A stretch of 49,886 nucleotides of DNA, from positions 6,075-55,960 of the forward strand of contig NZ_JADWYU010000247.1 in the NCBI RefSeq assembly GCF_016786325.1, read 5' to 3'. Both the position numbers and the translations under genes were made by a program. The notes under the pieces were generated by a model, which saw only the letters and a list, made by a program, of their open reading frames with translations, did no database searches and was not told the DNA's origin. The stretch comes from Frankia nepalensis. GTDB taxonomy: Bacteria > Actinomycetota > Actinomycetes > Frankiales > Frankiaceae. Of the stretch, positions 1 to 49,886 are shown in pieces (the first letter of the stretch is position 1; every line of letters starts with the position of its first letter).

Positions 1-54
1 CGGGTGCCGGGGTCGTGTCCTCCTGCCGGCAGGAGGACACGACCCCGGCACCCG
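1..54. repeat. Perfect 54-bp palindrome at the window edge
   Basis: Bases 1-27 are the exact reverse complement of bases 28-54, with no mismatch and no loop (centre CCGG at 26-29). It may extend to the left of the window. It could be a very strong transcription terminator for a gene outside the window, a cruciform-forming site, or the scar of an inverted duplication. No T-run follows, so a terminator role is only inferred. Confidence 0.85.
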
Positions 55-99
55 GATACCAGAAACTCGTTACTCAGTGTCGCGTGACATTCGATGCGT

Positions 100-1201
100 C
101 TAGGGCGCGTATCGCGTTGCGATCTCTTCATGATCGATTTTCGTGGTGGGTTCGGGTCCGGTAGGTCCCCGTGTATGACGCGCGCGCAGGTGACGGACGA
201 GGAGTGGGCGTTCATCGAGCCCTACCTGCCGGTCGGGGAGTTCGGTCCGTATCCGGCCAGGTTGCGGGCGCAGTTCGAGGGTGTGGTGTGGCGGTTTCGG
301 ACGGGCAGCCAGTGGCGGGAGATACCGGAGCAGTTCGGGGCCTGGTCGACGGTGCACAACCGGTTCCGGCAGTGGCGGGACGCCGGGGTCTTCGCGGCCC
401 TGCTGGAAGGCATGATCGCCGAGGCCGCGAAGCGGGGTGCGGTGGACCTGTCCCTGGTCAGTGTGGACTCGACCACGTCCCGCGCCCATCACGACGCCGC
501 GGGGATGCATCTGGATCCCGACGTGTTGGCGGCGGTGGAGAAGGCCGCCGTCGAACAGGAGAAGGCCAGGCAAAAAGGGGTGAGGCGGAAGCACAATCCG
601 GACGCGGAGTCGAGGACGGCGACGGGCGGGAGGAACGGCGACGGGTCCGACGCCGGCACAGGGCCCGGCTAAAGGCCGCACTGCTGGGACGGTCACGGGG
701 CGGGCAGACCAGCAAGATCCACCTTGCCGCCGACCGGCGGTGTCGACCGTTGGCGTTCGTGTTGACCGAGGGCCAGGCCGCGGACAGCCCGCAGTTCGTC
801 CCCGTGCTGAAGAAGGTCCGGGTCAGGGGGCCTGTCGGGCGTCCCCGCGTCCGGCCCGACGCGGTCGCCGCGGACAAGGCGTACTCGTCCCGCGGTAACC
901 GCGCCCACCTGCGCGGGCGCGGTATCAGGGCTGTCATCCCGCAGAAGGCCGACCAGGCCGCCAACCGGAAGAAGAAGGGCCGCGGGGGTGGTCGGCCGGT
1001 CCGCCACGATATCGACCTCTACAAGGAGCGGAACACCGTCGAGCGTCTGATCAACAAGCTGAAGGCCTGGCGAGGTATCGCCACCCGCTACGACAAGACC
1101 CCGGGCAGCTACCTCGCCGGCCTCCACCTCCGCGCCTCCATGATCTGGATCAAGGAACTTGCGTGACCCATCCCTTGATCACAACCAAATACGCGCCCTA
1201 G
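100..1201 (+). mobile_element. IS5-family insertion sequence (complete)
   Basis: The transposase gene is bracketed by terminal inverted repeats. The left end starts GGCGCGTAT at 104 and the right end is its reverse complement ending at 1197. Similarity continues imperfectly inward for about 21 bases (GTTGCGATC against GTTGTGATC). Both ends are flanked by CTAG (100-103 and 1198-1201), which could be the target duplication or a 2-bp TA duplication inside a CTAG target. Both ends are present, so the copy may still be mobile. Confidence 0.8.
175..1166 (+). CDS. IS5-family transposase, two reading frames joined by a -1 shift
   Basis: The N-terminal part starts at ATG 175 (MTRAQVTDEEW) and reads in one frame to a stop at 670-672. 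It carries the DUF4096-like DNA-binding region and the first catalytic Asp (VSVDSTTSRAHH). The C-terminal part (GRSRGGQTSKIHLAADRR, then AADKAYSS and ERLINKLKAWRG) lies in the -1 frame and ends at 1166. Together they make a standard DDE transposase. Known IS5/IS427 relatives often use programmed -1 frameshifting, so this is probably not a broken gene. Candidate slip sites are the A5G4 run at 572-580 and the stretch just before the stop at 670. A simple frameshift mutation is the alternative. Confidence 0.8.
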
Positions 1202-1278
1202 GACGCTACCTCGCCCTGTCGATCCGTTGACCAGCGCGGATAACCCGAAGTGACGGGAGTAGGGGCGACCGTGAGTAA

Positions 1279-1833
1279 CTAATTGTGGACGGTACCGTAC
1301 CCGACGGTGGTGAAACCGTACGGCTGCGGCTTGTGGTAGGTGAAGTGGTAGGTGCCGCTGTTTCCTACACCGATCCAGCAGTAGCCGTGCTGGCCGCCGG
1401 TCGTCGGGTAGGCGATCGCCGAGTAGTCGGTGCTGCCCTTGTGGAGCTGGATCACGATGTAGGTTTGTGGACCCGCGCTCGACGTCGCCGTGAAATCGTT
1501 GCAGAAAATCCCGTTGGGCGACGCGTTCATGTCGCGACCCCGCAGGTTGCTGTCGAATTCGACGGTGTAGTTGAACGGCAGGCTCGCTCCGAAAGTGCTG
1601 ACTCCGCCGCCGCTCTCGGTGGTGGTGACGGTCGTGCCGCCCGGGCCCTGCGTGTAGTGATCGACAGCGATCCCGCTGGGCGCGACGTAGCTCGACGGCT
1701 TCGCGGTGGCGGTAGGGACTGGGACCGCCTTCGTCACGGGAGCGGTGTCAGCGGCACTCGCCTGCCCCGCCATGGCCAGCGCACCGATCAGCGCGGCCAA
1801 CGGAACCATCAAGCGCAGCCTTCTTGAACTCAC
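1279..1833 (-). CDS. Secreted protein of unknown function
   Basis: GTG at 1833 is preferred as start because GAGGGG lies about 6 nt upstream; an in-frame start at 1893 would add a hydrophilic-hydrophobic stretch without a ribosome site. The 184-aa product begins with a classical signal peptide: basic VSSRRLRL, a hydrophobic core MVPLAALIGALAMA, and a likely signal peptidase cut after GQASA. The mature part is Ser/Thr/Gly-rich with two Cys (in GIFCNDF and HGYCWIG) that could form a disulfide, and Tyr/His-rich repeats near the end (YHFTYHKPQPYG). I do not recognise a family. It stands alone between the IS5 element and the CRISPR remnant and is the only clearly exported protein in the window. 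Confidence 0.75.
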   Translation of the reverse strand: MSSRRLRLMVPLAALIGALAMAGQASAADTAPVTKAVPVPTATAKPSSYVAPSGIAVDHYTQGPGGTTVTTTESGGGVSTFGASLPFNYTVEFDSNLRGRDMNASPNGIFCNDFTATSSAGPQTYIVIQLHKGSTDYSAIAYPTTGGQHGYCWIGVGNSGTYHFTYHKPQPYGFTTVGYGTVHN

Positions 1834-2651
1834 GTTGAACCCCTCACAACAGATAAGGAAACAAGAGAGCGCAGCGCAATACGCCACCGACACAGCCCAA
1901 GGGTGACGTGATTGCGGCAGCGGAAAACAACCTAGTCGACCTCTCTACGGTCAGTGTGCGTTTCGGAAAAATTTCCGCCAGAACTAGCTCGACCCTTGAC
2001 GGCCCACGCGCTGCAGGGATGATGCCCGAGCGCAGGCTTCGGCGGGCCACTAAAACTACAGGGAGTAGCGACTGTCGTTGACTGTCTGTGACCATTCTTC
2101 CTATTTGAGGTGGCGGACTTTCATCGGCTTCCCGGTCCTTGTCTCGACTGTTCTCCCTGCTTAGTTCGTAGATCAATACAATGGTTATTGATCCCCAGCG
2201 CGGTCGGATGCTGGGCCAGGTGGGAACAGCGTGTATGCGATCTACCGAGGATCTTGTGGCGTATGTCGCTGTCAGTTACTGGCGCAGTGCGCGGTTAGGT
2301 CTACGCCGGAGACCGGGACAGGCTGTGGAGGGTCAAGGCGGCGCAGCCCGCTTCCTCGGCCGACGGCTGACCCGCCGGCTGGTCGACCAGGACATCGGGT
2401 TTGGCCTCGGAGGGGGCGCGCGGCGCCACCTCCATAGGTGGCCGTCGGACGGCGGTGACCACGCGGGGGCTGGCGGCGGGCCGTGCTGGGGTTGCCGGGC
2501 GTCGGCCTGGGCCCGGGCCGACGGCAGGGCCTTGCGAAGGTATGGCCCTTTCGGAGGGCACTGCCGGTCGTCTACCCGGTTGGTGACCTCGATCGTGATC
2601 CGGACGTTGCGTGACGCGCGGGTCAGCGGGATCGCGATGGTCAGGTCGGCC
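1834..2651. other. Non-coding stretch, no gene recognised
   Basis: About 820 bases lie between the secreted protein and the CRISPR repeats. The open frames here have no ribosome-binding site, no recognisable domain and overlap one another on both strands. The first 350 bases are less GC-rich than the surroundings and probably hold the promoter of the secreted-protein gene. No cas gene or recognisable cas fragment was found. Confidence 0.5.
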
Positions 2652-2920
2652 GGCGGGATGGCTCGGGCGTGGGGAGGACGAATCGGCCGGCCATCAGGTC
2701 CGCCTCGTCGTCGGATCACCCCCACGGGCTTGGAAGGACGTCGCGATTCCAGACATCTACGTCTGCTTCGCCGGATTACCCCTGCGGCGTGGGGAGGACA
2801 TGTCGTCAAGGTCGACGAGGATCCCCGCAGGGGATCATCCCAACGGGCGTGGGGAGGACGCCCGCACGGAGGTGAGTCTGATGTCGCTGGTCGGATCACC
2901 CCCACGGGCATGGGGAGGAC
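2652..2920 (-). CRISPR. Short degenerate CRISPR array, type I-E geometry, five repeats
   Basis: Repeats lie at 2652-2679, 2713-2739, 2773-2799, 2832-2859 and 2893-2920, with spacers of 33, 33, 32 and 33 bp between them. All share the end GGGGAGGAC or a near form, and four share GGAT(C/T)A(C/T)CCC at the other end. Repeat ends are 60, 60, 60 and 61 bp apart. On the minus strand the repeat begins GTCCTCCCC and ends GGGTGATCC, close to the type I-E form of actinobacteria, with a CCCCACG/CGTGGGG hairpin. Read this way, the leader-distal copy (2652-2679) has lost its 3' half, as terminal repeats often do. No AT-rich leader is seen at 2921-3023 and no cas genes are in the window. Several repeats carry substitutions or one-base deletions, so this looks like an orphan or relic array. 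Confidence 0.85.
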
Positions 2921-3023
2921 GTCGAACTGGGCCGGCCAGGACAGCGGGCACGTCGGCCATCGTCAGCCCTAGCGAGCGCGCGTACAGCGCGGCCCGCATC
3001 CCGCCGGCCATGGGTCGTGGAAT

Positions 3024-4286
3024 CTACCGGTCTGCGGGTGTTCGGGCGTTGTGGAGCATGGCGGCGAGTTCGTCGAGTTCGGGCAGGTCTGGGCGGCGGC
3101 GGGTGAGGGCGGTGTGCAGGTGGCTGATCCGCTGGATCACTGCCTCGCCGGGGGAGCCGGCCATGACGGCCAGGGCGTACCGGCCGGCGTCGGCCGCGGC
3201 GACCGGGTTGTTGGGGACGAGGTTCTCGGCGAGTGCGGCCCACACGGCGCCCGCGGTGGTGGCTTGTGTGGCGTCGCGGGCGCCCAGGGTGGCGCAGGCG
3301 TGCCACTCGGCTGACTCGCCGGTGCGGAGGTCGGTGGGGGTGAGGGCGGCGTGGAGGCGGTCGCGGGTGTGGTCGAACATCCAGGAATCGGGGTGTTTGG
3401 CCAGGGTGTCGCGCAGGGTGAGGAAGGCTTCGCGGGCCTGCGCCATGTCGCCGGCGCCAGCGTGGGCGGCGGCCTCGAAGGCAGTCAGTCGGGCCCGCAG
3501 GAACGGGTGCGCTGGTGGCTGGGTCGACCTCCGGGCCGCGGCGGCCGTGTCGGCGGCGCTGCTGAAGCACCCGTTGTGGAAGGACATGCACGTCTGTAGC
3601 AGTGCGACCGAACCAGCCAGGAGCGGGTCCTCGCCTTTGGCGTGCTGCGCGGCGAGCGCCGCGAACGTGGCGGCGTTGGCGCCGTGACCTATGTGGAAGG
3701 CGAGCCGGGCGAGCAGATAGGAGGACTGCCCGCCGAGCAGGCGAAGCTCCTGATGGACGCGGAGGCTGACGCGGCGGTGGAGCGCACGGTGGATCTGCCG
3801 CTGCCGGTGAGCGAGCACCGAGAGCAGCAGGTCGGAGTCGGCCGTGTAGTAGGTGGCCATGACCTTCTCGAGATCTTCGCCGATCTCGATCAGAGTGATC
3901 GGGTCAGGGTCCGCGTGGTGCATCAGCCGGGATACGGTCGCCGCCATCGTGGCGAGGTCGCGCAGCGTCTGATCGGGAGTACCCGCTGTCGGTTCGTCGG
4001 CACCGTCCTCACCGAGGCCGAGTTCCTTGAGGTGCTGGTCGTGCCAGGCACGCCAGCGCAGGGTGAGTAGCTCCCCGGCACCGCCCAGCACGGCCTGGAG
4101 CGCGCAGACCAGGTGAACAGAGGGCAGCTCCCGCCCGTTCTCGATCCGGGACAGCCGCGCCCGGTCGCATCCGGCGAGCCGGGCGACGACCTGTTCCTGC
4201 GTCAGACAAGCGTCGCCGCGCAGTTCGCGGACTCGCCTCCCGAGTCTTTCCAGCGAGGTCCCCTGCAGGTCATCGAGGTCACCCAT
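3024..4286 (-). CDS. XRE-family regulator with TPR-like C-terminal domain
   Basis: This 420-aa protein has an N-terminal helix-turn-helix at about residues 12-68 (LTQEQVVARLAGCDRARLSR, then IENGRELPS), the standard XRE fold. The remaining 350 residues are Ala-rich helical repeats of the TPR type (for example LLAGSVALLQTC, FLRARLTAFEAAAHAGAGD, NNPVAAADAGRYALAVM). Such proteins are common regulators in actinobacteria and are thought to sense a peptide or small molecule through the TPR part; the ligand is unknown. ATG 4286 follows GAGAAAAGG. The stop lies next to the CRISPR remnant. The gene resembles the regulators at 6079-7713, 15561-16943 and the truncated one at 20170-21280, which suggests a lineage-specific family expansion. 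Confidence 0.85.
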   Translation of the reverse strand: MGDLDDLQGTSLERLGRRVRELRGDACLTQEQVVARLAGCDRARLSRIENGRELPSVHLVCALQAVLGGAGELLTLRWRAWHDQHLKELGLGEDGADEPTAGTPDQTLRDLATMAATVSRLMHHADPDPITLIEIGEDLEKVMATYYTADSDLLLSVLAHRQRQIHRALHRRVSLRVHQELRLLGGQSSYLLARLAFHIGHGANAATFAALAAQHAKGEDPLLAGSVALLQTCMSFHNGCFSSAADTAAAARRSTQPPAHPFLRARLTAFEAAAHAGAGDMAQAREAFLTLRDTLAKHPDSWMFDHTRDRLHAALTPTDLRTGESAEWHACATLGARDATQATTAGAVWAALAENLVPNNPVAAADAGRYALAVMAGSPGEAVIQRISHLHTALTRRRPDLPELDELAAMLHNARTPADR

Positions 4287-4342
4287 GTCGCCTTTTCTCC
4301 GTGCCCGTGTGGTGGCGGATCATCAGACGACGAGCATCATGC

Positions 4343-4361
4343 CACCCTAAGTAGAGGTGTC
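4343..4361. promoter_or_regulatory. Possible operator upstream of the XRE gene
   Basis: The sequence GCCACCCTAAGTAGAGGTG lies about 57 bases upstream of the regulator start. Read on the minus strand it contains TTAGGGTGGCA, similar to one arm of the inverted repeat at 7823-7845 in front of another XRE/TPR regulator. Autoregulation through such a box is inferred only. Confidence 0.35.
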
Positions 4362-4489
4362 AGCACTCAGGAGTTGCGATCTTGTCGCAAACGGAGCTGG
4401 TCCGGTGACGAGCCGCATTCGGCCGTTGACCGCGCCTGCCGATAGGCCGCGGCAAGGTCCCGGACGAGCTCTGCCTGGCTGATGTGCCC

Positions 4490-4860
4490 GGCGGCGGACG
4501 GTTCGGCCGTCGCAGCCGCCGTATCAAGGATGAAGGCGAGCGGCATCCGCTGCTTCGCGTGGCTACGCCGTCGGTCGGAAGAGTTCCCGTGTCGCCGCGG
4601 ACGGTCGGGCCGCCCGTGCGCCGCATCGGAAGTAGCGGGTCGACATCAGCCACAGCAGCGTGCCGCCCGGCCTCGGCGTGGTGTTTCCGTGACCCGTGAT
4701 CCCGACGGTGCGCCGAACCGGACGCGCTGAGGCGGTGGCGGACGGCTCGGCCGTCACGGTTGCCGCATCACCCCGCCGCCCCCAGGACGGGGAGGGTTCT
4801 GCGTTGGCCGCGGACGGTCGGGCCGGCCAGCGCGCCGCACCAGAAGTGAAAGGCCAACTC
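4490..4860. repeat. Two imperfect direct copies in a non-coding region
   Basis: The 630-base gap before the 4918 gene holds two related segments, roughly 4490-4640 and 4735-4860. Shared blocks include GCGGACGG(T/C)TCGGCCGTC near the start and CCGCGGACGGTCGGGCCG near the end; the middle parts differ and the second copy is shorter. No gene is apparent in either copy. They may be diverged copies of a small mobile or intergenic repeat, or a regulatory region duplicated in tandem. Confidence 0.5.
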
Positions 4861-4917
4861 CGGCCACGTCGGCCAGCCATCGGCTCGCCGCGGGAACCTG
4901 AAAGAAAGGGCTGGGCT

Positions 4918-5460
4918 ATGAACAGCGAAACCGCGATCCTCGTCGAGGACATCACCACCCGAGTGCAGCGCGCCATCCGCGTCGGCGACTACCCCGCCAT
5001 CGTCGGGCTGCACGGCGAGCGGACGCTGATCCTCAGCGACTACGACTACCTGACCAACTGGGTGACCAGCCTGGACTTCGAGATCCGCGCCGCCGCGAAA
5101 GCCCAGGTCAACACCACCCACCGATGGGTCTTCGCCGTCGCCCAGGTCTGGCACGACGACGGCGACACCATCCAGGCCCGGCCCCTGTTCACCGGCCCCC
5201 TTCAGCCGGGCGAGACCGAGACGATCCACTGGATGAGCTGCGACGCCGACGACGGCATCGACTACGGCCGCGTCCAGTTCGCCCGCCGCCCAGACGGCGA
5301 ACCCGTCTTCGACGACGCCGAATACTTCGCCTGCCCCATGGACGCCGGCAACCGGCTGCCCGGCGCCGCCATGCACCGCCTCCTGACCGCCGGCATCCCC
5401 GACCTGGCCACAGCCATCCAGCAGCGACCCCGGATGGCAGCGATCAACAACCCGGGATGA
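4918..5460 (+). CDS. Hypothetical protein (180 aa)
   Basis: ATG 4918 is chosen because AAAGAAAGGG precedes it by about 7 nt; a longer frame to 4696 runs through the repeat region and has low-complexity content. The product is acidic and soluble, with no signal peptide or membrane segment. Features visible are VGLHGERTLILSDYDYL near residue 30, HRWVFAVAQVWHDDGD near 70 and HWMSCDADDGIDYGRVQFAR near 105. I do not recognise the family. A strong hairpin follows directly, so it is probably monocistronic. Confidence 0.65.
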   Translation: MNSETAILVEDITTRVQRAIRVGDYPAIVGLHGERTLILSDYDYLTNWVTSLDFEIRAAAKAQVNTTHRWVFAVAQVWHDDGDTIQARPLFTGPLQPGETETIHWMSCDADDGIDYGRVQFARRPDGEPVFDDAEYFACPMDAGNRLPGAAMHRLLTAGIPDLATAIQQRPRMAAINNPG

Positions 5461-5492
5461 TCACTCCGGCGGTACCCCCGAAGCGGAGTGAT
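5460..5492. terminator. Bidirectional terminator hairpin between convergent genes
   Basis: ATCACTCCG (5460-5468) and CGGAGTGAT (5484-5492) form a perfect 9-bp stem with a 15-base loop. It starts at the last base of the stop codon of the plus-strand gene and lies 65 bases beyond the end of the convergent deaminase gene. There is no T-run, as is usual in actinobacteria. Confidence 0.7.
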
Positions 5493-5556
5493 GATCACCG
5501 AGTCGGGCGCGGTGCTGTGAACCGGTGGTTGAAGCCACCCAGACGATGAAGGCGGG

Positions 5557-6009
5557 TCAGACCGAGAGGTGGGCGTTCATGGCGCGGGCCTGCTCGGCGA
5601 GTTCGGGTAGTTCCACGACGGTGACGCCGGCTTGGGTGAGGAGCTCGTAGCCTTGGCAGTCGGCGACGAAGAGGCTGGGCTCGCGCCAGGCGATGACCAC
5701 CCGGGGGATCTTCGCGTCCAGGATGTGCTGGGTGCAGGTGCGCGGCCGGGACTTGCGCTGGGAGCAGGGTTCAAGGGTGCTGTAGATCGTCGCGGTGGCG
5801 AGCCGGGGGTCGTCAGGGGCGATCTTCGCGAGTGCGGACTCCTCGGCGTGTACCGCGTCGTCGACCTCGCGGGAGAAGCCGAAGGCGATCTCCTCGTTGT
5901 TCTCGTCGACGATGACGGCGCCCACCGAGTAGGCGCCGTCGGCGGGCGGGCAGCGGTGGGCGAGTTCGATAGCCCGGGTCATCCAACGGTGGTCATCGAG
6001 CTGGGGCAT
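5557..6009 (-). CDS. RibD-like cytidine/deoxycytidylate deaminase family protein
   Basis: This 150-aa protein has the zinc-dependent deaminase signature: H54-A-E56 for the zinc ligand and catalytic glutamate, and C82 and C92 in EPCSQRKSRPRTC for the other zinc ligands. The nine-residue gap between the two Cys is like the pyrimidine deaminase domain of RibD rather than classic cytidine deaminases. There is no reductase domain, so it is not a complete RibD. Substrate is unknown. The ribosome site is GGAAGGACGAG. It lies 69 bases downstream of the XRE/TPR regulator gene on the same strand, probably in one transcript. Confidence 0.8.
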   Translation of the reverse strand: MPQLDDHRWMTRAIELAHRCPPADGAYSVGAVIVDENNEEIAFGFSREVDDAVHAEESALAKIAPDDPRLATATIYSTLEPCSQRKSRPRTCTQHILDAKIPRVVIAWREPSLFVADCQGYELLTQAGVTVVELPELAEQARAMNAHLSV

Positions 6010-6078
6010 GGAACGGCTCGTCCTTCCCTGGGTCCGGTCCCGGCACGGGTGGTGCGTCGGATGGCCGGTGGGTGGCGG

Positions 6079-7713
6079 TCAGGCGGTCACGGCTGTGGGG
6101 ATCTGGTCCATCGCCTGGCGGAACTCGCGTACCTGAGGGACAGTCTTCCATCCGGCGACTGCTTCGTGCAGTGACCGCAGGCTGGTCATGATGCGGCCGG
6201 AATGCGTGTGGGCACCAACCGTGAGTGCGTGGAGACCGAGCGTCGCGGCTTGCTCTGGTTCGCGTGCTCCTGCGTGTGCGAGGGCTTCGCGGGCGAGGTA
6301 GACGCCGCGGTCGCGGTGGAAGGCGGGGGGCAGGCCGTCGATCGCGGTCCGGAACCCGGTGGCCGCGGCCGGGTAGTCACCGAGTGCGGCGAGGCTGTGC
6401 GCCCGCTGGACTTCGATGTAGGCGGGGCTGAAGAACTGCCCCCAGGGGTCGGTGTCGGGTTCGGCCCGGCCGAGGATGTCGTGGGCCCGGTCGTAGAGCG
6501 TCAGGCATGTGGTCTTCTCGCCGCGTAGCGCGTGGCCGTGCGCGCTGTAGGTCGCGGCGATGGCGGCGAGGCGGCCGGTCGGCTCGGCGCTGGTCAACGC
6601 TGCGTCGGCAACATCAATTGCTTCGCCTGGGTCGCCGCGGTCCGCGGCGAGTTGGCTCTTGCGGGCGAGGATGAACACGGTCGCTTTGGGGTCGCTTGCT
6701 CGGTGTGACCACTCCAACGCTCGGTCGAGCCAGTATCCAGCCGTGGCGTGATCTCCGGTGTCCTGGTGGAGCCATCCGAGGAGATCGGCGAACTGCGTTT
6801 GGATATGGAGCAGCGTCTGCCGCTGTGGGGTGGAACTCGCGCTGTGGCGGAGGTGGGTGGCGATGAGGCCGGTCTGTTCCTGTGCCGCGGTGATGACCTG
6901 GCGCGGTCCGAAGAGGTTGTCGTTCTCCGCGAGCACGGCGCGCAGCCGGGCGAAGTGGTCGACGACGCGTGGGTCCAGCGAAGCCGATCCGGGCGCGATC
7001 ATCGCCATCGTGGCGAGCGGGCTGAGGGTTGCTCCGCCTGCGGCGGTGAGGCCCAGGCCGCGCAGGAATCCCCGGCGATCGAGCGGCATGAGGACGGTCC
7101 TCCCATCCGGGGCGAGCTGAGGAATAAGGATCAAGTCGCCTGGGTCCGTGAGACCGGCTGTGGCGAGGGCTTGCGTTGACGCCGAGGTTTTCCCAGTTCT
7201 GGCGGTGCTGGAGTCGGCTTTGACCGGTCGGTCGGTGGCCGATCCCCATCGTGTCGCCGTGAGCGTGATCGAGGAGCCCGCCGAGGTCCCGGCGGCTCCA
7301 TCCGGCTGGCGGCGCATGCTGTTGATCAGGAACATGTCTGCCGGGGAGAAGTGTTCACGGTCCTCGACGTCGAGCAGGGCGTGGAGATCGCATCCGTACA
7401 CCTCGGCGAGCACGGCGAGGATCTGCGGGGTAGGACGTCGGCGGGCTGGGTGAGGCCAGTTCTCCACCTCGCACAACCGTGGCGCGGTCATCGGGGCGGC
7501 GCCGTCCGGGTCGAGGTCGGCCTGGGTGGCGTAGGCGTTGATGTGGTCGGCGGCCTGCTGCTGTGTCCAGCCGTGTGCGACGCGGTAGGCGGCGCGGGGG
7601 CGTAGCCGAAAGCGGCGGGCGAACTCGATCGCGATCTCGTGGTGACTCATGCCGCTCGCGCGCATCCGAGTCCGCAACTCGTCCTGCTCAACCCTTTGGC
7701 TGGGCCTGTTCAT
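6079..7713 (-). CDS. XRE-family regulator with long TPR domain
   Basis: This 544-aa protein has an atypical N-terminal HTH region (residues about 14-115) containing RVAHGWTQQQAADHINAY and LCEVENWP, which are XRE-like recognition elements separated by an insertion. A Thr/Ser-rich linker follows at about 135-185. RRGFLRGLGLTAAGG near 210 looks like a twin-arginine motif, but is a common conserved linker in these cytoplasmic regulators. TPR-like helices fill residues 240-540 (for example QTQFADLLGWLHQDTGD, GYWLDRALEWSHRASD, FFSPAYIEVQRAHSLAALGD). It may regulate the deaminase gene just downstream, the lanthipeptide genes upstream, or itself. An inverted repeat lies in its promoter region. Confidence 0.85.
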   Translation of the reverse strand: MNRPSQRVEQDELRTRMRASGMSHHEIAIEFARRFRLRPRAAYRVAHGWTQQQAADHINAYATQADLDPDGAAPMTAPRLCEVENWPHPARRRPTPQILAVLAEVYGCDLHALLDVEDREHFSPADMFLINSMRRQPDGAAGTSAGSSITLTATRWGSATDRPVKADSSTARTGKTSASTQALATAGLTDPGDLILIPQLAPDGRTVLMPLDRRGFLRGLGLTAAGGATLSPLATMAMIAPGSASLDPRVVDHFARLRAVLAENDNLFGPRQVITAAQEQTGLIATHLRHSASSTPQRQTLLHIQTQFADLLGWLHQDTGDHATAGYWLDRALEWSHRASDPKATVFILARKSQLAADRGDPGEAIDVADAALTSAEPTGRLAAIAATYSAHGHALRGEKTTCLTLYDRAHDILGRAEPDTDPWGQFFSPAYIEVQRAHSLAALGDYPAAATGFRTAIDGLPPAFHRDRGVYLAREALAHAGAREPEQAATLGLHALTVGAHTHSGRIMTSLRSLHEAVAGWKTVPQVREFRQAMDQIPTAVTA

Positions 7714-7822
7714 GGCGGCGTCGCCACCCCTTCCAGGTCAAGGATGCTCGCTGATCCGGCAGGGGTCGCCCACCGATCGGGCCTCGACCGGAACCCGCCC
7801 ACAGTAACCGGATCCTCACGAT

Positions 7823-7845
7823 AAGGGTGGTAGGTTGCCACCCTT
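7823..7845. promoter_or_regulatory. Inverted-repeat operator candidate upstream of XRE/TPR gene
   Basis: AAGGGTGG and CCACCCTT form perfect 8-bp arms with a 7-bp centre (TAGGTTG), about 110 bases upstream of the regulator start at 7713. The size and symmetry fit a dimeric HTH protein. An AGGGTGG half-site also occurs upstream of the XRE gene that starts at 4286. Alternatively it could be a terminator for the methyltransferase gene, which ends at 7953, about 108 bases before it. Confidence 0.5.
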
Positions 7846-7952
7846 CGCGACCGCCTCGCCCTGCGTCCCGGCGCGACGCTGACGAGTCTGCGGCGGGCTG
7901 CCACGCGGGAACGCGGGTGACAGGCGTCCTGGACGGGACTGGCTGCGTACTG

Positions 7953-9152
7953 TTAGTAGCGCAGTACCAGCCGGTTCTCGGGCTTGGTTATGATCTTGCC
8001 TCTCATCTGGCTGGGGATGGGCGCGCCGGCCGGGAAGGCGAGGATTTCAGGGTCGGCGGTGCGGTCCCGGTCCCAGGCGTCGATCTGGTCGACGATGCGC
8101 GAGGCGAGATGGTGGCCGAGGGGTCCATGCCCGATGGCGCCGAGCTGCCAGCGCCCCGGGGTGGAGCTGCGCTGGATGGTGAAGTAGGCCAGTGATCCGT
8201 CTTTGGCCAGGGCTGGGCTGCGTGAGGCGATCGCGGGTGTGCACAGCCCGGTGGCGACGGCCTGTTGGTCGGCCTCGATGCGGACCGTGCCGTCGTCCAC
8301 GGCGCTGAGGTGCAGCCAGACGCGGTCGAATGGTTCGTGGCCATGCACGGTCACGTCGGACCAGACGGTGGACTTCTCCTGGTCGAGGACGCCGCGCAGG
8401 GCGTCCGCGTCGATGGGCTGGTCCAGGTCGTGGTGCAGGGCGGCGAGGCCGTCGGGGTGGATGATGGTCTTCTGCTCGCCGGGTTGGCCGAGCATGGGTA
8501 CGAAGCCGCACAGGAAGACCCAGTCGGACTTCCAGTGGTCTTGGTGTTTGGTGAGCGCGACGGCGCGGGTGGTGCCACGCCAGCGCAGCGGGAGGACGAG
8601 GCGGCCGTCGGGGGCGAGTTGGTCCCACCAGGTCCGGGGGATGTCCCAGGCGCCGACCGTGACGATGATCCGGTCGAACGGGCCGTGTTCGGTGGCGCCG
8701 TCGGCGCCGTCGCGGGTGAGGACCCGGACGTGAGGAAAGCCGGTGTCGTCGAGGTTGCGGCGCGCCGCGGCGGTGACGTCGGCGTTGATGTCGATGGTGG
8801 TGACCTGGCCATCGGCTCCCGCGAGCGTGGCGAGAAGGGCGGCGTTGTACCCGGTGCCGGCGCCGATCTCCAGGATGCGCTGGCCGGGCTGGATGTCGAG
8901 GGCGGTGAGCATGGCGGCCACGATGGTGGGGCCGGAGGCGCAGCTGAGGTGGGTGCCGTCGGGGAAGGTGTGGGTGATGACCGCCTTCTCGTCGTAGGCG
9001 TCGGCAAGCGGTGCGTCGGGGACGTAGCGGTGGCGTTCAATTCGTCGCAGCGCCGTTTCGACCGGCCGGGGCAGGCGCTGGCTGGTGAGGATGCGGTCGA
9101 CCATCTGGTCGCGGAGAGCTTCCGGCGATGCGGCGGCGGTAGTGGTGTCCAT
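7953..9152 (-). CDS. PIMT-like methyltransferase of the FxLD lanthipeptide system
   Basis: This 399-aa protein has a protein-L-isoaspartate O-methyltransferase domain: the SAM-binding motif LEIGAGTGYNAALL at about 94-107, the preceding GTHLSCASGPTIVAAML typical of PIMT, and DRIIVTVGAWDIPRTWWDQL near 160-180. A C-terminal extension of about 190 residues is characteristic of lanthipeptide-associated PIMTs. Family knowledge: homologues (OlvSA-like) methylate an Asp of the modified peptide, giving a succinimide and isoaspartate. Here the target would be Asp45, Asp48 or Asp61 of the precursor at 13545-13730. The ribosome site AAGGAG lies 5 nt before ATG 9152. It lies 60 bases after lanC on the same strand. 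Confidence 0.85.
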   Translation of the reverse strand: MDTTTAAASPEALRDQMVDRILTSQRLPRPVETALRRIERHRYVPDAPLADAYDEKAVITHTFPDGTHLSCASGPTIVAAMLTALDIQPGQRILEIGAGTGYNAALLATLAGADGQVTTIDINADVTAAARRNLDDTGFPHVRVLTRDGADGATEHGPFDRIIVTVGAWDIPRTWWDQLAPDGRLVLPLRWRGTTRAVALTKHQDHWKSDWVFLCGFVPMLGQPGEQKTIIHPDGLAALHHDLDQPIDADALRGVLDQEKSTVWSDVTVHGHEPFDRVWLHLSAVDDGTVRIEADQQAVATGLCTPAIASRSPALAKDGSLAYFTIQRSSTPGRWQLGAIGHGPLGHHLASRIVDQIDAWDRDRTADPEILAFPAGAPIPSQMRGKIITKPENRLVLRY

Positions 9153-9212
9153 CGGTCTCCTTCGCGGTGTGCGGGATGTGCGGTCTGCGGCGGCGTCGCC
9201 CGGTCGCGGCTG

Positions 9213-10409
9213 CTAGCTGATCAGGAGGCAGCGGTCCCAGCCTGGCAGCGCCGGGTTGGGTGCGATGTCCAGGCTCGCGGCGACGAGCGCGATACCGGCC
9301 GCGCCGTCCAAGAACCCCTCGCTGGTGGGTTCACCCTGGTCTCGGAGGTACTGGCGCATCTGGGCTTCGGCGGCGCCGAGCACGGCGTGGAGTTTGTCGG
9401 TGTTGGTGTCGGCTGCGGCTCGGTGGGCGGTCAGAAGCAGGCCGGCCCAGCCGTGGCAGAGTCCCGCGTCGGTGAGCCGGGCGAGTCGGCGGACGTCGGT
9501 GAGGCATCCGATCATGGTCTCTACCGCGTCGGATGCCCGTTGCCGGTCGCCAATGGCGAGGGCGGCAAGGTGCTGGGCTCGGGCGATTCCGGGACTGCCG
9601 TAGCACCAGGAAGGTCGATGCGGTCCCGGGCGGGCGATGTTGCTGGTGTGCAGCTCGTCGTGGTCGATCACCTCGGGCCACCAGGCGGTCTGCCCTTGGC
9701 CCCTGCGCCACTGGTCGAGCCACACGAGGAGGGTGTGCAGCGCGTCGGCCTGTCCGGCAACGACGATGCCCTGCCGCAGGGTGATGGCCAGGAGTGCCAG
9801 CGGTCCGGCGACGCCGTGGGCCATGCCGAAGCCGGCATGGCCGGCGTTCCACCGAGTGGATGCGTGTCGGTCGGGGCTGCCCGTCGCCCACCAGCCGGGC
9901 AGGTCGCGGCCGTCGACACGGATCGGCAGGGTCAGCCGCACCAGGTACGCGAGTACGTCCCGGAGAAGATCGCCCTCCCGGCCGCGGTGCAGGACGAGAG
10001 CACCGAGGCCGGTGAGCCCGTTGATCAGGTCATATTCGTGGGCGTAGGGCAGCTGACCATGGTCGATGCGGCGGTGGGCGGCGTGCAGGCGGCAGCGGAT
10101 GATGGTGGCGATGGCGTCGTCGAGGGTGGCCAGCGCGGTGTGGTAGCCGGGATGGCCGGCGGTGTGCAGCGCATAGGCGACGGCCGGCGCGCCCTGGTAC
10201 AAGCTGGCGGTGTCCGGCTGGGCGTTCAGCGGGCTTCGTGCCATCGCCGCCGCGAGGTGGTGCACCGTCCCCCAGCCTTCGATGCCAGCACGGGCATGAG
10301 CGATCTGCGCCAGCGCGATGCCTGGTGCTCCCTCACCGAGGGACTGGGCCCACTGTGCCGATCCAGCGCTTCCCAAGACCGGGATTGCTGGGAGGCGGAG
10401 CGTGTTCAT
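9213..10409 (-). CDS. lanC: Lanthionine synthetase C-like cyclase
   Basis: ATG 10409 overlaps the stop of the dehydratase gene (ATGA), so 398 aa is the natural product; the longer open frame upstream is a shadow. LanC hallmarks are present: zinc ligands C269 (SWCYGSPG), C318 and H319 (LCHGWAG), the active-site His198 in GMAHGVAG, and the Gly-rich repeats of the alpha-toroid (GLTGLGALVL, GFLDGAAGIALV). The enzyme adds Cys thiols to dehydrated Ser/Thr of the precursor to close lanthionine rings. Part of a related gene survives as a fragment at 19905-20173. Confidence 0.92.
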   Translation of the reverse strand: MNTLRLPAIPVLGSAGSAQWAQSLGEGAPGIALAQIAHARAGIEGWGTVHHLAAAMARSPLNAQPDTASLYQGAPAVAYALHTAGHPGYHTALATLDDAIATIIRCRLHAAHRRIDHGQLPYAHEYDLINGLTGLGALVLHRGREGDLLRDVLAYLVRLTLPIRVDGRDLPGWWATGSPDRHASTRWNAGHAGFGMAHGVAGPLALLAITLRQGIVVAGQADALHTLLVWLDQWRRGQGQTAWWPEVIDHDELHTSNIARPGPHRPSWCYGSPGIARAQHLAALAIGDRQRASDAVETMIGCLTDVRRLARLTDAGLCHGWAGLLLTAHRAAADTNTDKLHAVLGAAEAQMRQYLRDQGEPTSEGFLDGAAGIALVAASLDIAPNPALPGWDRCLLIS

Positions 10410-13400
10410 GCGCTGTGCGCCGTGGTGTGCGCGCGTCGGGTGAGGGCGATCTGCCGGGCCAGGCGCCGGCAGGTGGCCTCGTCGACGCGGTCGGCGAGCC
10501 TGGCGCGGTTGTGGTGCATGTGCAGGAGCGCGGACAGAACCTGGTCGGCATCGGTGTCGCCGGCTAGGGCGAGCCGATAGCGGGTCAGCGCTTCCCGGCG
10601 GGCCTCCCACGCCTGGACGAGGACGTCGGGCAGGGAGGTATCGCCCGGGAGGGTTCCTCGCGTTGCCCAGCGGGTGACCTGCTCGGTGACGGTCCGATCC
10701 GCGGACGACGCGGTTTTGGCCGCGAGGTGTTCCAGGAGCCAGCCGTTCGCGCGGACAGGGTCGGGGTGGAAGCTGTCGGCGATCTCCACCATGCCGATGG
10801 CGGTGAGCGCCATCGGGTGGACGGCGAGTGGCGTCGCGAGTTGGAGCGCGACCACGTGCGAGTCGGCCGCGAACACCGCTTCGGCGGCGTCCATCGCGGC
10901 GCCGTTGCCGTAGCGGCCGACCTCGGGGTGATAGGTCGCCAGGGACAGCCGGGACGCCACGCCCGCGTCGCAGAGCTGCTGCCCCCACTGACCGACCGCA
11001 CAGGCCACCGCGGCGTACTCCTCGGGGCCGGCGGCCCGAATCCGCAGCCGTAGATGATCGGTCTCGCGGACGCTGCGGTAGCGGGCGAACCAGTACGGCC
11101 GGTCGCCGTCGAACAGGGCAAGCAACTGGGGCAGGTGCGTGCGGAGGATGTCGTCGAGACGTTCGGGATGGGTGAAGATCTGCGCGTAGAGCCAGGAACT
11201 GTGCGGCGAGGCTGGCCGGTGCGCGACGTTCGCGTTGGTCACGAGTGGCAGGGCGCCAGTGACGAGGTTTGGCGCCGCTGGCACCGCGCGGACGAACGGC
11301 ATGACGATCTCGTGCACGTGGCCGCCGATCCACCGCGTGCCCTCGGCGGTGTCGGCCTCGGTCAGCGTCGCGTGGCCGTGTTTGTCCAGGTGTTCGCGCA
11401 GGATCGCCAGGTGCGCGTCCACGGTGAGATCCAGGCGTAGTGACCGGTGATCGTCATGGAGCTCTACCGTGTCCGGGCAGGCCCATCGCTGCCGCCATCG
11501 GGCGAATGCCTGTTCCCAGCAGTGGGCGCCGGCGTGGAGGGCTGTGTGGTCCGCGGCGCTGATCCGCCACGTCGCGGGCGACAGGATCGCGCGCCGGTAG
11601 CGCACCCGAGGCATGTAGGGCAGGCGCGCGGCCAGCGGTCCCCAGTCGAACTCGGTGAAGCGGGCGAGGAAGCCACGGGTCAGCGTGGCGAGGAACCGGG
11701 CCAGCGGCGGTGCCTGCTTGCGCAGGGCGAGCGCGTGGAAGACCTGCGGTTCGACGAGCTGGCGCCGCGAGATGCTGACCAGGTGCAGCCCATCGGCCAC
11801 CGCGACGATACCGAGGTCATCCAGGCGGATCGCGGTCGCGTCGTCAGTCCGGTGCTCGCCGACCGGTAGCACGTGAGGCAGCCAACGGGGAACTCGAGAG
11901 ACGTTCTCCGAATGGGGGAACAGCGGCGGGAACGACAGCTGGACCGGCAGCGCGCCCTCGACGGCCGTAGGCGCGGCGGCGAAGACGGAGTCCAGGCCGG
12001 CGCGGCTGACGGCCGAGCCGAACCGGCAGGTGAGCGTGCCGAACGCCCACGCAGGGTGGACGCTGAACGTGTAGTCCCCTGCCGCAAGCGCCTGGACGGT
12101 GGAAGCGTGCACACGGGCGCCCAGCTCGACGTGCGGCGGAATCCAGCGCGGGTCCACCGGAGTGTCCGCCGTGATCACGGCGATGAGCTCGTCGGTGAGC
12201 ACGAGCTCGCGCTGTCCTGCGGTGACCGCGTCCCAGGCCAGGCGCAGCAGTTCCTCGTCGCGGCGGCTGACCGTGACCTCGGGCTCGGCCAGCATGGTGC
12301 CCGGGAAGCCCGCTGGCCAGCCGATGCCTGTATCGGGATGCACCGCGTCCCGGACGGGCACGAGCGCTCCTGTGCCGTAGCGGTCCCAGAACTCGCGGCA
12401 CCAGTCGTTCCACCCCTGGTCCGGACGCGGCTGGCGGGTAAGCCGCAGTAAAGCACCTACCGCGTAGGCCATCTCGCCAGCGAGGTCGACGGAGACGGCA
12501 ACATCACAGTCGAGGTGAAGATCACCCGCCAGTGGTGTCCGGCCAGCCGGCGACAGACGACGCATGCGGGCCGATGCCTCGTCCCGTAGCCGTGGCCGCG
12601 CCCGCGACGCGGCGTCCTCGGCGTTGTGGGCGCGGATCACCCGTTGGATGGCACGTAGCTCGCTCAGCGTGGTACCCGCCGCTTCAACACCGCCGGCCAC
12701 CGCGCGTTCGACCGTCGCGACCATGTGCTCCAGCGGGTCGGTCACCGTCATGGGCGCACGAAGGCTTGTGATCAGAATGCCCTGCGTGACCAGATCGCCG
12801 AGGGTCTGGCGGACGGCCGAGAAAGGTACGGCCGGGAACGCCATCGCGACCTGGTCGAGCAGGACGTGGAACGGGATCGGCTTGGCGGCCAGGCCGCGGA
12901 CGAGGCGCATGACGGAGGTGTTGCGTACCGTCACCCGCCCCGGGCCGCGGGGCATCTCGATCCGGTCGCCGCGTTCGACCAGCAGGTCGCAGGCCACGAC
13001 ATCCAGATGCGTGAGCAGGTCGGGCAGCGCCTCGAGCCGTTCGGCGACATCGTCCAACCACAGTGTGTCCGCCCGCAGGACCAGCCGGTGGCCCACACCC
13101 CAGCGCACCCGCACGTCCTCGCCGACCTGGACCCCGGCAACCCCCGCGAACAGGCCGAACGGGGTAGGGCGTCCCATCGAACGCAACAGGTACCGGACGA
13201 CCGCCGAGGTCACCCGCCGAACCTGCCTTCCGCCCGCCGGCTGGCCGTCGAGCACAGCCTCGACCTGAGCGGCAAACGAACCGCTCGCGTAGCGGATCGC
13301 ATCGGCGAACCCGGGCAGCGCCCAGACAGCGCGTAGCCACGACCGGCACGAGTCCGGATCAGACAACGTCGGCCATTCTCCCGGCTGCTGGGACAGCGGA

Positions 13401-13465
13401 AGGACCGCCGCCCGCAGCATCGCACCACCAGCGTGGCGGTACAGCCGCACGTTCGCGTCGATCAT
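10406..13465 (-). CDS. lanB: Full-length class I lanthipeptide dehydratase
   Basis: ATG 13465 is chosen because GGAGGGG precedes it and homology begins MIDANVRLYRHAGGAMLRA; product 1019 aa. The N-terminal glutamylation part carries SFAAQVEAVL, YLLRSMGRPTPFGLFAGVA and RNTSVMRLVRGLA motifs typical of Lant_dehydr_N. The C-terminal elimination part is the SpaB_C/thiopeptide-type domain (SSWLYAQIFTHPERLDDIL, YWFARYRSVRETDHLRLRIR, YHPEVGRYGNGAAMDAAEAV). Family knowledge: these enzymes use glutamyl-tRNA to activate Ser/Thr and then eliminate glutamate to give dehydroamino acids. Both halves are in one polypeptide, unlike split systems. It is translationally coupled to lanC and lies 79 bases after the precursor gene. 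Confidence 0.92.
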   Translation of the reverse strand: MIDANVRLYRHAGGAMLRAAVLPLSQQPGEWPTLSDPDSCRSWLRAVWALPGFADAIRYASGSFAAQVEAVLDGQPAGGRQVRRVTSAVVRYLLRSMGRPTPFGLFAGVAGVQVGEDVRVRWGVGHRLVLRADTLWLDDVAERLEALPDLLTHLDVVACDLLVERGDRIEMPRGPGRVTVRNTSVMRLVRGLAAKPIPFHVLLDQVAMAFPAVPFSAVRQTLGDLVTQGILITSLRAPMTVTDPLEHMVATVERAVAGGVEAAGTTLSELRAIQRVIRAHNAEDAASRARPRLRDEASARMRRLSPAGRTPLAGDLHLDCDVAVSVDLAGEMAYAVGALLRLTRQPRPDQGWNDWCREFWDRYGTGALVPVRDAVHPDTGIGWPAGFPGTMLAEPEVTVSRRDEELLRLAWDAVTAGQRELVLTDELIAVITADTPVDPRWIPPHVELGARVHASTVQALAAGDYTFSVHPAWAFGTLTCRFGSAVSRAGLDSVFAAAPTAVEGALPVQLSFPPLFPHSENVSRVPRWLPHVLPVGEHRTDDATAIRLDDLGIVAVADGLHLVSISRRQLVEPQVFHALALRKQAPPLARFLATLTRGFLARFTEFDWGPLAARLPYMPRVRYRRAILSPATWRISAADHTALHAGAHCWEQAFARWRQRWACPDTVELHDDHRSLRLDLTVDAHLAILREHLDKHGHATLTEADTAEGTRWIGGHVHEIVMPFVRAVPAAPNLVTGALPLVTNANVAHRPASPHSSWLYAQIFTHPERLDDILRTHLPQLLALFDGDRPYWFARYRSVRETDHLRLRIRAAGPEEYAAVACAVGQWGQQLCDAGVASRLSLATYHPEVGRYGNGAAMDAAEAVFAADSHVVALQLATPLAVHPMALTAIGMVEIADSFHPDPVRANGWLLEHLAAKTASSADRTVTEQVTRWATRGTLPGDTSLPDVLVQAWEARREALTRYRLALAGDTDADQVLSALLHMHHNRARLADRVDEATCRRLARQIALTRRAHTTAHSA

Positions 13466-13491
13466 CACCCCTCCGTCGAACGCCGCAGCCG

Positions 13492-13525
13492 CCGGCCCAC
13501 CGCGCGGAGACAACCGGTGAGCCGG
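13492..13525 (-). terminator. Read-through hairpin between precursor and lanB genes
   Basis: On the transcript, CCGGCUCACCG pairs with CGGUGGGCCGG (11 bp, one G-U pair, 12-base loop). It starts about 20 nt after the precursor stop and ends about 27 nt before the lanB start. Lanthipeptide operons commonly place a leaky terminator here so that more peptide than enzyme is made. Function is inferred. Confidence 0.6.
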
Positions 13526-13544
13526 AGCCGCAGCCCCTACCCGA

Positions 13545-13730
13545 TCAGTCGCTGATACACGCGGACCCACAGGTCGAACCGCAGGTGTCACTGGTGTCGC
13601 ACGCCCGGATCGTGTAGCCGGGCGCCGCGTCGACCGTCACCTGCACATCCAGCTGGAACTCGTCCAGCAGGCCGAGCGGCGCCGGATCGGTCCGCTCCAG
13701 AACCGCGCTGGCGGAACCATCGAGCGTCAT
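13545..13730 (-). CDS. lanA: FxLD-family lanthipeptide precursor
   Basis: The 61-aa peptide starts at ATG 13730 with AAGGAG 9 nt upstream; an ATG six bases earlier is too close to that site. The leader has the diagnostic F25-Q-L-D28 box (DEFQLDVQVTVD), the LanB recognition element and family name. The likely core, from about residue 35, is rich in Thr, Ser and Cys and ends CGSTCGSACISD. It contains C44, C50, C54 and C58, with T46, S47, T49, S52, T53, S56 and S60 as candidate dehydration sites. Asp45, Asp48 and Asp61 are possible PIMT targets. The leader cleavage site and ring pattern cannot be read from sequence; no dedicated protease or transporter gene lies beside it. Confidence 0.92.
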   Translation of the reverse strand: MTLDGSASAVLERTDPAPLGLLDEFQLDVQVTVDAAPGYTIRACDTSDTCGSTCGSACISD

Positions 13731-14104
13731 GGTCATCAACTCCTTCAAAGGAGGACAAACAGGGCCGCGCCCGGAGGGCGTGCCGCAAGGATGCTCCGCC
13801 CCGGCCCGTGAATCATTCCCTCGACCCAGAATCTTGTAATTCGTGCTCCTGGTGCGCTTGACCTGCGAAAACAGCGTCCGTAGCCAGATTCTGTTCGGCG
13901 CTGAGCCCGGGATTGACGTCGAATCGTTCGTCAGCCACGAATCGGCATGCCCCGCGTGACCGCACGCGCGGCGGCCGCCACGTCGCGGCGGCGCGCAGGC
14001 CTCGGCGAGGGTCTGCAGGGCGAGCCGGTGGGCAGACTGCACGGTGATGCCTGGTGCCACCGCGTGCTACCGATCTCTCTTGGTGAAAAAGTAAGATCCA
14101 CGAC
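13731..14104. other. Divergent intergenic region: lanthipeptide promoter side
   Basis: About 370 bases between the precursor gene and the HAD gene. It must hold the promoter of the lan operon and of the gene at 14105. The part around 13810-13930 is less GC-rich. An open frame extends the precursor upstream through this region, but it has no leader-like features. No clear inverted-repeat operator was found. Confidence 0.5.
14092..14097 (+). promoter_or_regulatory. Candidate -10 box for a leaderless transcript
   Basis: TAAGAT (TANNNT type) lies exactly 7 bases before ATG 14105, so transcription would start at or beside the start codon. The gene has no Shine-Dalgarno sequence, which fits leaderless translation, a common mode in actinobacteria. 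No clear -35 box is visible. Confidence 0.45.
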
Positions 14105-14641
14105 ATGGGTACGGACGGCTTTTCGGGGCGTCCGGTGCTCTTCCTCGATGTCGACGGACCGCTCATTCCTTTCGGCCGGTCGGCGGCGGAGTACCCGACC
14201 TACCGGGGTGGCTCTGTATTGGGTGGGTGCGGTGCGAACCCGCTGCTGGGCCGGATCAACCCGGACCACGGGCTGCGGTTAGCCGCGCTATCGTGCGAGC
14301 TCGTCTGGGCGACGTCCTGGATGGCCGAGGCGAACGACTGCGTCGCGCCCTGGATGGGCCTGCCCGAGTTGGCCGTCGTGACCTGGCCGGACCCCTGTGA
14401 CCTCGACGAGTGCGACGAGCGCGAGGGCCTGCATTGGAAGACGCGCACGCTGGTCGGCTGGGCGGCCGGGCGCCCCTTCGTCTGGCTCGACGACGAGCTG
14501 ACCGATGCCGACCGGGTCTGGGTCGCGGCACATCATCGAGGGCACGCCTACCTTCACCGGGTCGACCCGCGATGTGGCCTCGCTGACGCCGACTACGTTG
14601 CCGTCCAGCAGTGGCTGACTGACAGGACGAGATCGGAATAG
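14105..14641 (+). CDS. HAD-domain protein (178 aa)
   Basis: The N-terminal FLDVDGPLIPFG matches HAD motif I with both aspartates (DVD). ATSWMAEAN near residue 70 looks like motif II, and FVWLDDELTDAD near 125 supplies the motif IV acidic pair. The protein is short with no cap domain, so it resembles the small 'HAD domain in Swiss Army Knife RNA repair'-type and hypothetical actinobacterial HADs rather than classic phosphoglycolate phosphatases. Substrate unknown. It is transcribed away from the lanthipeptide precursor gene. Confidence 0.75.
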   Translation: MGTDGFSGRPVLFLDVDGPLIPFGRSAAEYPTYRGGSVLGGCGANPLLGRINPDHGLRLAALSCELVWATSWMAEANDCVAPWMGLPELAVVTWPDPCDLDECDEREGLHWKTRTLVGWAAGRPFVWLDDELTDADRVWVAAHHRGHAYLHRVDPRCGLADADYVAVQQWLTDRTRSE

Positions 14642-14747
14642 AGGCTCGCCGGCCCGAAGCCATTGTCGATCTTCCTGGGGTGGAGAGATCCGCTCGTTGG
14701 TGGCGCGCAGGAGCTGCGGTCCGATCGCCTGCCGGCGACACCTGTAA

Positions 14748-14768
14748 GGCGGAGGATCGCGGTCCGCC
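14748..14768. terminator. Weak hairpin between convergent HAD genes
   Basis: GGCGGA (14748-14753) and TCCGCC (14763-14768) form a 6-bp GC-rich stem with a 9-base loop, in the 190-base gap between two converging genes. Such short stems arise often by chance at this GC content. Confidence 0.3.
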
Positions 14769-14830
14769 CCGCCCCTGCTGCCTGTGGCGATCCGTGGTTC
14801 GCAGGAGACGCTGCACTCGTGGACAGCGCG

Positions 14831-15478
14831 TTAGGCCGGTGGGCGGAGCAGGTCGGGTAGTTCGGTGAGGGAGTTGATGCGCCAGTCGGCGGTGTCGAGG
14901 ATGGCGGGGTCGTTGGCCCAGAGGTGGCCGACGGGTCCGCGGCGGATGTGTGCGGTGCGCATGCCGGCTTTGTGGGCGGGGAGGATGTCGTGGTCGCGGT
15001 GGTCGCCAACGTAGAGGATCTTGGAGCGGTCGGCGGGGGCGAGGTGGGCGACGTGGTCGAAGAATGCCTGGTCGGGTTTGGTGGCGCCCCATTCGCCTGA
15101 GGTGGCGATCGCGTCGGCTGGGAGGTCGAGGGCGCGTAGCATGCGGCCTGCTTTGGCGGTCTGGTTGCCGGCGATGGCGACCCACAGGCCGCGTGCGCGT
15201 AGTTCGGAAAGCGCGGGGCGGACGTCGGGGTAGAGATCGGTGTCCTCGATCGTCTCGCCGGCCCCGGTCTCCTCGCGTCGTTGTCGTTCGGTGGCGACGT
15301 CGAAGCCGGGGCGGAAGTACTGGAAGGTGTCGGTGTTGCGGCGGCCAGCGGCGATGACGGCGCCGAGTACCGCGGAGAAGGTGTGGCGTGGGACGCCGAT
15401 CCAGTCGGCCCAGGCGCCGTACTCCCGGGTGTCGTCGAGCAGGGTCTCGCCGACGTCGAACACCACCGCGGTGACCAT
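14831..15478 (-). CDS. HAD-family hydrolase (215 aa)
   Basis: HAD motif I is VVFDVGETLLDD (nucleophile Asp8; the usual second Asp is Gly). AGNQTAKAG supplies motif II Thr, GATKPD motif III Lys and LYVGDHRDHD motif IV. The 70-residue insertion after motif I is a C1 cap, as in subfamily IA phosphatases. Loss of the second motif I Asp is also seen in haloacid-dehalogenase-like and FDVGETL-type members, so phosphatase activity is not certain. AGGAG precedes ATG 15478. It lies 82 bases downstream of the TPR regulator gene on the same strand and is likely cotranscribed. Confidence 0.8.
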   Translation of the reverse strand: MVTAVVFDVGETLLDDTREYGAWADWIGVPRHTFSAVLGAVIAAGRRNTDTFQYFRPGFDVATERQRREETGAGETIEDTDLYPDVRPALSELRARGLWVAIAGNQTAKAGRMLRALDLPADAIATSGEWGATKPDQAFFDHVAHLAPADRSKILYVGDHRDHDILPAHKAGMRTAHIRRGPVGHLWANDPAILDTADWRINSLTELPDLLRPPA

Positions 15479-15560
15479 GATCTTCTCCTGTCTTGGCAGC
15501 GGTGCTCGCCGTCGACGAGGCGCGGTTGGCGGGACCGGTTCAAAGCGGGCTGGTCGTCGG

Positions 15561-16943
15561 TCAGATGGCCACTTCCTGGCCCGCGGGCAGAGCGAGGGTT
15601 GGTAGGCGGTCGCCGAGGTCCTGGACGGCTGGTAATCGGGCCCAGTTCGGGTTGGCGTTCAGGTGGTGGTAGATCGCGTGGGCGCGGGTGGTCGTGCGGA
15701 TGTGGTCCTTGCCAGCCGCGGCGCGCAGGGCGTCGTTGACGGCGCTGGCGGCCTGTTCGGGGTCTGGTGTCTGGCGGCGGATGAAGGCTCGTGCGAGGGC
15801 GAGGTGGGTTCCGGCGAGCTGGGCGTACCGGCCGGTCTGTCCCAGGAGGGTGAGGGAGTTTCGGGCGTGGGGTTCGGCTTGGTCGCCGCGGTTGAGGTAG
15901 CCGAGGGTGACGGCGCTGAAGGCCTCGTAGGTTTCCTCGTCGCCGGGTTCTGGGCCGGGTAGCGGGGGTCCGGTCCAGATGTTGTCGCGCATCGTCCGTA
16001 GCGCGGCGAGGGCACCGTCGGCGTCGCCGGTCTGCGCGAGTGCTCGTGCCAGTGAGCTGGCTAGCGTCGGTACGACGTAGGGATGTGCGCCGGGTTGGGC
16101 GCGGCGGGCGATGTCCGCCGCCGTGGCGAATTCGCCGGCGAAGAACGCGACCATCGACCGCAGGACGGCGACCGAACCGGCCAGCAGCGAGTCGCGCGCC
16201 GCTTCGGCGTGCTGTCCGGCCAGTACCAGGAACGTCAGTGCCGCGTGGTCGTCACCCATACCGAAGGCTAGAAGTCCCCGATACAGCGCGTACTGGCCGG
16301 CGACGAGTTCCAGGTCGGTGCGGGTGGGGCCGGTGACGCGGCTGTCGAGGAGGGCCTCGGCGGTGGTCCAGGCCTGCTCGATCGGCGCGACCAGTTCGGC
16401 GTGCGGGGTGATGGCGTACCGGGTCGTGAGGCGGTGGATGCCGTGTTGGAGCTGGGCGAGAGTGAGCGGGTCGGGTGTCGAGGCGGCGATCACGCGGGAG
16501 ATCCGCGCTGCCTGGTCGACGGGTCCGAGCGTGGTGGCGGACGTGGTGAACAGCAGGCCGGTGGCGAGCAGGGTGCGGCGATCCGTGGGACTCACCTCCT
16601 CGGCGGCGGGGAGGTTTCCATCGTCGCTCCCACTGCGGGTCGTGGTCTGCCCATCCGGCCGGCCCGCCGGATTCGGGGTGTGTCCGCCGGGTGGGGCGAG
16701 TAGGGCTGTGGCGGTGGTGTCGAACATCGTCTCGAGGACGCGGCAGGACGCGGGGTGAGGGAGTGAGGGTAGGCGGCCGGCGACCCAGCGGGTGGCCTGG
16801 CGGCGGCTGATGGCGTGGTCGCGTCGGTCGGGGCCGGAGCGGCGGCCGGCGCGGTTGAACTGGCGGACGAACTCGTCGACGGTCCAGTGCCGTTCGGCGA
16901 GCAGGTGGGCGAGCAGGGTTCGGGGGACGGTGACCGAGGGCAT
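15561..16943 (-). CDS. TPR-type regulatory protein with divergent N-terminal HTH-like region
   Basis: ATG 16943 is preferred: GGGAGG precedes it and MPSVTVPRTLLAHLLAERHW reads like a domain start; the in-frame extension to 17093 is low-complexity. In the 460-aa product, residues 8-75 (WTVDEFVRQFNRAGRR, ISRRQATRWVAGRLP) resemble the HTH of XRE-like actinobacterial regulators. RRTLLATGLLFTTSATTL near 125 corresponds to the conserved linker seen in its paralogues (RRGFLRGLG, RRRFLSAGA). TPR-like helices follow. It probably senses a signal through the TPR part and controls neighbouring genes. It heads a likely two-gene transcript with the HAD gene. Confidence 0.8.
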   Translation of the reverse strand: MPSVTVPRTLLAHLLAERHWTVDEFVRQFNRAGRRSGPDRRDHAISRRQATRWVAGRLPSLPHPASCRVLETMFDTTATALLAPPGGHTPNPAGRPDGQTTTRSGSDDGNLPAAEEVSPTDRRTLLATGLLFTTSATTLGPVDQAARISRVIAASTPDPLTLAQLQHGIHRLTTRYAITPHAELVAPIEQAWTTAEALLDSRVTGPTRTDLELVAGQYALYRGLLAFGMGDDHAALTFLVLAGQHAEAARDSLLAGSVAVLRSMVAFFAGEFATAADIARRAQPGAHPYVVPTLASSLARALAQTGDADGALAALRTMRDNIWTGPPLPGPEPGDEETYEAFSAVTLGYLNRGDQAEPHARNSLTLLGQTGRYAQLAGTHLALARAFIRRQTPDPEQAASAVNDALRAAAGKDHIRTTTRAHAIYHHLNANPNWARLPAVQDLGDRLPTLALPAGQEVAI

Positions 16944-17272
16944 GCGGCGCCTCCCAAGGGGTGGGTCGAACCGGGCATCCCTCACGATCCGGGTCGGTTG
17001 GCGTGTTGTCACGGCTCCACAGCGCCGCGTGTCGAAACGTCGGTGAGAAGTCCCCCGAACGGCACCCGGACAGCGCCAATACGTCCTCGTCATGGCTGTA
17101 GCCGTGGCTTGGTGGACGCCGGCTGGGCAGGGCGGGGCCTGTCCGTAGGGGTCGTGGAGGAGTCGCTCGGAACGGCCGGCGGTCGCGGTGATCGTGGCGA
17201 GCGCGGGCCCGGCCGGTGGTCACCCCCACACCGCTGGTCGGGTCCGTCCACGCGACGACGGAAGGGCCCTCG
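16944..17272. other. Intergenic region between divergent genes
   Basis: About 330 bases separate the TPR regulator (minus) from the 17273 gene (plus), so both promoters should lie here. Apart from the two ribosome sites, no convincing operator, hairpin or small gene was seen. Confidence 0.5.
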
Positions 17273-17770
17273 ATGCACGTGATGATGGAGATTGACGGCG
17301 GGTTCGGTGGGCTGGACACCGTCGACCTGGAGCCGTTCTCGTTGCCGGCCAGGCCGGGGGTGGTGCTCGACCGGCCCGCGGAGGTCGGCCCGGTGTTCGT
17401 GGCGTCGCATCCGTTCCCGCCGGAGAGCGCGGCCCGGTCGCTGGCCGCGATGCGTGGGGAGCGGGTGCTGGTCGCCTGCCCGTGGCCGGTCTCGCCGGCG
17501 CGCACACGGCTGGCTCTGGCGGTGGGCCGCCAGCTCGCCGGCGCGCGGGAGGCGGGCTGGCCTGGACCATTGCCGGTGGTGGTCTGTCCGGTCCGGCCGC
17601 GCTGCGCCTGGCAGTCAGGTGGGGTTGTGGTGCCGCACCTGGTGTCGGTGGTGACCGAGCAGGCGGCGCAGGTCCGGGTCGTGTGGGAGATCACCGACCA
17701 CGGCCAGACCCCCGGCTGGCTGTCCGGCGTGGCCCCGGCAGGTGCACTGTCCATTGCGGTGATGGCGTGA
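17273..17770 (+). CDS. Hypothetical protein (165 aa)
   Basis: ATG 17273 follows GAAGGG at a good distance; the frame also runs up to 17216 without a better start. The product begins MHVMMEIDGGFGGLD, is Pro/Val-rich and has two Cys (VLVACPWP, VVVCPVRPRCAW). No signal peptide or membrane segment is evident and I do not recognise the family. Its stop overlaps the GTG start of the next gene (GTGA), so the two are translationally coupled and probably work together. Confidence 0.6.
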   Translation: MHVMMEIDGGFGGLDTVDLEPFSLPARPGVVLDRPAEVGPVFVASHPFPPESAARSLAAMRGERVLVACPWPVSPARTRLALAVGRQLAGAREAGWPGPLPVVVCPVRPRCAWQSGGVVVPHLVSVVTEQAAQVRVVWEITDHGQTPGWLSGVAPAGALSIAVMA

Positions 17771-18348
17771 CGCGGGCGTTCGCGGCCCCGGCGGGCCGCC
17801 CTTCGGAGGGGGCGGGATCCGAGGTGAGGCTCCTGCCTGCCGCGGAGGTGGCCGCCGCGGGTGGTGGAGAGGACTGGGCGGCGGTCGCGGGGGCGCTCAA
17901 TGCCCGGATGGCGTTGTGCCGGATGGGTCAGCACCGGCTCGCCGAGGCGTCGGGGATCTCGGTCGCCACCGTCAGACTGCTCCAATGCGGCACCGGGCGT
18001 CGTCGGACCCGCGACGCGACCCTGGCCGCGCTGTCGCGGGCGCTCGGCTGGCCTGATGGCCATCTGGTCCACGTCCTGCTCGGCCAGCAGCCCGTCGAGA
18101 ACGACGGCGCGCGGCTGCGCGCCGTTGGCGCCCGAATCCGCCCGCCCCACCAGCCCCGCCGTTCCGAGGCGCGCCGGCCCGTGTCGGGCGACGCGAAAGA
18201 CGCGCAGCGGGCCTCCGACCGCGTCGGCAACCTGCCAGCGCTGGCCGCCGTCACCGAGGACCTGGCCGTCGTCGCCGATCTGCTCGCCGACGTGCTCGGC
18301 CACCTGACCCGGATCGCCGCGACGGGTCCACAGACAGCTCGGCAGTAA
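17767..18348 (+). CDS. XRE-family HTH protein (193 aa)
   Basis: The GTG start at 17767 overlaps the previous stop. Residues 40-105 hold an XRE-type HTH: ALNARMALCRMGQHRLAEAS, then GISVATVRLLQCGTGRRRTR and LAALSRALGWPDGHLVHVLL. The C-terminal 80 residues are Arg/Ala-rich and end in a possible helix (AVTEDLAVVADLLADVLGHL). Unlike the other regulators here it has no TPR domain. It is likely a DNA-binding partner or regulator of the upstream coupled gene. Confidence 0.75.
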   Translation: MTRAFAAPAGRPSEGAGSEVRLLPAAEVAAAGGGEDWAAVAGALNARMALCRMGQHRLAEASGISVATVRLLQCGTGRRRTRDATLAALSRALGWPDGHLVHVLLGQQPVENDGARLRAVGARIRPPHQPRRSEARRPVSGDAKDAQRASDRVGNLPALAAVTEDLAVVADLLADVLGHLTRIAATGPQTARQ

Positions 18349-18388
18349 AGCAAGCCCACAGGCAGCCCGGCAGCAAAGGAGGAACGAC

Positions 18389-18544
18389 ATGTCCGACGTC
18401 GCACCCGTCACACGGCCCGAGGCGACCCACCTGGCCGCGTCGCCGGTCTGGTCCCGGCTGGCCATCGGCTATGTCTGCCCCATCGGTGATGGGTACGTCA
18501 CTGCTGGGTTAGGCACTCCCGGGGTCCGGATTGTCGGTGTGTGA
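18389..18544 (+). CDS. Small ORF (51 aa), possibly the stub of a lost gene
   Basis: AAAGGAGGAACGAC is a strong ribosome site before ATG 18389, and the frame encodes MSDVAPVTRPEATHLAASPV and a further 31 residues ending in IVGV. It is the third open frame in a row on this strand, 40 bases after the XRE gene. The good ribosome site with an abrupt, unremarkable C-terminus just before the Rpn gene suggests the 5' end of a gene cut off when the Rpn gene arrived. A genuine small protein is the alternative. Confidence 0.45.
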   Translation: MSDVAPVTRPEATHLAASPVWSRLAIGYVCPIGDGYVTAGLGTPGVRIVGV

Positions 18545-18547
18545 CTG

Positions 18548-18553
18548 TAGGTT
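18548..18553 (+). promoter_or_regulatory. Candidate -10 box for leaderless Rpn gene
   Basis: TAGGTT (TANNNT type) ends 6 bases before ATG 18560 and no Shine-Dalgarno sequence precedes the gene. This spacing is typical of leaderless actinobacterial transcripts. No -35 box is obvious. Confidence 0.35.
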
Positions 18554-18559
18554 GCCGGT

Positions 18560-19510
18560 ATGGGTGATCCGTTGAACCCGCATGACGCGGTGTTCCGCCG
18601 GGTGCTGGGCGAGCCGGCGCACGCGGCCTCCGAGCTTCGGTCGGTGCTGCCGGCCGGGCTGGTCGAGCGCCTCGAGCTGGACCGGCTGGCCCCGGTGCCG
18701 GGCAGCTTCGTCGACGAGACGCTGCGGTGGCGGCATTCCGACCTGCTGTTCACCGTCCCGATCGACGACCGCGAGGCGTTCATCTACGTCCTGGTCGAGC
18801 ACCAGAGCAGCAACGACGCGCTGATGGCGTTCCGGATGTTGCGGTACGTCACCCGGATCTGGGACCGGTTCCTCGTCGACCATCCCAAAGCGACCCGGCT
18901 GCCAGCGGTGATCCCGCTGGTCGTACACCACCACCGGCGCCCGTGGGCCGCGCCCACCCGGCTGGAGGACCTGGTGGACCTTGACGGCCAGGCCGCCGAG
19001 GCGGTCTGGGAATACCTGCCCCGGTTCGGTTACCTGCTGGACGACCTGGCGGTCGTGGACGGCCCGGTGTTGCGGGCCCGGCCACTGACCCCGGCGGTGC
19101 GGCTGACCCTGCTGCTGCTGAAGATCGCCCCGGGGAACCGGGCGCTCGCCGGCGACCTGCATGGCTGGGACGAGGACATGCGGGCCGTCATGGCCAACAA
19201 CATCGAGCTGTTCAGCGCACTCCTGTACTACATTCAGGTCGTGGGTGAGACGCCCATCGACGACCTCCACGACCTGGTCGCCTGGCTGGGACCGGAAGCG
19301 GAGAAGGCATACATGACCACCGCAGAAATGCTCCGTGCCGAGGGTGAGGCCCGTGGCCGCGCCGAGATGCTGGTGAAGCTGCTGACGATCAGGTTCGGCC
19401 CGGTCCCGCAGACCGCGCTCGACCTCATCCACGCCGCGTCCATCGACCAGCTCGAGACCTGGGCCACCCGGGTCCTGACCGAGCCGACGCTGCAGGACGC
19501 CCTGCGCTAG
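18560..19510 (+). CDS. Rpn-family recombination-promoting nuclease / YhgA-like transposase
   Basis: This 316-aa protein opens with NPHDAVFRRVLGEP and continues with WRHSDLLFTVPIDD and FIYVLVEHQSSND, the PD-(D/E)XK nuclease core of the Rpn family (PF04754-like): catalytic Asp in HSDLLF and the E-x-Q of VLVEHQS. The C-terminal half contains GRAEMLVKLLTIRFGPVP, a conserved motif of these proteins. Family knowledge: Rpn proteins promote RecA-independent recombination, and related short forms act in phage defence. Length is normal for the family. The 3' third is duplicated immediately downstream. It has no visible terminal repeats, so mobility is not shown. Confidence 0.85.
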   Translation: MGDPLNPHDAVFRRVLGEPAHAASELRSVLPAGLVERLELDRLAPVPGSFVDETLRWRHSDLLFTVPIDDREAFIYVLVEHQSSNDALMAFRMLRYVTRIWDRFLVDHPKATRLPAVIPLVVHHHRRPWAAPTRLEDLVDLDGQAAEAVWEYLPRFGYLLDDLAVVDGPVLRARPLTPAVRLTLLLLKIAPGNRALAGDLHGWDEDMRAVMANNIELFSALLYYIQVVGETPIDDLHDLVAWLGPEAEKAYMTTAEMLRAEGEARGRAEMLVKLLTIRFGPVPQTALDLIHAASIDQLETWATRVLTEPTLQDALR

Positions 19511-19575
19511 ACCGCGCTGACCGACACCGCTGAGGCTGACCCGCGGCGGTCACCGCGACACGCGGCGAGTTGCCC

Positions 19576-19815
19576 GACCTGGTCACCTGGCTGGGACCGG
19601 AAGCGGAGAAGGCCCACATGACTACCGCAGATGTGCTCCGCGCCGAGGGTGAGATCCGCGGTCGCGTCGAGATGCTCATGAAGCAGCTGACGATCAGGTT
19701 CGGCCCGGTCCCGCAGACCGCGCTCGACCTCATCCACGCCGCGTCCATCGACCAGCTCGAGACCTGGGCCACCCGGGTCCTGACCGGGCCGACGCTGCAG
19801 GACGTCCTGCGCTAG
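19576..19815 (+). pseudogene. Tandem 3' duplicate of the Rpn gene
   Basis: Bases 19576-19815 repeat 19271-19510 with a constant offset of 305 bases and no indel. The encoded residues (DLVTWLGPEAEKAHMTTADV onward, ending DVLR) differ at only about a dozen positions from the Rpn C-terminus. An ATG-free open frame starts at 19570. The catalytic nuclease half is absent. The point differences show this is an old partial duplication or the remnant of a second tandem Rpn gene, not an assembly artefact. Confidence 0.8.
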
Positions 19816-19904
19816 ACCGGCGCCGGCCGAGCTGGGTCTCCCAGCGCGAGACTCGGCGAGGGCGCACCGACCGAGCCGTGGGGCTGCGACGCCCAGGCCC
19901 TTGG

Positions 19905-20173
19905 CAGCAGGGCCAGGGGGCGGCGATGCCGTGGGCGACGCCGTTGTTGCCATGCCCGTCGTCGATCGCCTCGCCGGCGGGCCCGGCCGCCGACCACCAG
20001 CCGGGCAGCGTCCGGCCGGCGGCCCGGACCGGCCGTGCCAGGGCGACCAGGTAGGCCAGCGCCTTCCGGAGCGGCGGCCCGGTGACGTCGCGGGTCAGCA
20101 GCAGCGCGCCGAGGCCGGTCAGGCCCTGGACGAGATCGAATTCCGCCAGCCGCGGCGGCAGGCTGGCGGCACC
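19905..20173 (-). pseudogene. Fragment of a second LanC-like cyclase gene
   Basis: Translating the minus strand from about 20173 gives SLPPRLAEFDLVQGLTGLGA, then LRKALAYLVALARPVR, AGRTLPGWWSA and NNGVAHGIAAP. These align directly with the intact LanC of this window (YDLINGLTGLGALVL, LLRDVLAYLVRLTLPIR, GRDLPGWWATG, GMAHGVAGPLALL). A one-base slip in the C5 run at 19916-19920 moves the next residues, LALL, into another frame. The zinc-ligand region is missing. This is a decayed middle piece of about 90 codons, antisense to the truncated regulator that follows. Confidence 0.8.
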
Positions 20174-21280
20174 TTCGCGGCGGCGCTGCGCGAGACCGGC
20201 TCAGTGGCGGCCGGTGAGGTGCCCTGGGACCAGCCGGGAAGCCTGACGATTCTCGCCGACCTGCTGAACAGCGGCGTGGACCGCCGACGCTTCCTCTCGG
20301 CCGGCGCCGCGCTCTCGGCCTCGGCGAACAACTGGTCCAAGGCCCTGGACACGGTCCCCGCGACCGGGCCGTCCGCGCACTTCCCCGACGGCCCGGCCCC
20401 GTTAGCCCATGTCGACGACCGCCTTGACCACCTCAGGCATCTCGACGACGAACTTGGCAGCGGCCAGGTGCACCAGCTGGCCCGCGGCGAGCTGTCCCTG
20501 ATCGTCAATCTGATCAGGTCTCGGCGCTACGATGGGCCAACCACGCGCCTCCTGTACACGATGGCGTCCGAAGCGGCGCGGCAGGTGGCCTGGAGCGCCT
20601 TCGACCAGGGCCGTTCCGGCGTCGCCCAGCGCTTCTTCGACGGTTCCCTGCGCGCCTCCGTGGAGGCCGGCGACCCGATCAGCGGCGCCTACGCATTGTC
20701 CTTTGCCGCGGTCCAGTGCTACTCCACCCCGCAACACGCGGGCCGGGCGATGGCCCTGCTGGAAACAGCACAACGACAGGTGAACCGGAAGACGACTCCA
20801 CGTCTGCGCGCCATGCTGGCCGCCCGCACCGCCCGCGCGCTGTCGAAGACCGGCGCGCGCAAGGAGTGCGCGCACCAGCTGAACCTCGCCCGCGCCGCCC
20901 TGGACGAAGGAACACATGACGACGACCCGAAGACCCTCTACTGGGTCGACTACGGCGAGATCGAAATGATCGCCGGCTCCGCCGCCCTCCAGCTCGGGGA
21001 CCCGGCCGAGGCGGTGCGCCGCTTCCAAGCCGCCATGGAGGCGTCGTACCCCGGCGATGACGAGTATCCCCGCAGCCACGCGATCTACCTGGCCCGCGCC
21101 GCCGAGGCCCATCTCGCGCTCCGCGACCTCGACGCCGCCGTCGCGACCGCCCGCCACGCGGCCAGGTGCCTCGGATCCGTGGACTCCGCGCGCTCGGCCT
21201 CCGAACTCAAGGAGCTTCGCGCCAAGCTGGCGATGCACGTCGCGCATGGACCGGTGCGGGAGTTCCTACAGGTCGGATAG
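20170..21280 (+). pseudogene. XRE/TPR regulator lacking its HTH
   Basis: From about 20170 the plus frame encodes the linker and TPR region of a regulator: GEVPWDQPGSLTILADLLN, then VDRRRFLSAGAALSASAN (equivalent to RRGFLRGLG and RRTLLATGL of the paralogues), then TPR-like helices to the stop at 21280 (SGVAQRFFDGSLRASVEAGD, TARALSKTGARKECAHQL). The N-terminal HTH is missing: the open frame continues upstream to 19901 only as the antisense of the LanC fragment. About 365 codons of TPR part are intact, so a residual protein could be made from an internal start. Its 3' end overlaps the convergent HAD gene by 15 bases. Confidence 0.75.
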
Positions 21281-21904
21281 GCCGAGCAGTTCACGGAGGC
21301 GAGCAGCCACGACCTTCTCGTCCAGCGCCAGCAGCGGTGTCATTCCCAGCCGGTACGCGGCGGCGAGGTTCTCTTCGGTGTCATCGACGACCAGGCAGCG
21401 GTCGGCCGCAACGCCGAGCTTGCCGAGGGTGAGGTGGAAGATCTCGGCGCTGGGCTTGCGCACCCCGTGCTCCGCGGAGAACACGATCTCGTCGAACGTG
21501 CCGCGCAGGTCGATCCCCGAGTAGGGGTCGTAAGGCTTGCGCCCGAGGCTGTTCGAAAGGACCGCGGTCCTGATCCCGGCCGCCCGTGCCCGGCGCGCGA
21601 CCTTGAGCACCTGGTAGGCGGGGAACGCGTCGTGCAGATAGCGGCCCATCAGGTTGTCGGGCGCGACGCCGATCAGGGCGGCGAACCCGAGGTTCCAGTC
21701 GGTCTGGGTGATCTCCCCAAGCTCGAGCCGCCGGAACAGCTCCCGCCCTCGAGGGTCCGCCCAGGCGCGCAGGAAGGTCCCCCGCCGGAGCCTCTCCCGG
21801 TCCTCGAAGTAGGAGATCACCTCGACCATGTTGAAGGTCAGAACCCCGAAGAAATCGAAGATCACGCCATCGAACGCGGGCTTCGCGGTTGTCGCCACTC
21901 CCAA
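21266..21904 (-). CDS. HAD-family hydrolase-like protein (212 aa)
   Basis: HAD motif I is VIFDFFGVLTFN (nucleophile Asp17, second Asp replaced by Phe), motif II AVLSNSLG, motif III Lys in GVRKPSAEIF and motif IV CLVVDDTEENL. The C1 cap lies at about 25-90. The overall order fits subfamily IA. Replacement of the second motif I Asp suggests altered or lost phosphatase activity, as in the protein at 14831-15478. The start is uncertain: TTG 21904 or GTG 21898, neither with a good ribosome site. It converges on the truncated regulator, overlapping by 15 bases. Confidence 0.8.
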   Translation of the reverse strand: MGVATTAKPAFDGVIFDFFGVLTFNMVEVISYFEDRERLRRGTFLRAWADPRGRELFRRLELGEITQTDWNLGFAALIGVAPDNLMGRYLHDAFPAYQVLKVARRARAAGIRTAVLSNSLGRKPYDPYSGIDLRGTFDEIVFSAEHGVRKPSAEIFHLTLGKLGVAADRCLVVDDTEENLAAAYRLGMTPLLALDEKVVAARLRELLGLSDL

Positions 21905-22280
21905 AGGCTACGATCGGCCTGCCGCCCGCGCTGGTGCGCGCCTCACGGTAAACATTCAGATCGCTTGATCTTTTATAGATGATCTCGTTGAGGCCCCGCG
22001 TGATCAGAAGATGCCGTCCGTCCACCATTGGGCGCTCCGGTCGTCCCCTACGGCTATCCGTACGGCCCAGTTCGCATACACCCGTAGAGCAGGGGTCGCA
22101 TGGGGCCGGCCAGCGTCGAAGATCCGTCCCTGGTGGCGGGACGACCTCACTTACGGAAGCTGACTCGTACAGGCCGAGTTTGCCGGTGTGACCGGGGGAC
22201 GGCTGCTGGAGGTCGCGCACCAGGTACCCGAACACGCCGGCGATGCGGCCAGAGCCTGTGAGCGCAGCAAATGACCAGAA
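21905..22280. other. Intergenic boundary of the defence island
   Basis: About 375 bases between the HAD start and the end of the UvrD-like gene. The stretch near 21950-22020 is noticeably less GC-rich. No tRNA, attachment-site repeat, IS end or terminator hairpin was recognised here, so how the island was acquired is not visible on this side. Confidence 0.5.
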
Positions 22281-24536
22281 TCAGAGCTGCGTGGGGAGGA
22301 ACGGGCTGGCGTTGCCGTGGTAGGTGATGACGAGGGCGTCGCGGGCGCGGGTGGCGGCGACGAAGAGCAGGGAGCGGTCCTTCTTGCGCTCACGGTCGTA
22401 GCGGTGCGGGTCAGTGTCCTGGATGCGGTCGAGGAAACCGCGGGGGATGTAGCCCTGGCTGGCGGCGGCGATGATCAGCTGTCGGTATTCGAGGCCTTTG
22501 AAGCGATGCATCGTACCGACGTGGACGGCGTTCGCGCCCGCGCTGGCGGCCGGGCCGTCGGATCCGATCTCGACGGCTTCGACGCCGTCGGCCGTCAGGG
22601 TGGCGAGTACGTCAGCGGCCAAGGCACGGGTGGGAACGCAGACGGCGATCCGGCCACCGGTTTGGGTGACGGCGCCGGGCTGTGCGTCGCCGAGCCATGC
22701 CCGGACCTGGGCGCTGATCGTGCGCTGCTCGTCGTCCCAGGTGACGTGGGGGACGAGCTCGGGCTCACCGCCACTGAGCAGGCTGCGGTAGCCGGCGAGG
22801 TCCTCGGTGCCGTCGTCGAGGTTGTCGTAGCTCTCACCATGCAGGAGTTGGAGCGCGAGCTTCAGGATCTGGCGGGTAGTCCGATAGCTGAGCGTCAGCT
22901 TGTGGGAGCGGCCCCGGATGTTCACGCCCAGACTGCCGAGGCTGACGACGTTGTCGTAGATCCGCTGATGGGTGTCGCCAACGAGGAACATGTCGTTGAC
23001 ACTGGGTGCGACCATGGCGCGTAGCAGCTTCCAGTGCGCCGGGCTGAGATCCTGGGCCTCGTCGACGATCACATGCTGGTAGCGGTAGCGCGTGCCAGGA
23101 CCGGACTGCTCCGTCGCACTGTCGGAGGAAGCCGCCGTGGCTCGGTCAGCGCGGGCGATCTCTAGTTCGGCGGCGCGTTCGGCGACCTGCTGCCATGTCC
23201 ACACGTTCTGATCGGCAAGCCGCTTGGTGAACCGTTCGGTCAGCTGCCAGACCACGTCGCGGTCCTGGCGGGTGAGCTGCCGGCCGCGGCCTGGGCGCCG
23301 CGCCCGGAAGTAGTCGGCGCGGGAGCCCAGCACCTGTCCGAGGATGACCTGGGACCATTCGGCGGCGAGGAACTCGGCGGAGAAGCGGGTCTCGCCGAGT
23401 TCAAGGAGCATCGCCTTCCACTCACGGATCTCGGCCTCCTGGCCGATGGTGCTCCGCCGAGAGTCGTCGGCGTCGGACACAACCCGGGCGGCGAGACTGT
23501 CAATATTGACGATCTCGACGCGCGCGGTGTGTTCGGGACCGGCCAGCTCAAGCAGCCGGGTGCGCAGGTCGGCGGCGAGGTTGCGGTTGAACGTGGTGAG
23601 CAGAATCGGCCGACCGGTCGTTCCTGCCGGCAGGTCGATCGCCAGGTGCAGCGCCCGGTGCAGGGCGACGATCGTCTTGCCGGTTCCGGGGCCGCCGCTG
23701 ATCCGCGCCGGTCCGTTGTAGGTGTTGTCCGCGAGCTTGCGCTGGGTCGGGTGCAGGAAGACCTGCCACCGGGCGAACGACTCGGCGAGGATCGCGCGCA
23801 GCGCCTCGTCGTCGCTCGTCACCGGTGTCGACGGCCGGGCGACGGCGGCGGCGTAGTCGGTGGTGTCGACGGGTTCCGGCGCGGCGACCGGAGCGGTGAC
23901 GATCTCCATGACCTCGTCGACGGTCTTGCCGTCGTGGAGCGCCATGAGGACATCGGACGTCAGTTGCGGCACGCAGTCGACGAATTGGAGCAGCTGGTCC
24001 TCGGTGGTGAGCTTCCGGATCGACGGGAGCAACGGCTCCGCGACGCCGAGCTGCAGCAGCATGGCGTCGTCGACGTGCCGGAAGAGACCTCCACCCTGTT
24101 CCGGGATGGCCGGGTCGGCTGAGGTGAACCTGGGCGACGTCCCAGTCCGCGGTTCGGCTTTGCCAAGGACGCGGCCGACGACGCTGTCTCCTACGGCGGC
24201 CAGGTCGACGACCTCGATGCCGCCGGTCACCCGGTTGATCTCGTAGGCATAGCGGTCGAGGTCGTCGTACACCTCTTTGCGGTCCTTGACCGAGACCAGC
24301 AGATAGTCGCCGCCGCCGACGTGCAGCAGCAGCGCCCGGTGGTCGTGGCCGACACGGGCCGAGTAGAGGCGTGAGCCGCCCTTGAGCTGCTTGAACCGCA
24401 GTGAAGGGTGGTTAGGGTCCGCACGGAACTTCGACTGGAACTCGTAGACCGCGCCCTTCACGACCCGCGGGAGCTCGAGGATCTCCTTGTCAGCCCGGTC
24501 GAGGATCCGCAGGGTAACTCGGACCTGGGTATTCAC
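22281..24536 (-). CDS. RelE/ParE-like domain fused to UvrD-family superfamily I helicase
   Basis: In this 751-aa protein, residues 1-100 have the RelE/ParE toxin pattern: FQSKFRADPNHPSLRFKQLK, RLYSARVGHDHRALLLHV and LLVSVKDRKEVYDDLDRYAY. After a 150-residue linker come the helicase motifs: Q-motif-like LHPTQRKLAD, Walker A GGPGTGKT (281-288), Walker B VDEAQDLS (D492-E493), motif III-IV LVGDTHQRIY and SYRTTRQIL, motif V TMHRFKGLEYRQL and motif VI LLFVAATRARDAL. It is probably an ATP-dependent translocase; whether the RelE-like part cuts RNA or only binds is unknown. It is the last gene of the minus-strand defence operon and overlaps the previous gene by 4 bp. Confidence 0.85.
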   Translation of the reverse strand: MNTQVRVTLRILDRADKEILELPRVVKGAVYEFQSKFRADPNHPSLRFKQLKGGSRLYSARVGHDHRALLLHVGGGDYLLVSVKDRKEVYDDLDRYAYEINRVTGGIEVVDLAAVGDSVVGRVLGKAEPRTGTSPRFTSADPAIPEQGGGLFRHVDDAMLLQLGVAEPLLPSIRKLTTEDQLLQFVDCVPQLTSDVLMALHDGKTVDEVMEIVTAPVAAPEPVDTTDYAAAVARPSTPVTSDDEALRAILAESFARWQVFLHPTQRKLADNTYNGPARISGGPGTGKTIVALHRALHLAIDLPAGTTGRPILLTTFNRNLAADLRTRLLELAGPEHTARVEIVNIDSLAARVVSDADDSRRSTIGQEAEIREWKAMLLELGETRFSAEFLAAEWSQVILGQVLGSRADYFRARRPGRGRQLTRQDRDVVWQLTERFTKRLADQNVWTWQQVAERAAELEIARADRATAASSDSATEQSGPGTRYRYQHVIVDEAQDLSPAHWKLLRAMVAPSVNDMFLVGDTHQRIYDNVVSLGSLGVNIRGRSHKLTLSYRTTRQILKLALQLLHGESYDNLDDGTEDLAGYRSLLSGGEPELVPHVTWDDEQRTISAQVRAWLGDAQPGAVTQTGGRIAVCVPTRALAADVLATLTADGVEAVEIGSDGPAASAGANAVHVGTMHRFKGLEYRQLIIAAASQGYIPRGFLDRIQDTDPHRYDRERKKDRSLLFVAATRARDALVITYHGNASPFLPTQL

Positions 24537-27500
24537 CGTGTGCCTTCCTCTTCCTCGGCCAGGCTGGCTTCGCCGACGGTGCCGACATGGCTGTTGTCAG
24601 GGATGTCCGCCGGACGGGGCCGACGGACGGCGCCACGGCCGATTCGGGCGGCCAGGTCCGCGGCGGTCCAGCCGGTCGCCGGGCGGACGTCCCAGCCGGC
24701 CGCCCGGTAGGCGTCGTCCCGGTCGGCGGCCTCCTGGTCGGACCGGTCGACAGAGGCGAGCACGACACCGACCCGCGTGTCCGGCCAGGCCAGCTCCGCC
24801 TGCCAGGCACCGGCCCCCAGCTCGAATCCGACCTCGGGCACCGGAACGGCTCCGGCGGCGTCGGCGGCCAGGGCCTGGACAAGATCGGCGATGCCTGGTT
24901 CGTCGGGGTCGACCAGGGCAAGCACTTCCCGCCATACGGGGTCGGCGAGAGCGCCAGGCCTACTCGCGGACCGCGCGGGCGTCGTCGGGCGGCCGAGCCA
25001 GGTGGACGTCTCCTGGTCGAGCGCCCGCGCCGCTTGCGCCTCGTCGAAACCGCCTCCCTCGGCCGCGGCGAGCAGGGTCGGGTCGAAGTCGTCGAGGCCG
25101 GTGACGGTCAGCTGGACGGCGTCGCCGGCGCCGTCCGCGAGGAACTGGACCAGGTTCGTCCAGGCCAGCCATGACGCCCACCGGCGGCCATGGACCGACG
25201 TGATCCCGGCCGCGTCGAGCCCTCCCGGTGCCTGGCCGTGGGACTCGTGACCCGCTGTTCCACCAGCTTGTTCGCTCGCCGAGCCGACGGCCTCGTCCCG
25301 GTCGTCGACGACGACCAGCGCGGAGAACACCCGGTTCGCCACGCCGGCCCGGTCGTCGATCAGGGCAAGCACCGGGCAGCCGGCATCATCGTGCGCCCGC
25401 ACCACGGTGATCGCTCCGGTGGAACGTGCCAGCTGCCCGCCGCGCAGCCCGGCGACGATAGCCGCGGGAACACCGGGCGCGTCGACCTGTGTGCGCCGGA
25501 CGCCTGCGGTCGCGAGCAGACCGGCGACCGTCGCTTCGGCCCGCATCCGCCACTGGCCGCTGTCCGGGTCCGCGAGGAAGGCGAGGAGCTGGTCGACCGG
25601 GTTGACCCAGACGTACCGGTCGAGCTCGTCGGCCGGTCGCGAGGCTGTGAGGTGCCGGTACATGCGGTGTGCCAGCTGCTGGGCCTGGCCCTGGTAAGGA
25701 GCACGTGGCGGGGAGGGCGCGCCCGGCGTCCTGGTTCGCCACTCGTCGACGTCGTTCCAGGTGAGCTGGAAGACCCGCACCCCGTGGGCACGTAGCCGGG
25801 AACGTTTGTCGGCGTCGTCGGCGAGCCGGTTGTGCTCGGCGGAGGCGTGGTAGCGGAAGCCGTCGAGGTAGACGGCGACTTCCATGGGCGGGCCGTCGAG
25901 CCGGGCGAAATGCACATCGGGCCGGGTGCCGGCGATGGTGTGCTGCAGCCGCATCCGCCAGTGCGCGATCCCGCCGTCGGGCCCGGTGATCCGAAGTTCG
26001 GCGACCCGGACGCCGCCCGCGATGGTCGCGCTCGCGCTCAGCGTCCCGGGAGTGTCCGTTCGGGCGGCCCAGGTCCGCAGGCCGTTGAGGAACCGAGCCT
26101 CCAGCTCGCTTTCCACCAGATGGATCATCGATGCCTGGTCGGCGGGAGCGCTGTCAGCGACCTCCCAGCCATCGAGCAGTTCGCGCAGAACGGCGACGGC
26201 CTCGGCCCGCTGGATCTGGGCGAACTCGTCGCGGCGGGCGTAGCGCAGCAGGCAGCGAGGACAGCCGGGCCGGCCGGCGTCTACGCATGGGCAGGTCTCG
26301 ATCGCGTCCAGAGCGGCGGTCAGGACCTTGTGGAAACTGTCCGGGTCGGCGAGCCGGTGCAGGTAGCCGGTGCCGCCCGGCTGGCTGTCGTAGAGGACGA
26401 GGAACTGCCGGGTCGTGCCGGTCGCGCTGTCGGGCATGACCGTGGACGTGAGCCGCAGATGGTCGGGGCTGCCCCGGTACGCGCGGGAGATCCCAAGCCG
26501 CAGCGCCGCCGCGAAGGATGCCCGCCGGGTCGTGATCGACTGTGTCAGGGCGGGCACCAGGATGCGGATCGCCTCGGTGTGCAACTCGTCGGCGAGCAGC
26601 ACCGGCTGGTGGCGTGCCGACGTGGGGTTACGGCGGTGCCGGCAGTAGAGCCGGTGGTGCTCGTGGCCGCGCAGCCCGTCGCCGGACTCCGACCGCTCGC
26701 CGTTCACGGTCCCTGGGCCTTCAGCTATCTGGCCGAAGCCGGTGCCGCTGGCCGTGGTCGCGGGTGGGCCGTCCACCGCGGTGCCGCCGCAGTCGACGCA
26801 CACCTGGAACGGGTTGAGCGACACCGTGTCGCCGGCGAAGAGATCTGTCGGGTTCCGATCGGGCCGGGTCGCGCCGAGGTTGAACGTGCGGACGGCCGCG
26901 GGACGGGCATAGTCGACGCCGAACGTCGCTCCGGTGTGCCGCCAGGAGCGCAGGATCCGCGCCGGGTCGACGTCGACGGTGGTCAGGGTCGTGTAGAAAC
27001 GGCCCTCGCGGTCGTCGACCTCGTCGCGGATCCGGACATCCTCACGCCGGTCGATCGCGGTGACCCTGGTCGGGCGAAGCACGGTGAACTTCGAGCCGGA
27101 GTCGCCGATGCCGGTGTGCCGGCAGCGCTCGCACGGCCCGGTGTTGTCAACAAGGTGACCGTAGGACTCCTGCGGCCCGGCCGACGCGCCGGCGGCCAGC
27201 TCGGGCTGGGGGGTCCGCACGAAGCCACAGGCGGGGCAGATTCGCCACGTCTCCCAGGCGGGCTTCGTGCGCGGGCCGATATCGAGGCCGGTGACGCGGT
27301 GGGCGTAGCCGCGCACGTAGTACGTGTTCCCGGGAGCGATCTCGGTCAGGGCCTGGCGGACGGGGCGGTCGTACTCGCGGACCTCGCTGATGTACCGGCG
27401 CTCGCCGTTGGCGCTCTGCTCTTCCCAGGTGAGGGTGGCCTCCAGCGTCGTCGCGCCGTCGAACAACGCGTAGTTCGGCAGCAGCCCCAGGTCGACGAGG

Positions 27501-30500
27501 GTGCCGTGCGCCGACCGCCCGGTGATCTGGCCGGCGAGGCGGGCGAGCGCGCCCCGCTGCGCGGACAGGGCCCGGTAGTCGCGCCGCTGGTCGTCGTCGG
27601 ACTGCAGCAGACCGGCGCGGGCCAGGTCGATGGTGTCGAGCCGGCCGCGCAGGCCCGCGATCCGCTGCTCCCACGCCGCCACGGCCGCGTCGATGACGTC
27701 TCTGAGCCCGCCGACGGCGAACTCTCGCAACTCGGCGGCGGCGGTCGCGCTCAGCTGCGCGCCGCCCGCGCTGGCTTCGGTCGTGCCCCCAGTCCAGGGG
27801 ATGTCGTCGCCGGTCGCGGTACCGCTGTCGGTGCCGACGGCTGGCTCGTTCCCGGCAGGACTGTCGTCGGTGACGCCGAACAGGGCCAGGAAGTTCTCGA
27901 CTTCGGCCGCGCCGGTCTTCAGCGCGGCGAGGGTGAAGTCCGTGAGCCAGCTGTCGAGCCCGAACAGCGCTCCCGCCCGGCGCGGCAGCGGGCGGGCTCC
28001 GGGCAGGCGATCGCGGGCCGCGAGGTCGATCAGGTGGGCGAGGTACTGGCGGCGCAGGATCTCGATGGCCGACAGGTATGTGCCCGGCGGCGCGATCTCC
28101 CCGGCGATCATGTCGCGGGGCTCTGTCAGGTAGTACTGCTCCCGCTCGCCCCGGCCCAGCAGCGTAAGTACGAACGCGTTGCCGCTGGCCCGGCCCGCGC
28201 GGCCGGCGCGTTGGACGTAGTTCGCCGGTCCGGCGGGCAGCGACGCGAGTAGCACCGTCTCCAGTTCGCCGATGTCGATGCCCAGTTCGAGCGTCGGCGT
28301 ACAGGAGAGCACGTTCGGGTCGGTGTAATGGGCGCCGTCGCGGAACCTCCGCTCCACGGTCTCCCGCTGCTCCCGGGTGAGCAGGCCGGTGTGCTCGTCG
28401 GTGACGACCCGGAACGCGCCACTCTCCCGGTAGAGACGCCGGTAGTAGTCAGCGGAGGCCCGCGGCAGGACGGCGTGCCGCAGCGTGCCGGGGCAGCGGT
28501 AGCGGTGGCACGGCTGGCCGACCCAGTCGGCGATCCGTGCTGGTGGAACGGTCTGCGTCCACGCGCAGGCGTCGCAGCGTACGCCCGCGTCCCGTGCCTG
28601 CTCATCATCGAGGCCTAGGACGGTGATGTGCCCGGGCTGCAGGCCGTAGACGGTGATCCCCGAGGCCGGCGTCGCGCCCCGGCGGGGCTGGTGTGAGTTG
28701 CCGAGCGGGCGGACGATGACCCGCTGGGCGACCGCGCCCTCCTCGGCGAGCCGAGGCAGCAGGGCGCGCAGGTAGTCCGACGCGTGGTCGCGGCCCAGCC
28801 CGAGCGTGCGGGCCGTCCAGTCCTGGTACCAGTTGCCGGTGCTGGCCAGCAGGTCGAACTGGGTGCGTGGCCGGGATGCCGTCATGAGGAACGCCGGGGC
28901 CGCCAGGCTGCGGGGGAACGCGGGCATGCCGTTCGGCCGGCCACCCCAGATCCGGAAACGCCGGCCGCCTTCGGCCAGGTACTTGTCCAACCAATGGTGA
29001 TACACGGCGCCGCGGATCCGCAGCCGCTCCAGCAGGCCCCGCAGGTAGGCGTCGTAACGCGCGTCCGTCAGCTCGTCGGGTGACAGCGGCTGAACCTGGG
29101 TGCGCAGGAGGGTGTCGCGGGCTAGGCCGCGGATCCGCGCGGCGTCCCGCAGATCGACCTCGGCCGCGACCGAGCGGGTCAGCTCCAGCGTGCGGCCATT
29201 GCGGGACCGCAGGCCGAACTCGAGCACGGTGGCGAAACCGAGCCGGTCGGCCAGCAGCCGCCAGGTGGCGCGCCGGCCCCGTTCCCGGCCTGACAGCAGC
29301 GCGTCGACGCCTTCGACGTCGTGCAGTTCGGGCGGGACCAGGGCTGCCAGCGTTTCCGGGTCGGCGGCGTCGGCGATCAGGTCCGCGATCAGGTCGTTGA
29401 GCGCGACCGGCCGTCCGTCCGTCAGCTGGGCCGCGAGCAGCGCCCGAAGCGAGAACGTGAAGGCACGGGCCGCCACGAACCCGGCCCGGTGGGCCGCGTC
29501 CTGAACCGAGTCGTTGAACAGCAGGGTGTGGCGGGACTTCGGCGTCGGCAGCTCGCCGCCGGTGAACAGCTGGCTGATCGAGACGGACGCCAGCGCCGCG
29601 AGGCCGGCGCCCAGGTAGCGGATGCCCTGTTCCAGGCCGCAGGCAGGGCAGCGGTCCGCCTCCGCGCCGGCCTCGTCGGCGAACGCGCACAGCACCGCCA
29701 CGCCCGGCTGTTCGACCGCGGGGTCGTAGACATGTAGCGCGGTGCCCGCGGCGTCGAGGATCATCACCGGGTTCTCGGCCGGCGCGCCGCGTTCGTGCTC
29801 GGTCGCCTGGATCAGCGCCCGGACTCGCCGCTTCTCCCGGCCGACCCCGGCCCGGTAGATCTTGGTCGGATCGGTGACGAGCTCGTACGGATTGCGCTCT
29901 GGGGAGAGTGCCGCCCAGCCGGACCGGCCGCAGTGACGGCAGTACACGGCTGGCAGCAGCGGCTGCCCGCTGTCCGCGACCACCGAGGCCGCCGACACCG
30001 CCGCGCCGCCGGGCATGGCTGGGACCGTTGGGGCGTCGCCGTCGTCCATCGCGACCGTCGTCGCGAGGTCCAGCGCCGGCGTCGGCGCGGGACGCTGCTC
30101 GCCGTCCCACGCGAAGGCGGGATGTACGGCGACCGCGCGCAGCAGCCGGGAGACCGCCCGCACCCACAGGTGGGTCTCCACCGCGACGAGTGGGCGGCGC
30201 GGGTCGTCCGGGTCGCGGGCCGTCGAGAGCAGCGCGACGAACCGGGCCAGCGCCGCCGCCGCGACCTCCGGCTGGTTGGTCAGGGCCAGACCCCAGGCAC
30301 GCAGGTCCTCGCGGGGGAAACCTTCCAGTGCCTCATCGGCGGTCCGGGGCAGGTCGCCGAGCAGGCGCAGCACGGCACGCGTCAGCTTGTGCCGGCGTAG
30401 GAACGTGCCCAGCAGCGTCGGCGTCAGCGGCCCCTCGGCCGCCGGGCCGAGAACGGCGACAGCCAGGGGGCGCATCGCCGCCAGTTGGCGGGCACGAACA

Positions 30501-31537
30501 GCCTCGTCATCGGCGGGGCCGGCGAAGCCAAGGGCGGGACCATCGAAAGGCAGCGTGGCGAGAGCGGCCGGATCTGGGTCGGGTAGCGAGAGGTCCGGCT
30601 CCTGGAGCACCTCGCCTGGGGACAGCCGGTCCTCGCCGATCACCGAGGTCTCGTCGAACGGCGTTCCAAAGATCTCCTCGGCGACGGCGCGGATCGCCAG
30701 CACCGTGTCGTCCGCGAGCGCGCCCGAGCCGAGCGTCGCCGACGTCGCCACCGGGCAGACCGGGCCGAGCGGCCGGCCGGGCTGAGCCACGCCGATGACC
30801 GCGCCGAGGCGGCGCAGCAGCATCGCGACGTCGGTGCCCTGCGCGCCGTCGTAGGTGTGGAACTCGTCAAGAACAACGTAGGCCAGGCTGCTGTCCTGCC
30901 AGAGGGGGACGTCCTCTGAGCGCTGCAGCAGCTGGTCGAGCATCTTGTAGTTCGTGATCAGAATGTCGGGCGGGCTTCGGCGGATTGCCGCCCGGTCGGT
31001 CAGCACCCGGCGGTAGCCCTCCGCCGGGGTGTCCCCGATGTAGAGGCCGGCCGTGACGGCAGCCAAGTCCGGGTGCTCCAGGTAGGCGTTCAGACGGGCC
31101 GTCTGGTCGGAGGCCAGCGCGTTCATCGGGTAGAGCAACAGCGCCTTCACACCCGGACGGCCCACGGCGGCTTCACGGCGGCAGTGGTCCAGGATCGGTA
31201 CCAAGAACGCCTCGGTCTTGCCCGAACCGGTGCCCGTCGTGAGCACTGTCGGCTCGGCCGGGCCGTGCTTCGTCGACAGCCGCGCGAACGCCTTCGCCTG
31301 ATGCGCCCGCGGCGTCCAGTCTTCCGGCGCCCAGTCGACGTGCTCCCGCCAGCCGGCCTCGGCGTCGCGGAACGGCATCCGGACGCGGACATACGGACCG
31401 CGGTAAATCCCGTACTCCGGGTCGTCGAGAAACGCGGCCAGCGCCTCCTGCTCACCGGAGTCCGTCAGCGCGAACGTCGTCGTCAGATACTGCGTCAACG
31501 ACCGCCGCAGCCCCTCGGCGGCAATGGTGGGCCTCAT
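24533..31537 (-). CDS. Giant YprA/DruE-like DEAD-box helicase with DUF1998-like and Vsr-like nuclease regions
   Basis: In this 2334-aa protein, helicase motifs are Walker A TGTGSGKT (101-108), LLYPMNALASDQ, DEFH box (224-227, LDEFHTYDGAQGTD), VATSATLG, and far downstream TPTLELGIDIGELETVLLAS with QRAGRAGR near 1105. A DUF1998-type segment with a Cys cluster (CPCVDAGRPGCPRCLLRYAR near 1748) follows. Then a Vsr/DUF559-like fold near 1860-1930 (RPDVHFARL, MEVAVYLDGFRYHA, RSRLRAHGVRVFQLTWND). Further C4-type clusters (CPACG, CRHCG, CDACAW) suggest zinc fingers. Size and layout match DruE of Druantia or a DrmA-DrmB fusion of DISARM. Likely role: DNA translocation and cleavage of invading DNA. It is coupled by 4-bp overlaps at both ends. 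Confidence 0.88.
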   Translation of the reverse strand: MRPTIAAEGLRRSLTQYLTTTFALTDSGEQEALAAFLDDPEYGIYRGPYVRVRMPFRDAEAGWREHVDWAPEDWTPRAHQAKAFARLSTKHGPAEPTVLTTGTGSGKTEAFLVPILDHCRREAAVGRPGVKALLLYPMNALASDQTARLNAYLEHPDLAAVTAGLYIGDTPAEGYRRVLTDRAAIRRSPPDILITNYKMLDQLLQRSEDVPLWQDSSLAYVVLDEFHTYDGAQGTDVAMLLRRLGAVIGVAQPGRPLGPVCPVATSATLGSGALADDTVLAIRAVAEEIFGTPFDETSVIGEDRLSPGEVLQEPDLSLPDPDPAALATLPFDGPALGFAGPADDEAVRARQLAAMRPLAVAVLGPAAEGPLTPTLLGTFLRRHKLTRAVLRLLGDLPRTADEALEGFPREDLRAWGLALTNQPEVAAAALARFVALLSTARDPDDPRRPLVAVETHLWVRAVSRLLRAVAVHPAFAWDGEQRPAPTPALDLATTVAMDDGDAPTVPAMPGGAAVSAASVVADSGQPLLPAVYCRHCGRSGWAALSPERNPYELVTDPTKIYRAGVGREKRRVRALIQATEHERGAPAENPVMILDAAGTALHVYDPAVEQPGVAVLCAFADEAGAEADRCPACGLEQGIRYLGAGLAALASVSISQLFTGGELPTPKSRHTLLFNDSVQDAAHRAGFVAARAFTFSLRALLAAQLTDGRPVALNDLIADLIADAADPETLAALVPPELHDVEGVDALLSGRERGRRATWRLLADRLGFATVLEFGLRSRNGRTLELTRSVAAEVDLRDAARIRGLARDTLLRTQVQPLSPDELTDARYDAYLRGLLERLRIRGAVYHHWLDKYLAEGGRRFRIWGGRPNGMPAFPRSLAAPAFLMTASRPRTQFDLLASTGNWYQDWTARTLGLGRDHASDYLRALLPRLAEEGAVAQRVIVRPLGNSHQPRRGATPASGITVYGLQPGHITVLGLDDEQARDAGVRCDACAWTQTVPPARIADWVGQPCHRYRCPGTLRHAVLPRASADYYRRLYRESGAFRVVTDEHTGLLTREQRETVERRFRDGAHYTDPNVLSCTPTLELGIDIGELETVLLASLPAGPANYVQRAGRAGRASGNAFVLTLLGRGEREQYYLTEPRDMIAGEIAPPGTYLSAIEILRRQYLAHLIDLAARDRLPGARPLPRRAGALFGLDSWLTDFTLAALKTGAAEVENFLALFGVTDDSPAGNEPAVGTDSGTATGDDIPWTGGTTEASAGGAQLSATAAAELREFAVGGLRDVIDAAVAAWEQRIAGLRGRLDTIDLARAGLLQSDDDQRRDYRALSAQRGALARLAGQITGRSAHGTLVDLGLLPNYALFDGATTLEATLTWEEQSANGERRYISEVREYDRPVRQALTEIAPGNTYYVRGYAHRVTGLDIGPRTKPAWETWRICPACGFVRTPQPELAAGASAGPQESYGHLVDNTGPCERCRHTGIGDSGSKFTVLRPTRVTAIDRREDVRIRDEVDDREGRFYTTLTTVDVDPARILRSWRHTGATFGVDYARPAAVRTFNLGATRPDRNPTDLFAGDTVSLNPFQVCVDCGGTAVDGPPATTASGTGFGQIAEGPGTVNGERSESGDGLRGHEHHRLYCRHRRNPTSARHQPVLLADELHTEAIRILVPALTQSITTRRASFAAALRLGISRAYRGSPDHLRLTSTVMPDSATGTTRQFLVLYDSQPGGTGYLHRLADPDSFHKVLTAALDAIETCPCVDAGRPGCPRCLLRYARRDEFAQIQRAEAVAVLRELLDGWEVADSAPADQASMIHLVESELEARFLNGLRTWAARTDTPGTLSASATIAGGVRVAELRITGPDGGIAHWRMRLQHTIAGTRPDVHFARLDGPPMEVAVYLDGFRYHASAEHNRLADDADKRSRLRAHGVRVFQLTWNDVDEWRTRTPGAPSPPRAPYQGQAQQLAHRMYRHLTASRPADELDRYVWVNPVDQLLAFLADPDSGQWRMRAEATVAGLLATAGVRRTQVDAPGVPAAIVAGLRGGQLARSTGAITVVRAHDDAGCPVLALIDDRAGVANRVFSALVVVDDRDEAVGSASEQAGGTAGHESHGQAPGGLDAAGITSVHGRRWASWLAWTNLVQFLADGAGDAVQLTVTGLDDFDPTLLAAAEGGGFDEAQAARALDQETSTWLGRPTTPARSASRPGALADPVWREVLALVDPDEPGIADLVQALAADAAGAVPVPEVGFELGAGAWQAELAWPDTRVGVVLASVDRSDQEAADRDDAYRAAGWDVRPATGWTAADLAARIGRGAVRRPRPADIPDNSHVGTVGEASLAEEEEGTR

Positions 31538-34500
31538 CCGACGGCCTCCAAGCTCACAGGATCCTCGGACTCCCGCCAGCCAGCTTCACGGGCCGCCTGC
31601 AGCCGAGCCGAGAAGACCGCGTGCGCGGCCCGCATCTCGGCCTCGCGATCGGCCTTGTAGAAGGGAGCGGCGTAACCGGCCGGCGGCAGTTTGTGGGTAG
31701 GGCGCTCAAGGTGTTCCTGGAGTTCGATGAAGTCTTCCTTCGTCTGGCCGTGACCGTAAGTGTTGAAGTTCGCCGCGATCTTCCGCCCGTTCGCGTCGAA
31801 CCACGTCTGCGCGTCGTAGTCCACGAGCTGCGGGAACCGGGACCGGTAGATCGCCACGAGTGCGTCAATGCTGATCCCCAGCCAGACGGACACCAGAGCG
31901 TCGATCTCGACCAACGCCGCCCGCCGTGCATACTCCGCCCGCAACGGAGTCTCGCGTCCCCACTCTGGCCCGACGTCCGTCAACGGCTCCAGCTGCGGCC
32001 AGGCCACCGCCCAACCGTCCCGATCAACACAATTGGCGTCGTACAACTCGGTCCATAGCGGAGCGTAAGAGGTGGTCAGGCAGTTTAGTCGTAGCGTGCG
32101 AAAAATCAGCGCAGATGCCAATGGGTGATCGAGAGAGCCATTTGGCATCGCTCTCGCTTCCGTGACATGCAAGTGCGCCCGTCCTGCGATTCGCAACACA
32201 TAGTCAAGAGGAAGCGCACTCCAGAAGCCGGCTACGAGTACGGTCATCTGGTTGCTGGGAGCGGCGAGGGAGTGGACGGCATCCACATGCGACGGCCCGG
32301 GTGGCAATATGGCGGCGAACAGTGACCGTTCGGTGTTCGTGGCAATCATGGATCGCCAGAAGAGGCGGAAATAGTCGGAGAATGGCTTGTCGTTCCACAC
32401 GTCCTGTGCTGCCACGAACCGATCGGGTTGGCAGGCGGGGACGTAATCTGTGGCGGGAATGTAGTTCCCGGACAACCTCACAAGACCGACCGGCTTGTCG
32501 GTGTGCTTCGTCTCGGGTGGCTGCTTCGCTATCGGCGTCGATATCGCGAACTGGGGTCCACGGATAATGACTTCGCGCCAGTCTGCCGAACTTCGAGTTT
32601 CCGCCCGGATCAAACCGGCTTTCTTGGCTCCCGATTCGTTGTAGCCTCGGCTCATCCACAAGACGTCGTCGCCGACCCGATGGCGCCACGATGACAGCGA
32701 CTCGATCGCGTTCTGCTCGTCCGAACTTAGCGGAAAAAGGAGACGCGCCTGCTGTGGGTCGTCGGCCTTATCGCCAATAAGACCGTTCCACTCCGCGAGT
32801 GTCTTCATGTTAACGTCTATCAGACGCCTGCGATGCGGCCGCAGGTCCCAGGTCCCGAAGCGCTTCATTCCAGGCGTGCCACCGGTACCATCATGGTCAA
32901 TCGACGCGGCCAGCGTCGCGGGATCACATAGCCAGTTTACGTGACCGAAAGAGGGTTCCCGGATTCCCCCATAAATATGAACGCCGAACTCCGTGTTCCA
33001 GTTGATGTCACTGAAGATCAATAGTCTATTATGGAAGTGGGCGTGGAGGCGGAGGTGGCCGTACGCTGCCGCACGCAGACGCGCCTCCTGGGTACCTGAA
33101 AAGTGCGTGTCTGGGTGTATGAGACCGCCAGTTCCTTGCCGATGGGCATGCCGGAATACTTGGACCATGAAGGCGCGGTACAGGTTTGGCTGTGATCCGG
33201 ACAGCAGGTCATATGTTGCCCCCGAACCAAGAGATGCGACCAGTCCCGCATTGGAGGCGAGTTCCGAGAGTAGGTACGCGCGCGAGCTAGGCGCGGAAAT
33301 CCATTCCTTCTTCCTGGAGTTCCAAACCTCTACAGGCGGCTGTTCATGCAATGTGAACCACGGGTCATATTCCCCAAGGATGACTCCTTCGTCCCAGCGT
33401 GGACGGAACCATGGAGGATTACCGACCTGGAGGTCGAAGCCGCCGTGTTGGAAGACTTGGCCGAACTCGACCTCCCAGTGGAAGAAGCCCTGGCGCTTGG
33501 CGATCTGGTCGACCGTTTCTAGCCAGGGGAAGAGCTCCGGGAGACGCGTCCAGTCCTCCTGGCCCATCCACGCGGCCAGGCCGTCCTCGTGGTCCTCGAG
33601 GGCGTCGAGGGACGTGAACTGGCTGATCAGGGAATCCTGGGCGACGTCGCCCCGGCCGATCAGGGCTGTGGCGAAGCGGATCCAGTGGTCGAGGCTCGCC
33701 AGCGGGACTGCGCCGCGGGATCGTTCTGGTCGCTTCGCCGACTTCCCGCTGGACAGCGTGGACCGGCCGTTCGCGGCGGCGGGCGCGGCGAGCGCCAGGC
33801 CGGTCTCCTCTCCGAAGATCGACAGTTCTTCCCACGTCACGACCCTGGTCGCGTCGTCGTCAGCTGCGCGGAGACGCTCGGCCGCCGGCTCGGGGACAAC
33901 GCTGGTGACGGTGAGCGGGGCGCGTCCGTAGTCGAGACCGGTGCCGTCCAGCAGACCGGCGCCGTCGACGGGCCAGAACCAGAGAGCGCACCAGGCGTCC
34001 ATCAGCTTCTTCAGCCGCCAGTACGGCGTGCCGGGCGCCTCCAGGTCGTCTTTGATCTTCTGGCGGGAGACCAGTTCGCGGACCTCGGGGAGGTCGTCGG
34101 CGCCCCAGACGTCGATCTGGCGGCGGATCTCGCGTTCGGAGATCTCCAGGCGCTGCTGGACGAGGCTCCACAGGTACTCGACGCGCCGGGCGAGCGCCGC
34201 CAGCTGGTCGGCCTGGCTGGGCTTGCTCTTCGTGCCCTTCGTCGTCGGCGCCTTGGTGATGGCGCGGCGCCACGTGGCGAGCTTCTTCGCGTCGTCGGGC
34301 GCGAGCTCCTTAGCTTCCTTCTCGGCGGCGACCGCACCCCAGCCGGCGGCGGGCAGCAGGAAGTGGTGAATGGCCCCGGCGGGCAGCTCGCCGTCGCGGA
34401 ACGGGTGGTCGACCGGGGCGCTGTTCAGCCATGAGCGGTCGGCCAGCGTGGCGGGCAGGTAGTAGCGGCGGCCGGCGCCGACGAGGGAGTTGCCGCGGCG

Positions 34501-36912
34501 CAGGTGCAGGCCGAACCAGGGGGCCTGTAGGCCGGCGTGCATGACGTTCAGCCAGAGCGAGACGTCGGCGAGCTCGATGGCGGTGGCGTTCAGGTCGACG
34601 CCGTAGCTGTTGTGCAGGGCAATGTAGGCCTTGACCTTCTGCAGCTCGACGGCGTAGCTCTCCGGGTCGAGCAGATTGTCGAGGGTGCCCTCCTTCTGCT
34701 TCTCCTCCTGGCGACGGCGCAGGTACTCGGCGGCGACCTGGTTGATCGCCTCGTTGAGGAACGCGCCGGAGCCGAGAGCGGGCTCACAGATCGTCCAGTC
34801 GAGCATGTCCCGGGCCTTGAAGTCCGGCCCGGCCTCCTCGATCCGGTACTTCAGCGCGAGCTGGACGGTGACCTCGGTAAGCGACTGCGGGGTGTAGTAG
34901 GAGGCCGACGTCTGCCGGTCGCGTCCGGAGAGCCGGTAGACGAACGACCCGGCCGGATAGCGGCGACGCTGCTCCGTACGGTGGCCGTCGTCGTCGATCT
35001 CGCGTACGAAGACGTCGTCGTCTTCGTACGCGTGGGCCTTCGAGGCGGGCACCATCCAGCTGCCGTCCTTCGGGTCGCCGCCCTTAGCGACCTCGTAGAG
35101 GTCTTCGCCGGCGATGAAGCCGGAGTAGGACATCAGCCCCTCATAGACGGCGCCCAGCTGGTTGATGCCGAGCTGGGCGTAGGAGATGAAACCAGCCCGC
35201 CTGCGCCCACCGCCCTTGATCTTCCGACCACCCTTGGTGATCATAAGGCGGCGCAGAACCCGGTAGAGGACGGCGTTGCGTAGCCGGGTGTCGATCGTCC
35301 GCTGCGGACCGTCGGCGCCGTCCTCGTCCTCGTCATCGGGCCACGGCAATGACTGGCCGATCAGCGTGATGGCGTCAGGGGCGAACAGGTCGGAGCGCAG
35401 CGGCTCGAACCGGATGCCCTCACCCTCACTGACCTTCGGCGCCGCCCGTCCGGCTCGCCGCCGCGCCTCGGTGTCGGCTTTCGCCTTCTCAGTCACCGCC
35501 TCGTCGGAGGCCGGCCCCCCCTCGGGAACCGCGGCGTCGGTGCCGGCGGGCGTCTGGCTGTCGGGCGGCGTCGTGCCATGCGCGCGGTAGCCATCATTGA
35601 CGACGCGGAACAGTAGGTCCAGCGAGTCGAACAGGTGGGTGCCGTTGCGTGACGCCGGGCTGGGGGGCAGCCGCCGGGCGACCAGGTCGCCGAGCCGGGC
35701 CAGGCTGTACCCGTCGACGTATTCGGGATGGTCAACCGGGAGCACGTGCAGTTCGGGGCGGGCCTCGGCGTAGAGAAGGACGAGGATCCGGTACAGGTAG
35801 CGCAGCGACTCCTGGGTCAGCCGGGTGCCGAGAGACGCCAGGTCATCGATCTGCTCGGGGCGGACGCCGGCCTCCGCGAGCCGGGCGAGGATCTCGTTCG
35901 CGATCAGCTCGACGGACTCACGCAGCCCGTTGCGCAGCTCAGCGGTGACCCCGACGGCCTGCTTCTGCGAACCCGCGATCAGCTCCGCGAGCGGCTCGGC
36001 GCCGCCGGCCTCGGGCGGGCAGAGAGCGTCCGCGCCGAACAGCGCCGCGATCACCTCGAGCTCGCCGCCGGGCTTCGTGTCGTTGCGGCCGAATGCCACG
36101 TCGAGGTTCGCGGCGAGGAAGCGCGCCTCGCCCCAGGTCCGGCGGTCGGCCAGGATGATGACCGCGCCGGCGAGCAGCAGCACGAAGCGCGGTGGCTCGT
36201 CGGCGGCGAACAGGTGCGAGACGAGGCGCATCCCGTGGGTGACCCGCTCGCGTGGACCCAGGTCGACGGGGTCCAGCAGGCGACCGGCCCCGGCCGCGTC
36301 GACTGCGGCGTCGATCTCGGTCGCCCAGCCGCACTCGACCGCCCACACCCCGTCAACCGCGGCGGCAAGCGGCACGGCCACCTCGACGCCGGCGTGGACG
36401 ACCGTCCGGACGTGCCGCTTAGGCGGGAAGGAGAGCCCGGCGAGGATCTGCTCATGCAGCCAGTGCAGCTGCCGGGCACGTTCGGCGTCGTCGCTGTCGC
36501 CGCCCAACGCGACCAGGTCGCTCTTGCGGTCGTAGTAGGCCGACCGCAGGCCGCGCAGCCCGGCCCGTGGCGTGACCGCGACCGCGAGGGTCTCCTCCGG
36601 GACCTCGGCGGCCTCGCCTCCGCCGCCGGCAAGGACGAGCAGACGCAGGGTAGCGGCGGGCTCCGCGACCGCGACCGTTCCACCGCCGGTGGGCGTCAAG
36701 GCAGTGGTTGCTTCAACGCCGGCGGCCGGGGCGCCATAGCCAGGGTCGGCCGGGGGCTCGACGAGAGTGGTCGTGACGGCCGGAACTGCGGCCGCTTTCT
36801 CCCGCTCGGCCCAGCGTGCGGCGACCGATTTACGGATCTCGCCGGGGAGTACCTCGTCGATGAAGTACGGCGAGAGGTACTCGCCGCGGTTCGTCAGAGC
36901 GTCGAAGCTCAT
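31534..36912 (-). CDS. Large N6-adenine DNA methyltransferase, DrmMI/PglX-like
   Basis: This 1792-aa protein begins LTNRGEYLSPYFIDEVLP, typical of DISARM-type and Eco57I-like methylases. SAM motif I is DWTICEPALGSGAFLNEAIN (CEPALGSG at about 709-716), and the catalytic motif IV is NPPW at 1165-1168 (LQVGNPPWFRPRWDE), marking adenine-N6 specificity. YYTPQSLTEV upstream of motif I is also typical. Residues 1-500 form an accessory region as in drmMI; residues about 1170-1620 should hold the target-recognition domain. No nuclease motif was recognised. Role: marks host DNA so that the helicase-nuclease partners spare it. It overlaps both neighbours by 4 bp. The recognition region has unusually low GC. 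Confidence 0.88.
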   Translation of the reverse strand: MSFDALTNRGEYLSPYFIDEVLPGEIRKSVAARWAEREKAAAVPAVTTTLVEPPADPGYGAPAAGVEATTALTPTGGGTVAVAEPAATLRLLVLAGGGGEAAEVPEETLAVAVTPRAGLRGLRSAYYDRKSDLVALGGDSDDAERARQLHWLHEQILAGLSFPPKRHVRTVVHAGVEVAVPLAAAVDGVWAVECGWATEIDAAVDAAGAGRLLDPVDLGPRERVTHGMRLVSHLFAADEPPRFVLLLAGAVIILADRRTWGEARFLAANLDVAFGRNDTKPGGELEVIAALFGADALCPPEAGGAEPLAELIAGSQKQAVGVTAELRNGLRESVELIANEILARLAEAGVRPEQIDDLASLGTRLTQESLRYLYRILVLLYAEARPELHVLPVDHPEYVDGYSLARLGDLVARRLPPSPASRNGTHLFDSLDLLFRVVNDGYRAHGTTPPDSQTPAGTDAAVPEGGPASDEAVTEKAKADTEARRRAGRAAPKVSEGEGIRFEPLRSDLFAPDAITLIGQSLPWPDDEDEDGADGPQRTIDTRLRNAVLYRVLRRLMITKGGRKIKGGGRRRAGFISYAQLGINQLGAVYEGLMSYSGFIAGEDLYEVAKGGDPKDGSWMVPASKAHAYEDDDVFVREIDDDGHRTEQRRRYPAGSFVYRLSGRDRQTSASYYTPQSLTEVTVQLALKYRIEEAGPDFKARDMLDWTICEPALGSGAFLNEAINQVAAEYLRRRQEEKQKEGTLDNLLDPESYAVELQKVKAYIALHNSYGVDLNATAIELADVSLWLNVMHAGLQAPWFGLHLRRGNSLVGAGRRYYLPATLADRSWLNSAPVDHPFRDGELPAGAIHHFLLPAAGWGAVAAEKEAKELAPDDAKKLATWRRAITKAPTTKGTKSKPSQADQLAALARRVEYLWSLVQQRLEISEREIRRQIDVWGADDLPEVRELVSRQKIKDDLEAPGTPYWRLKKLMDAWCALWFWPVDGAGLLDGTGLDYGRAPLTVTSVVPEPAAERLRAADDDATRVVTWEELSIFGEETGLALAAPAAANGRSTLSSGKSAKRPERSRGAVPLASLDHWIRFATALIGRGDVAQDSLISQFTSLDALEDHEDGLAAWMGQEDWTRLPELFPWLETVDQIAKRQGFFHWEVEFGQVFQHGGFDLQVGNPPWFRPRWDEGVILGEYDPWFTLHEQPPVEVWNSRKKEWISAPSSRAYLLSELASNAGLVASLGSGATYDLLSGSQPNLYRAFMVQVFRHAHRQGTGGLIHPDTHFSGTQEARLRAAAYGHLRLHAHFHNRLLIFSDINWNTEFGVHIYGGIREPSFGHVNWLCDPATLAASIDHDGTGGTPGMKRFGTWDLRPHRRRLIDVNMKTLAEWNGLIGDKADDPQQARLLFPLSSDEQNAIESLSSWRHRVGDDVLWMSRGYNESGAKKAGLIRAETRSSADWREVIIRGPQFAISTPIAKQPPETKHTDKPVGLVRLSGNYIPATDYVPACQPDRFVAAQDVWNDKPFSDYFRLFWRSMIATNTERSLFAAILPPGPSHVDAVHSLAAPSNQMTVLVAGFWSALPLDYVLRIAGRAHLHVTEARAMPNGSLDHPLASALIFRTLRLNCLTTSYAPLWTELYDANCVDRDGWAVAWPQLEPLTDVGPEWGRETPLRAEYARRAALVEIDALVSVWLGISIDALVAIYRSRFPQLVDYDAQTWFDANGRKIAANFNTYGHGQTKEDFIELQEHLERPTHKLPPAGYAAPFYKADREAEMRAAHAVFSARLQAAREAGWRESEDPVSLEAVG
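32040..33400 (-). other. Low-GC segment inside the methyltransferase gene
   Basis: Hand counts of single 60-base lines give 50-53% GC at 32761, 32941 and 33001, against 67-70% at 34021 and 36061 in the same gene. The segment follows motif IV and covers the expected target-recognition domain. The reading frame stays open throughout, so this is not an insertion of foreign junk but probably a swapped specificity module. Confidence 0.65.
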
Positions 36913-39900
36913 CGGGACGCTCCCGTCGGGATCTGGGCGGGCACGGCCGGGGCGAGCACGGCGAGGACCCGCAGCAGCGGCTCTCCCGTGGTGTGCAGGC
37001 GTTCGACCAGGTCACGCTGCCGCTTCTCGGTGTCGCGCACCCGCTGCTCGCGTCTGGTCAGCTGACGGATGGTCTGACTGTCGTCCTGCTGTTGGGTCGC
37101 CAGCTGGTCGATGCCGAGGGGCAGACTGGTCTGCACCCACCGGTCCAGGCGGGACAGATACCCGTCGAGTGGACCGGTGACCTGCGCATCCCATTCGGCC
37201 CGCCGGGCCTCCAGGTGTGCCCTCGCGGTACTGACCACCTCCGAGACCAGCGCCTGGAGCGGGGCGAGGTCGACAGCCGCCTGGGTGTTGGTCATGCCCG
37301 GGCCGACCCTGGCGGCGGCCAGCGCGACCTCCATCGGGCGGATGCGGTCCGGTCCGGGGCGGCCGCGGATGGCCATCCACTCCACCACCGTCGGCTGACC
37401 GAACTGGTTGCAGTAGACGCCCTGGACGAGGAACTCCGGCTCGTCGACAGGCACGGTCAGCACCGGGGCCTGCTGGCGGTCGAGCCGGACGAGCACCTTG
37501 TCGACCAGCCAGTCGACAACAGGGTGGATGTCGGTGATGAGCCCCTTGTCTGGCCACAGCGTCTCGCGACCGCGGCGGGACGCGACCAATGCGTCGCCCG
37601 CTTCGGTCTTGTCGAACGTGAGGCGTAGCTTCAGGTTCCCATGCTGATCGCGCAGCCGGGCCAGATAGCTCCGTGGCAGGTCGGAGAGCCGCGCCTCCAG
37701 GTCCTCCGGTGCGTTGAACGCCCTGAAAGTGCCGTCGCGCGTGAGGCCGACGGCTTGCTCGGCCTGCTCGTCGTAGACCTCGTCGAATGCCTCGTCGACG
37801 AACGCCGAGAGCGTGGTGAACAGCTGAGGCGGCGTGACTGTCTCCGGCTCCGGGTCGCCGGTGTGTGCCTCGGCGTCCGGGTCCAGGTAGGCACCGAGAA
37901 GATCGTAGGTGGCCTCCTGCGCGGCCTCATCCGCCTCGTCGGGCTGATCCTCAGACTTGTCCTCGTCGGTCCGGAGGCCAAGCGGGTCGTCGTCGCTGGT
38001 CCGCGGGCCGGTCGACACCGCGCGGCGCGCGGCGCCGGCGTCCAGGGACTCCTCGACGGTGCGCCCAGCGAGCAGGTCCTGCATCAGGCGGCGCTCCTCG
38101 CGCTCCGCCAGATACAGGCCGGTGACCTCCTCGGCGGTCCCGAGGGCGACGTAGGCCTCCTCCTCGGCGGCAAGCAGCTTCGCCGCGACAGCCCGGTCGT
38201 CCAGGGCCCGCGGCGTCGCAGACCTGAGCAGCAGGGCGGCGAACTCGGGAGCGTGCCGCTGGCCGTAACGATCGATGCGGCCGTTGCGCTGCTCGATGCG
38301 GATGAGGCTCCACGGCACGTCAAAGTGGATCAGCCGGTGGCACGAGCGGTGCAGGTTCACGCCCTCGGAGGCGACGTCACCGGTGAACAGCAGCCGCACA
38401 GGGCTGCCGGCGAGGGAGAACTCCTCGACGATGCGTTGCTGTTCGGAGTCCGTCAGCTTGCCGTGCAGGAGCCGGGCGGCGCCGCCGTACTCCCGCCGGT
38501 TGAAATCCGAGTCGAAGGCCGCGTCGCTGAGCCGGCGGTTCGCGGGCAGTTGCGCCACCGGCAGGCCGAGTTGCGCGGGCACGACCTTGGCAAGCCAGCG
38601 CAGGGTGGCCAGCCGCTCCGAGAAGACCACGACCCGGGTATCGGAACGCGGGTCAACCCCGGCCTTGCGCAACTGGTCGAGCAGCGCGGCGAGCTTCGTC
38701 GAGTCGTCGTCGGACATCCCGGCTGCCAGCCGGCGCAGCTCCTGAAGCCGGGTCTGCTCGTCCACCCGGTTCTCGGCCTGCTTGTGCGCGGAGGACTTCA
38801 GCCGGCTGTCGATGGTCTCCAGCAGCGCGTGGTGCGACGACAGAAACGCCTTGGCCACCGTGTACGCGAAAAGCTGCTGCCCTCCGCCGCCCTTGATCCT
38901 CGGTACTGCCGCTGTCTTGGGCTCGGGCGCCTGGACCCAGCGCGCAGTCAGCTCCGCGAAGATCCGCTCCTCCGCCGCGCTGGCCGGGCATTCCATGCGC
39001 AGCGAGTCGCCGCGGTCGGCCCACCGGTCGAGGACCTTGTCCCGGACCTCCGACGAGCGCTTTGTCCGCCGGATGTAGAGATGCTCGATGTCCTCGCGCT
39101 GGTAGGTGTTGAGGTTCGCGATCGCCGCGGGATCGAGCATCCGCAGCAGCTCGCCGAACGACCGCTTGTTGCCGTTGTGCGGGGTCGCGCTCGCGAGGAT
39201 CAGGGCGTCGGTCTGCGCGGCGAGCGTCCGCGCGAGCCGGTTACGCAGGCTGTTCGCGCCGATCAGGTTGTGTGACTCGTCGATGACGACCGCGTCCCAC
39301 CGGGTCTCCTCCAGGTGGTGGCCGTACCTGCCGACGTTCTTGAGCGTGTCGATCGAGACGATGACCCGCTTGAAGTAGGTGAACGGGTTGCGGCCCGCCG
39401 GGATCTCCCGCTGGATCCGTTCGATGCCGACCGAGTCGAGCCGCACCAGCGGGATCGAGAAGCGCGTCCACAGCTCGTGCTGGAACTGCTCGAGAACATG
39501 CTGCGGAGTGACCACCAGCAGCCGCTCACCCCGGCCACGGCGGATCAGCTCGCCCAGCAGCAGCCCGATCTCCAGCGTCTTGCCGAGACCGACGACATCG
39601 GCGATCAGGATCCGTGGCTGCAGACCCGCCAACGCCAGCTGCGCGGGACGCCACTGGTATTCGAGCTTGTCCAGCAAGAACCCTTCGGTGAGCGCGAGGC
39701 GTCGCTCCGCGCGCGGCAGCGGGGTACGCCGCAGCACCGCCTCCAGGTACAGCCGGCTCCGGCGGAACCTCGTCGAGCCGTCCCGGACGAGCTGGGTGTC
39801 CTCCGGCCGCAGAGTCACGATCGTGTCGAGGCCCGGGCCGTCGAAGAACGACGCCTCCAGCCCACGGACGAACTCGGACGCACCGACGACGCGCACCAGG

Positions 39901-40010
39901 TAGCCATCGTGGCTGGTCCGTGTCACGCCGCGGACCAGCCATTCCTCATCCCGGATGAGCACCCGCGCGCCCGGGGCAGGCGGCGTCGACGACGGCGGTG
40001 CTGTGACCAC
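36909..40010 (-). CDS. SNF2/HepA-type helicase, DrmD-like
   Basis: This 1033-aa protein has SNF2 motifs in order: LEYQWRPAQLALAGLQPRIL, Walker A DVVGLGKT (138-145), DESH box (244-247, VVIDESHNLIGA), SATPHNG near 278, VVVFSERLATLRWL, LLFTGDVASEGVNL and QRNGRIDRYGQ (from about 574). A C-terminal region of 400 residues contains acidic linkers and a predicted coiled coil (RREQRVRDTEKRQRDLVERL). GTG 40010 is preceded by GAGAGG. This architecture is that of DrmD of class 1 DISARM and of HepA-like helicases paired with DrmMI. It lies directly upstream of the methyltransferase with a 4-bp overlap, reproducing the drmD-drmMI order. Confidence 0.85.
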   Translation of the reverse strand: MVTAPPSSTPPAPGARVLIRDEEWLVRGVTRTSHDGYLVRVVGASEFVRGLEASFFDGPGLDTIVTLRPEDTQLVRDGSTRFRRSRLYLEAVLRRTPLPRAERRLALTEGFLLDKLEYQWRPAQLALAGLQPRILIADVVGLGKTLEIGLLLGELIRRGRGERLLVVTPQHVLEQFQHELWTRFSIPLVRLDSVGIERIQREIPAGRNPFTYFKRVIVSIDTLKNVGRYGHHLEETRWDAVVIDESHNLIGANSLRNRLARTLAAQTDALILASATPHNGNKRSFGELLRMLDPAAIANLNTYQREDIEHLYIRRTKRSSEVRDKVLDRWADRGDSLRMECPASAAEERIFAELTARWVQAPEPKTAAVPRIKGGGGQQLFAYTVAKAFLSSHHALLETIDSRLKSSAHKQAENRVDEQTRLQELRRLAAGMSDDDSTKLAALLDQLRKAGVDPRSDTRVVVFSERLATLRWLAKVVPAQLGLPVAQLPANRRLSDAAFDSDFNRREYGGAARLLHGKLTDSEQQRIVEEFSLAGSPVRLLFTGDVASEGVNLHRSCHRLIHFDVPWSLIRIEQRNGRIDRYGQRHAPEFAALLLRSATPRALDDRAVAAKLLAAEEEAYVALGTAEEVTGLYLAEREERRLMQDLLAGRTVEESLDAGAARRAVSTGPRTSDDDPLGLRTDEDKSEDQPDEADEAAQEATYDLLGAYLDPDAEAHTGDPEPETVTPPQLFTTLSAFVDEAFDEVYDEQAEQAVGLTRDGTFRAFNAPEDLEARLSDLPRSYLARLRDQHGNLKLRLTFDKTEAGDALVASRRGRETLWPDKGLITDIHPVVDWLVDKVLVRLDRQQAPVLTVPVDEPEFLVQGVYCNQFGQPTVVEWMAIRGRPGPDRIRPMEVALAAARVGPGMTNTQAAVDLAPLQALVSEVVSTARAHLEARRAEWDAQVTGPLDGYLSRLDRWVQTSLPLGIDQLATQQQDDSQTIRQLTRREQRVRDTEKRQRDLVERLHTTGEPLLRVLAVLAPAVPAQIPTGASR

Positions 40011-40120
40011 GAATTACCTCTCTCGGGAAGGCCAGGGGCCTGCGACGGCTGCGAGCCGTCCGGACCGGGCCGTCGAACTGTTCACGCGGGGCATCACCTG
40101 GCTGCGCGACGGAGCGCCTG

Positions 40121-41395
40121 TCACAACGGCGCGTCCCGCGCATAGGCGGCGCGCAGCTCGTCCACGAGCCAGCCGACCTGCAAGGGGCGCGACGTGCGTG
40201 CCGGTGGAGGCGCCGTGGTCCTCGGCCGGCCCGCCAGCGCGGGCAGCAGGTCTGGCGGGATCAGCGGCGGGCCGGTGACCGTGGTCGCCTCCGGGTCGAA
40301 CGGCGCCGACTCCGCCGCTGACCGCGGCGGCAAGCTGTCCCCGGCGACATCCGGCCCGTGGCCTTGGGCTGGGATGCCCAGCGATGACGAGACGTCGAGA
40401 ACCGTCGGTTCGGGCACCGTGTCGTTGGCGACGCCGCGTACCGGGCCGGGCACGTCATCGTCCTCGTCCGGTCTGGCGGTCAGGCCGTCCGTGGCCGAGA
40501 CGTCCAGCGTCACCGGGACCGGGGCGGCGTAGGTGGTGACGACGAGTTGTCGGCGCATCCCGCTGATCGATCCGGCCGCGTCGACGACGGCGAGCAGCTT
40601 GCGCTGTACCTCTCGAACGGTGGGCCGTCGCGCCGGGTCGTGGACGACCATGCCGGCGAGCAGGTCGGTCAGCTCTTCCGGCACACCCGACAGATCCGGC
40701 TCGACGGCGGGGTCGGTGATCTCCCTGATGAGCGCGGGAATGGTCCGGGGCTGGTAGAGGGTGTGCGCGGTCGCGGCGTAGACCAGCGTCGCGCCGAGCG
40801 CGTAGACGTCGGCCGCCGTCGTGATGGCGGTACCGCCGGTTGCCTGCTCCGGCGGCAGGTAGGCCGGGGTGCCGATGATGGCGCCGGAGGCCGTGTTCTG
40901 CCCCGCCTGGCCCTCGAGGACCGCGAGCCCGAAGTCGATGACCTTCGGGCCGTCCGGGCCGAGCATGACGTTGTGTGGTTTGAGGTCGCGGTGCAGCAGC
41001 CCGACGCGGTGCAGCTTGTCGAGCGCATCGGTCAGCGTCATCCCAAGGACCGCGACCAGCACGCCCGCCAGCGGGCCGTCCTGCTCGACGTGCTCGCGCA
41101 GCGTCTGGCCGGGCACGTACTCGAAGGCGAGCCACGGCGGGTCGTCGTCCATCCCGTCGGCCTCGAACCGCGCGTTGCGCGACCCGTAGACCAGCCGCAA
41201 CGTCTGGATCTCCTCGGTGAACCGCCGCCGGATGTCATCCCCGCCGAGCAACTCAGGCTTGATCACCTTGAGTGCGACGTGTTCCCCGGTCGCTGACCGG
41301 GCGAGGTACACCCGCCCCATTCCGCCAGCGCCTAGCCGCGCCACCAGCCGGTACCCGCCGATCATGCTCGGGTCTGAGGGCAGCAGCGACTCCAC
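40121..41395 (-). CDS. Soluble Hanks-type Ser/Thr protein kinase
   Basis: This 424-aa protein has GAGGMGRVY (22-30), catalytic Lys43 (VALKVIKP), HRDLKPHN (135-142), DFG (154-156) and GTPAYLPPEQA, so the kinase should be active. It lacks PASTA repeats and a transmembrane helix; the C-terminal 130 residues are Pro-rich and disordered-looking and end in WLVDELRAAYARDAPL. GTG 41395 follows GAGGGGGG. The gene heads the minus-strand operon, 110 bases before the DrmD-like helicase gene, and diverges from the PglW-like kinase gene. It likely phosphorylates island proteins as a switch, but a host function is possible. Confidence 0.85.
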   Translation of the reverse strand: MESLLPSDPSMIGGYRLVARLGAGGMGRVYLARSATGEHVALKVIKPELLGGDDIRRRFTEEIQTLRLVYGSRNARFEADGMDDDPPWLAFEYVPGQTLREHVEQDGPLAGVLVAVLGMTLTDALDKLHRVGLLHRDLKPHNVMLGPDGPKVIDFGLAVLEGQAGQNTASGAIIGTPAYLPPEQATGGTAITTAADVYALGATLVYAATAHTLYQPRTIPALIREITDPAVEPDLSGVPEELTDLLAGMVVHDPARRPTVREVQRKLLAVVDAAGSISGMRRQLVVTTYAAPVPVTLDVSATDGLTARPDEDDDVPGPVRGVANDTVPEPTVLDVSSSLGIPAQGHGPDVAGDSLPPRSAAESAPFDPEATTVTGPPLIPPDLLPALAGRPRTTAPPPARTSRPLQVGWLVDELRAAYARDAPL

Positions 41396-41680
41396 CCATG
41401 CCCCCCTCGGCCACGCCAGGTAGCAACCGCATACCTGGTCGGAGCATTGGAGTCTTCCATATGATCGTATTGATGCCTAGACGGGCCAGATGTGCACCTA
41501 GCGACGTCCTAGGGGTTCCCGCGTGCAGCACAACGTGATAGCCACGTTGCGTCGTCTCGCTCCCATGGATACGGGTGCGCCGCTAGGTGTGTCGACCGGT
41601 AGCTTGCGCCAACCACATCGAATGGTGTGAGACGCAGAGGCCGGCGTCGGGGCAGCGGACAGCGAAGAGCGGGGGAGACG
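41396..41680. promoter_or_regulatory. Divergent promoter region of the two kinase operons
   Basis: This 285-base region must carry promoters for both defence operons. It includes a locally AT-richer patch (CATATGATCGTAT near 41460), three CCTAG motifs at 41476, 41497 and 41508 (spacing 21 and 11 bases, close to whole helical turns), and the inverted repeat at 41531-41549. CTAG is normally scarce in high-GC genomes. Shared control of the two operons is inferred. Confidence 0.5.
41531..41549. promoter_or_regulatory. 19-bp inverted repeat between the divergent operons
   Basis: CAACGTGATAGCCACGTTG has perfect 7-bp arms (CAACGTG/CACGTTG) and a 5-bp centre. It lies 136 bases upstream of the minus-strand kinase start and 132 bases upstream of the plus-strand start, almost exactly midway. 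It looks like the site of a dimeric repressor. No regulator gene lies beside it. Confidence 0.55.
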
Positions 41681-44600
41681 GTGGCGGACGTTGTTCGTCT
41701 CTGCGAGTGGGGCGGTCCTGGTGAGGAGGCGACCGCGATCTACCTGCGGGACCACCTTCCGGCCAGCTGGACGGTCGTCTGTGGCCGGCAGATCGTGAGC
41801 GGCACGAAGACCCGTGATTCGGACTTCATCGCCGTCGGGCCGAGCAGCGTCATCCTCATCGAGGAGAAGTCCTGGCACGGCCAGCTCAGCGGCACCGAGG
41901 AGCGCTGGTACGACCGGAAGACCCGCAAAGTGCTGGGCAGCCCGGTCAGCCAGGTCAACGGAGTTGCCCGCCTGCTCGCTGGTCGCCTCGAGAAGGTGGT
42001 CCCCGCCAAGGGGCGCCCCGGTGTACACCTCGTCCGACACTTGGTGGTGCTCTCATCGTCGGACGTGCAGTACGACATCGCCGACTCGCGGGTCGCCGAC
42101 CAGGTCGTCCGCCTCGTCGGCTGTGAGCGCAAGCTGCTTGAGATCGACAAGACCATGCGCACGCAGTTCGACCTGGCTCCGTTTCGTGCCCAGATCCTCG
42201 CGCTGGTCACGGGCCTGCCGGACCGGCCGGCCCGCCCGGCCATGCTCGGCGACTACACGATCGTCGAAGAGCTCGACGCGACACCGCGCGGGCCCCGATA
42301 CGTGGGAATGCACCGCGACGGCAGCGCGCGGATCCTGCTGACCTATCTGCGCCGGGGACTGTCGGAGAAGGAGCTCGCCGCCAGCGACCAGGAGGTCCTG
42401 CGCGAGTACCACGCGATGCGCAAACTCGCCCCGACCGGCGTCGTGTTCCGGGTCGACCCGTACTTCGGCGTGGATGACGACCAGATGTGGGTCGCGCCGA
42501 TGGGCTTCCCGCCGCCGGAGCTGCGCAACCTGCGGGAGAAGGTAGTCGGCGGCGAGCGGCCGACGGCGGCGGTCTTCACCGAGGTCGCGGCCCATGCGTA
42601 CGAAGCGCTGGCTGCCGTGCACGACGCGGAGATCGTGCATCGCGCGCTGCACCCAAGCAGGATCTTCATCCCGGAGACCCACAACCAGGTGACCTTCTCC
42701 GACTTCCTGCTGGCGAAGTTCACCGGCCACAACGTCACGATCACCGACGTCGACGAGATCGACGACCTCGGTCGCCCGTTCCGGGCACCCGAATGCCGCG
42801 CCTCGGCGCACGCCGCGACCGAGCGGTCTGACATCTATTCCCTGGCCCTGTGCCTGCTTGCCTGGCTTCGTCTGGACAAGGCGGACCCGGACGGGATTCC
42901 GCCCATCCCCGCGGCCCTGCCGGACCCGGTTCGCGCGGTGCTGGCCGATTGCCTCCGGCCGAACCCGTCCGGCCGGCCGACGGCCCACGAGGCCGCCGAG
43001 GCCTTCGCCGGCTACCTGCGCCAGGAGCGGCGACGGCCGGTCCGCCCCACCGCCGGGGCGAAAGTCGACAAGTACGAGCTTGTCGAGGCGCTGGGCGCCG
43101 GGGCGAGTGCGACCACCTGGTTGATGATCGACCGGCGGATGGACATCCGGCACACGCTGAAGATCATGCATGCGGCGGGGACGCAGGACAGGCTGGCCAC
43201 CGAGCTGAAGAACCTCCACAAGCTCAAGCACGACCGGATCGTGCGAGCGACCGACTACCTGCTGCAGCCCTTCGGCCCGGCGCTGATCGCCGAGTACGTG
43301 GCGGGGCAGACGGTCAAGAAGCTTGCCCCGACGCTGCGTGGCAACGCGGGCGCCTGCCTGAAGATTTTGCACGACATGCTTGATGCCCTCGAGTACGTGC
43401 ACCAGCGGGGTGTGGTGCACCGGGATGTCTCGCCGAACAACATCATCGTTGATGCGGACGACCGGGCGACTCTGATCGACTTCGGTGTGGCTTCCGACGC
43501 CGCCGATCGCAGCATCGTCGGAACGCTGCCGTACCAGGCGCCGGAGATCGCCGCCGGCAAAGCCTGGACGGCCGCGGCTGACCTCTACTCCCTCGCTGTC
43601 GTCTGCTTCGAAGCGCTGACCGGTCGCCTGCCCTACAGCGACGACGGCCGCTCCCAGGACAAGTACACCCTCGTCCGGCCCACAAACGACGAGATCGCGG
43701 CCGCCGGCGGGCTGGCGCTGCTCGAGGTCCTGCTGCATGGCGCCAGCGACAGCGCCGAGACGAGGTTCGGCTCAGCCGCGGCGTTCCGCGACGCGCTCAC
43801 CCACAGCCTCGCGCAGGAGGCCGCCGCGCCGGTCACGCTGCCTGACGATGCTGCGCATACTCCCGAGTTCCAGCGGCCTGTCGGCCCGGAGACGGCGCCT
43901 GCCCTGCGTATCAACCCGACCGTCGACGACATCCGCCAGCTTTTCCGCAACAGCCGGCTCGGCAACAGCGGCAACCGGGGGCTCGACTCGCCGTTCGCCG
44001 ACCAGACCTACGTCACCACCAGGCTCGACGACCAGCTCGCCCCGAGGATCATCGGCGGCCGGCCCCGGCTCGTCGTCTTCAGCGGCAACCCGGGCGATGG
44101 CAAGACGGCGTTCCTCGAGCGTCTGAGCGGCACTCTGCTCGCCAAGGGCGCGATCGAGCAGGCCCGCGACGCCGCCGGCTGGCGGATCGCGTTGGCTGGC
44201 CACGAGTTCGCATCCGTCTACGACGCCAGTGAGTCCCACGAGGGACTTTCCGCGGACGAGCTGCTGCGCCGGGCTCTCGACCCGCTGACCGACCCGGCCA
44301 GGGCCGACCGGTACACCGCGCTGATCGCGGCGAATGATGGGCGCATCCTCGACTTCCTCGAACGCGAGGCGGCCCGGTACCCCGAGATCGCCGCCCTGCT
44401 CAGCGGCGGTGCCGGCGCGGCCGCCGAGCAGGCAGGTGTCCTCCGGATCGACCTGAAGAACCGGTCCATGGCCTCGGCCGGCCCCGCGGCCGGTTCGCTG
44501 ACCGTCCGGATGCTCGACGCCCTCCTCGACACCGAGCTGTGGTCCACCTGCGCGGGCTGCCTCGCCGAGCCGCGCTGCCCGATCGCGCGCAACGTCACCG

Positions 44601-45505
44601 AGTTGCGCGACGCTCAGGTGAAGGACCGGCTGCACCGCCTCGTCCTCACCTCGCACCTGCGCCGTGGCCGCCGTCCCACGATCCGCGACCTACGCTCCGC
44701 GATCGCCTACCTGGTGACGGCCGACGTCGGCTGCGGCGACGTCCACCGGGAGTTCGAGGCTGGCGAGCTCAGTCTGGCCACGCCAGACCGGCATTTCAGC
44801 GCCTCAGTGTTCGACGATGTGGGCGGGCACGACCGCCTTCTCGGCGAGTGGCGCCTCCTGGACCCGGGCAGGGTCGCCGCCCCGCGGGCGGAGCGCCTGC
44901 TCGCTCCGCAGGCGCGTACCGCCGACGCGATGAGCCGCGCGAAGCGCCACTTCTATTTCACCGCCCCGGCCGAACAGCTCGCCGCCGTCGGCCACCTTGG
45001 CCCGTACCGCCATCTCGACACGTTCACCGCGATCCTCGCCGGCGGGCCGACCGACGCGGCGCTCGAACCGCTGTTGCGCGGGCTGTCCCGCTGCATTGGC
45101 CCGGTCGGCTACGACGGCGCGGGGGTAGCCGTCTCCGTCGGCGAGCCCGCGGAAGACGGCGGAGCGGTCGTGAAGATCCTGCCCGCCACGGAGTTCCGGA
45201 TCGAGACACGCCCGCCCGACGACAGCTACGTCGAGGCCACGGCCGACGCGTTCACTCTTCGCCACAGTGGCGGCCAGGCGGCGCTGACCGTCGACATCGA
45301 CCTGTTCGAGCTGCTCATGCGGGCCGCCGCCGGCTACCTGCCGACCAACGCCGAGGCGACGCCGCTGCTCGAGGAGCTGGGACTGTTCCGCTCACGCCTG
45401 ACCCTCCAACGGGCGCAGAAGGTCATCGTCATTGAGCCGAACGGCCGGCGTAACGCCATCGACAAGACGGGCACGACGATCGAGCTGCTGGGAGCCGAGC
45501 GATGA
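41681..45505 (+). CDS. PglW/MAD6-like protein: NERD nuclease, pseudokinase, kinase, P-loop ATPase
   Basis: GTG 41681 is preferred (GGGGGAG upstream); GTG 41627 would add 18 Arg-rich residues. In the 1274-aa product, residues 1-130 are a NERD nuclease domain (D48 in DSDFIAVGP, E61-x-K63 in LIEEKSWHG). Residues 190-420 are a kinase fold that has lost catalytic residues: HRALHPSRIF for HRDxxxxN and SDFLL for DFG, so a pseudokinase. Residues 463-680 are an intact kinase (LGAGASATTW, TLKIM, HRDVSPNN, IDFGVAS, GTLPYQAPE). From 780 there is a P-loop ATPase-like region (GNPGDGKT 802-809) with a CAGCLAEPRCP cluster. Family: PglW of Pgl/BREX type 2 and the MADS kinase. It starts a three-gene operon with 4-bp overlaps. 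Confidence 0.88.
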   Translation: MADVVRLCEWGGPGEEATAIYLRDHLPASWTVVCGRQIVSGTKTRDSDFIAVGPSSVILIEEKSWHGQLSGTEERWYDRKTRKVLGSPVSQVNGVARLLAGRLEKVVPAKGRPGVHLVRHLVVLSSSDVQYDIADSRVADQVVRLVGCERKLLEIDKTMRTQFDLAPFRAQILALVTGLPDRPARPAMLGDYTIVEELDATPRGPRYVGMHRDGSARILLTYLRRGLSEKELAASDQEVLREYHAMRKLAPTGVVFRVDPYFGVDDDQMWVAPMGFPPPELRNLREKVVGGERPTAAVFTEVAAHAYEALAAVHDAEIVHRALHPSRIFIPETHNQVTFSDFLLAKFTGHNVTITDVDEIDDLGRPFRAPECRASAHAATERSDIYSLALCLLAWLRLDKADPDGIPPIPAALPDPVRAVLADCLRPNPSGRPTAHEAAEAFAGYLRQERRRPVRPTAGAKVDKYELVEALGAGASATTWLMIDRRMDIRHTLKIMHAAGTQDRLATELKNLHKLKHDRIVRATDYLLQPFGPALIAEYVAGQTVKKLAPTLRGNAGACLKILHDMLDALEYVHQRGVVHRDVSPNNIIVDADDRATLIDFGVASDAADRSIVGTLPYQAPEIAAGKAWTAAADLYSLAVVCFEALTGRLPYSDDGRSQDKYTLVRPTNDEIAAAGGLALLEVLLHGASDSAETRFGSAAAFRDALTHSLAQEAAAPVTLPDDAAHTPEFQRPVGPETAPALRINPTVDDIRQLFRNSRLGNSGNRGLDSPFADQTYVTTRLDDQLAPRIIGGRPRLVVFSGNPGDGKTAFLERLSGTLLAKGAIEQARDAAGWRIALAGHEFASVYDASESHEGLSADELLRRALDPLTDPARADRYTALIAANDGRILDFLEREAARYPEIAALLSGGAGAAAEQAGVLRIDLKNRSMASAGPAAGSLTVRMLDALLDTELWSTCAGCLAEPRCPIARNVTELRDAQVKDRLHRLVLTSHLRRGRRPTIRDLRSAIAYLVTADVGCGDVHREFEAGELSLATPDRHFSASVFDDVGGHDRLLGEWRLLDPGRVAAPRAERLLAPQARTADAMSRAKRHFYFTAPAEQLAAVGHLGPYRHLDTFTAILAGGPTDAALEPLLRGLSRCIGPVGYDGAGVAVSVGEPAEDGGAVVKILPATEFRIETRPPDDSYVEATADAFTLRHSGGQAALTVDIDLFELLMRAAAGYLPTNAEATPLLEELGLFRSRLTLQRAQKVIVIEPNGRRNAIDKTGTTIELLGAER

Positions 45506-47157
45506 AGCTCTACCCGCCAAAGGACCTGCGCTCGTACTCGTTCGAGAAGCTATCCGGCTACGAGCTCAACGACTTCGATGTCGACCGCTTCCTGCCGGTG
45601 CTCTTCCAGCTCGTCGTCACCCGAGGCTGGGGCCTGGGCCGGTCGGACGCGCAGCCCACCGAGGCCGCCCGCTACATCGAGGAGCTCGCGCGTCATCCGA
45701 GCATGCGCGGCTTCGACAACGAGCACGGCCGCGCGGTGCTCGAGCAGTGGGTCAACACGACGGTGGTCCGGCTCGGCTACGAGGGCCGGGGCCGGCGCGA
45801 GATCCAGCTCGCCGCGGTGCAGCCGATCCACATCGGCGCCTACCGGGCCGGCCTGCCGGTCGAGGGCACCCGGCATCGCAAGGTCCATCTGGTCGTCCAC
45901 CGGCTGCTGCGCGACGCATTGGAGCGGCGCGGTCACCAGAACCCGGCCGAGGCGTTGCGCGAGCTGTTCCTTCACGCCTTCGGCGATGGTGTGACGATCT
46001 CCCACGAGGGCGTCCCCGCGTTCGACGGCACGACCGCCACTCTCGACGCGAACGTCCTGCTCTCTCTGTACTACCTCGAGGCTTTCAGTGCCGGCCGGCC
46101 CCTGAAGGTGTCCAGGCGCCCGCTTGACTGGGACCCAGTCATGCCAGGGGTGATGGTCGACCTCGGCGACCAGCTGCTCGACTTCCTGTCCGTCTATCAG
46201 CGTGGGCTGCCCACGATCGCGCTGGCCCACCACCTGGCGGCGCTGGTGAACCTGGGTCTGTTCACCACGTCGTTGCGGCTGTTTCACCTGGTCAACGACG
46301 TGACCCGCGGCGGGAGTGACCCCGCCGACTTGGCCGCGGACCTCCCCACCGCGCAGACCGAGATCTATGTCGACTTCACCCGGCAGCTCGGCGGCGACTC
46401 CGACCGGCTAGCCGGCGAATGCGTCGACCGCGACCTGGAGCGCCTGCCCACCTATCTCGAGGGCATGCTGCTGCTCAAGACCCTCGACCGTTACGGGCGC
46501 AACGAGGCACGGCTCCGGCACTACATCGAGCACAAGACCGGCCCGGACTGGCTGCGGGGGCTGCTAGCGATGCGTGCCGATCCGCTCGTCGAGCTGCGCG
46601 CCGGCTTCGAGCTGGAGCAGATCGTCACGGAGACCGCCAAGTACAACGACTGCACCGCCGACGAGGCCCGCGCGGAGATCGAACGAGCGACGCCCAGCGA
46701 CGGGCAGCTCGACCAGGTGGTGGCGGCGATCCGCGAGTCGCAGAAGGCAAACGCGATGAAGAGCGCCCGGGCGTGGTTCTGGAACACCGGGGGAATGCGC
46801 AAGCAGGCCGGCCTGCTACGCGGCAATCAGCGTGGCAAGCAGGCCTGGCGCTACGCGATGACCGACGAGCTGCTCACCACCCTGCTGCTGAGCACCCTCG
46901 TCGACCGCGACACCGGCGAGGCGCTGCCGAGGATGCGGCTCGGGACTCTGCTGGAGAGGTTCGAGGCCGACTGGGGGCTGCTGATCGCCCGGCCGCCCGC
47001 GGGATACGCGGACGCGGCGTCCCGGGCGGTCGCGTCCGCGAACCTCACCGCCTTCACCGGCCGACTGCGTCAGATGGGTTTCTTCTCCGATCTCTCGGAC
47101 GACTTCAACGCCCAGTACGTGACTAATCCGCTGATCGCGGCCGGAGCACACCGATGA
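45502..47157 (+). CDS. Unknown protein in the kinase operon (551 aa)
   Basis: ATG 45502 overlaps the kinase stop (ATGA). The protein is soluble and mostly helical, starting MKLYPPKDLRSYSFEKLSGY, with AQTEIYVDFTRQLGGD near 290 and RGNQRGKQAWRYAMTDELL near 440, the latter resembling a winged-helix segment. No catalytic motif was recognised. By position (kinase, then this, then the next large gene) it corresponds to the accessory protein between the PglW-like kinase and an ATPase in MADS-like loci (mad7 position), but this is inference from gene order. Overlaps at both ends show it belongs to the unit. Confidence 0.75.
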   Translation: MKLYPPKDLRSYSFEKLSGYELNDFDVDRFLPVLFQLVVTRGWGLGRSDAQPTEAARYIEELARHPSMRGFDNEHGRAVLEQWVNTTVVRLGYEGRGRREIQLAAVQPIHIGAYRAGLPVEGTRHRKVHLVVHRLLRDALERRGHQNPAEALRELFLHAFGDGVTISHEGVPAFDGTTATLDANVLLSLYYLEAFSAGRPLKVSRRPLDWDPVMPGVMVDLGDQLLDFLSVYQRGLPTIALAHHLAALVNLGLFTTSLRLFHLVNDVTRGGSDPADLAADLPTAQTEIYVDFTRQLGGDSDRLAGECVDRDLERLPTYLEGMLLLKTLDRYGRNEARLRHYIEHKTGPDWLRGLLAMRADPLVELRAGFELEQIVTETAKYNDCTADEARAEIERATPSDGQLDQVVAAIRESQKANAMKSARAWFWNTGGMRKQAGLLRGNQRGKQAWRYAMTDELLTTLLLSTLVDRDTGEALPRMRLGTLLERFEADWGLLIARPPAGYADAASRAVASANLTAFTGRLRQMGFFSDLSDDFNAQYVTNPLIAAGAHR

Positions 47158-48674
47158 CCAATCTCAGCCCCGCGCTGGCCGCCAGGGTCGCCGCCCTGCT
47201 GGTGCGCGACTTCCTCCGCACGGCCACCGCGGGCCGCTGCCTGCGTCTTGACCACCTGTACGAGAGCGATTGCCATGGCATCCGCGACGTGGCCCGGGCC
47301 CAGCTGCCGGCCTCGTCAAGCGGCGCCGTACCTGTCCAGATCGCCGTGCTGGGGGCCGAGAACCGGGCCGACGACACGGTGATCTCGCCGGAGCGGGCCA
47401 TCGAGCTGCGCAACCGCAAGGCGTCGGCGCTGCTGCTGCTGGTCCCCGCCGGAGCTGACAGCCCGACCGCGAGCAGCCTGGAGAACTCGTTTGAGTCCAT
47501 CGATCTCGAACTGATCCTCCGAGCGATCCTGCGCGACCTCGTCGGCCACCTCCCGCGCGCGCAGCGCGAGCTGTACGACCAGGTGCTGGCGGCCCAGTCG
47601 GGCAGGCCGCGGGTCTTTCCCCTCTCCAAATAGGCACGCGCCGAGTACGTACTCGCCCTCGCCGCGGCCGCGGAGGCGGAGGCGGACGGTGAGGCCGAGC
47701 AGGTGCCGCGGGCCGCTGGAATGAACCTGCATCTGCTAGGCCTGATCCCCGACCTGGGTGGCGCGTCGTTCATCGACCGCCTCGCCGACAACGCGGCGTG
47801 CGTCGCGGCGCTGGTCAAGCCGGGCCGTTCCCAGGACGACGCCAGCACGCGGCTGCGGAGCTGCCCGCTGCGGCAGGACGACGCCGCCGCCTACCGGGCG
47901 ATCGAGCGGTTCGTCGTGGCCGTGCCGCGGCTTTCCGACCGAGCCTGGCTGCGAACGCTCGCCGACCCGCGCCACCGCGCGCTGACCTTCGAGCGCTGGC
48001 CGCTCAATCCTTCGACGGACAGCGACCTGCTCTCGCTGTATGTTGACCCGTTCGCGGTCAACGGCATCATCCCCGCCTCCACCGGACTGCGCGACTCGCG
48101 GGACGGGACGCTGCCGTCCTGCTCGGCGAAGGGTGGCTTCATCAAGGTCACTTGGACGACCGAACCGGGCCGGCCGAAGGAAGTCGCCAAGTGGAACGTC
48201 GAGATACTCCCGTCCGAGGACTACTACGGCCCAGAGACCGACTTCGACGTTGACCTGCCACATAAGTCCCCGAAGGGGACGTTGCGGGCGTGCAAGCTCA
48301 CCATCAACCTTGACTCGGAGGACGTCGAGCGGGCTCCCAAGACGGTCGTGGTTCGTATACAAGCCCTGGACCGGAACGGCCAGGTGCTCCGGCTCGCCGA
48401 CGGCGAGCTCGCTCAGGCAACTAGCCAGGAATTCCTTCTTGACGCCACCCCACCGTCGGAAAGCACGACAGTGCGCCGGGAGAGCGCGTCGTCCCTGCCG
48501 ATCGCCCGCCTGCGGGCGGTACTAGCCGGCGCCGAGGCGGAGACTGAGTCCAGCGAGGGCTGGCAGGAATCAGATCTGGCCTACCTCCAACTGCGGTTCA
48601 GTCGTAGCCATGCCAGCCGGCTCGCGCTAAGCATCCCGTTGCGTGAGCTGGAGGCGCGGAATCCGTCAACATGA
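47154..48674 (+). pseudogene. Broken third gene of the kinase operon (in-frame TAG, IS3 insertion)
   Basis: ATG 47154 overlaps the previous stop. The frame reads 159 codons (MTNLSPALAARVAALLVRDF onward; ALLLLVPAGADSP and ENSFESIDLELILRAILRDL are DptH/ATPase N-terminus-like) to a TAG at 47631-47633. The same frame then continues for 346 more codons without a stop (AEYVLALAAAAEAEADG, MNLHLLGLIPDLGGASFIDR, SDTDLL-like and beta-rich segments) until it runs into the IS3 end at about 48672. The C-terminal ATPase part expected for such proteins would lie beyond the IS element. The gene is probably inactivated twice; reinitiation at GTG 47703 is possible. Similarity to DptH or MAD8 is tentative. Confidence 0.75.
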
Positions 48675-49886
48675 TTGGGACAGTGTTGTCTAGAAATTAG
48701 TTACCGGTCGTGTCTGGCTCTGCTGGCTGGTCTTCCTCCTGCTGGGGCCGGTTGATCCAGGCTGGCTGGGGCAGCTTCGGTGGAGTCGGGGGTCGGCGGA
48801 CGAACCGTTCGGGGTGGGCGGCGTAGGCCCCGTCGAGGACGCGGGCGCGGGTCTCGCGGACGAGGGCCGCCTCGCCGTGGTGGACGGTCGCCGGGGTGAG
48901 CAGGCCGATCCCGGAATGTCTGTGTTCGTTGTTGTAGTAGTCGAAGAAACGTCGGCACCAGGCTCGGGCGTCGGGCAGCGTCGCGAACGAGGCCGGGAAG
49001 TCGGGCCGGTATTTCAGTGTCTTGAAGTGGGCCTCCGAGTAGGGGTTGTCGTTCGAGACCCGGGGTCTCGAGTGGGATCGGGTGATCGCGAGGTCGGCGA
49101 GCAGGAGCGCGACGGTCTTCGAGGTCATGGACGTGCCGCGGTCGGCGTGGATCGTCAGCTGGTCAGGGTTGACGGCCTGTTTCTCGCAGGACGCGGTGAT
49201 GAGGTCCTCGGCGAGTGCGGCGGATTCCCGGTCGGCGACCATCCAGCCCACGACGTAGCGGCTGTAGACGTCGATGATGACGTACAGGTAGAAGTAGCTC
49301 CATTTCTTCGGGCCACGCAGTTTCGTGATATCCCAGCTCCAGACCTCGTTGGGTCTGGCCGCGACGAGCTCGGGTTTGACATGGGCCGGATGGGTCGCCT
49401 GACGGCGGCGTTCGCCGGTCTCCCCACGCTCGGCCAGGACGCGGTACATCGTGCGCGGCGAGGCCAGGTAGACGCCCTCGTCGAGCAGCGTCGCCCAGAC
49501 CTGGTCCGGCGAGGCGTCCACGAACCGCTCCGAGTGCAGCACCTCGACCAGGTGCTCGCGCTCGGCCGCGGACAGCGCCGACGGCTGGCGGCGTTCCTTC
49601 TGCGGGATCGGCGCCGGACGCGGCGGGGCCGGGCTTTTCCGGTGCCGCCGGTAATGCGTCGCCCGCGCCCGGCCCAACGCGGCGCAGGCCGCGCTCACCG
49701 ACACCTTCCCGACGAGACTGGAAAGACCTTCCTCGACTATCCGTTCCGCCTGTTCGGCGAGTTCGGGCCGTCGGTGGTCCCGGGCATGCCCTCGGAGAGC
49801 TTCTCCAAGAGCAGTCATGGCGGCGTGCCGCCACCCTTTCGGAATGAGAATTTGCTACCGGTTCCGGTGGCAGCGACAGCCGTGAT
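48672..49886 (-). mobile_element. IS3-family insertion sequence, running off the window
   Basis: The element end is placed at TGATTGGGACAGTGTTGTC (from 48672), a TG-starting, IS3-like terminus directly after the interrupted gene. The transposase gene lies inside on the minus strand. The other end and the first ORF lie beyond 49886, so neither the full inverted repeat nor the target duplication can be checked here. Confidence 0.7.
48697..49818 (-). CDS. IS3-family transposase, catalytic ORF
   Basis: This 373-aa protein has an N-terminal helical region (VSVSAACAALGRARATHYRR, the IS3 HTH_21-like part) and an integrase core with the DDE triad D163 (VWSWDITKLRG), D226 (TIHADRGTSM) and E262 (NDNPYSEAHFKTLKY), with the usual 35-residue spacing between D226 and E262. 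ATG 49818 overlaps a TGA of a frame entering from beyond the window (ATGA), as expected for orfA/orfB coupling in IS3 elements. The protein appears intact, so the element may be active. Confidence 0.9.
   Translation of the reverse strand: MTALGEALRGHARDHRRPELAEQAERIVEEGLSSLVGKVSVSAACAALGRARATHYRRHRKSPAPPRPAPIPQKERRQPSALSAAEREHLVEVLHSERFVDASPDQVWATLLDEGVYLASPRTMYRVLAERGETGERRRQATHPAHVKPELVAARPNEVWSWDITKLRGPKKWSYFYLYVIIDVYSRYVVGWMVADRESAALAEDLITASCEKQAVNPDQLTIHADRGTSMTSKTVALLLADLAITRSHSRPRVSNDNPYSEAHFKTLKYRPDFPASFATLPDARAWCRRFFDYYNNEHRHSGIGLLTPATVHHGEAALVRETRARVLDGAYAAHPERFVRRPPTPPKLPQPAWINRPQQEEDQPAEPDTTGN

Follow-up and report, generated by a model that had tools for sequence, protein, structure and literature searches.

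The region between positions 22281 and 48674 of a 49,886-nt stretch of DNA from the soil actinobacterium Frankia nepalensis (hereafter, the window) encodes helicases, a DNA methyltransferase, a RelE-UvrD fusion and Hanks-type kinases, which raises the question of whether these genes make up a single defense system and, if so, what part the kinases play in it. An ORF analysis of the window found all the named reading frames at the coordinates given below. The original prediction regarded the region as a composite defense island with a DISARM/Druantia-like core, in which neither the flanking kinases nor the RelE-UvrD protein belonged to any system that could be named.

Core operon

The minus-strand core (22281-40010) encodes armA, armB, armC and armD in one operon and in the strict order published for ARMADA type II (Bell et al., 2025, preprint, PMC12458937), with 4-nt overlaps between successive genes. 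First, armA (36909-40010, minus strand) encodes a 1033 amino acid SNF2/BrxHII/DrmD-like helicase with Pfam SNF2-rel_dom and Helicase_C domains, which carries Walker motifs (VGLGKT and DESH) as does ArmA of ARMADA type II. Second, armB (31534-36912, minus strand) encodes a 1792 amino acid PglX/type IIG-like DNA methyltransferase with an Eco57I domain and, as in ARMADA type II, an NPPW motif (residue 1165); it scores 940 bits against the PADLOC type IIG model and 150 bits against the best DrmMI model.

The third gene, armC (24533-31537, minus strand), encodes a 2334 amino acid YprA/DruE-like giant helicase with DEAD, Helicase_C and MrfA Zn-binding (MZB) domains, the pairing of a YprA-type helicase with a zinc-binding DUF1998-like region found in ARMADA type II. 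A terminal domain lies at residues 2219-2300 (24638-24883, minus strand), and alignment revealed a conserved domain at residues 1804-1938 (25724-26128, minus strand), in which RPDV and EVAVYLDGFRYHA motifs are kept across the aligned homologues. This latter domain is possibly a Vsr-type nuclease, to judge partly from its motifs. The ArmC C-terminal region gave no Pfam match and no PDB sequence match in an alignment search, and a fold search with a model of this region returned 0 matches at E 0.001. The name Vsr-type nuclease for the ArmC C-terminus is that used by Bell et al. (2025; PMC12458937).

Finally, armD (22281-24536, minus strand) encodes a 751 amino acid protein that joins a RelE/ParE-like domain to a UvrD helicase (Pfam UvrD, 79.5 bits). 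The AlphaFold model of ArmD has a fold match to UvrD (E 1e-20), and GajB models are among its PADLOC matches. The RelE/ParE-like domain was placed by profile and Pfam searches at about residues 1-115 (24192-24536, minus strand). A profile of the N-terminal 126 residues retrieves the toxin-like 2khe, YoeB and RelE PDB chains (best E = 4e-4); the Pfam ParE_like score is 20.1 bits, under the cut-off of 24.4, and the 50 listed fold matches of the ArmD model include no RelE. The protein thus has the make-up of its ARMADA type II counterpart, a GajB-like UvrD helicase with an N-terminal RelE-like domain.

Judged by gene order and domain content, the minus-strand core is predicted to be an ARMADA type II operon, RelE-UvrD fusion included, matching the system as set out in the main text of PMC12458937. 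The proposal of a defense island and its likeness to ARMADA are therefore borne out by this core, and the RelE-UvrD protein, considered foreign to any named system, is the regular armD gene of that subtype in the same text. The original prediction had itself named a perfect match to a defined subtype as what would speak against a new combination, and for the four-gene core such a match is what we found.

Two other systems share single components with the core and were rejected. ArmA scores best against DrmD models (252-265 bits in PADLOC and NCBIfam), which recalls DISARM class 1; however, the NCBIfam DrmD score of 265 bits lies below its cut-off of 610, and drmA, drmB and drmC were not found among the nine proteins scanned (PADLOC, NCBIfam). 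Similarly, the top PADLOC model for ArmC is DruE3 (284 bits), as in Druantia III, but this DruE-like protein stands alone, with no DruH gene found by PADLOC among the nine proteins.

A kinase gene upstream of armA

The ORF preceding armA (40121-41395, minus strand) encodes K1, a 424 amino acid Hanks-type protein kinase (Pkinase, 123 bits). K1 is co-directional with armA and lies 110 nt upstream of it with no overlap. The protein is built of a kinase domain with its catalytic residues kept, a gap-rich variable linker and a conserved C-terminal tail; no sensor domain was found in it. From its sequence, K1 appears to be a soluble, active-looking Hanks kinase.

A co-directional kinase gene is found immediately 5' of armA in 47 of the 52 fetched armA loci, with gaps of -14 to 277 nt. 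The remaining five belong to divergent lineages, one of them undeterminable, and K1 was not found upstream of armA in four of the 52 (L126, L223, L225 and L227). Genomes of this kind are rich in kinases, with 85 kinase-domain matches in the source genome. When 42 genomes were searched with the window kinase, every one had a match adjoining armA; in 38 of them no kinase of the genome scored better than this one, and in the other 4 a different kinase scored higher.

In a kinase tree, 49 of 50 K1 proteins group in a single clade with a support of 0.977. The armA-adjacent kinase of L168 falls outside this clade and has no tail, and one non-ARMADA kinase, from L229, is placed inside it. The tail comprises the last 20 residues of the window K1 (..WLVDELRAAYARDAPL; 40124-40183, minus strand) and can be described by a sequence pattern. 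This pattern was fitted by eye to K1 tails, so that its presence in 47 of 48 K1 proteins is a count by construction; the real test is its absence from 62 other kinases, of which 53 had an intact C-terminus, and from 30 K2 kinases (see below). K1 and ArmA distances are correlated (r = 0.88, 0 of 5000 permutations), a value in which shared vertical descent is uncontrolled.

The four genes of the published ARMADA type II system suffice in E. coli with no kinase (Bell et al., 2025; PMC12458937), and K1 is therefore unnecessary for ARMADA as such. The words "kinase" and "phosphoryl" are absent from the main text of that preprint, and no link between kinases and ARMADA or RelE-UvrD was found in the open-licence PMC literature. 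K1 is a new element, a conserved neighbor of ARMADA type II in many actinobacteria, and points to a control layer that the main text describing ARMADA does not contain. Of the two flanking kinases first proposed as part of the system, K1 is the one that stands.

Second kinases, fusions and reduced loci

The actinobacterial relatives differ from the published system not only by the kinase before armA, but often also by another after armD. Of 79 loci, 30 have a second kinase gene, K2, immediately after armD; these loci were selected by score, the top 80 of 171 relatives being kept, and are therefore not independent. In several loci, the K2-type kinase contains TPR repeats. That many relatives have a second kinase coincides with the original guess by chance, as this kinase is K2 and not MAD6. 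Downstream of the window armD, no K2 match was found at E 1e-3. A 284 amino acid ORF located there (21381-22235) was considered as a K2 remnant and rejected, with no K2 match at E 1e-3 and no Pfam match; among the fetched relatives, it matched only the window's own record.

Three loci without armA-C (L061, L299 and L081) retain a methylase-K1-ArmD-K2 arrangement. The K1 tail is retained in L061 and L299, and in L081 K1 and ArmD form a single ORF of 1045 amino acids, with a linker in place of the tail. In two further loci, L058 and L059, the C-terminus of a kinase encoded upstream of armD bears the ArmC terminal domain (hmmsearch, 92.2 and 83.4 bits); in L058, this kinase lies ~1.9 kb from armD. 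Among 20 divergent ArmD-like loci, a co-directional kinase is adjacent in 6 and none is adjacent in 14.

Possible role of the kinases

We consider it probable that ARMADA type II has been extended by K1 as a lineage-specific kinase, which would be docked via its tail and would restrain ArmD or its immediate partner by phosphorylation. This reading draws on the gene order, the conserved proximity of K1 to armA, the common clade of the K1 kinases, their catalytic residues and tail, the fusions of kinases to ArmD and to the ArmC terminal domain, and the K1-ArmD-K2 loci without armA-C. The conserved tail would dock K1 onto an ArmD-containing assembly, and phosphorylation may then restrain the RelE-type RNase and the helicase until contact with phage DNA, with K2 supplying a further input in many relatives. 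Docking of K1, the choice of ArmD as substrate and an anti-phage function in the Frankia strain are what this arrangement suggests; for the sign of K1 action, we lean slightly toward restraint over activation.

A more tentative extension is that the RelE/UvrD protein and its cognate kinase, with or without a second one, make up a mobile module of their own that combines control and effector functions. Such a toxin-helicase, gated by phosphorylation, would exist independently next to an N6 methylase (in one locus, also next to a PLD-domain protein) and would have been taken up by ARMADA. The K1 tail could then act like an antitoxin segment or a tether on ArmD, dispensable once the two proteins are fused.

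Kinases act as activators in some abortive-infection systems. K1 could likewise sense infection and switch the system on by phosphorylating ArmD or another Arm protein, since the anatomy would be identical and the data leave the sign unfixed; the TPR repeats of K2-type kinases in several loci could also be sensor-like. We regard this as rather unlikely, as K1 consists only of kinase domain, linker and tail, and a RelE-type domain would seem to require restraint when no antitoxin gene is in sight. It is more doubtful that K1 only regulates the operon at a transcriptional or housekeeping level, in the slot that different regulators fill in other ARMADA operons. A WYL-domain gene is annotated directly upstream of an armA-like gene in Haematobacter, and the 110 nt between K1 and armA would suit such a role; however, a promoter-level role predicts neither that K1 stays by ArmD where armA-C are lacking nor the fusion of the two in one locus, and the tail is conserved across K1 and missing from the 62 other kinases.

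Divergent operon

An intergenic region of 231 nt (41396-41626) separates K1 from three plus-strand genes that overlap each other by 4 nt (41627-45505, 45502-47157 and 47154-47633). The first encodes a 1292 amino acid MAD6-like protein with NERD, pseudokinase-like and kinase domains (NCBIfam MADS6, 529 bits, cut-off 460). This gene had been taken for a PglW-like kinase, and its NERD and kinase domains do recall PglW of BREX type 2, but the PglW score of 159 bits is under the cut-off of 990 and membership in that system was rejected. The second encodes the 551 amino acid MAD7 (NCBIfam MADS7, 458 bits, cut-off 410). The third is a mad8 remnant (47154-48674; MADS8, 35.6 bits, cut-off 175) with an in-frame TAG at codon 160; the last ORF (47703-48674), originally read as a gene of its own, continues the frame of the preceding 159 amino acid ORF past this stop. 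The remnant frame has ~500 codons, against 1841 and 1893 in two relatives; tblastn shows weak co-linear similarity (E 7e-4).

MAD6 and MAD7 thus pass the cut-offs for MADS, the methylation-associated defence system (Maestri et al., 2024), whereas MAD8 is truncated, interrupted by a stop and under its cut-off, and no MAD2 above cut-off was found in the genome (best 99.3 bits, cut-off 720). From their sequence, these genes appear to be a damaged MADS fragment; since MAD7 occurs in 2 of 48 ARMADA genomes and never on the contig of armA, the fragment is taken as a neighbor of ARMADA that lies outside its machinery. That ARMADA and MAD6-MAD7-MAD8 form one composite system, as first proposed, would fit the short distance between the divergent operons and the kinase and NERD nuclease domains of MAD6, but is very improbable and was rejected: besides the rarity of MAD7, the missing MAD2 and the damaged mad8, only 3 of the phylum's 396 genomes, the source genome counted, contain NF047733, and in two relatives mad6-7-8 follow mad2 and mad5.

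Beyond mad8, a transposase gene with an rve integrase core (48697-49818, minus strand; Pfam rve, 84.4 bits) lies close to the end of the contig, which terminates where the window does.

Annotators should be cautious with the adjoining PglW-like gene, which would be MADS debris and no partner of ARMADA. Kinase-methylase-RelE/UvrD operons without other Arm genes would be a candidate defense system. If one or two dedicated kinases control actinobacterial ARMADA type II through a coupling with RelE-UvrD, this would provide a handle on the role of the RelE-UvrD subunit and on how its RNase-like domain spares the host.

An ARMADA type II core preceded by a kinase

All reading frames named in the original prediction, which had claimed a composite defence island at 22281-48674, are present in the window (G000:C353:6075-55960), whose end is also the contig end in a 10.7 Mb genome of 398 contigs. 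The minus-strand core is an ARMADA type II system: armA (36909-40010) encodes an SNF2 helicase, armB (31534-36912) a type IIG/PglX-like methyltransferase, armC (24533-31537) a 2334 amino acid DEAD/MZB helicase, and armD (22281-24536) a UvrD helicase that carries an additional domain at its N-terminus; the genes overlap by 4 nt at each junction. Gene order and domains are as in published ARMADA, and the NPPW and Walker motifs are present. In the preprint that defines ARMADA (PMC12458937), E. coli was protected by four genes, every one of which was required. On the same strand, 110 nt before armA, lies K1 (40121-41395), a Hanks kinase of 424 amino acids.

By sequence and gene neighborhood, K1 belongs with ARMADA in actinobacteria. 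Our locus sample comprised 79 ArmD relatives (from the best 80 of 171) and a family search with ArmD-like matches in 24 of 35 genomes; the DNA upstream of armA was compared, plus some plasmid loci, and each locus whose armA match exceeded 300 bits was counted once (L188, which duplicates the L118 locus, was left out). With relatives taken from the best 80 of 171, a co-directional kinase lies directly upstream of armA in 47 of 52 loci (43 genomes contribute 46 of these, and a Streptomyces plasmid contributes one), at gaps of -14 to 277 nt. Four of the 52 have no upstream kinase, namely L126 (divergent Frankiaceae), L223 (E. coli), L225 (Tsukamurella), and L227 (Pseudanabaena); in the fifth, L228 (Microvirga), the record begins just 436 nt before armA and leaves the presence of K1 undecidable. 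On a Haematobacter plasmid, a WYL-domain gene occupies the place of K1, and L309 and L310 are truncated or decayed ARMADA loci without armA. With the window kinase as query, a match abuts armA in 42 of 42 genomes, and this kinase is the genome's best match in 38 of the 42 (exceptions G060, G062, G077, and G080).

K1 consists of a kinase domain, a gap-rich linker, and a conserved C-terminal segment of the LADELRxAYA type. The residues K43, HRD/D137, N142, and D154-G156 are retained in 48/48 kinase domains, and the tail segment in 47/48 (exception L168). The tail pattern, which was fitted to K1, occurs in none of 62 other kinases (53 with complete C-termini) and none of 30 K2, the second kinase type. 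A tree of 143 kinase domains placed 49 of 50 K1 in one group (support 0.977), together with one outsider from L229. This K1-clade kinase (L229 7131-11252) is fused to other domains in a 1373 amino acid frame unrelated to ARMADA, whose C-terminal end has, by eye, a LuxR-type HTH look. Before any correction for plain vertical descent, distances of K1 and ArmA correlate (r = 0.88; 0/5000 permutations).

Kinases alongside ArmD

K2 lies directly 3' of armD in 30 of 79 loci (from the best 80 of 171 ArmD relatives) and is not present in the window; 28 of the 30, those long enough, form one clade with three K2-like kinases (31/31, support 1.0). Kinase and ArmD are a recurring pair that persists where other ARMADA genes are gone. 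ArmD is present and an armA match absent in 4 of 46 genomes searched for armA (G046, G047, G051, and G065), whose loci are L058, L059, L065, and L081. Both L061 and L299 hold an N6 methylase, K1 with its tail, ArmD, and K2, armA-C being absent within the stretch examined (L300 is L061 again and was left out of the count). Two fusion types tie the kinase in: K1 and ArmD form a single 1045 amino acid frame, tail missing, in L081, and the kinases of L058 and L059 carry the same C-terminal domain as ArmC (83 and 92 bits). These K2-like kinases lie about 1.9 kb from armD in L058 and abut it in L059, as does that of L065.

Among divergent ArmD-like loci of the family, 6/20 have an adjacent co-directional kinase (L250, L251, L261, L262, L263, and L265) and 14/20 do not. 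L250, L251, and L263 share an operon of an N6 methylase upstream of a kinase with TPR and a RelE/UvrD-like protein, with no ARMADA helicases; in L251, a PLD-domain protein lies upstream of the methylase. On its gene content, this operon is a candidate defence system. In L301 and L302, armC is followed by two tandem ArmD genes with a kinase in between.

Terminal regions of ArmD and ArmC

Pfam matched the ArmD N-terminus to ParE_like alone, below the cut-off (20.1 vs. 24.4 bits). A profile of 36 ArmD N-termini searched against PDB matched the toxin-like protein 2khe (E = 4e-4), two YoeB chains (9e-4 and 1e-3) and, further down, RelE3 (0.04) and RelE (0.2). Fold search of the ArmD AlphaFold model (mean pLDDT 78.9) matched UvrD (E = 1e-20), and RelE was absent among the 50 matches listed.

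The final 540 residues of ArmC are well modelled (pLDDT 84.8). Within them, RPDV and EVAVYLDGFRYHA mark a conserved, putatively Vsr-like block. This region gave no significant match in Pfam, PDB sequences, or fold search. In ARMADA type II, the end of ArmC is expected to carry a Vsr-type nuclease. Elsewhere in the genome (G000:C381, L247 9449-11977) lies a collapsed second armC, one 842 amino acid frame with three separate ArmC stretches (residues 60-310, 1150-1245, and 1796-2159; 57-63 percent identity); the 19-kb stretch has no match to any other arm gene.

A MADS fragment and other neighbors

The divergent plus-strand operon is a fragment of a methylation-associated defence system (MADS). 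Its 1292 and 551 amino acid proteins exceed the cut-offs for MAD6 (529 vs. 460 bits) and MAD7 (458 vs. 410), and the 159 amino acid protein falls below that for MAD8 (35.6 vs. 175). Two genomes of the same class carry mad2 and mad5 (above cut-offs), mad6, mad7, and then frames of 1893 and 1841 amino acids, predicted to be MAD8 by position and, for one, also by a 72.6-bit fragment match (cut-off 175). At L181-L184, in two actinobacterial genomes, MADS loci hold mad2, mad5, mad6, and mad7 and end in a long HerA-like gene. In the window, an in-frame TAG interrupts mad8 after 159 codons; the frame is then open through to 48674 and shows weak co-linearity with the relatives' frames (24 percent, E = 7e-4); an rve transposase (48697-49818) follows 3' of it, before the contig end. 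Over the whole genome, the best MAD2 match was 99 bits (cut-off 720). MAD7 occurs in 2 of 48 genomes with ArmD relatives (50 of 79 loci; best 80 of 171), in both on a different contig from armA. Across the phylum, 3 of 396 genomes have MAD7, the window's own among them; we therefore regard the MADS fragment as a neighbor of ARMADA.

A Transposase_31/YhgA-like (Rpn-type) protein (18560-19510; DUF4351 match below cut-off) lies beside the defence operon. A class I lanthipeptide-like cluster occupies 7953-13591 on the minus strand, with three genes in a row: a full-length lantibiotic dehydratase (10406-13591), a LanC-like cyclase (9213-11333), and a PCMT-type methyltransferase (7953-9152).

Proposed role of the kinases

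No kinase-ARMADA partnership was found in the open PMC papers searched, and the main text of the ARMADA preprint contains neither "kinase" nor "phosphoryl" (PMC12458937); within that literature, the partnership is a new element on a known core. Given the recurring kinase and ArmD pair and the fusions, we propose K1 as a tethered gate of ArmD: its tail would tether K1 to the ArmD assembly, K1 would gate that assembly via phosphorylation, and K2 would be a second input. We infer the docking of K1, the substrate and sign of phosphorylation, and protection against phage. Toxin silencing by a kinase is known elsewhere. Between restraint and activation of the RelE-type domain, we slightly favour restraint, since no antitoxin gene was seen and K1 is without a sensor domain.
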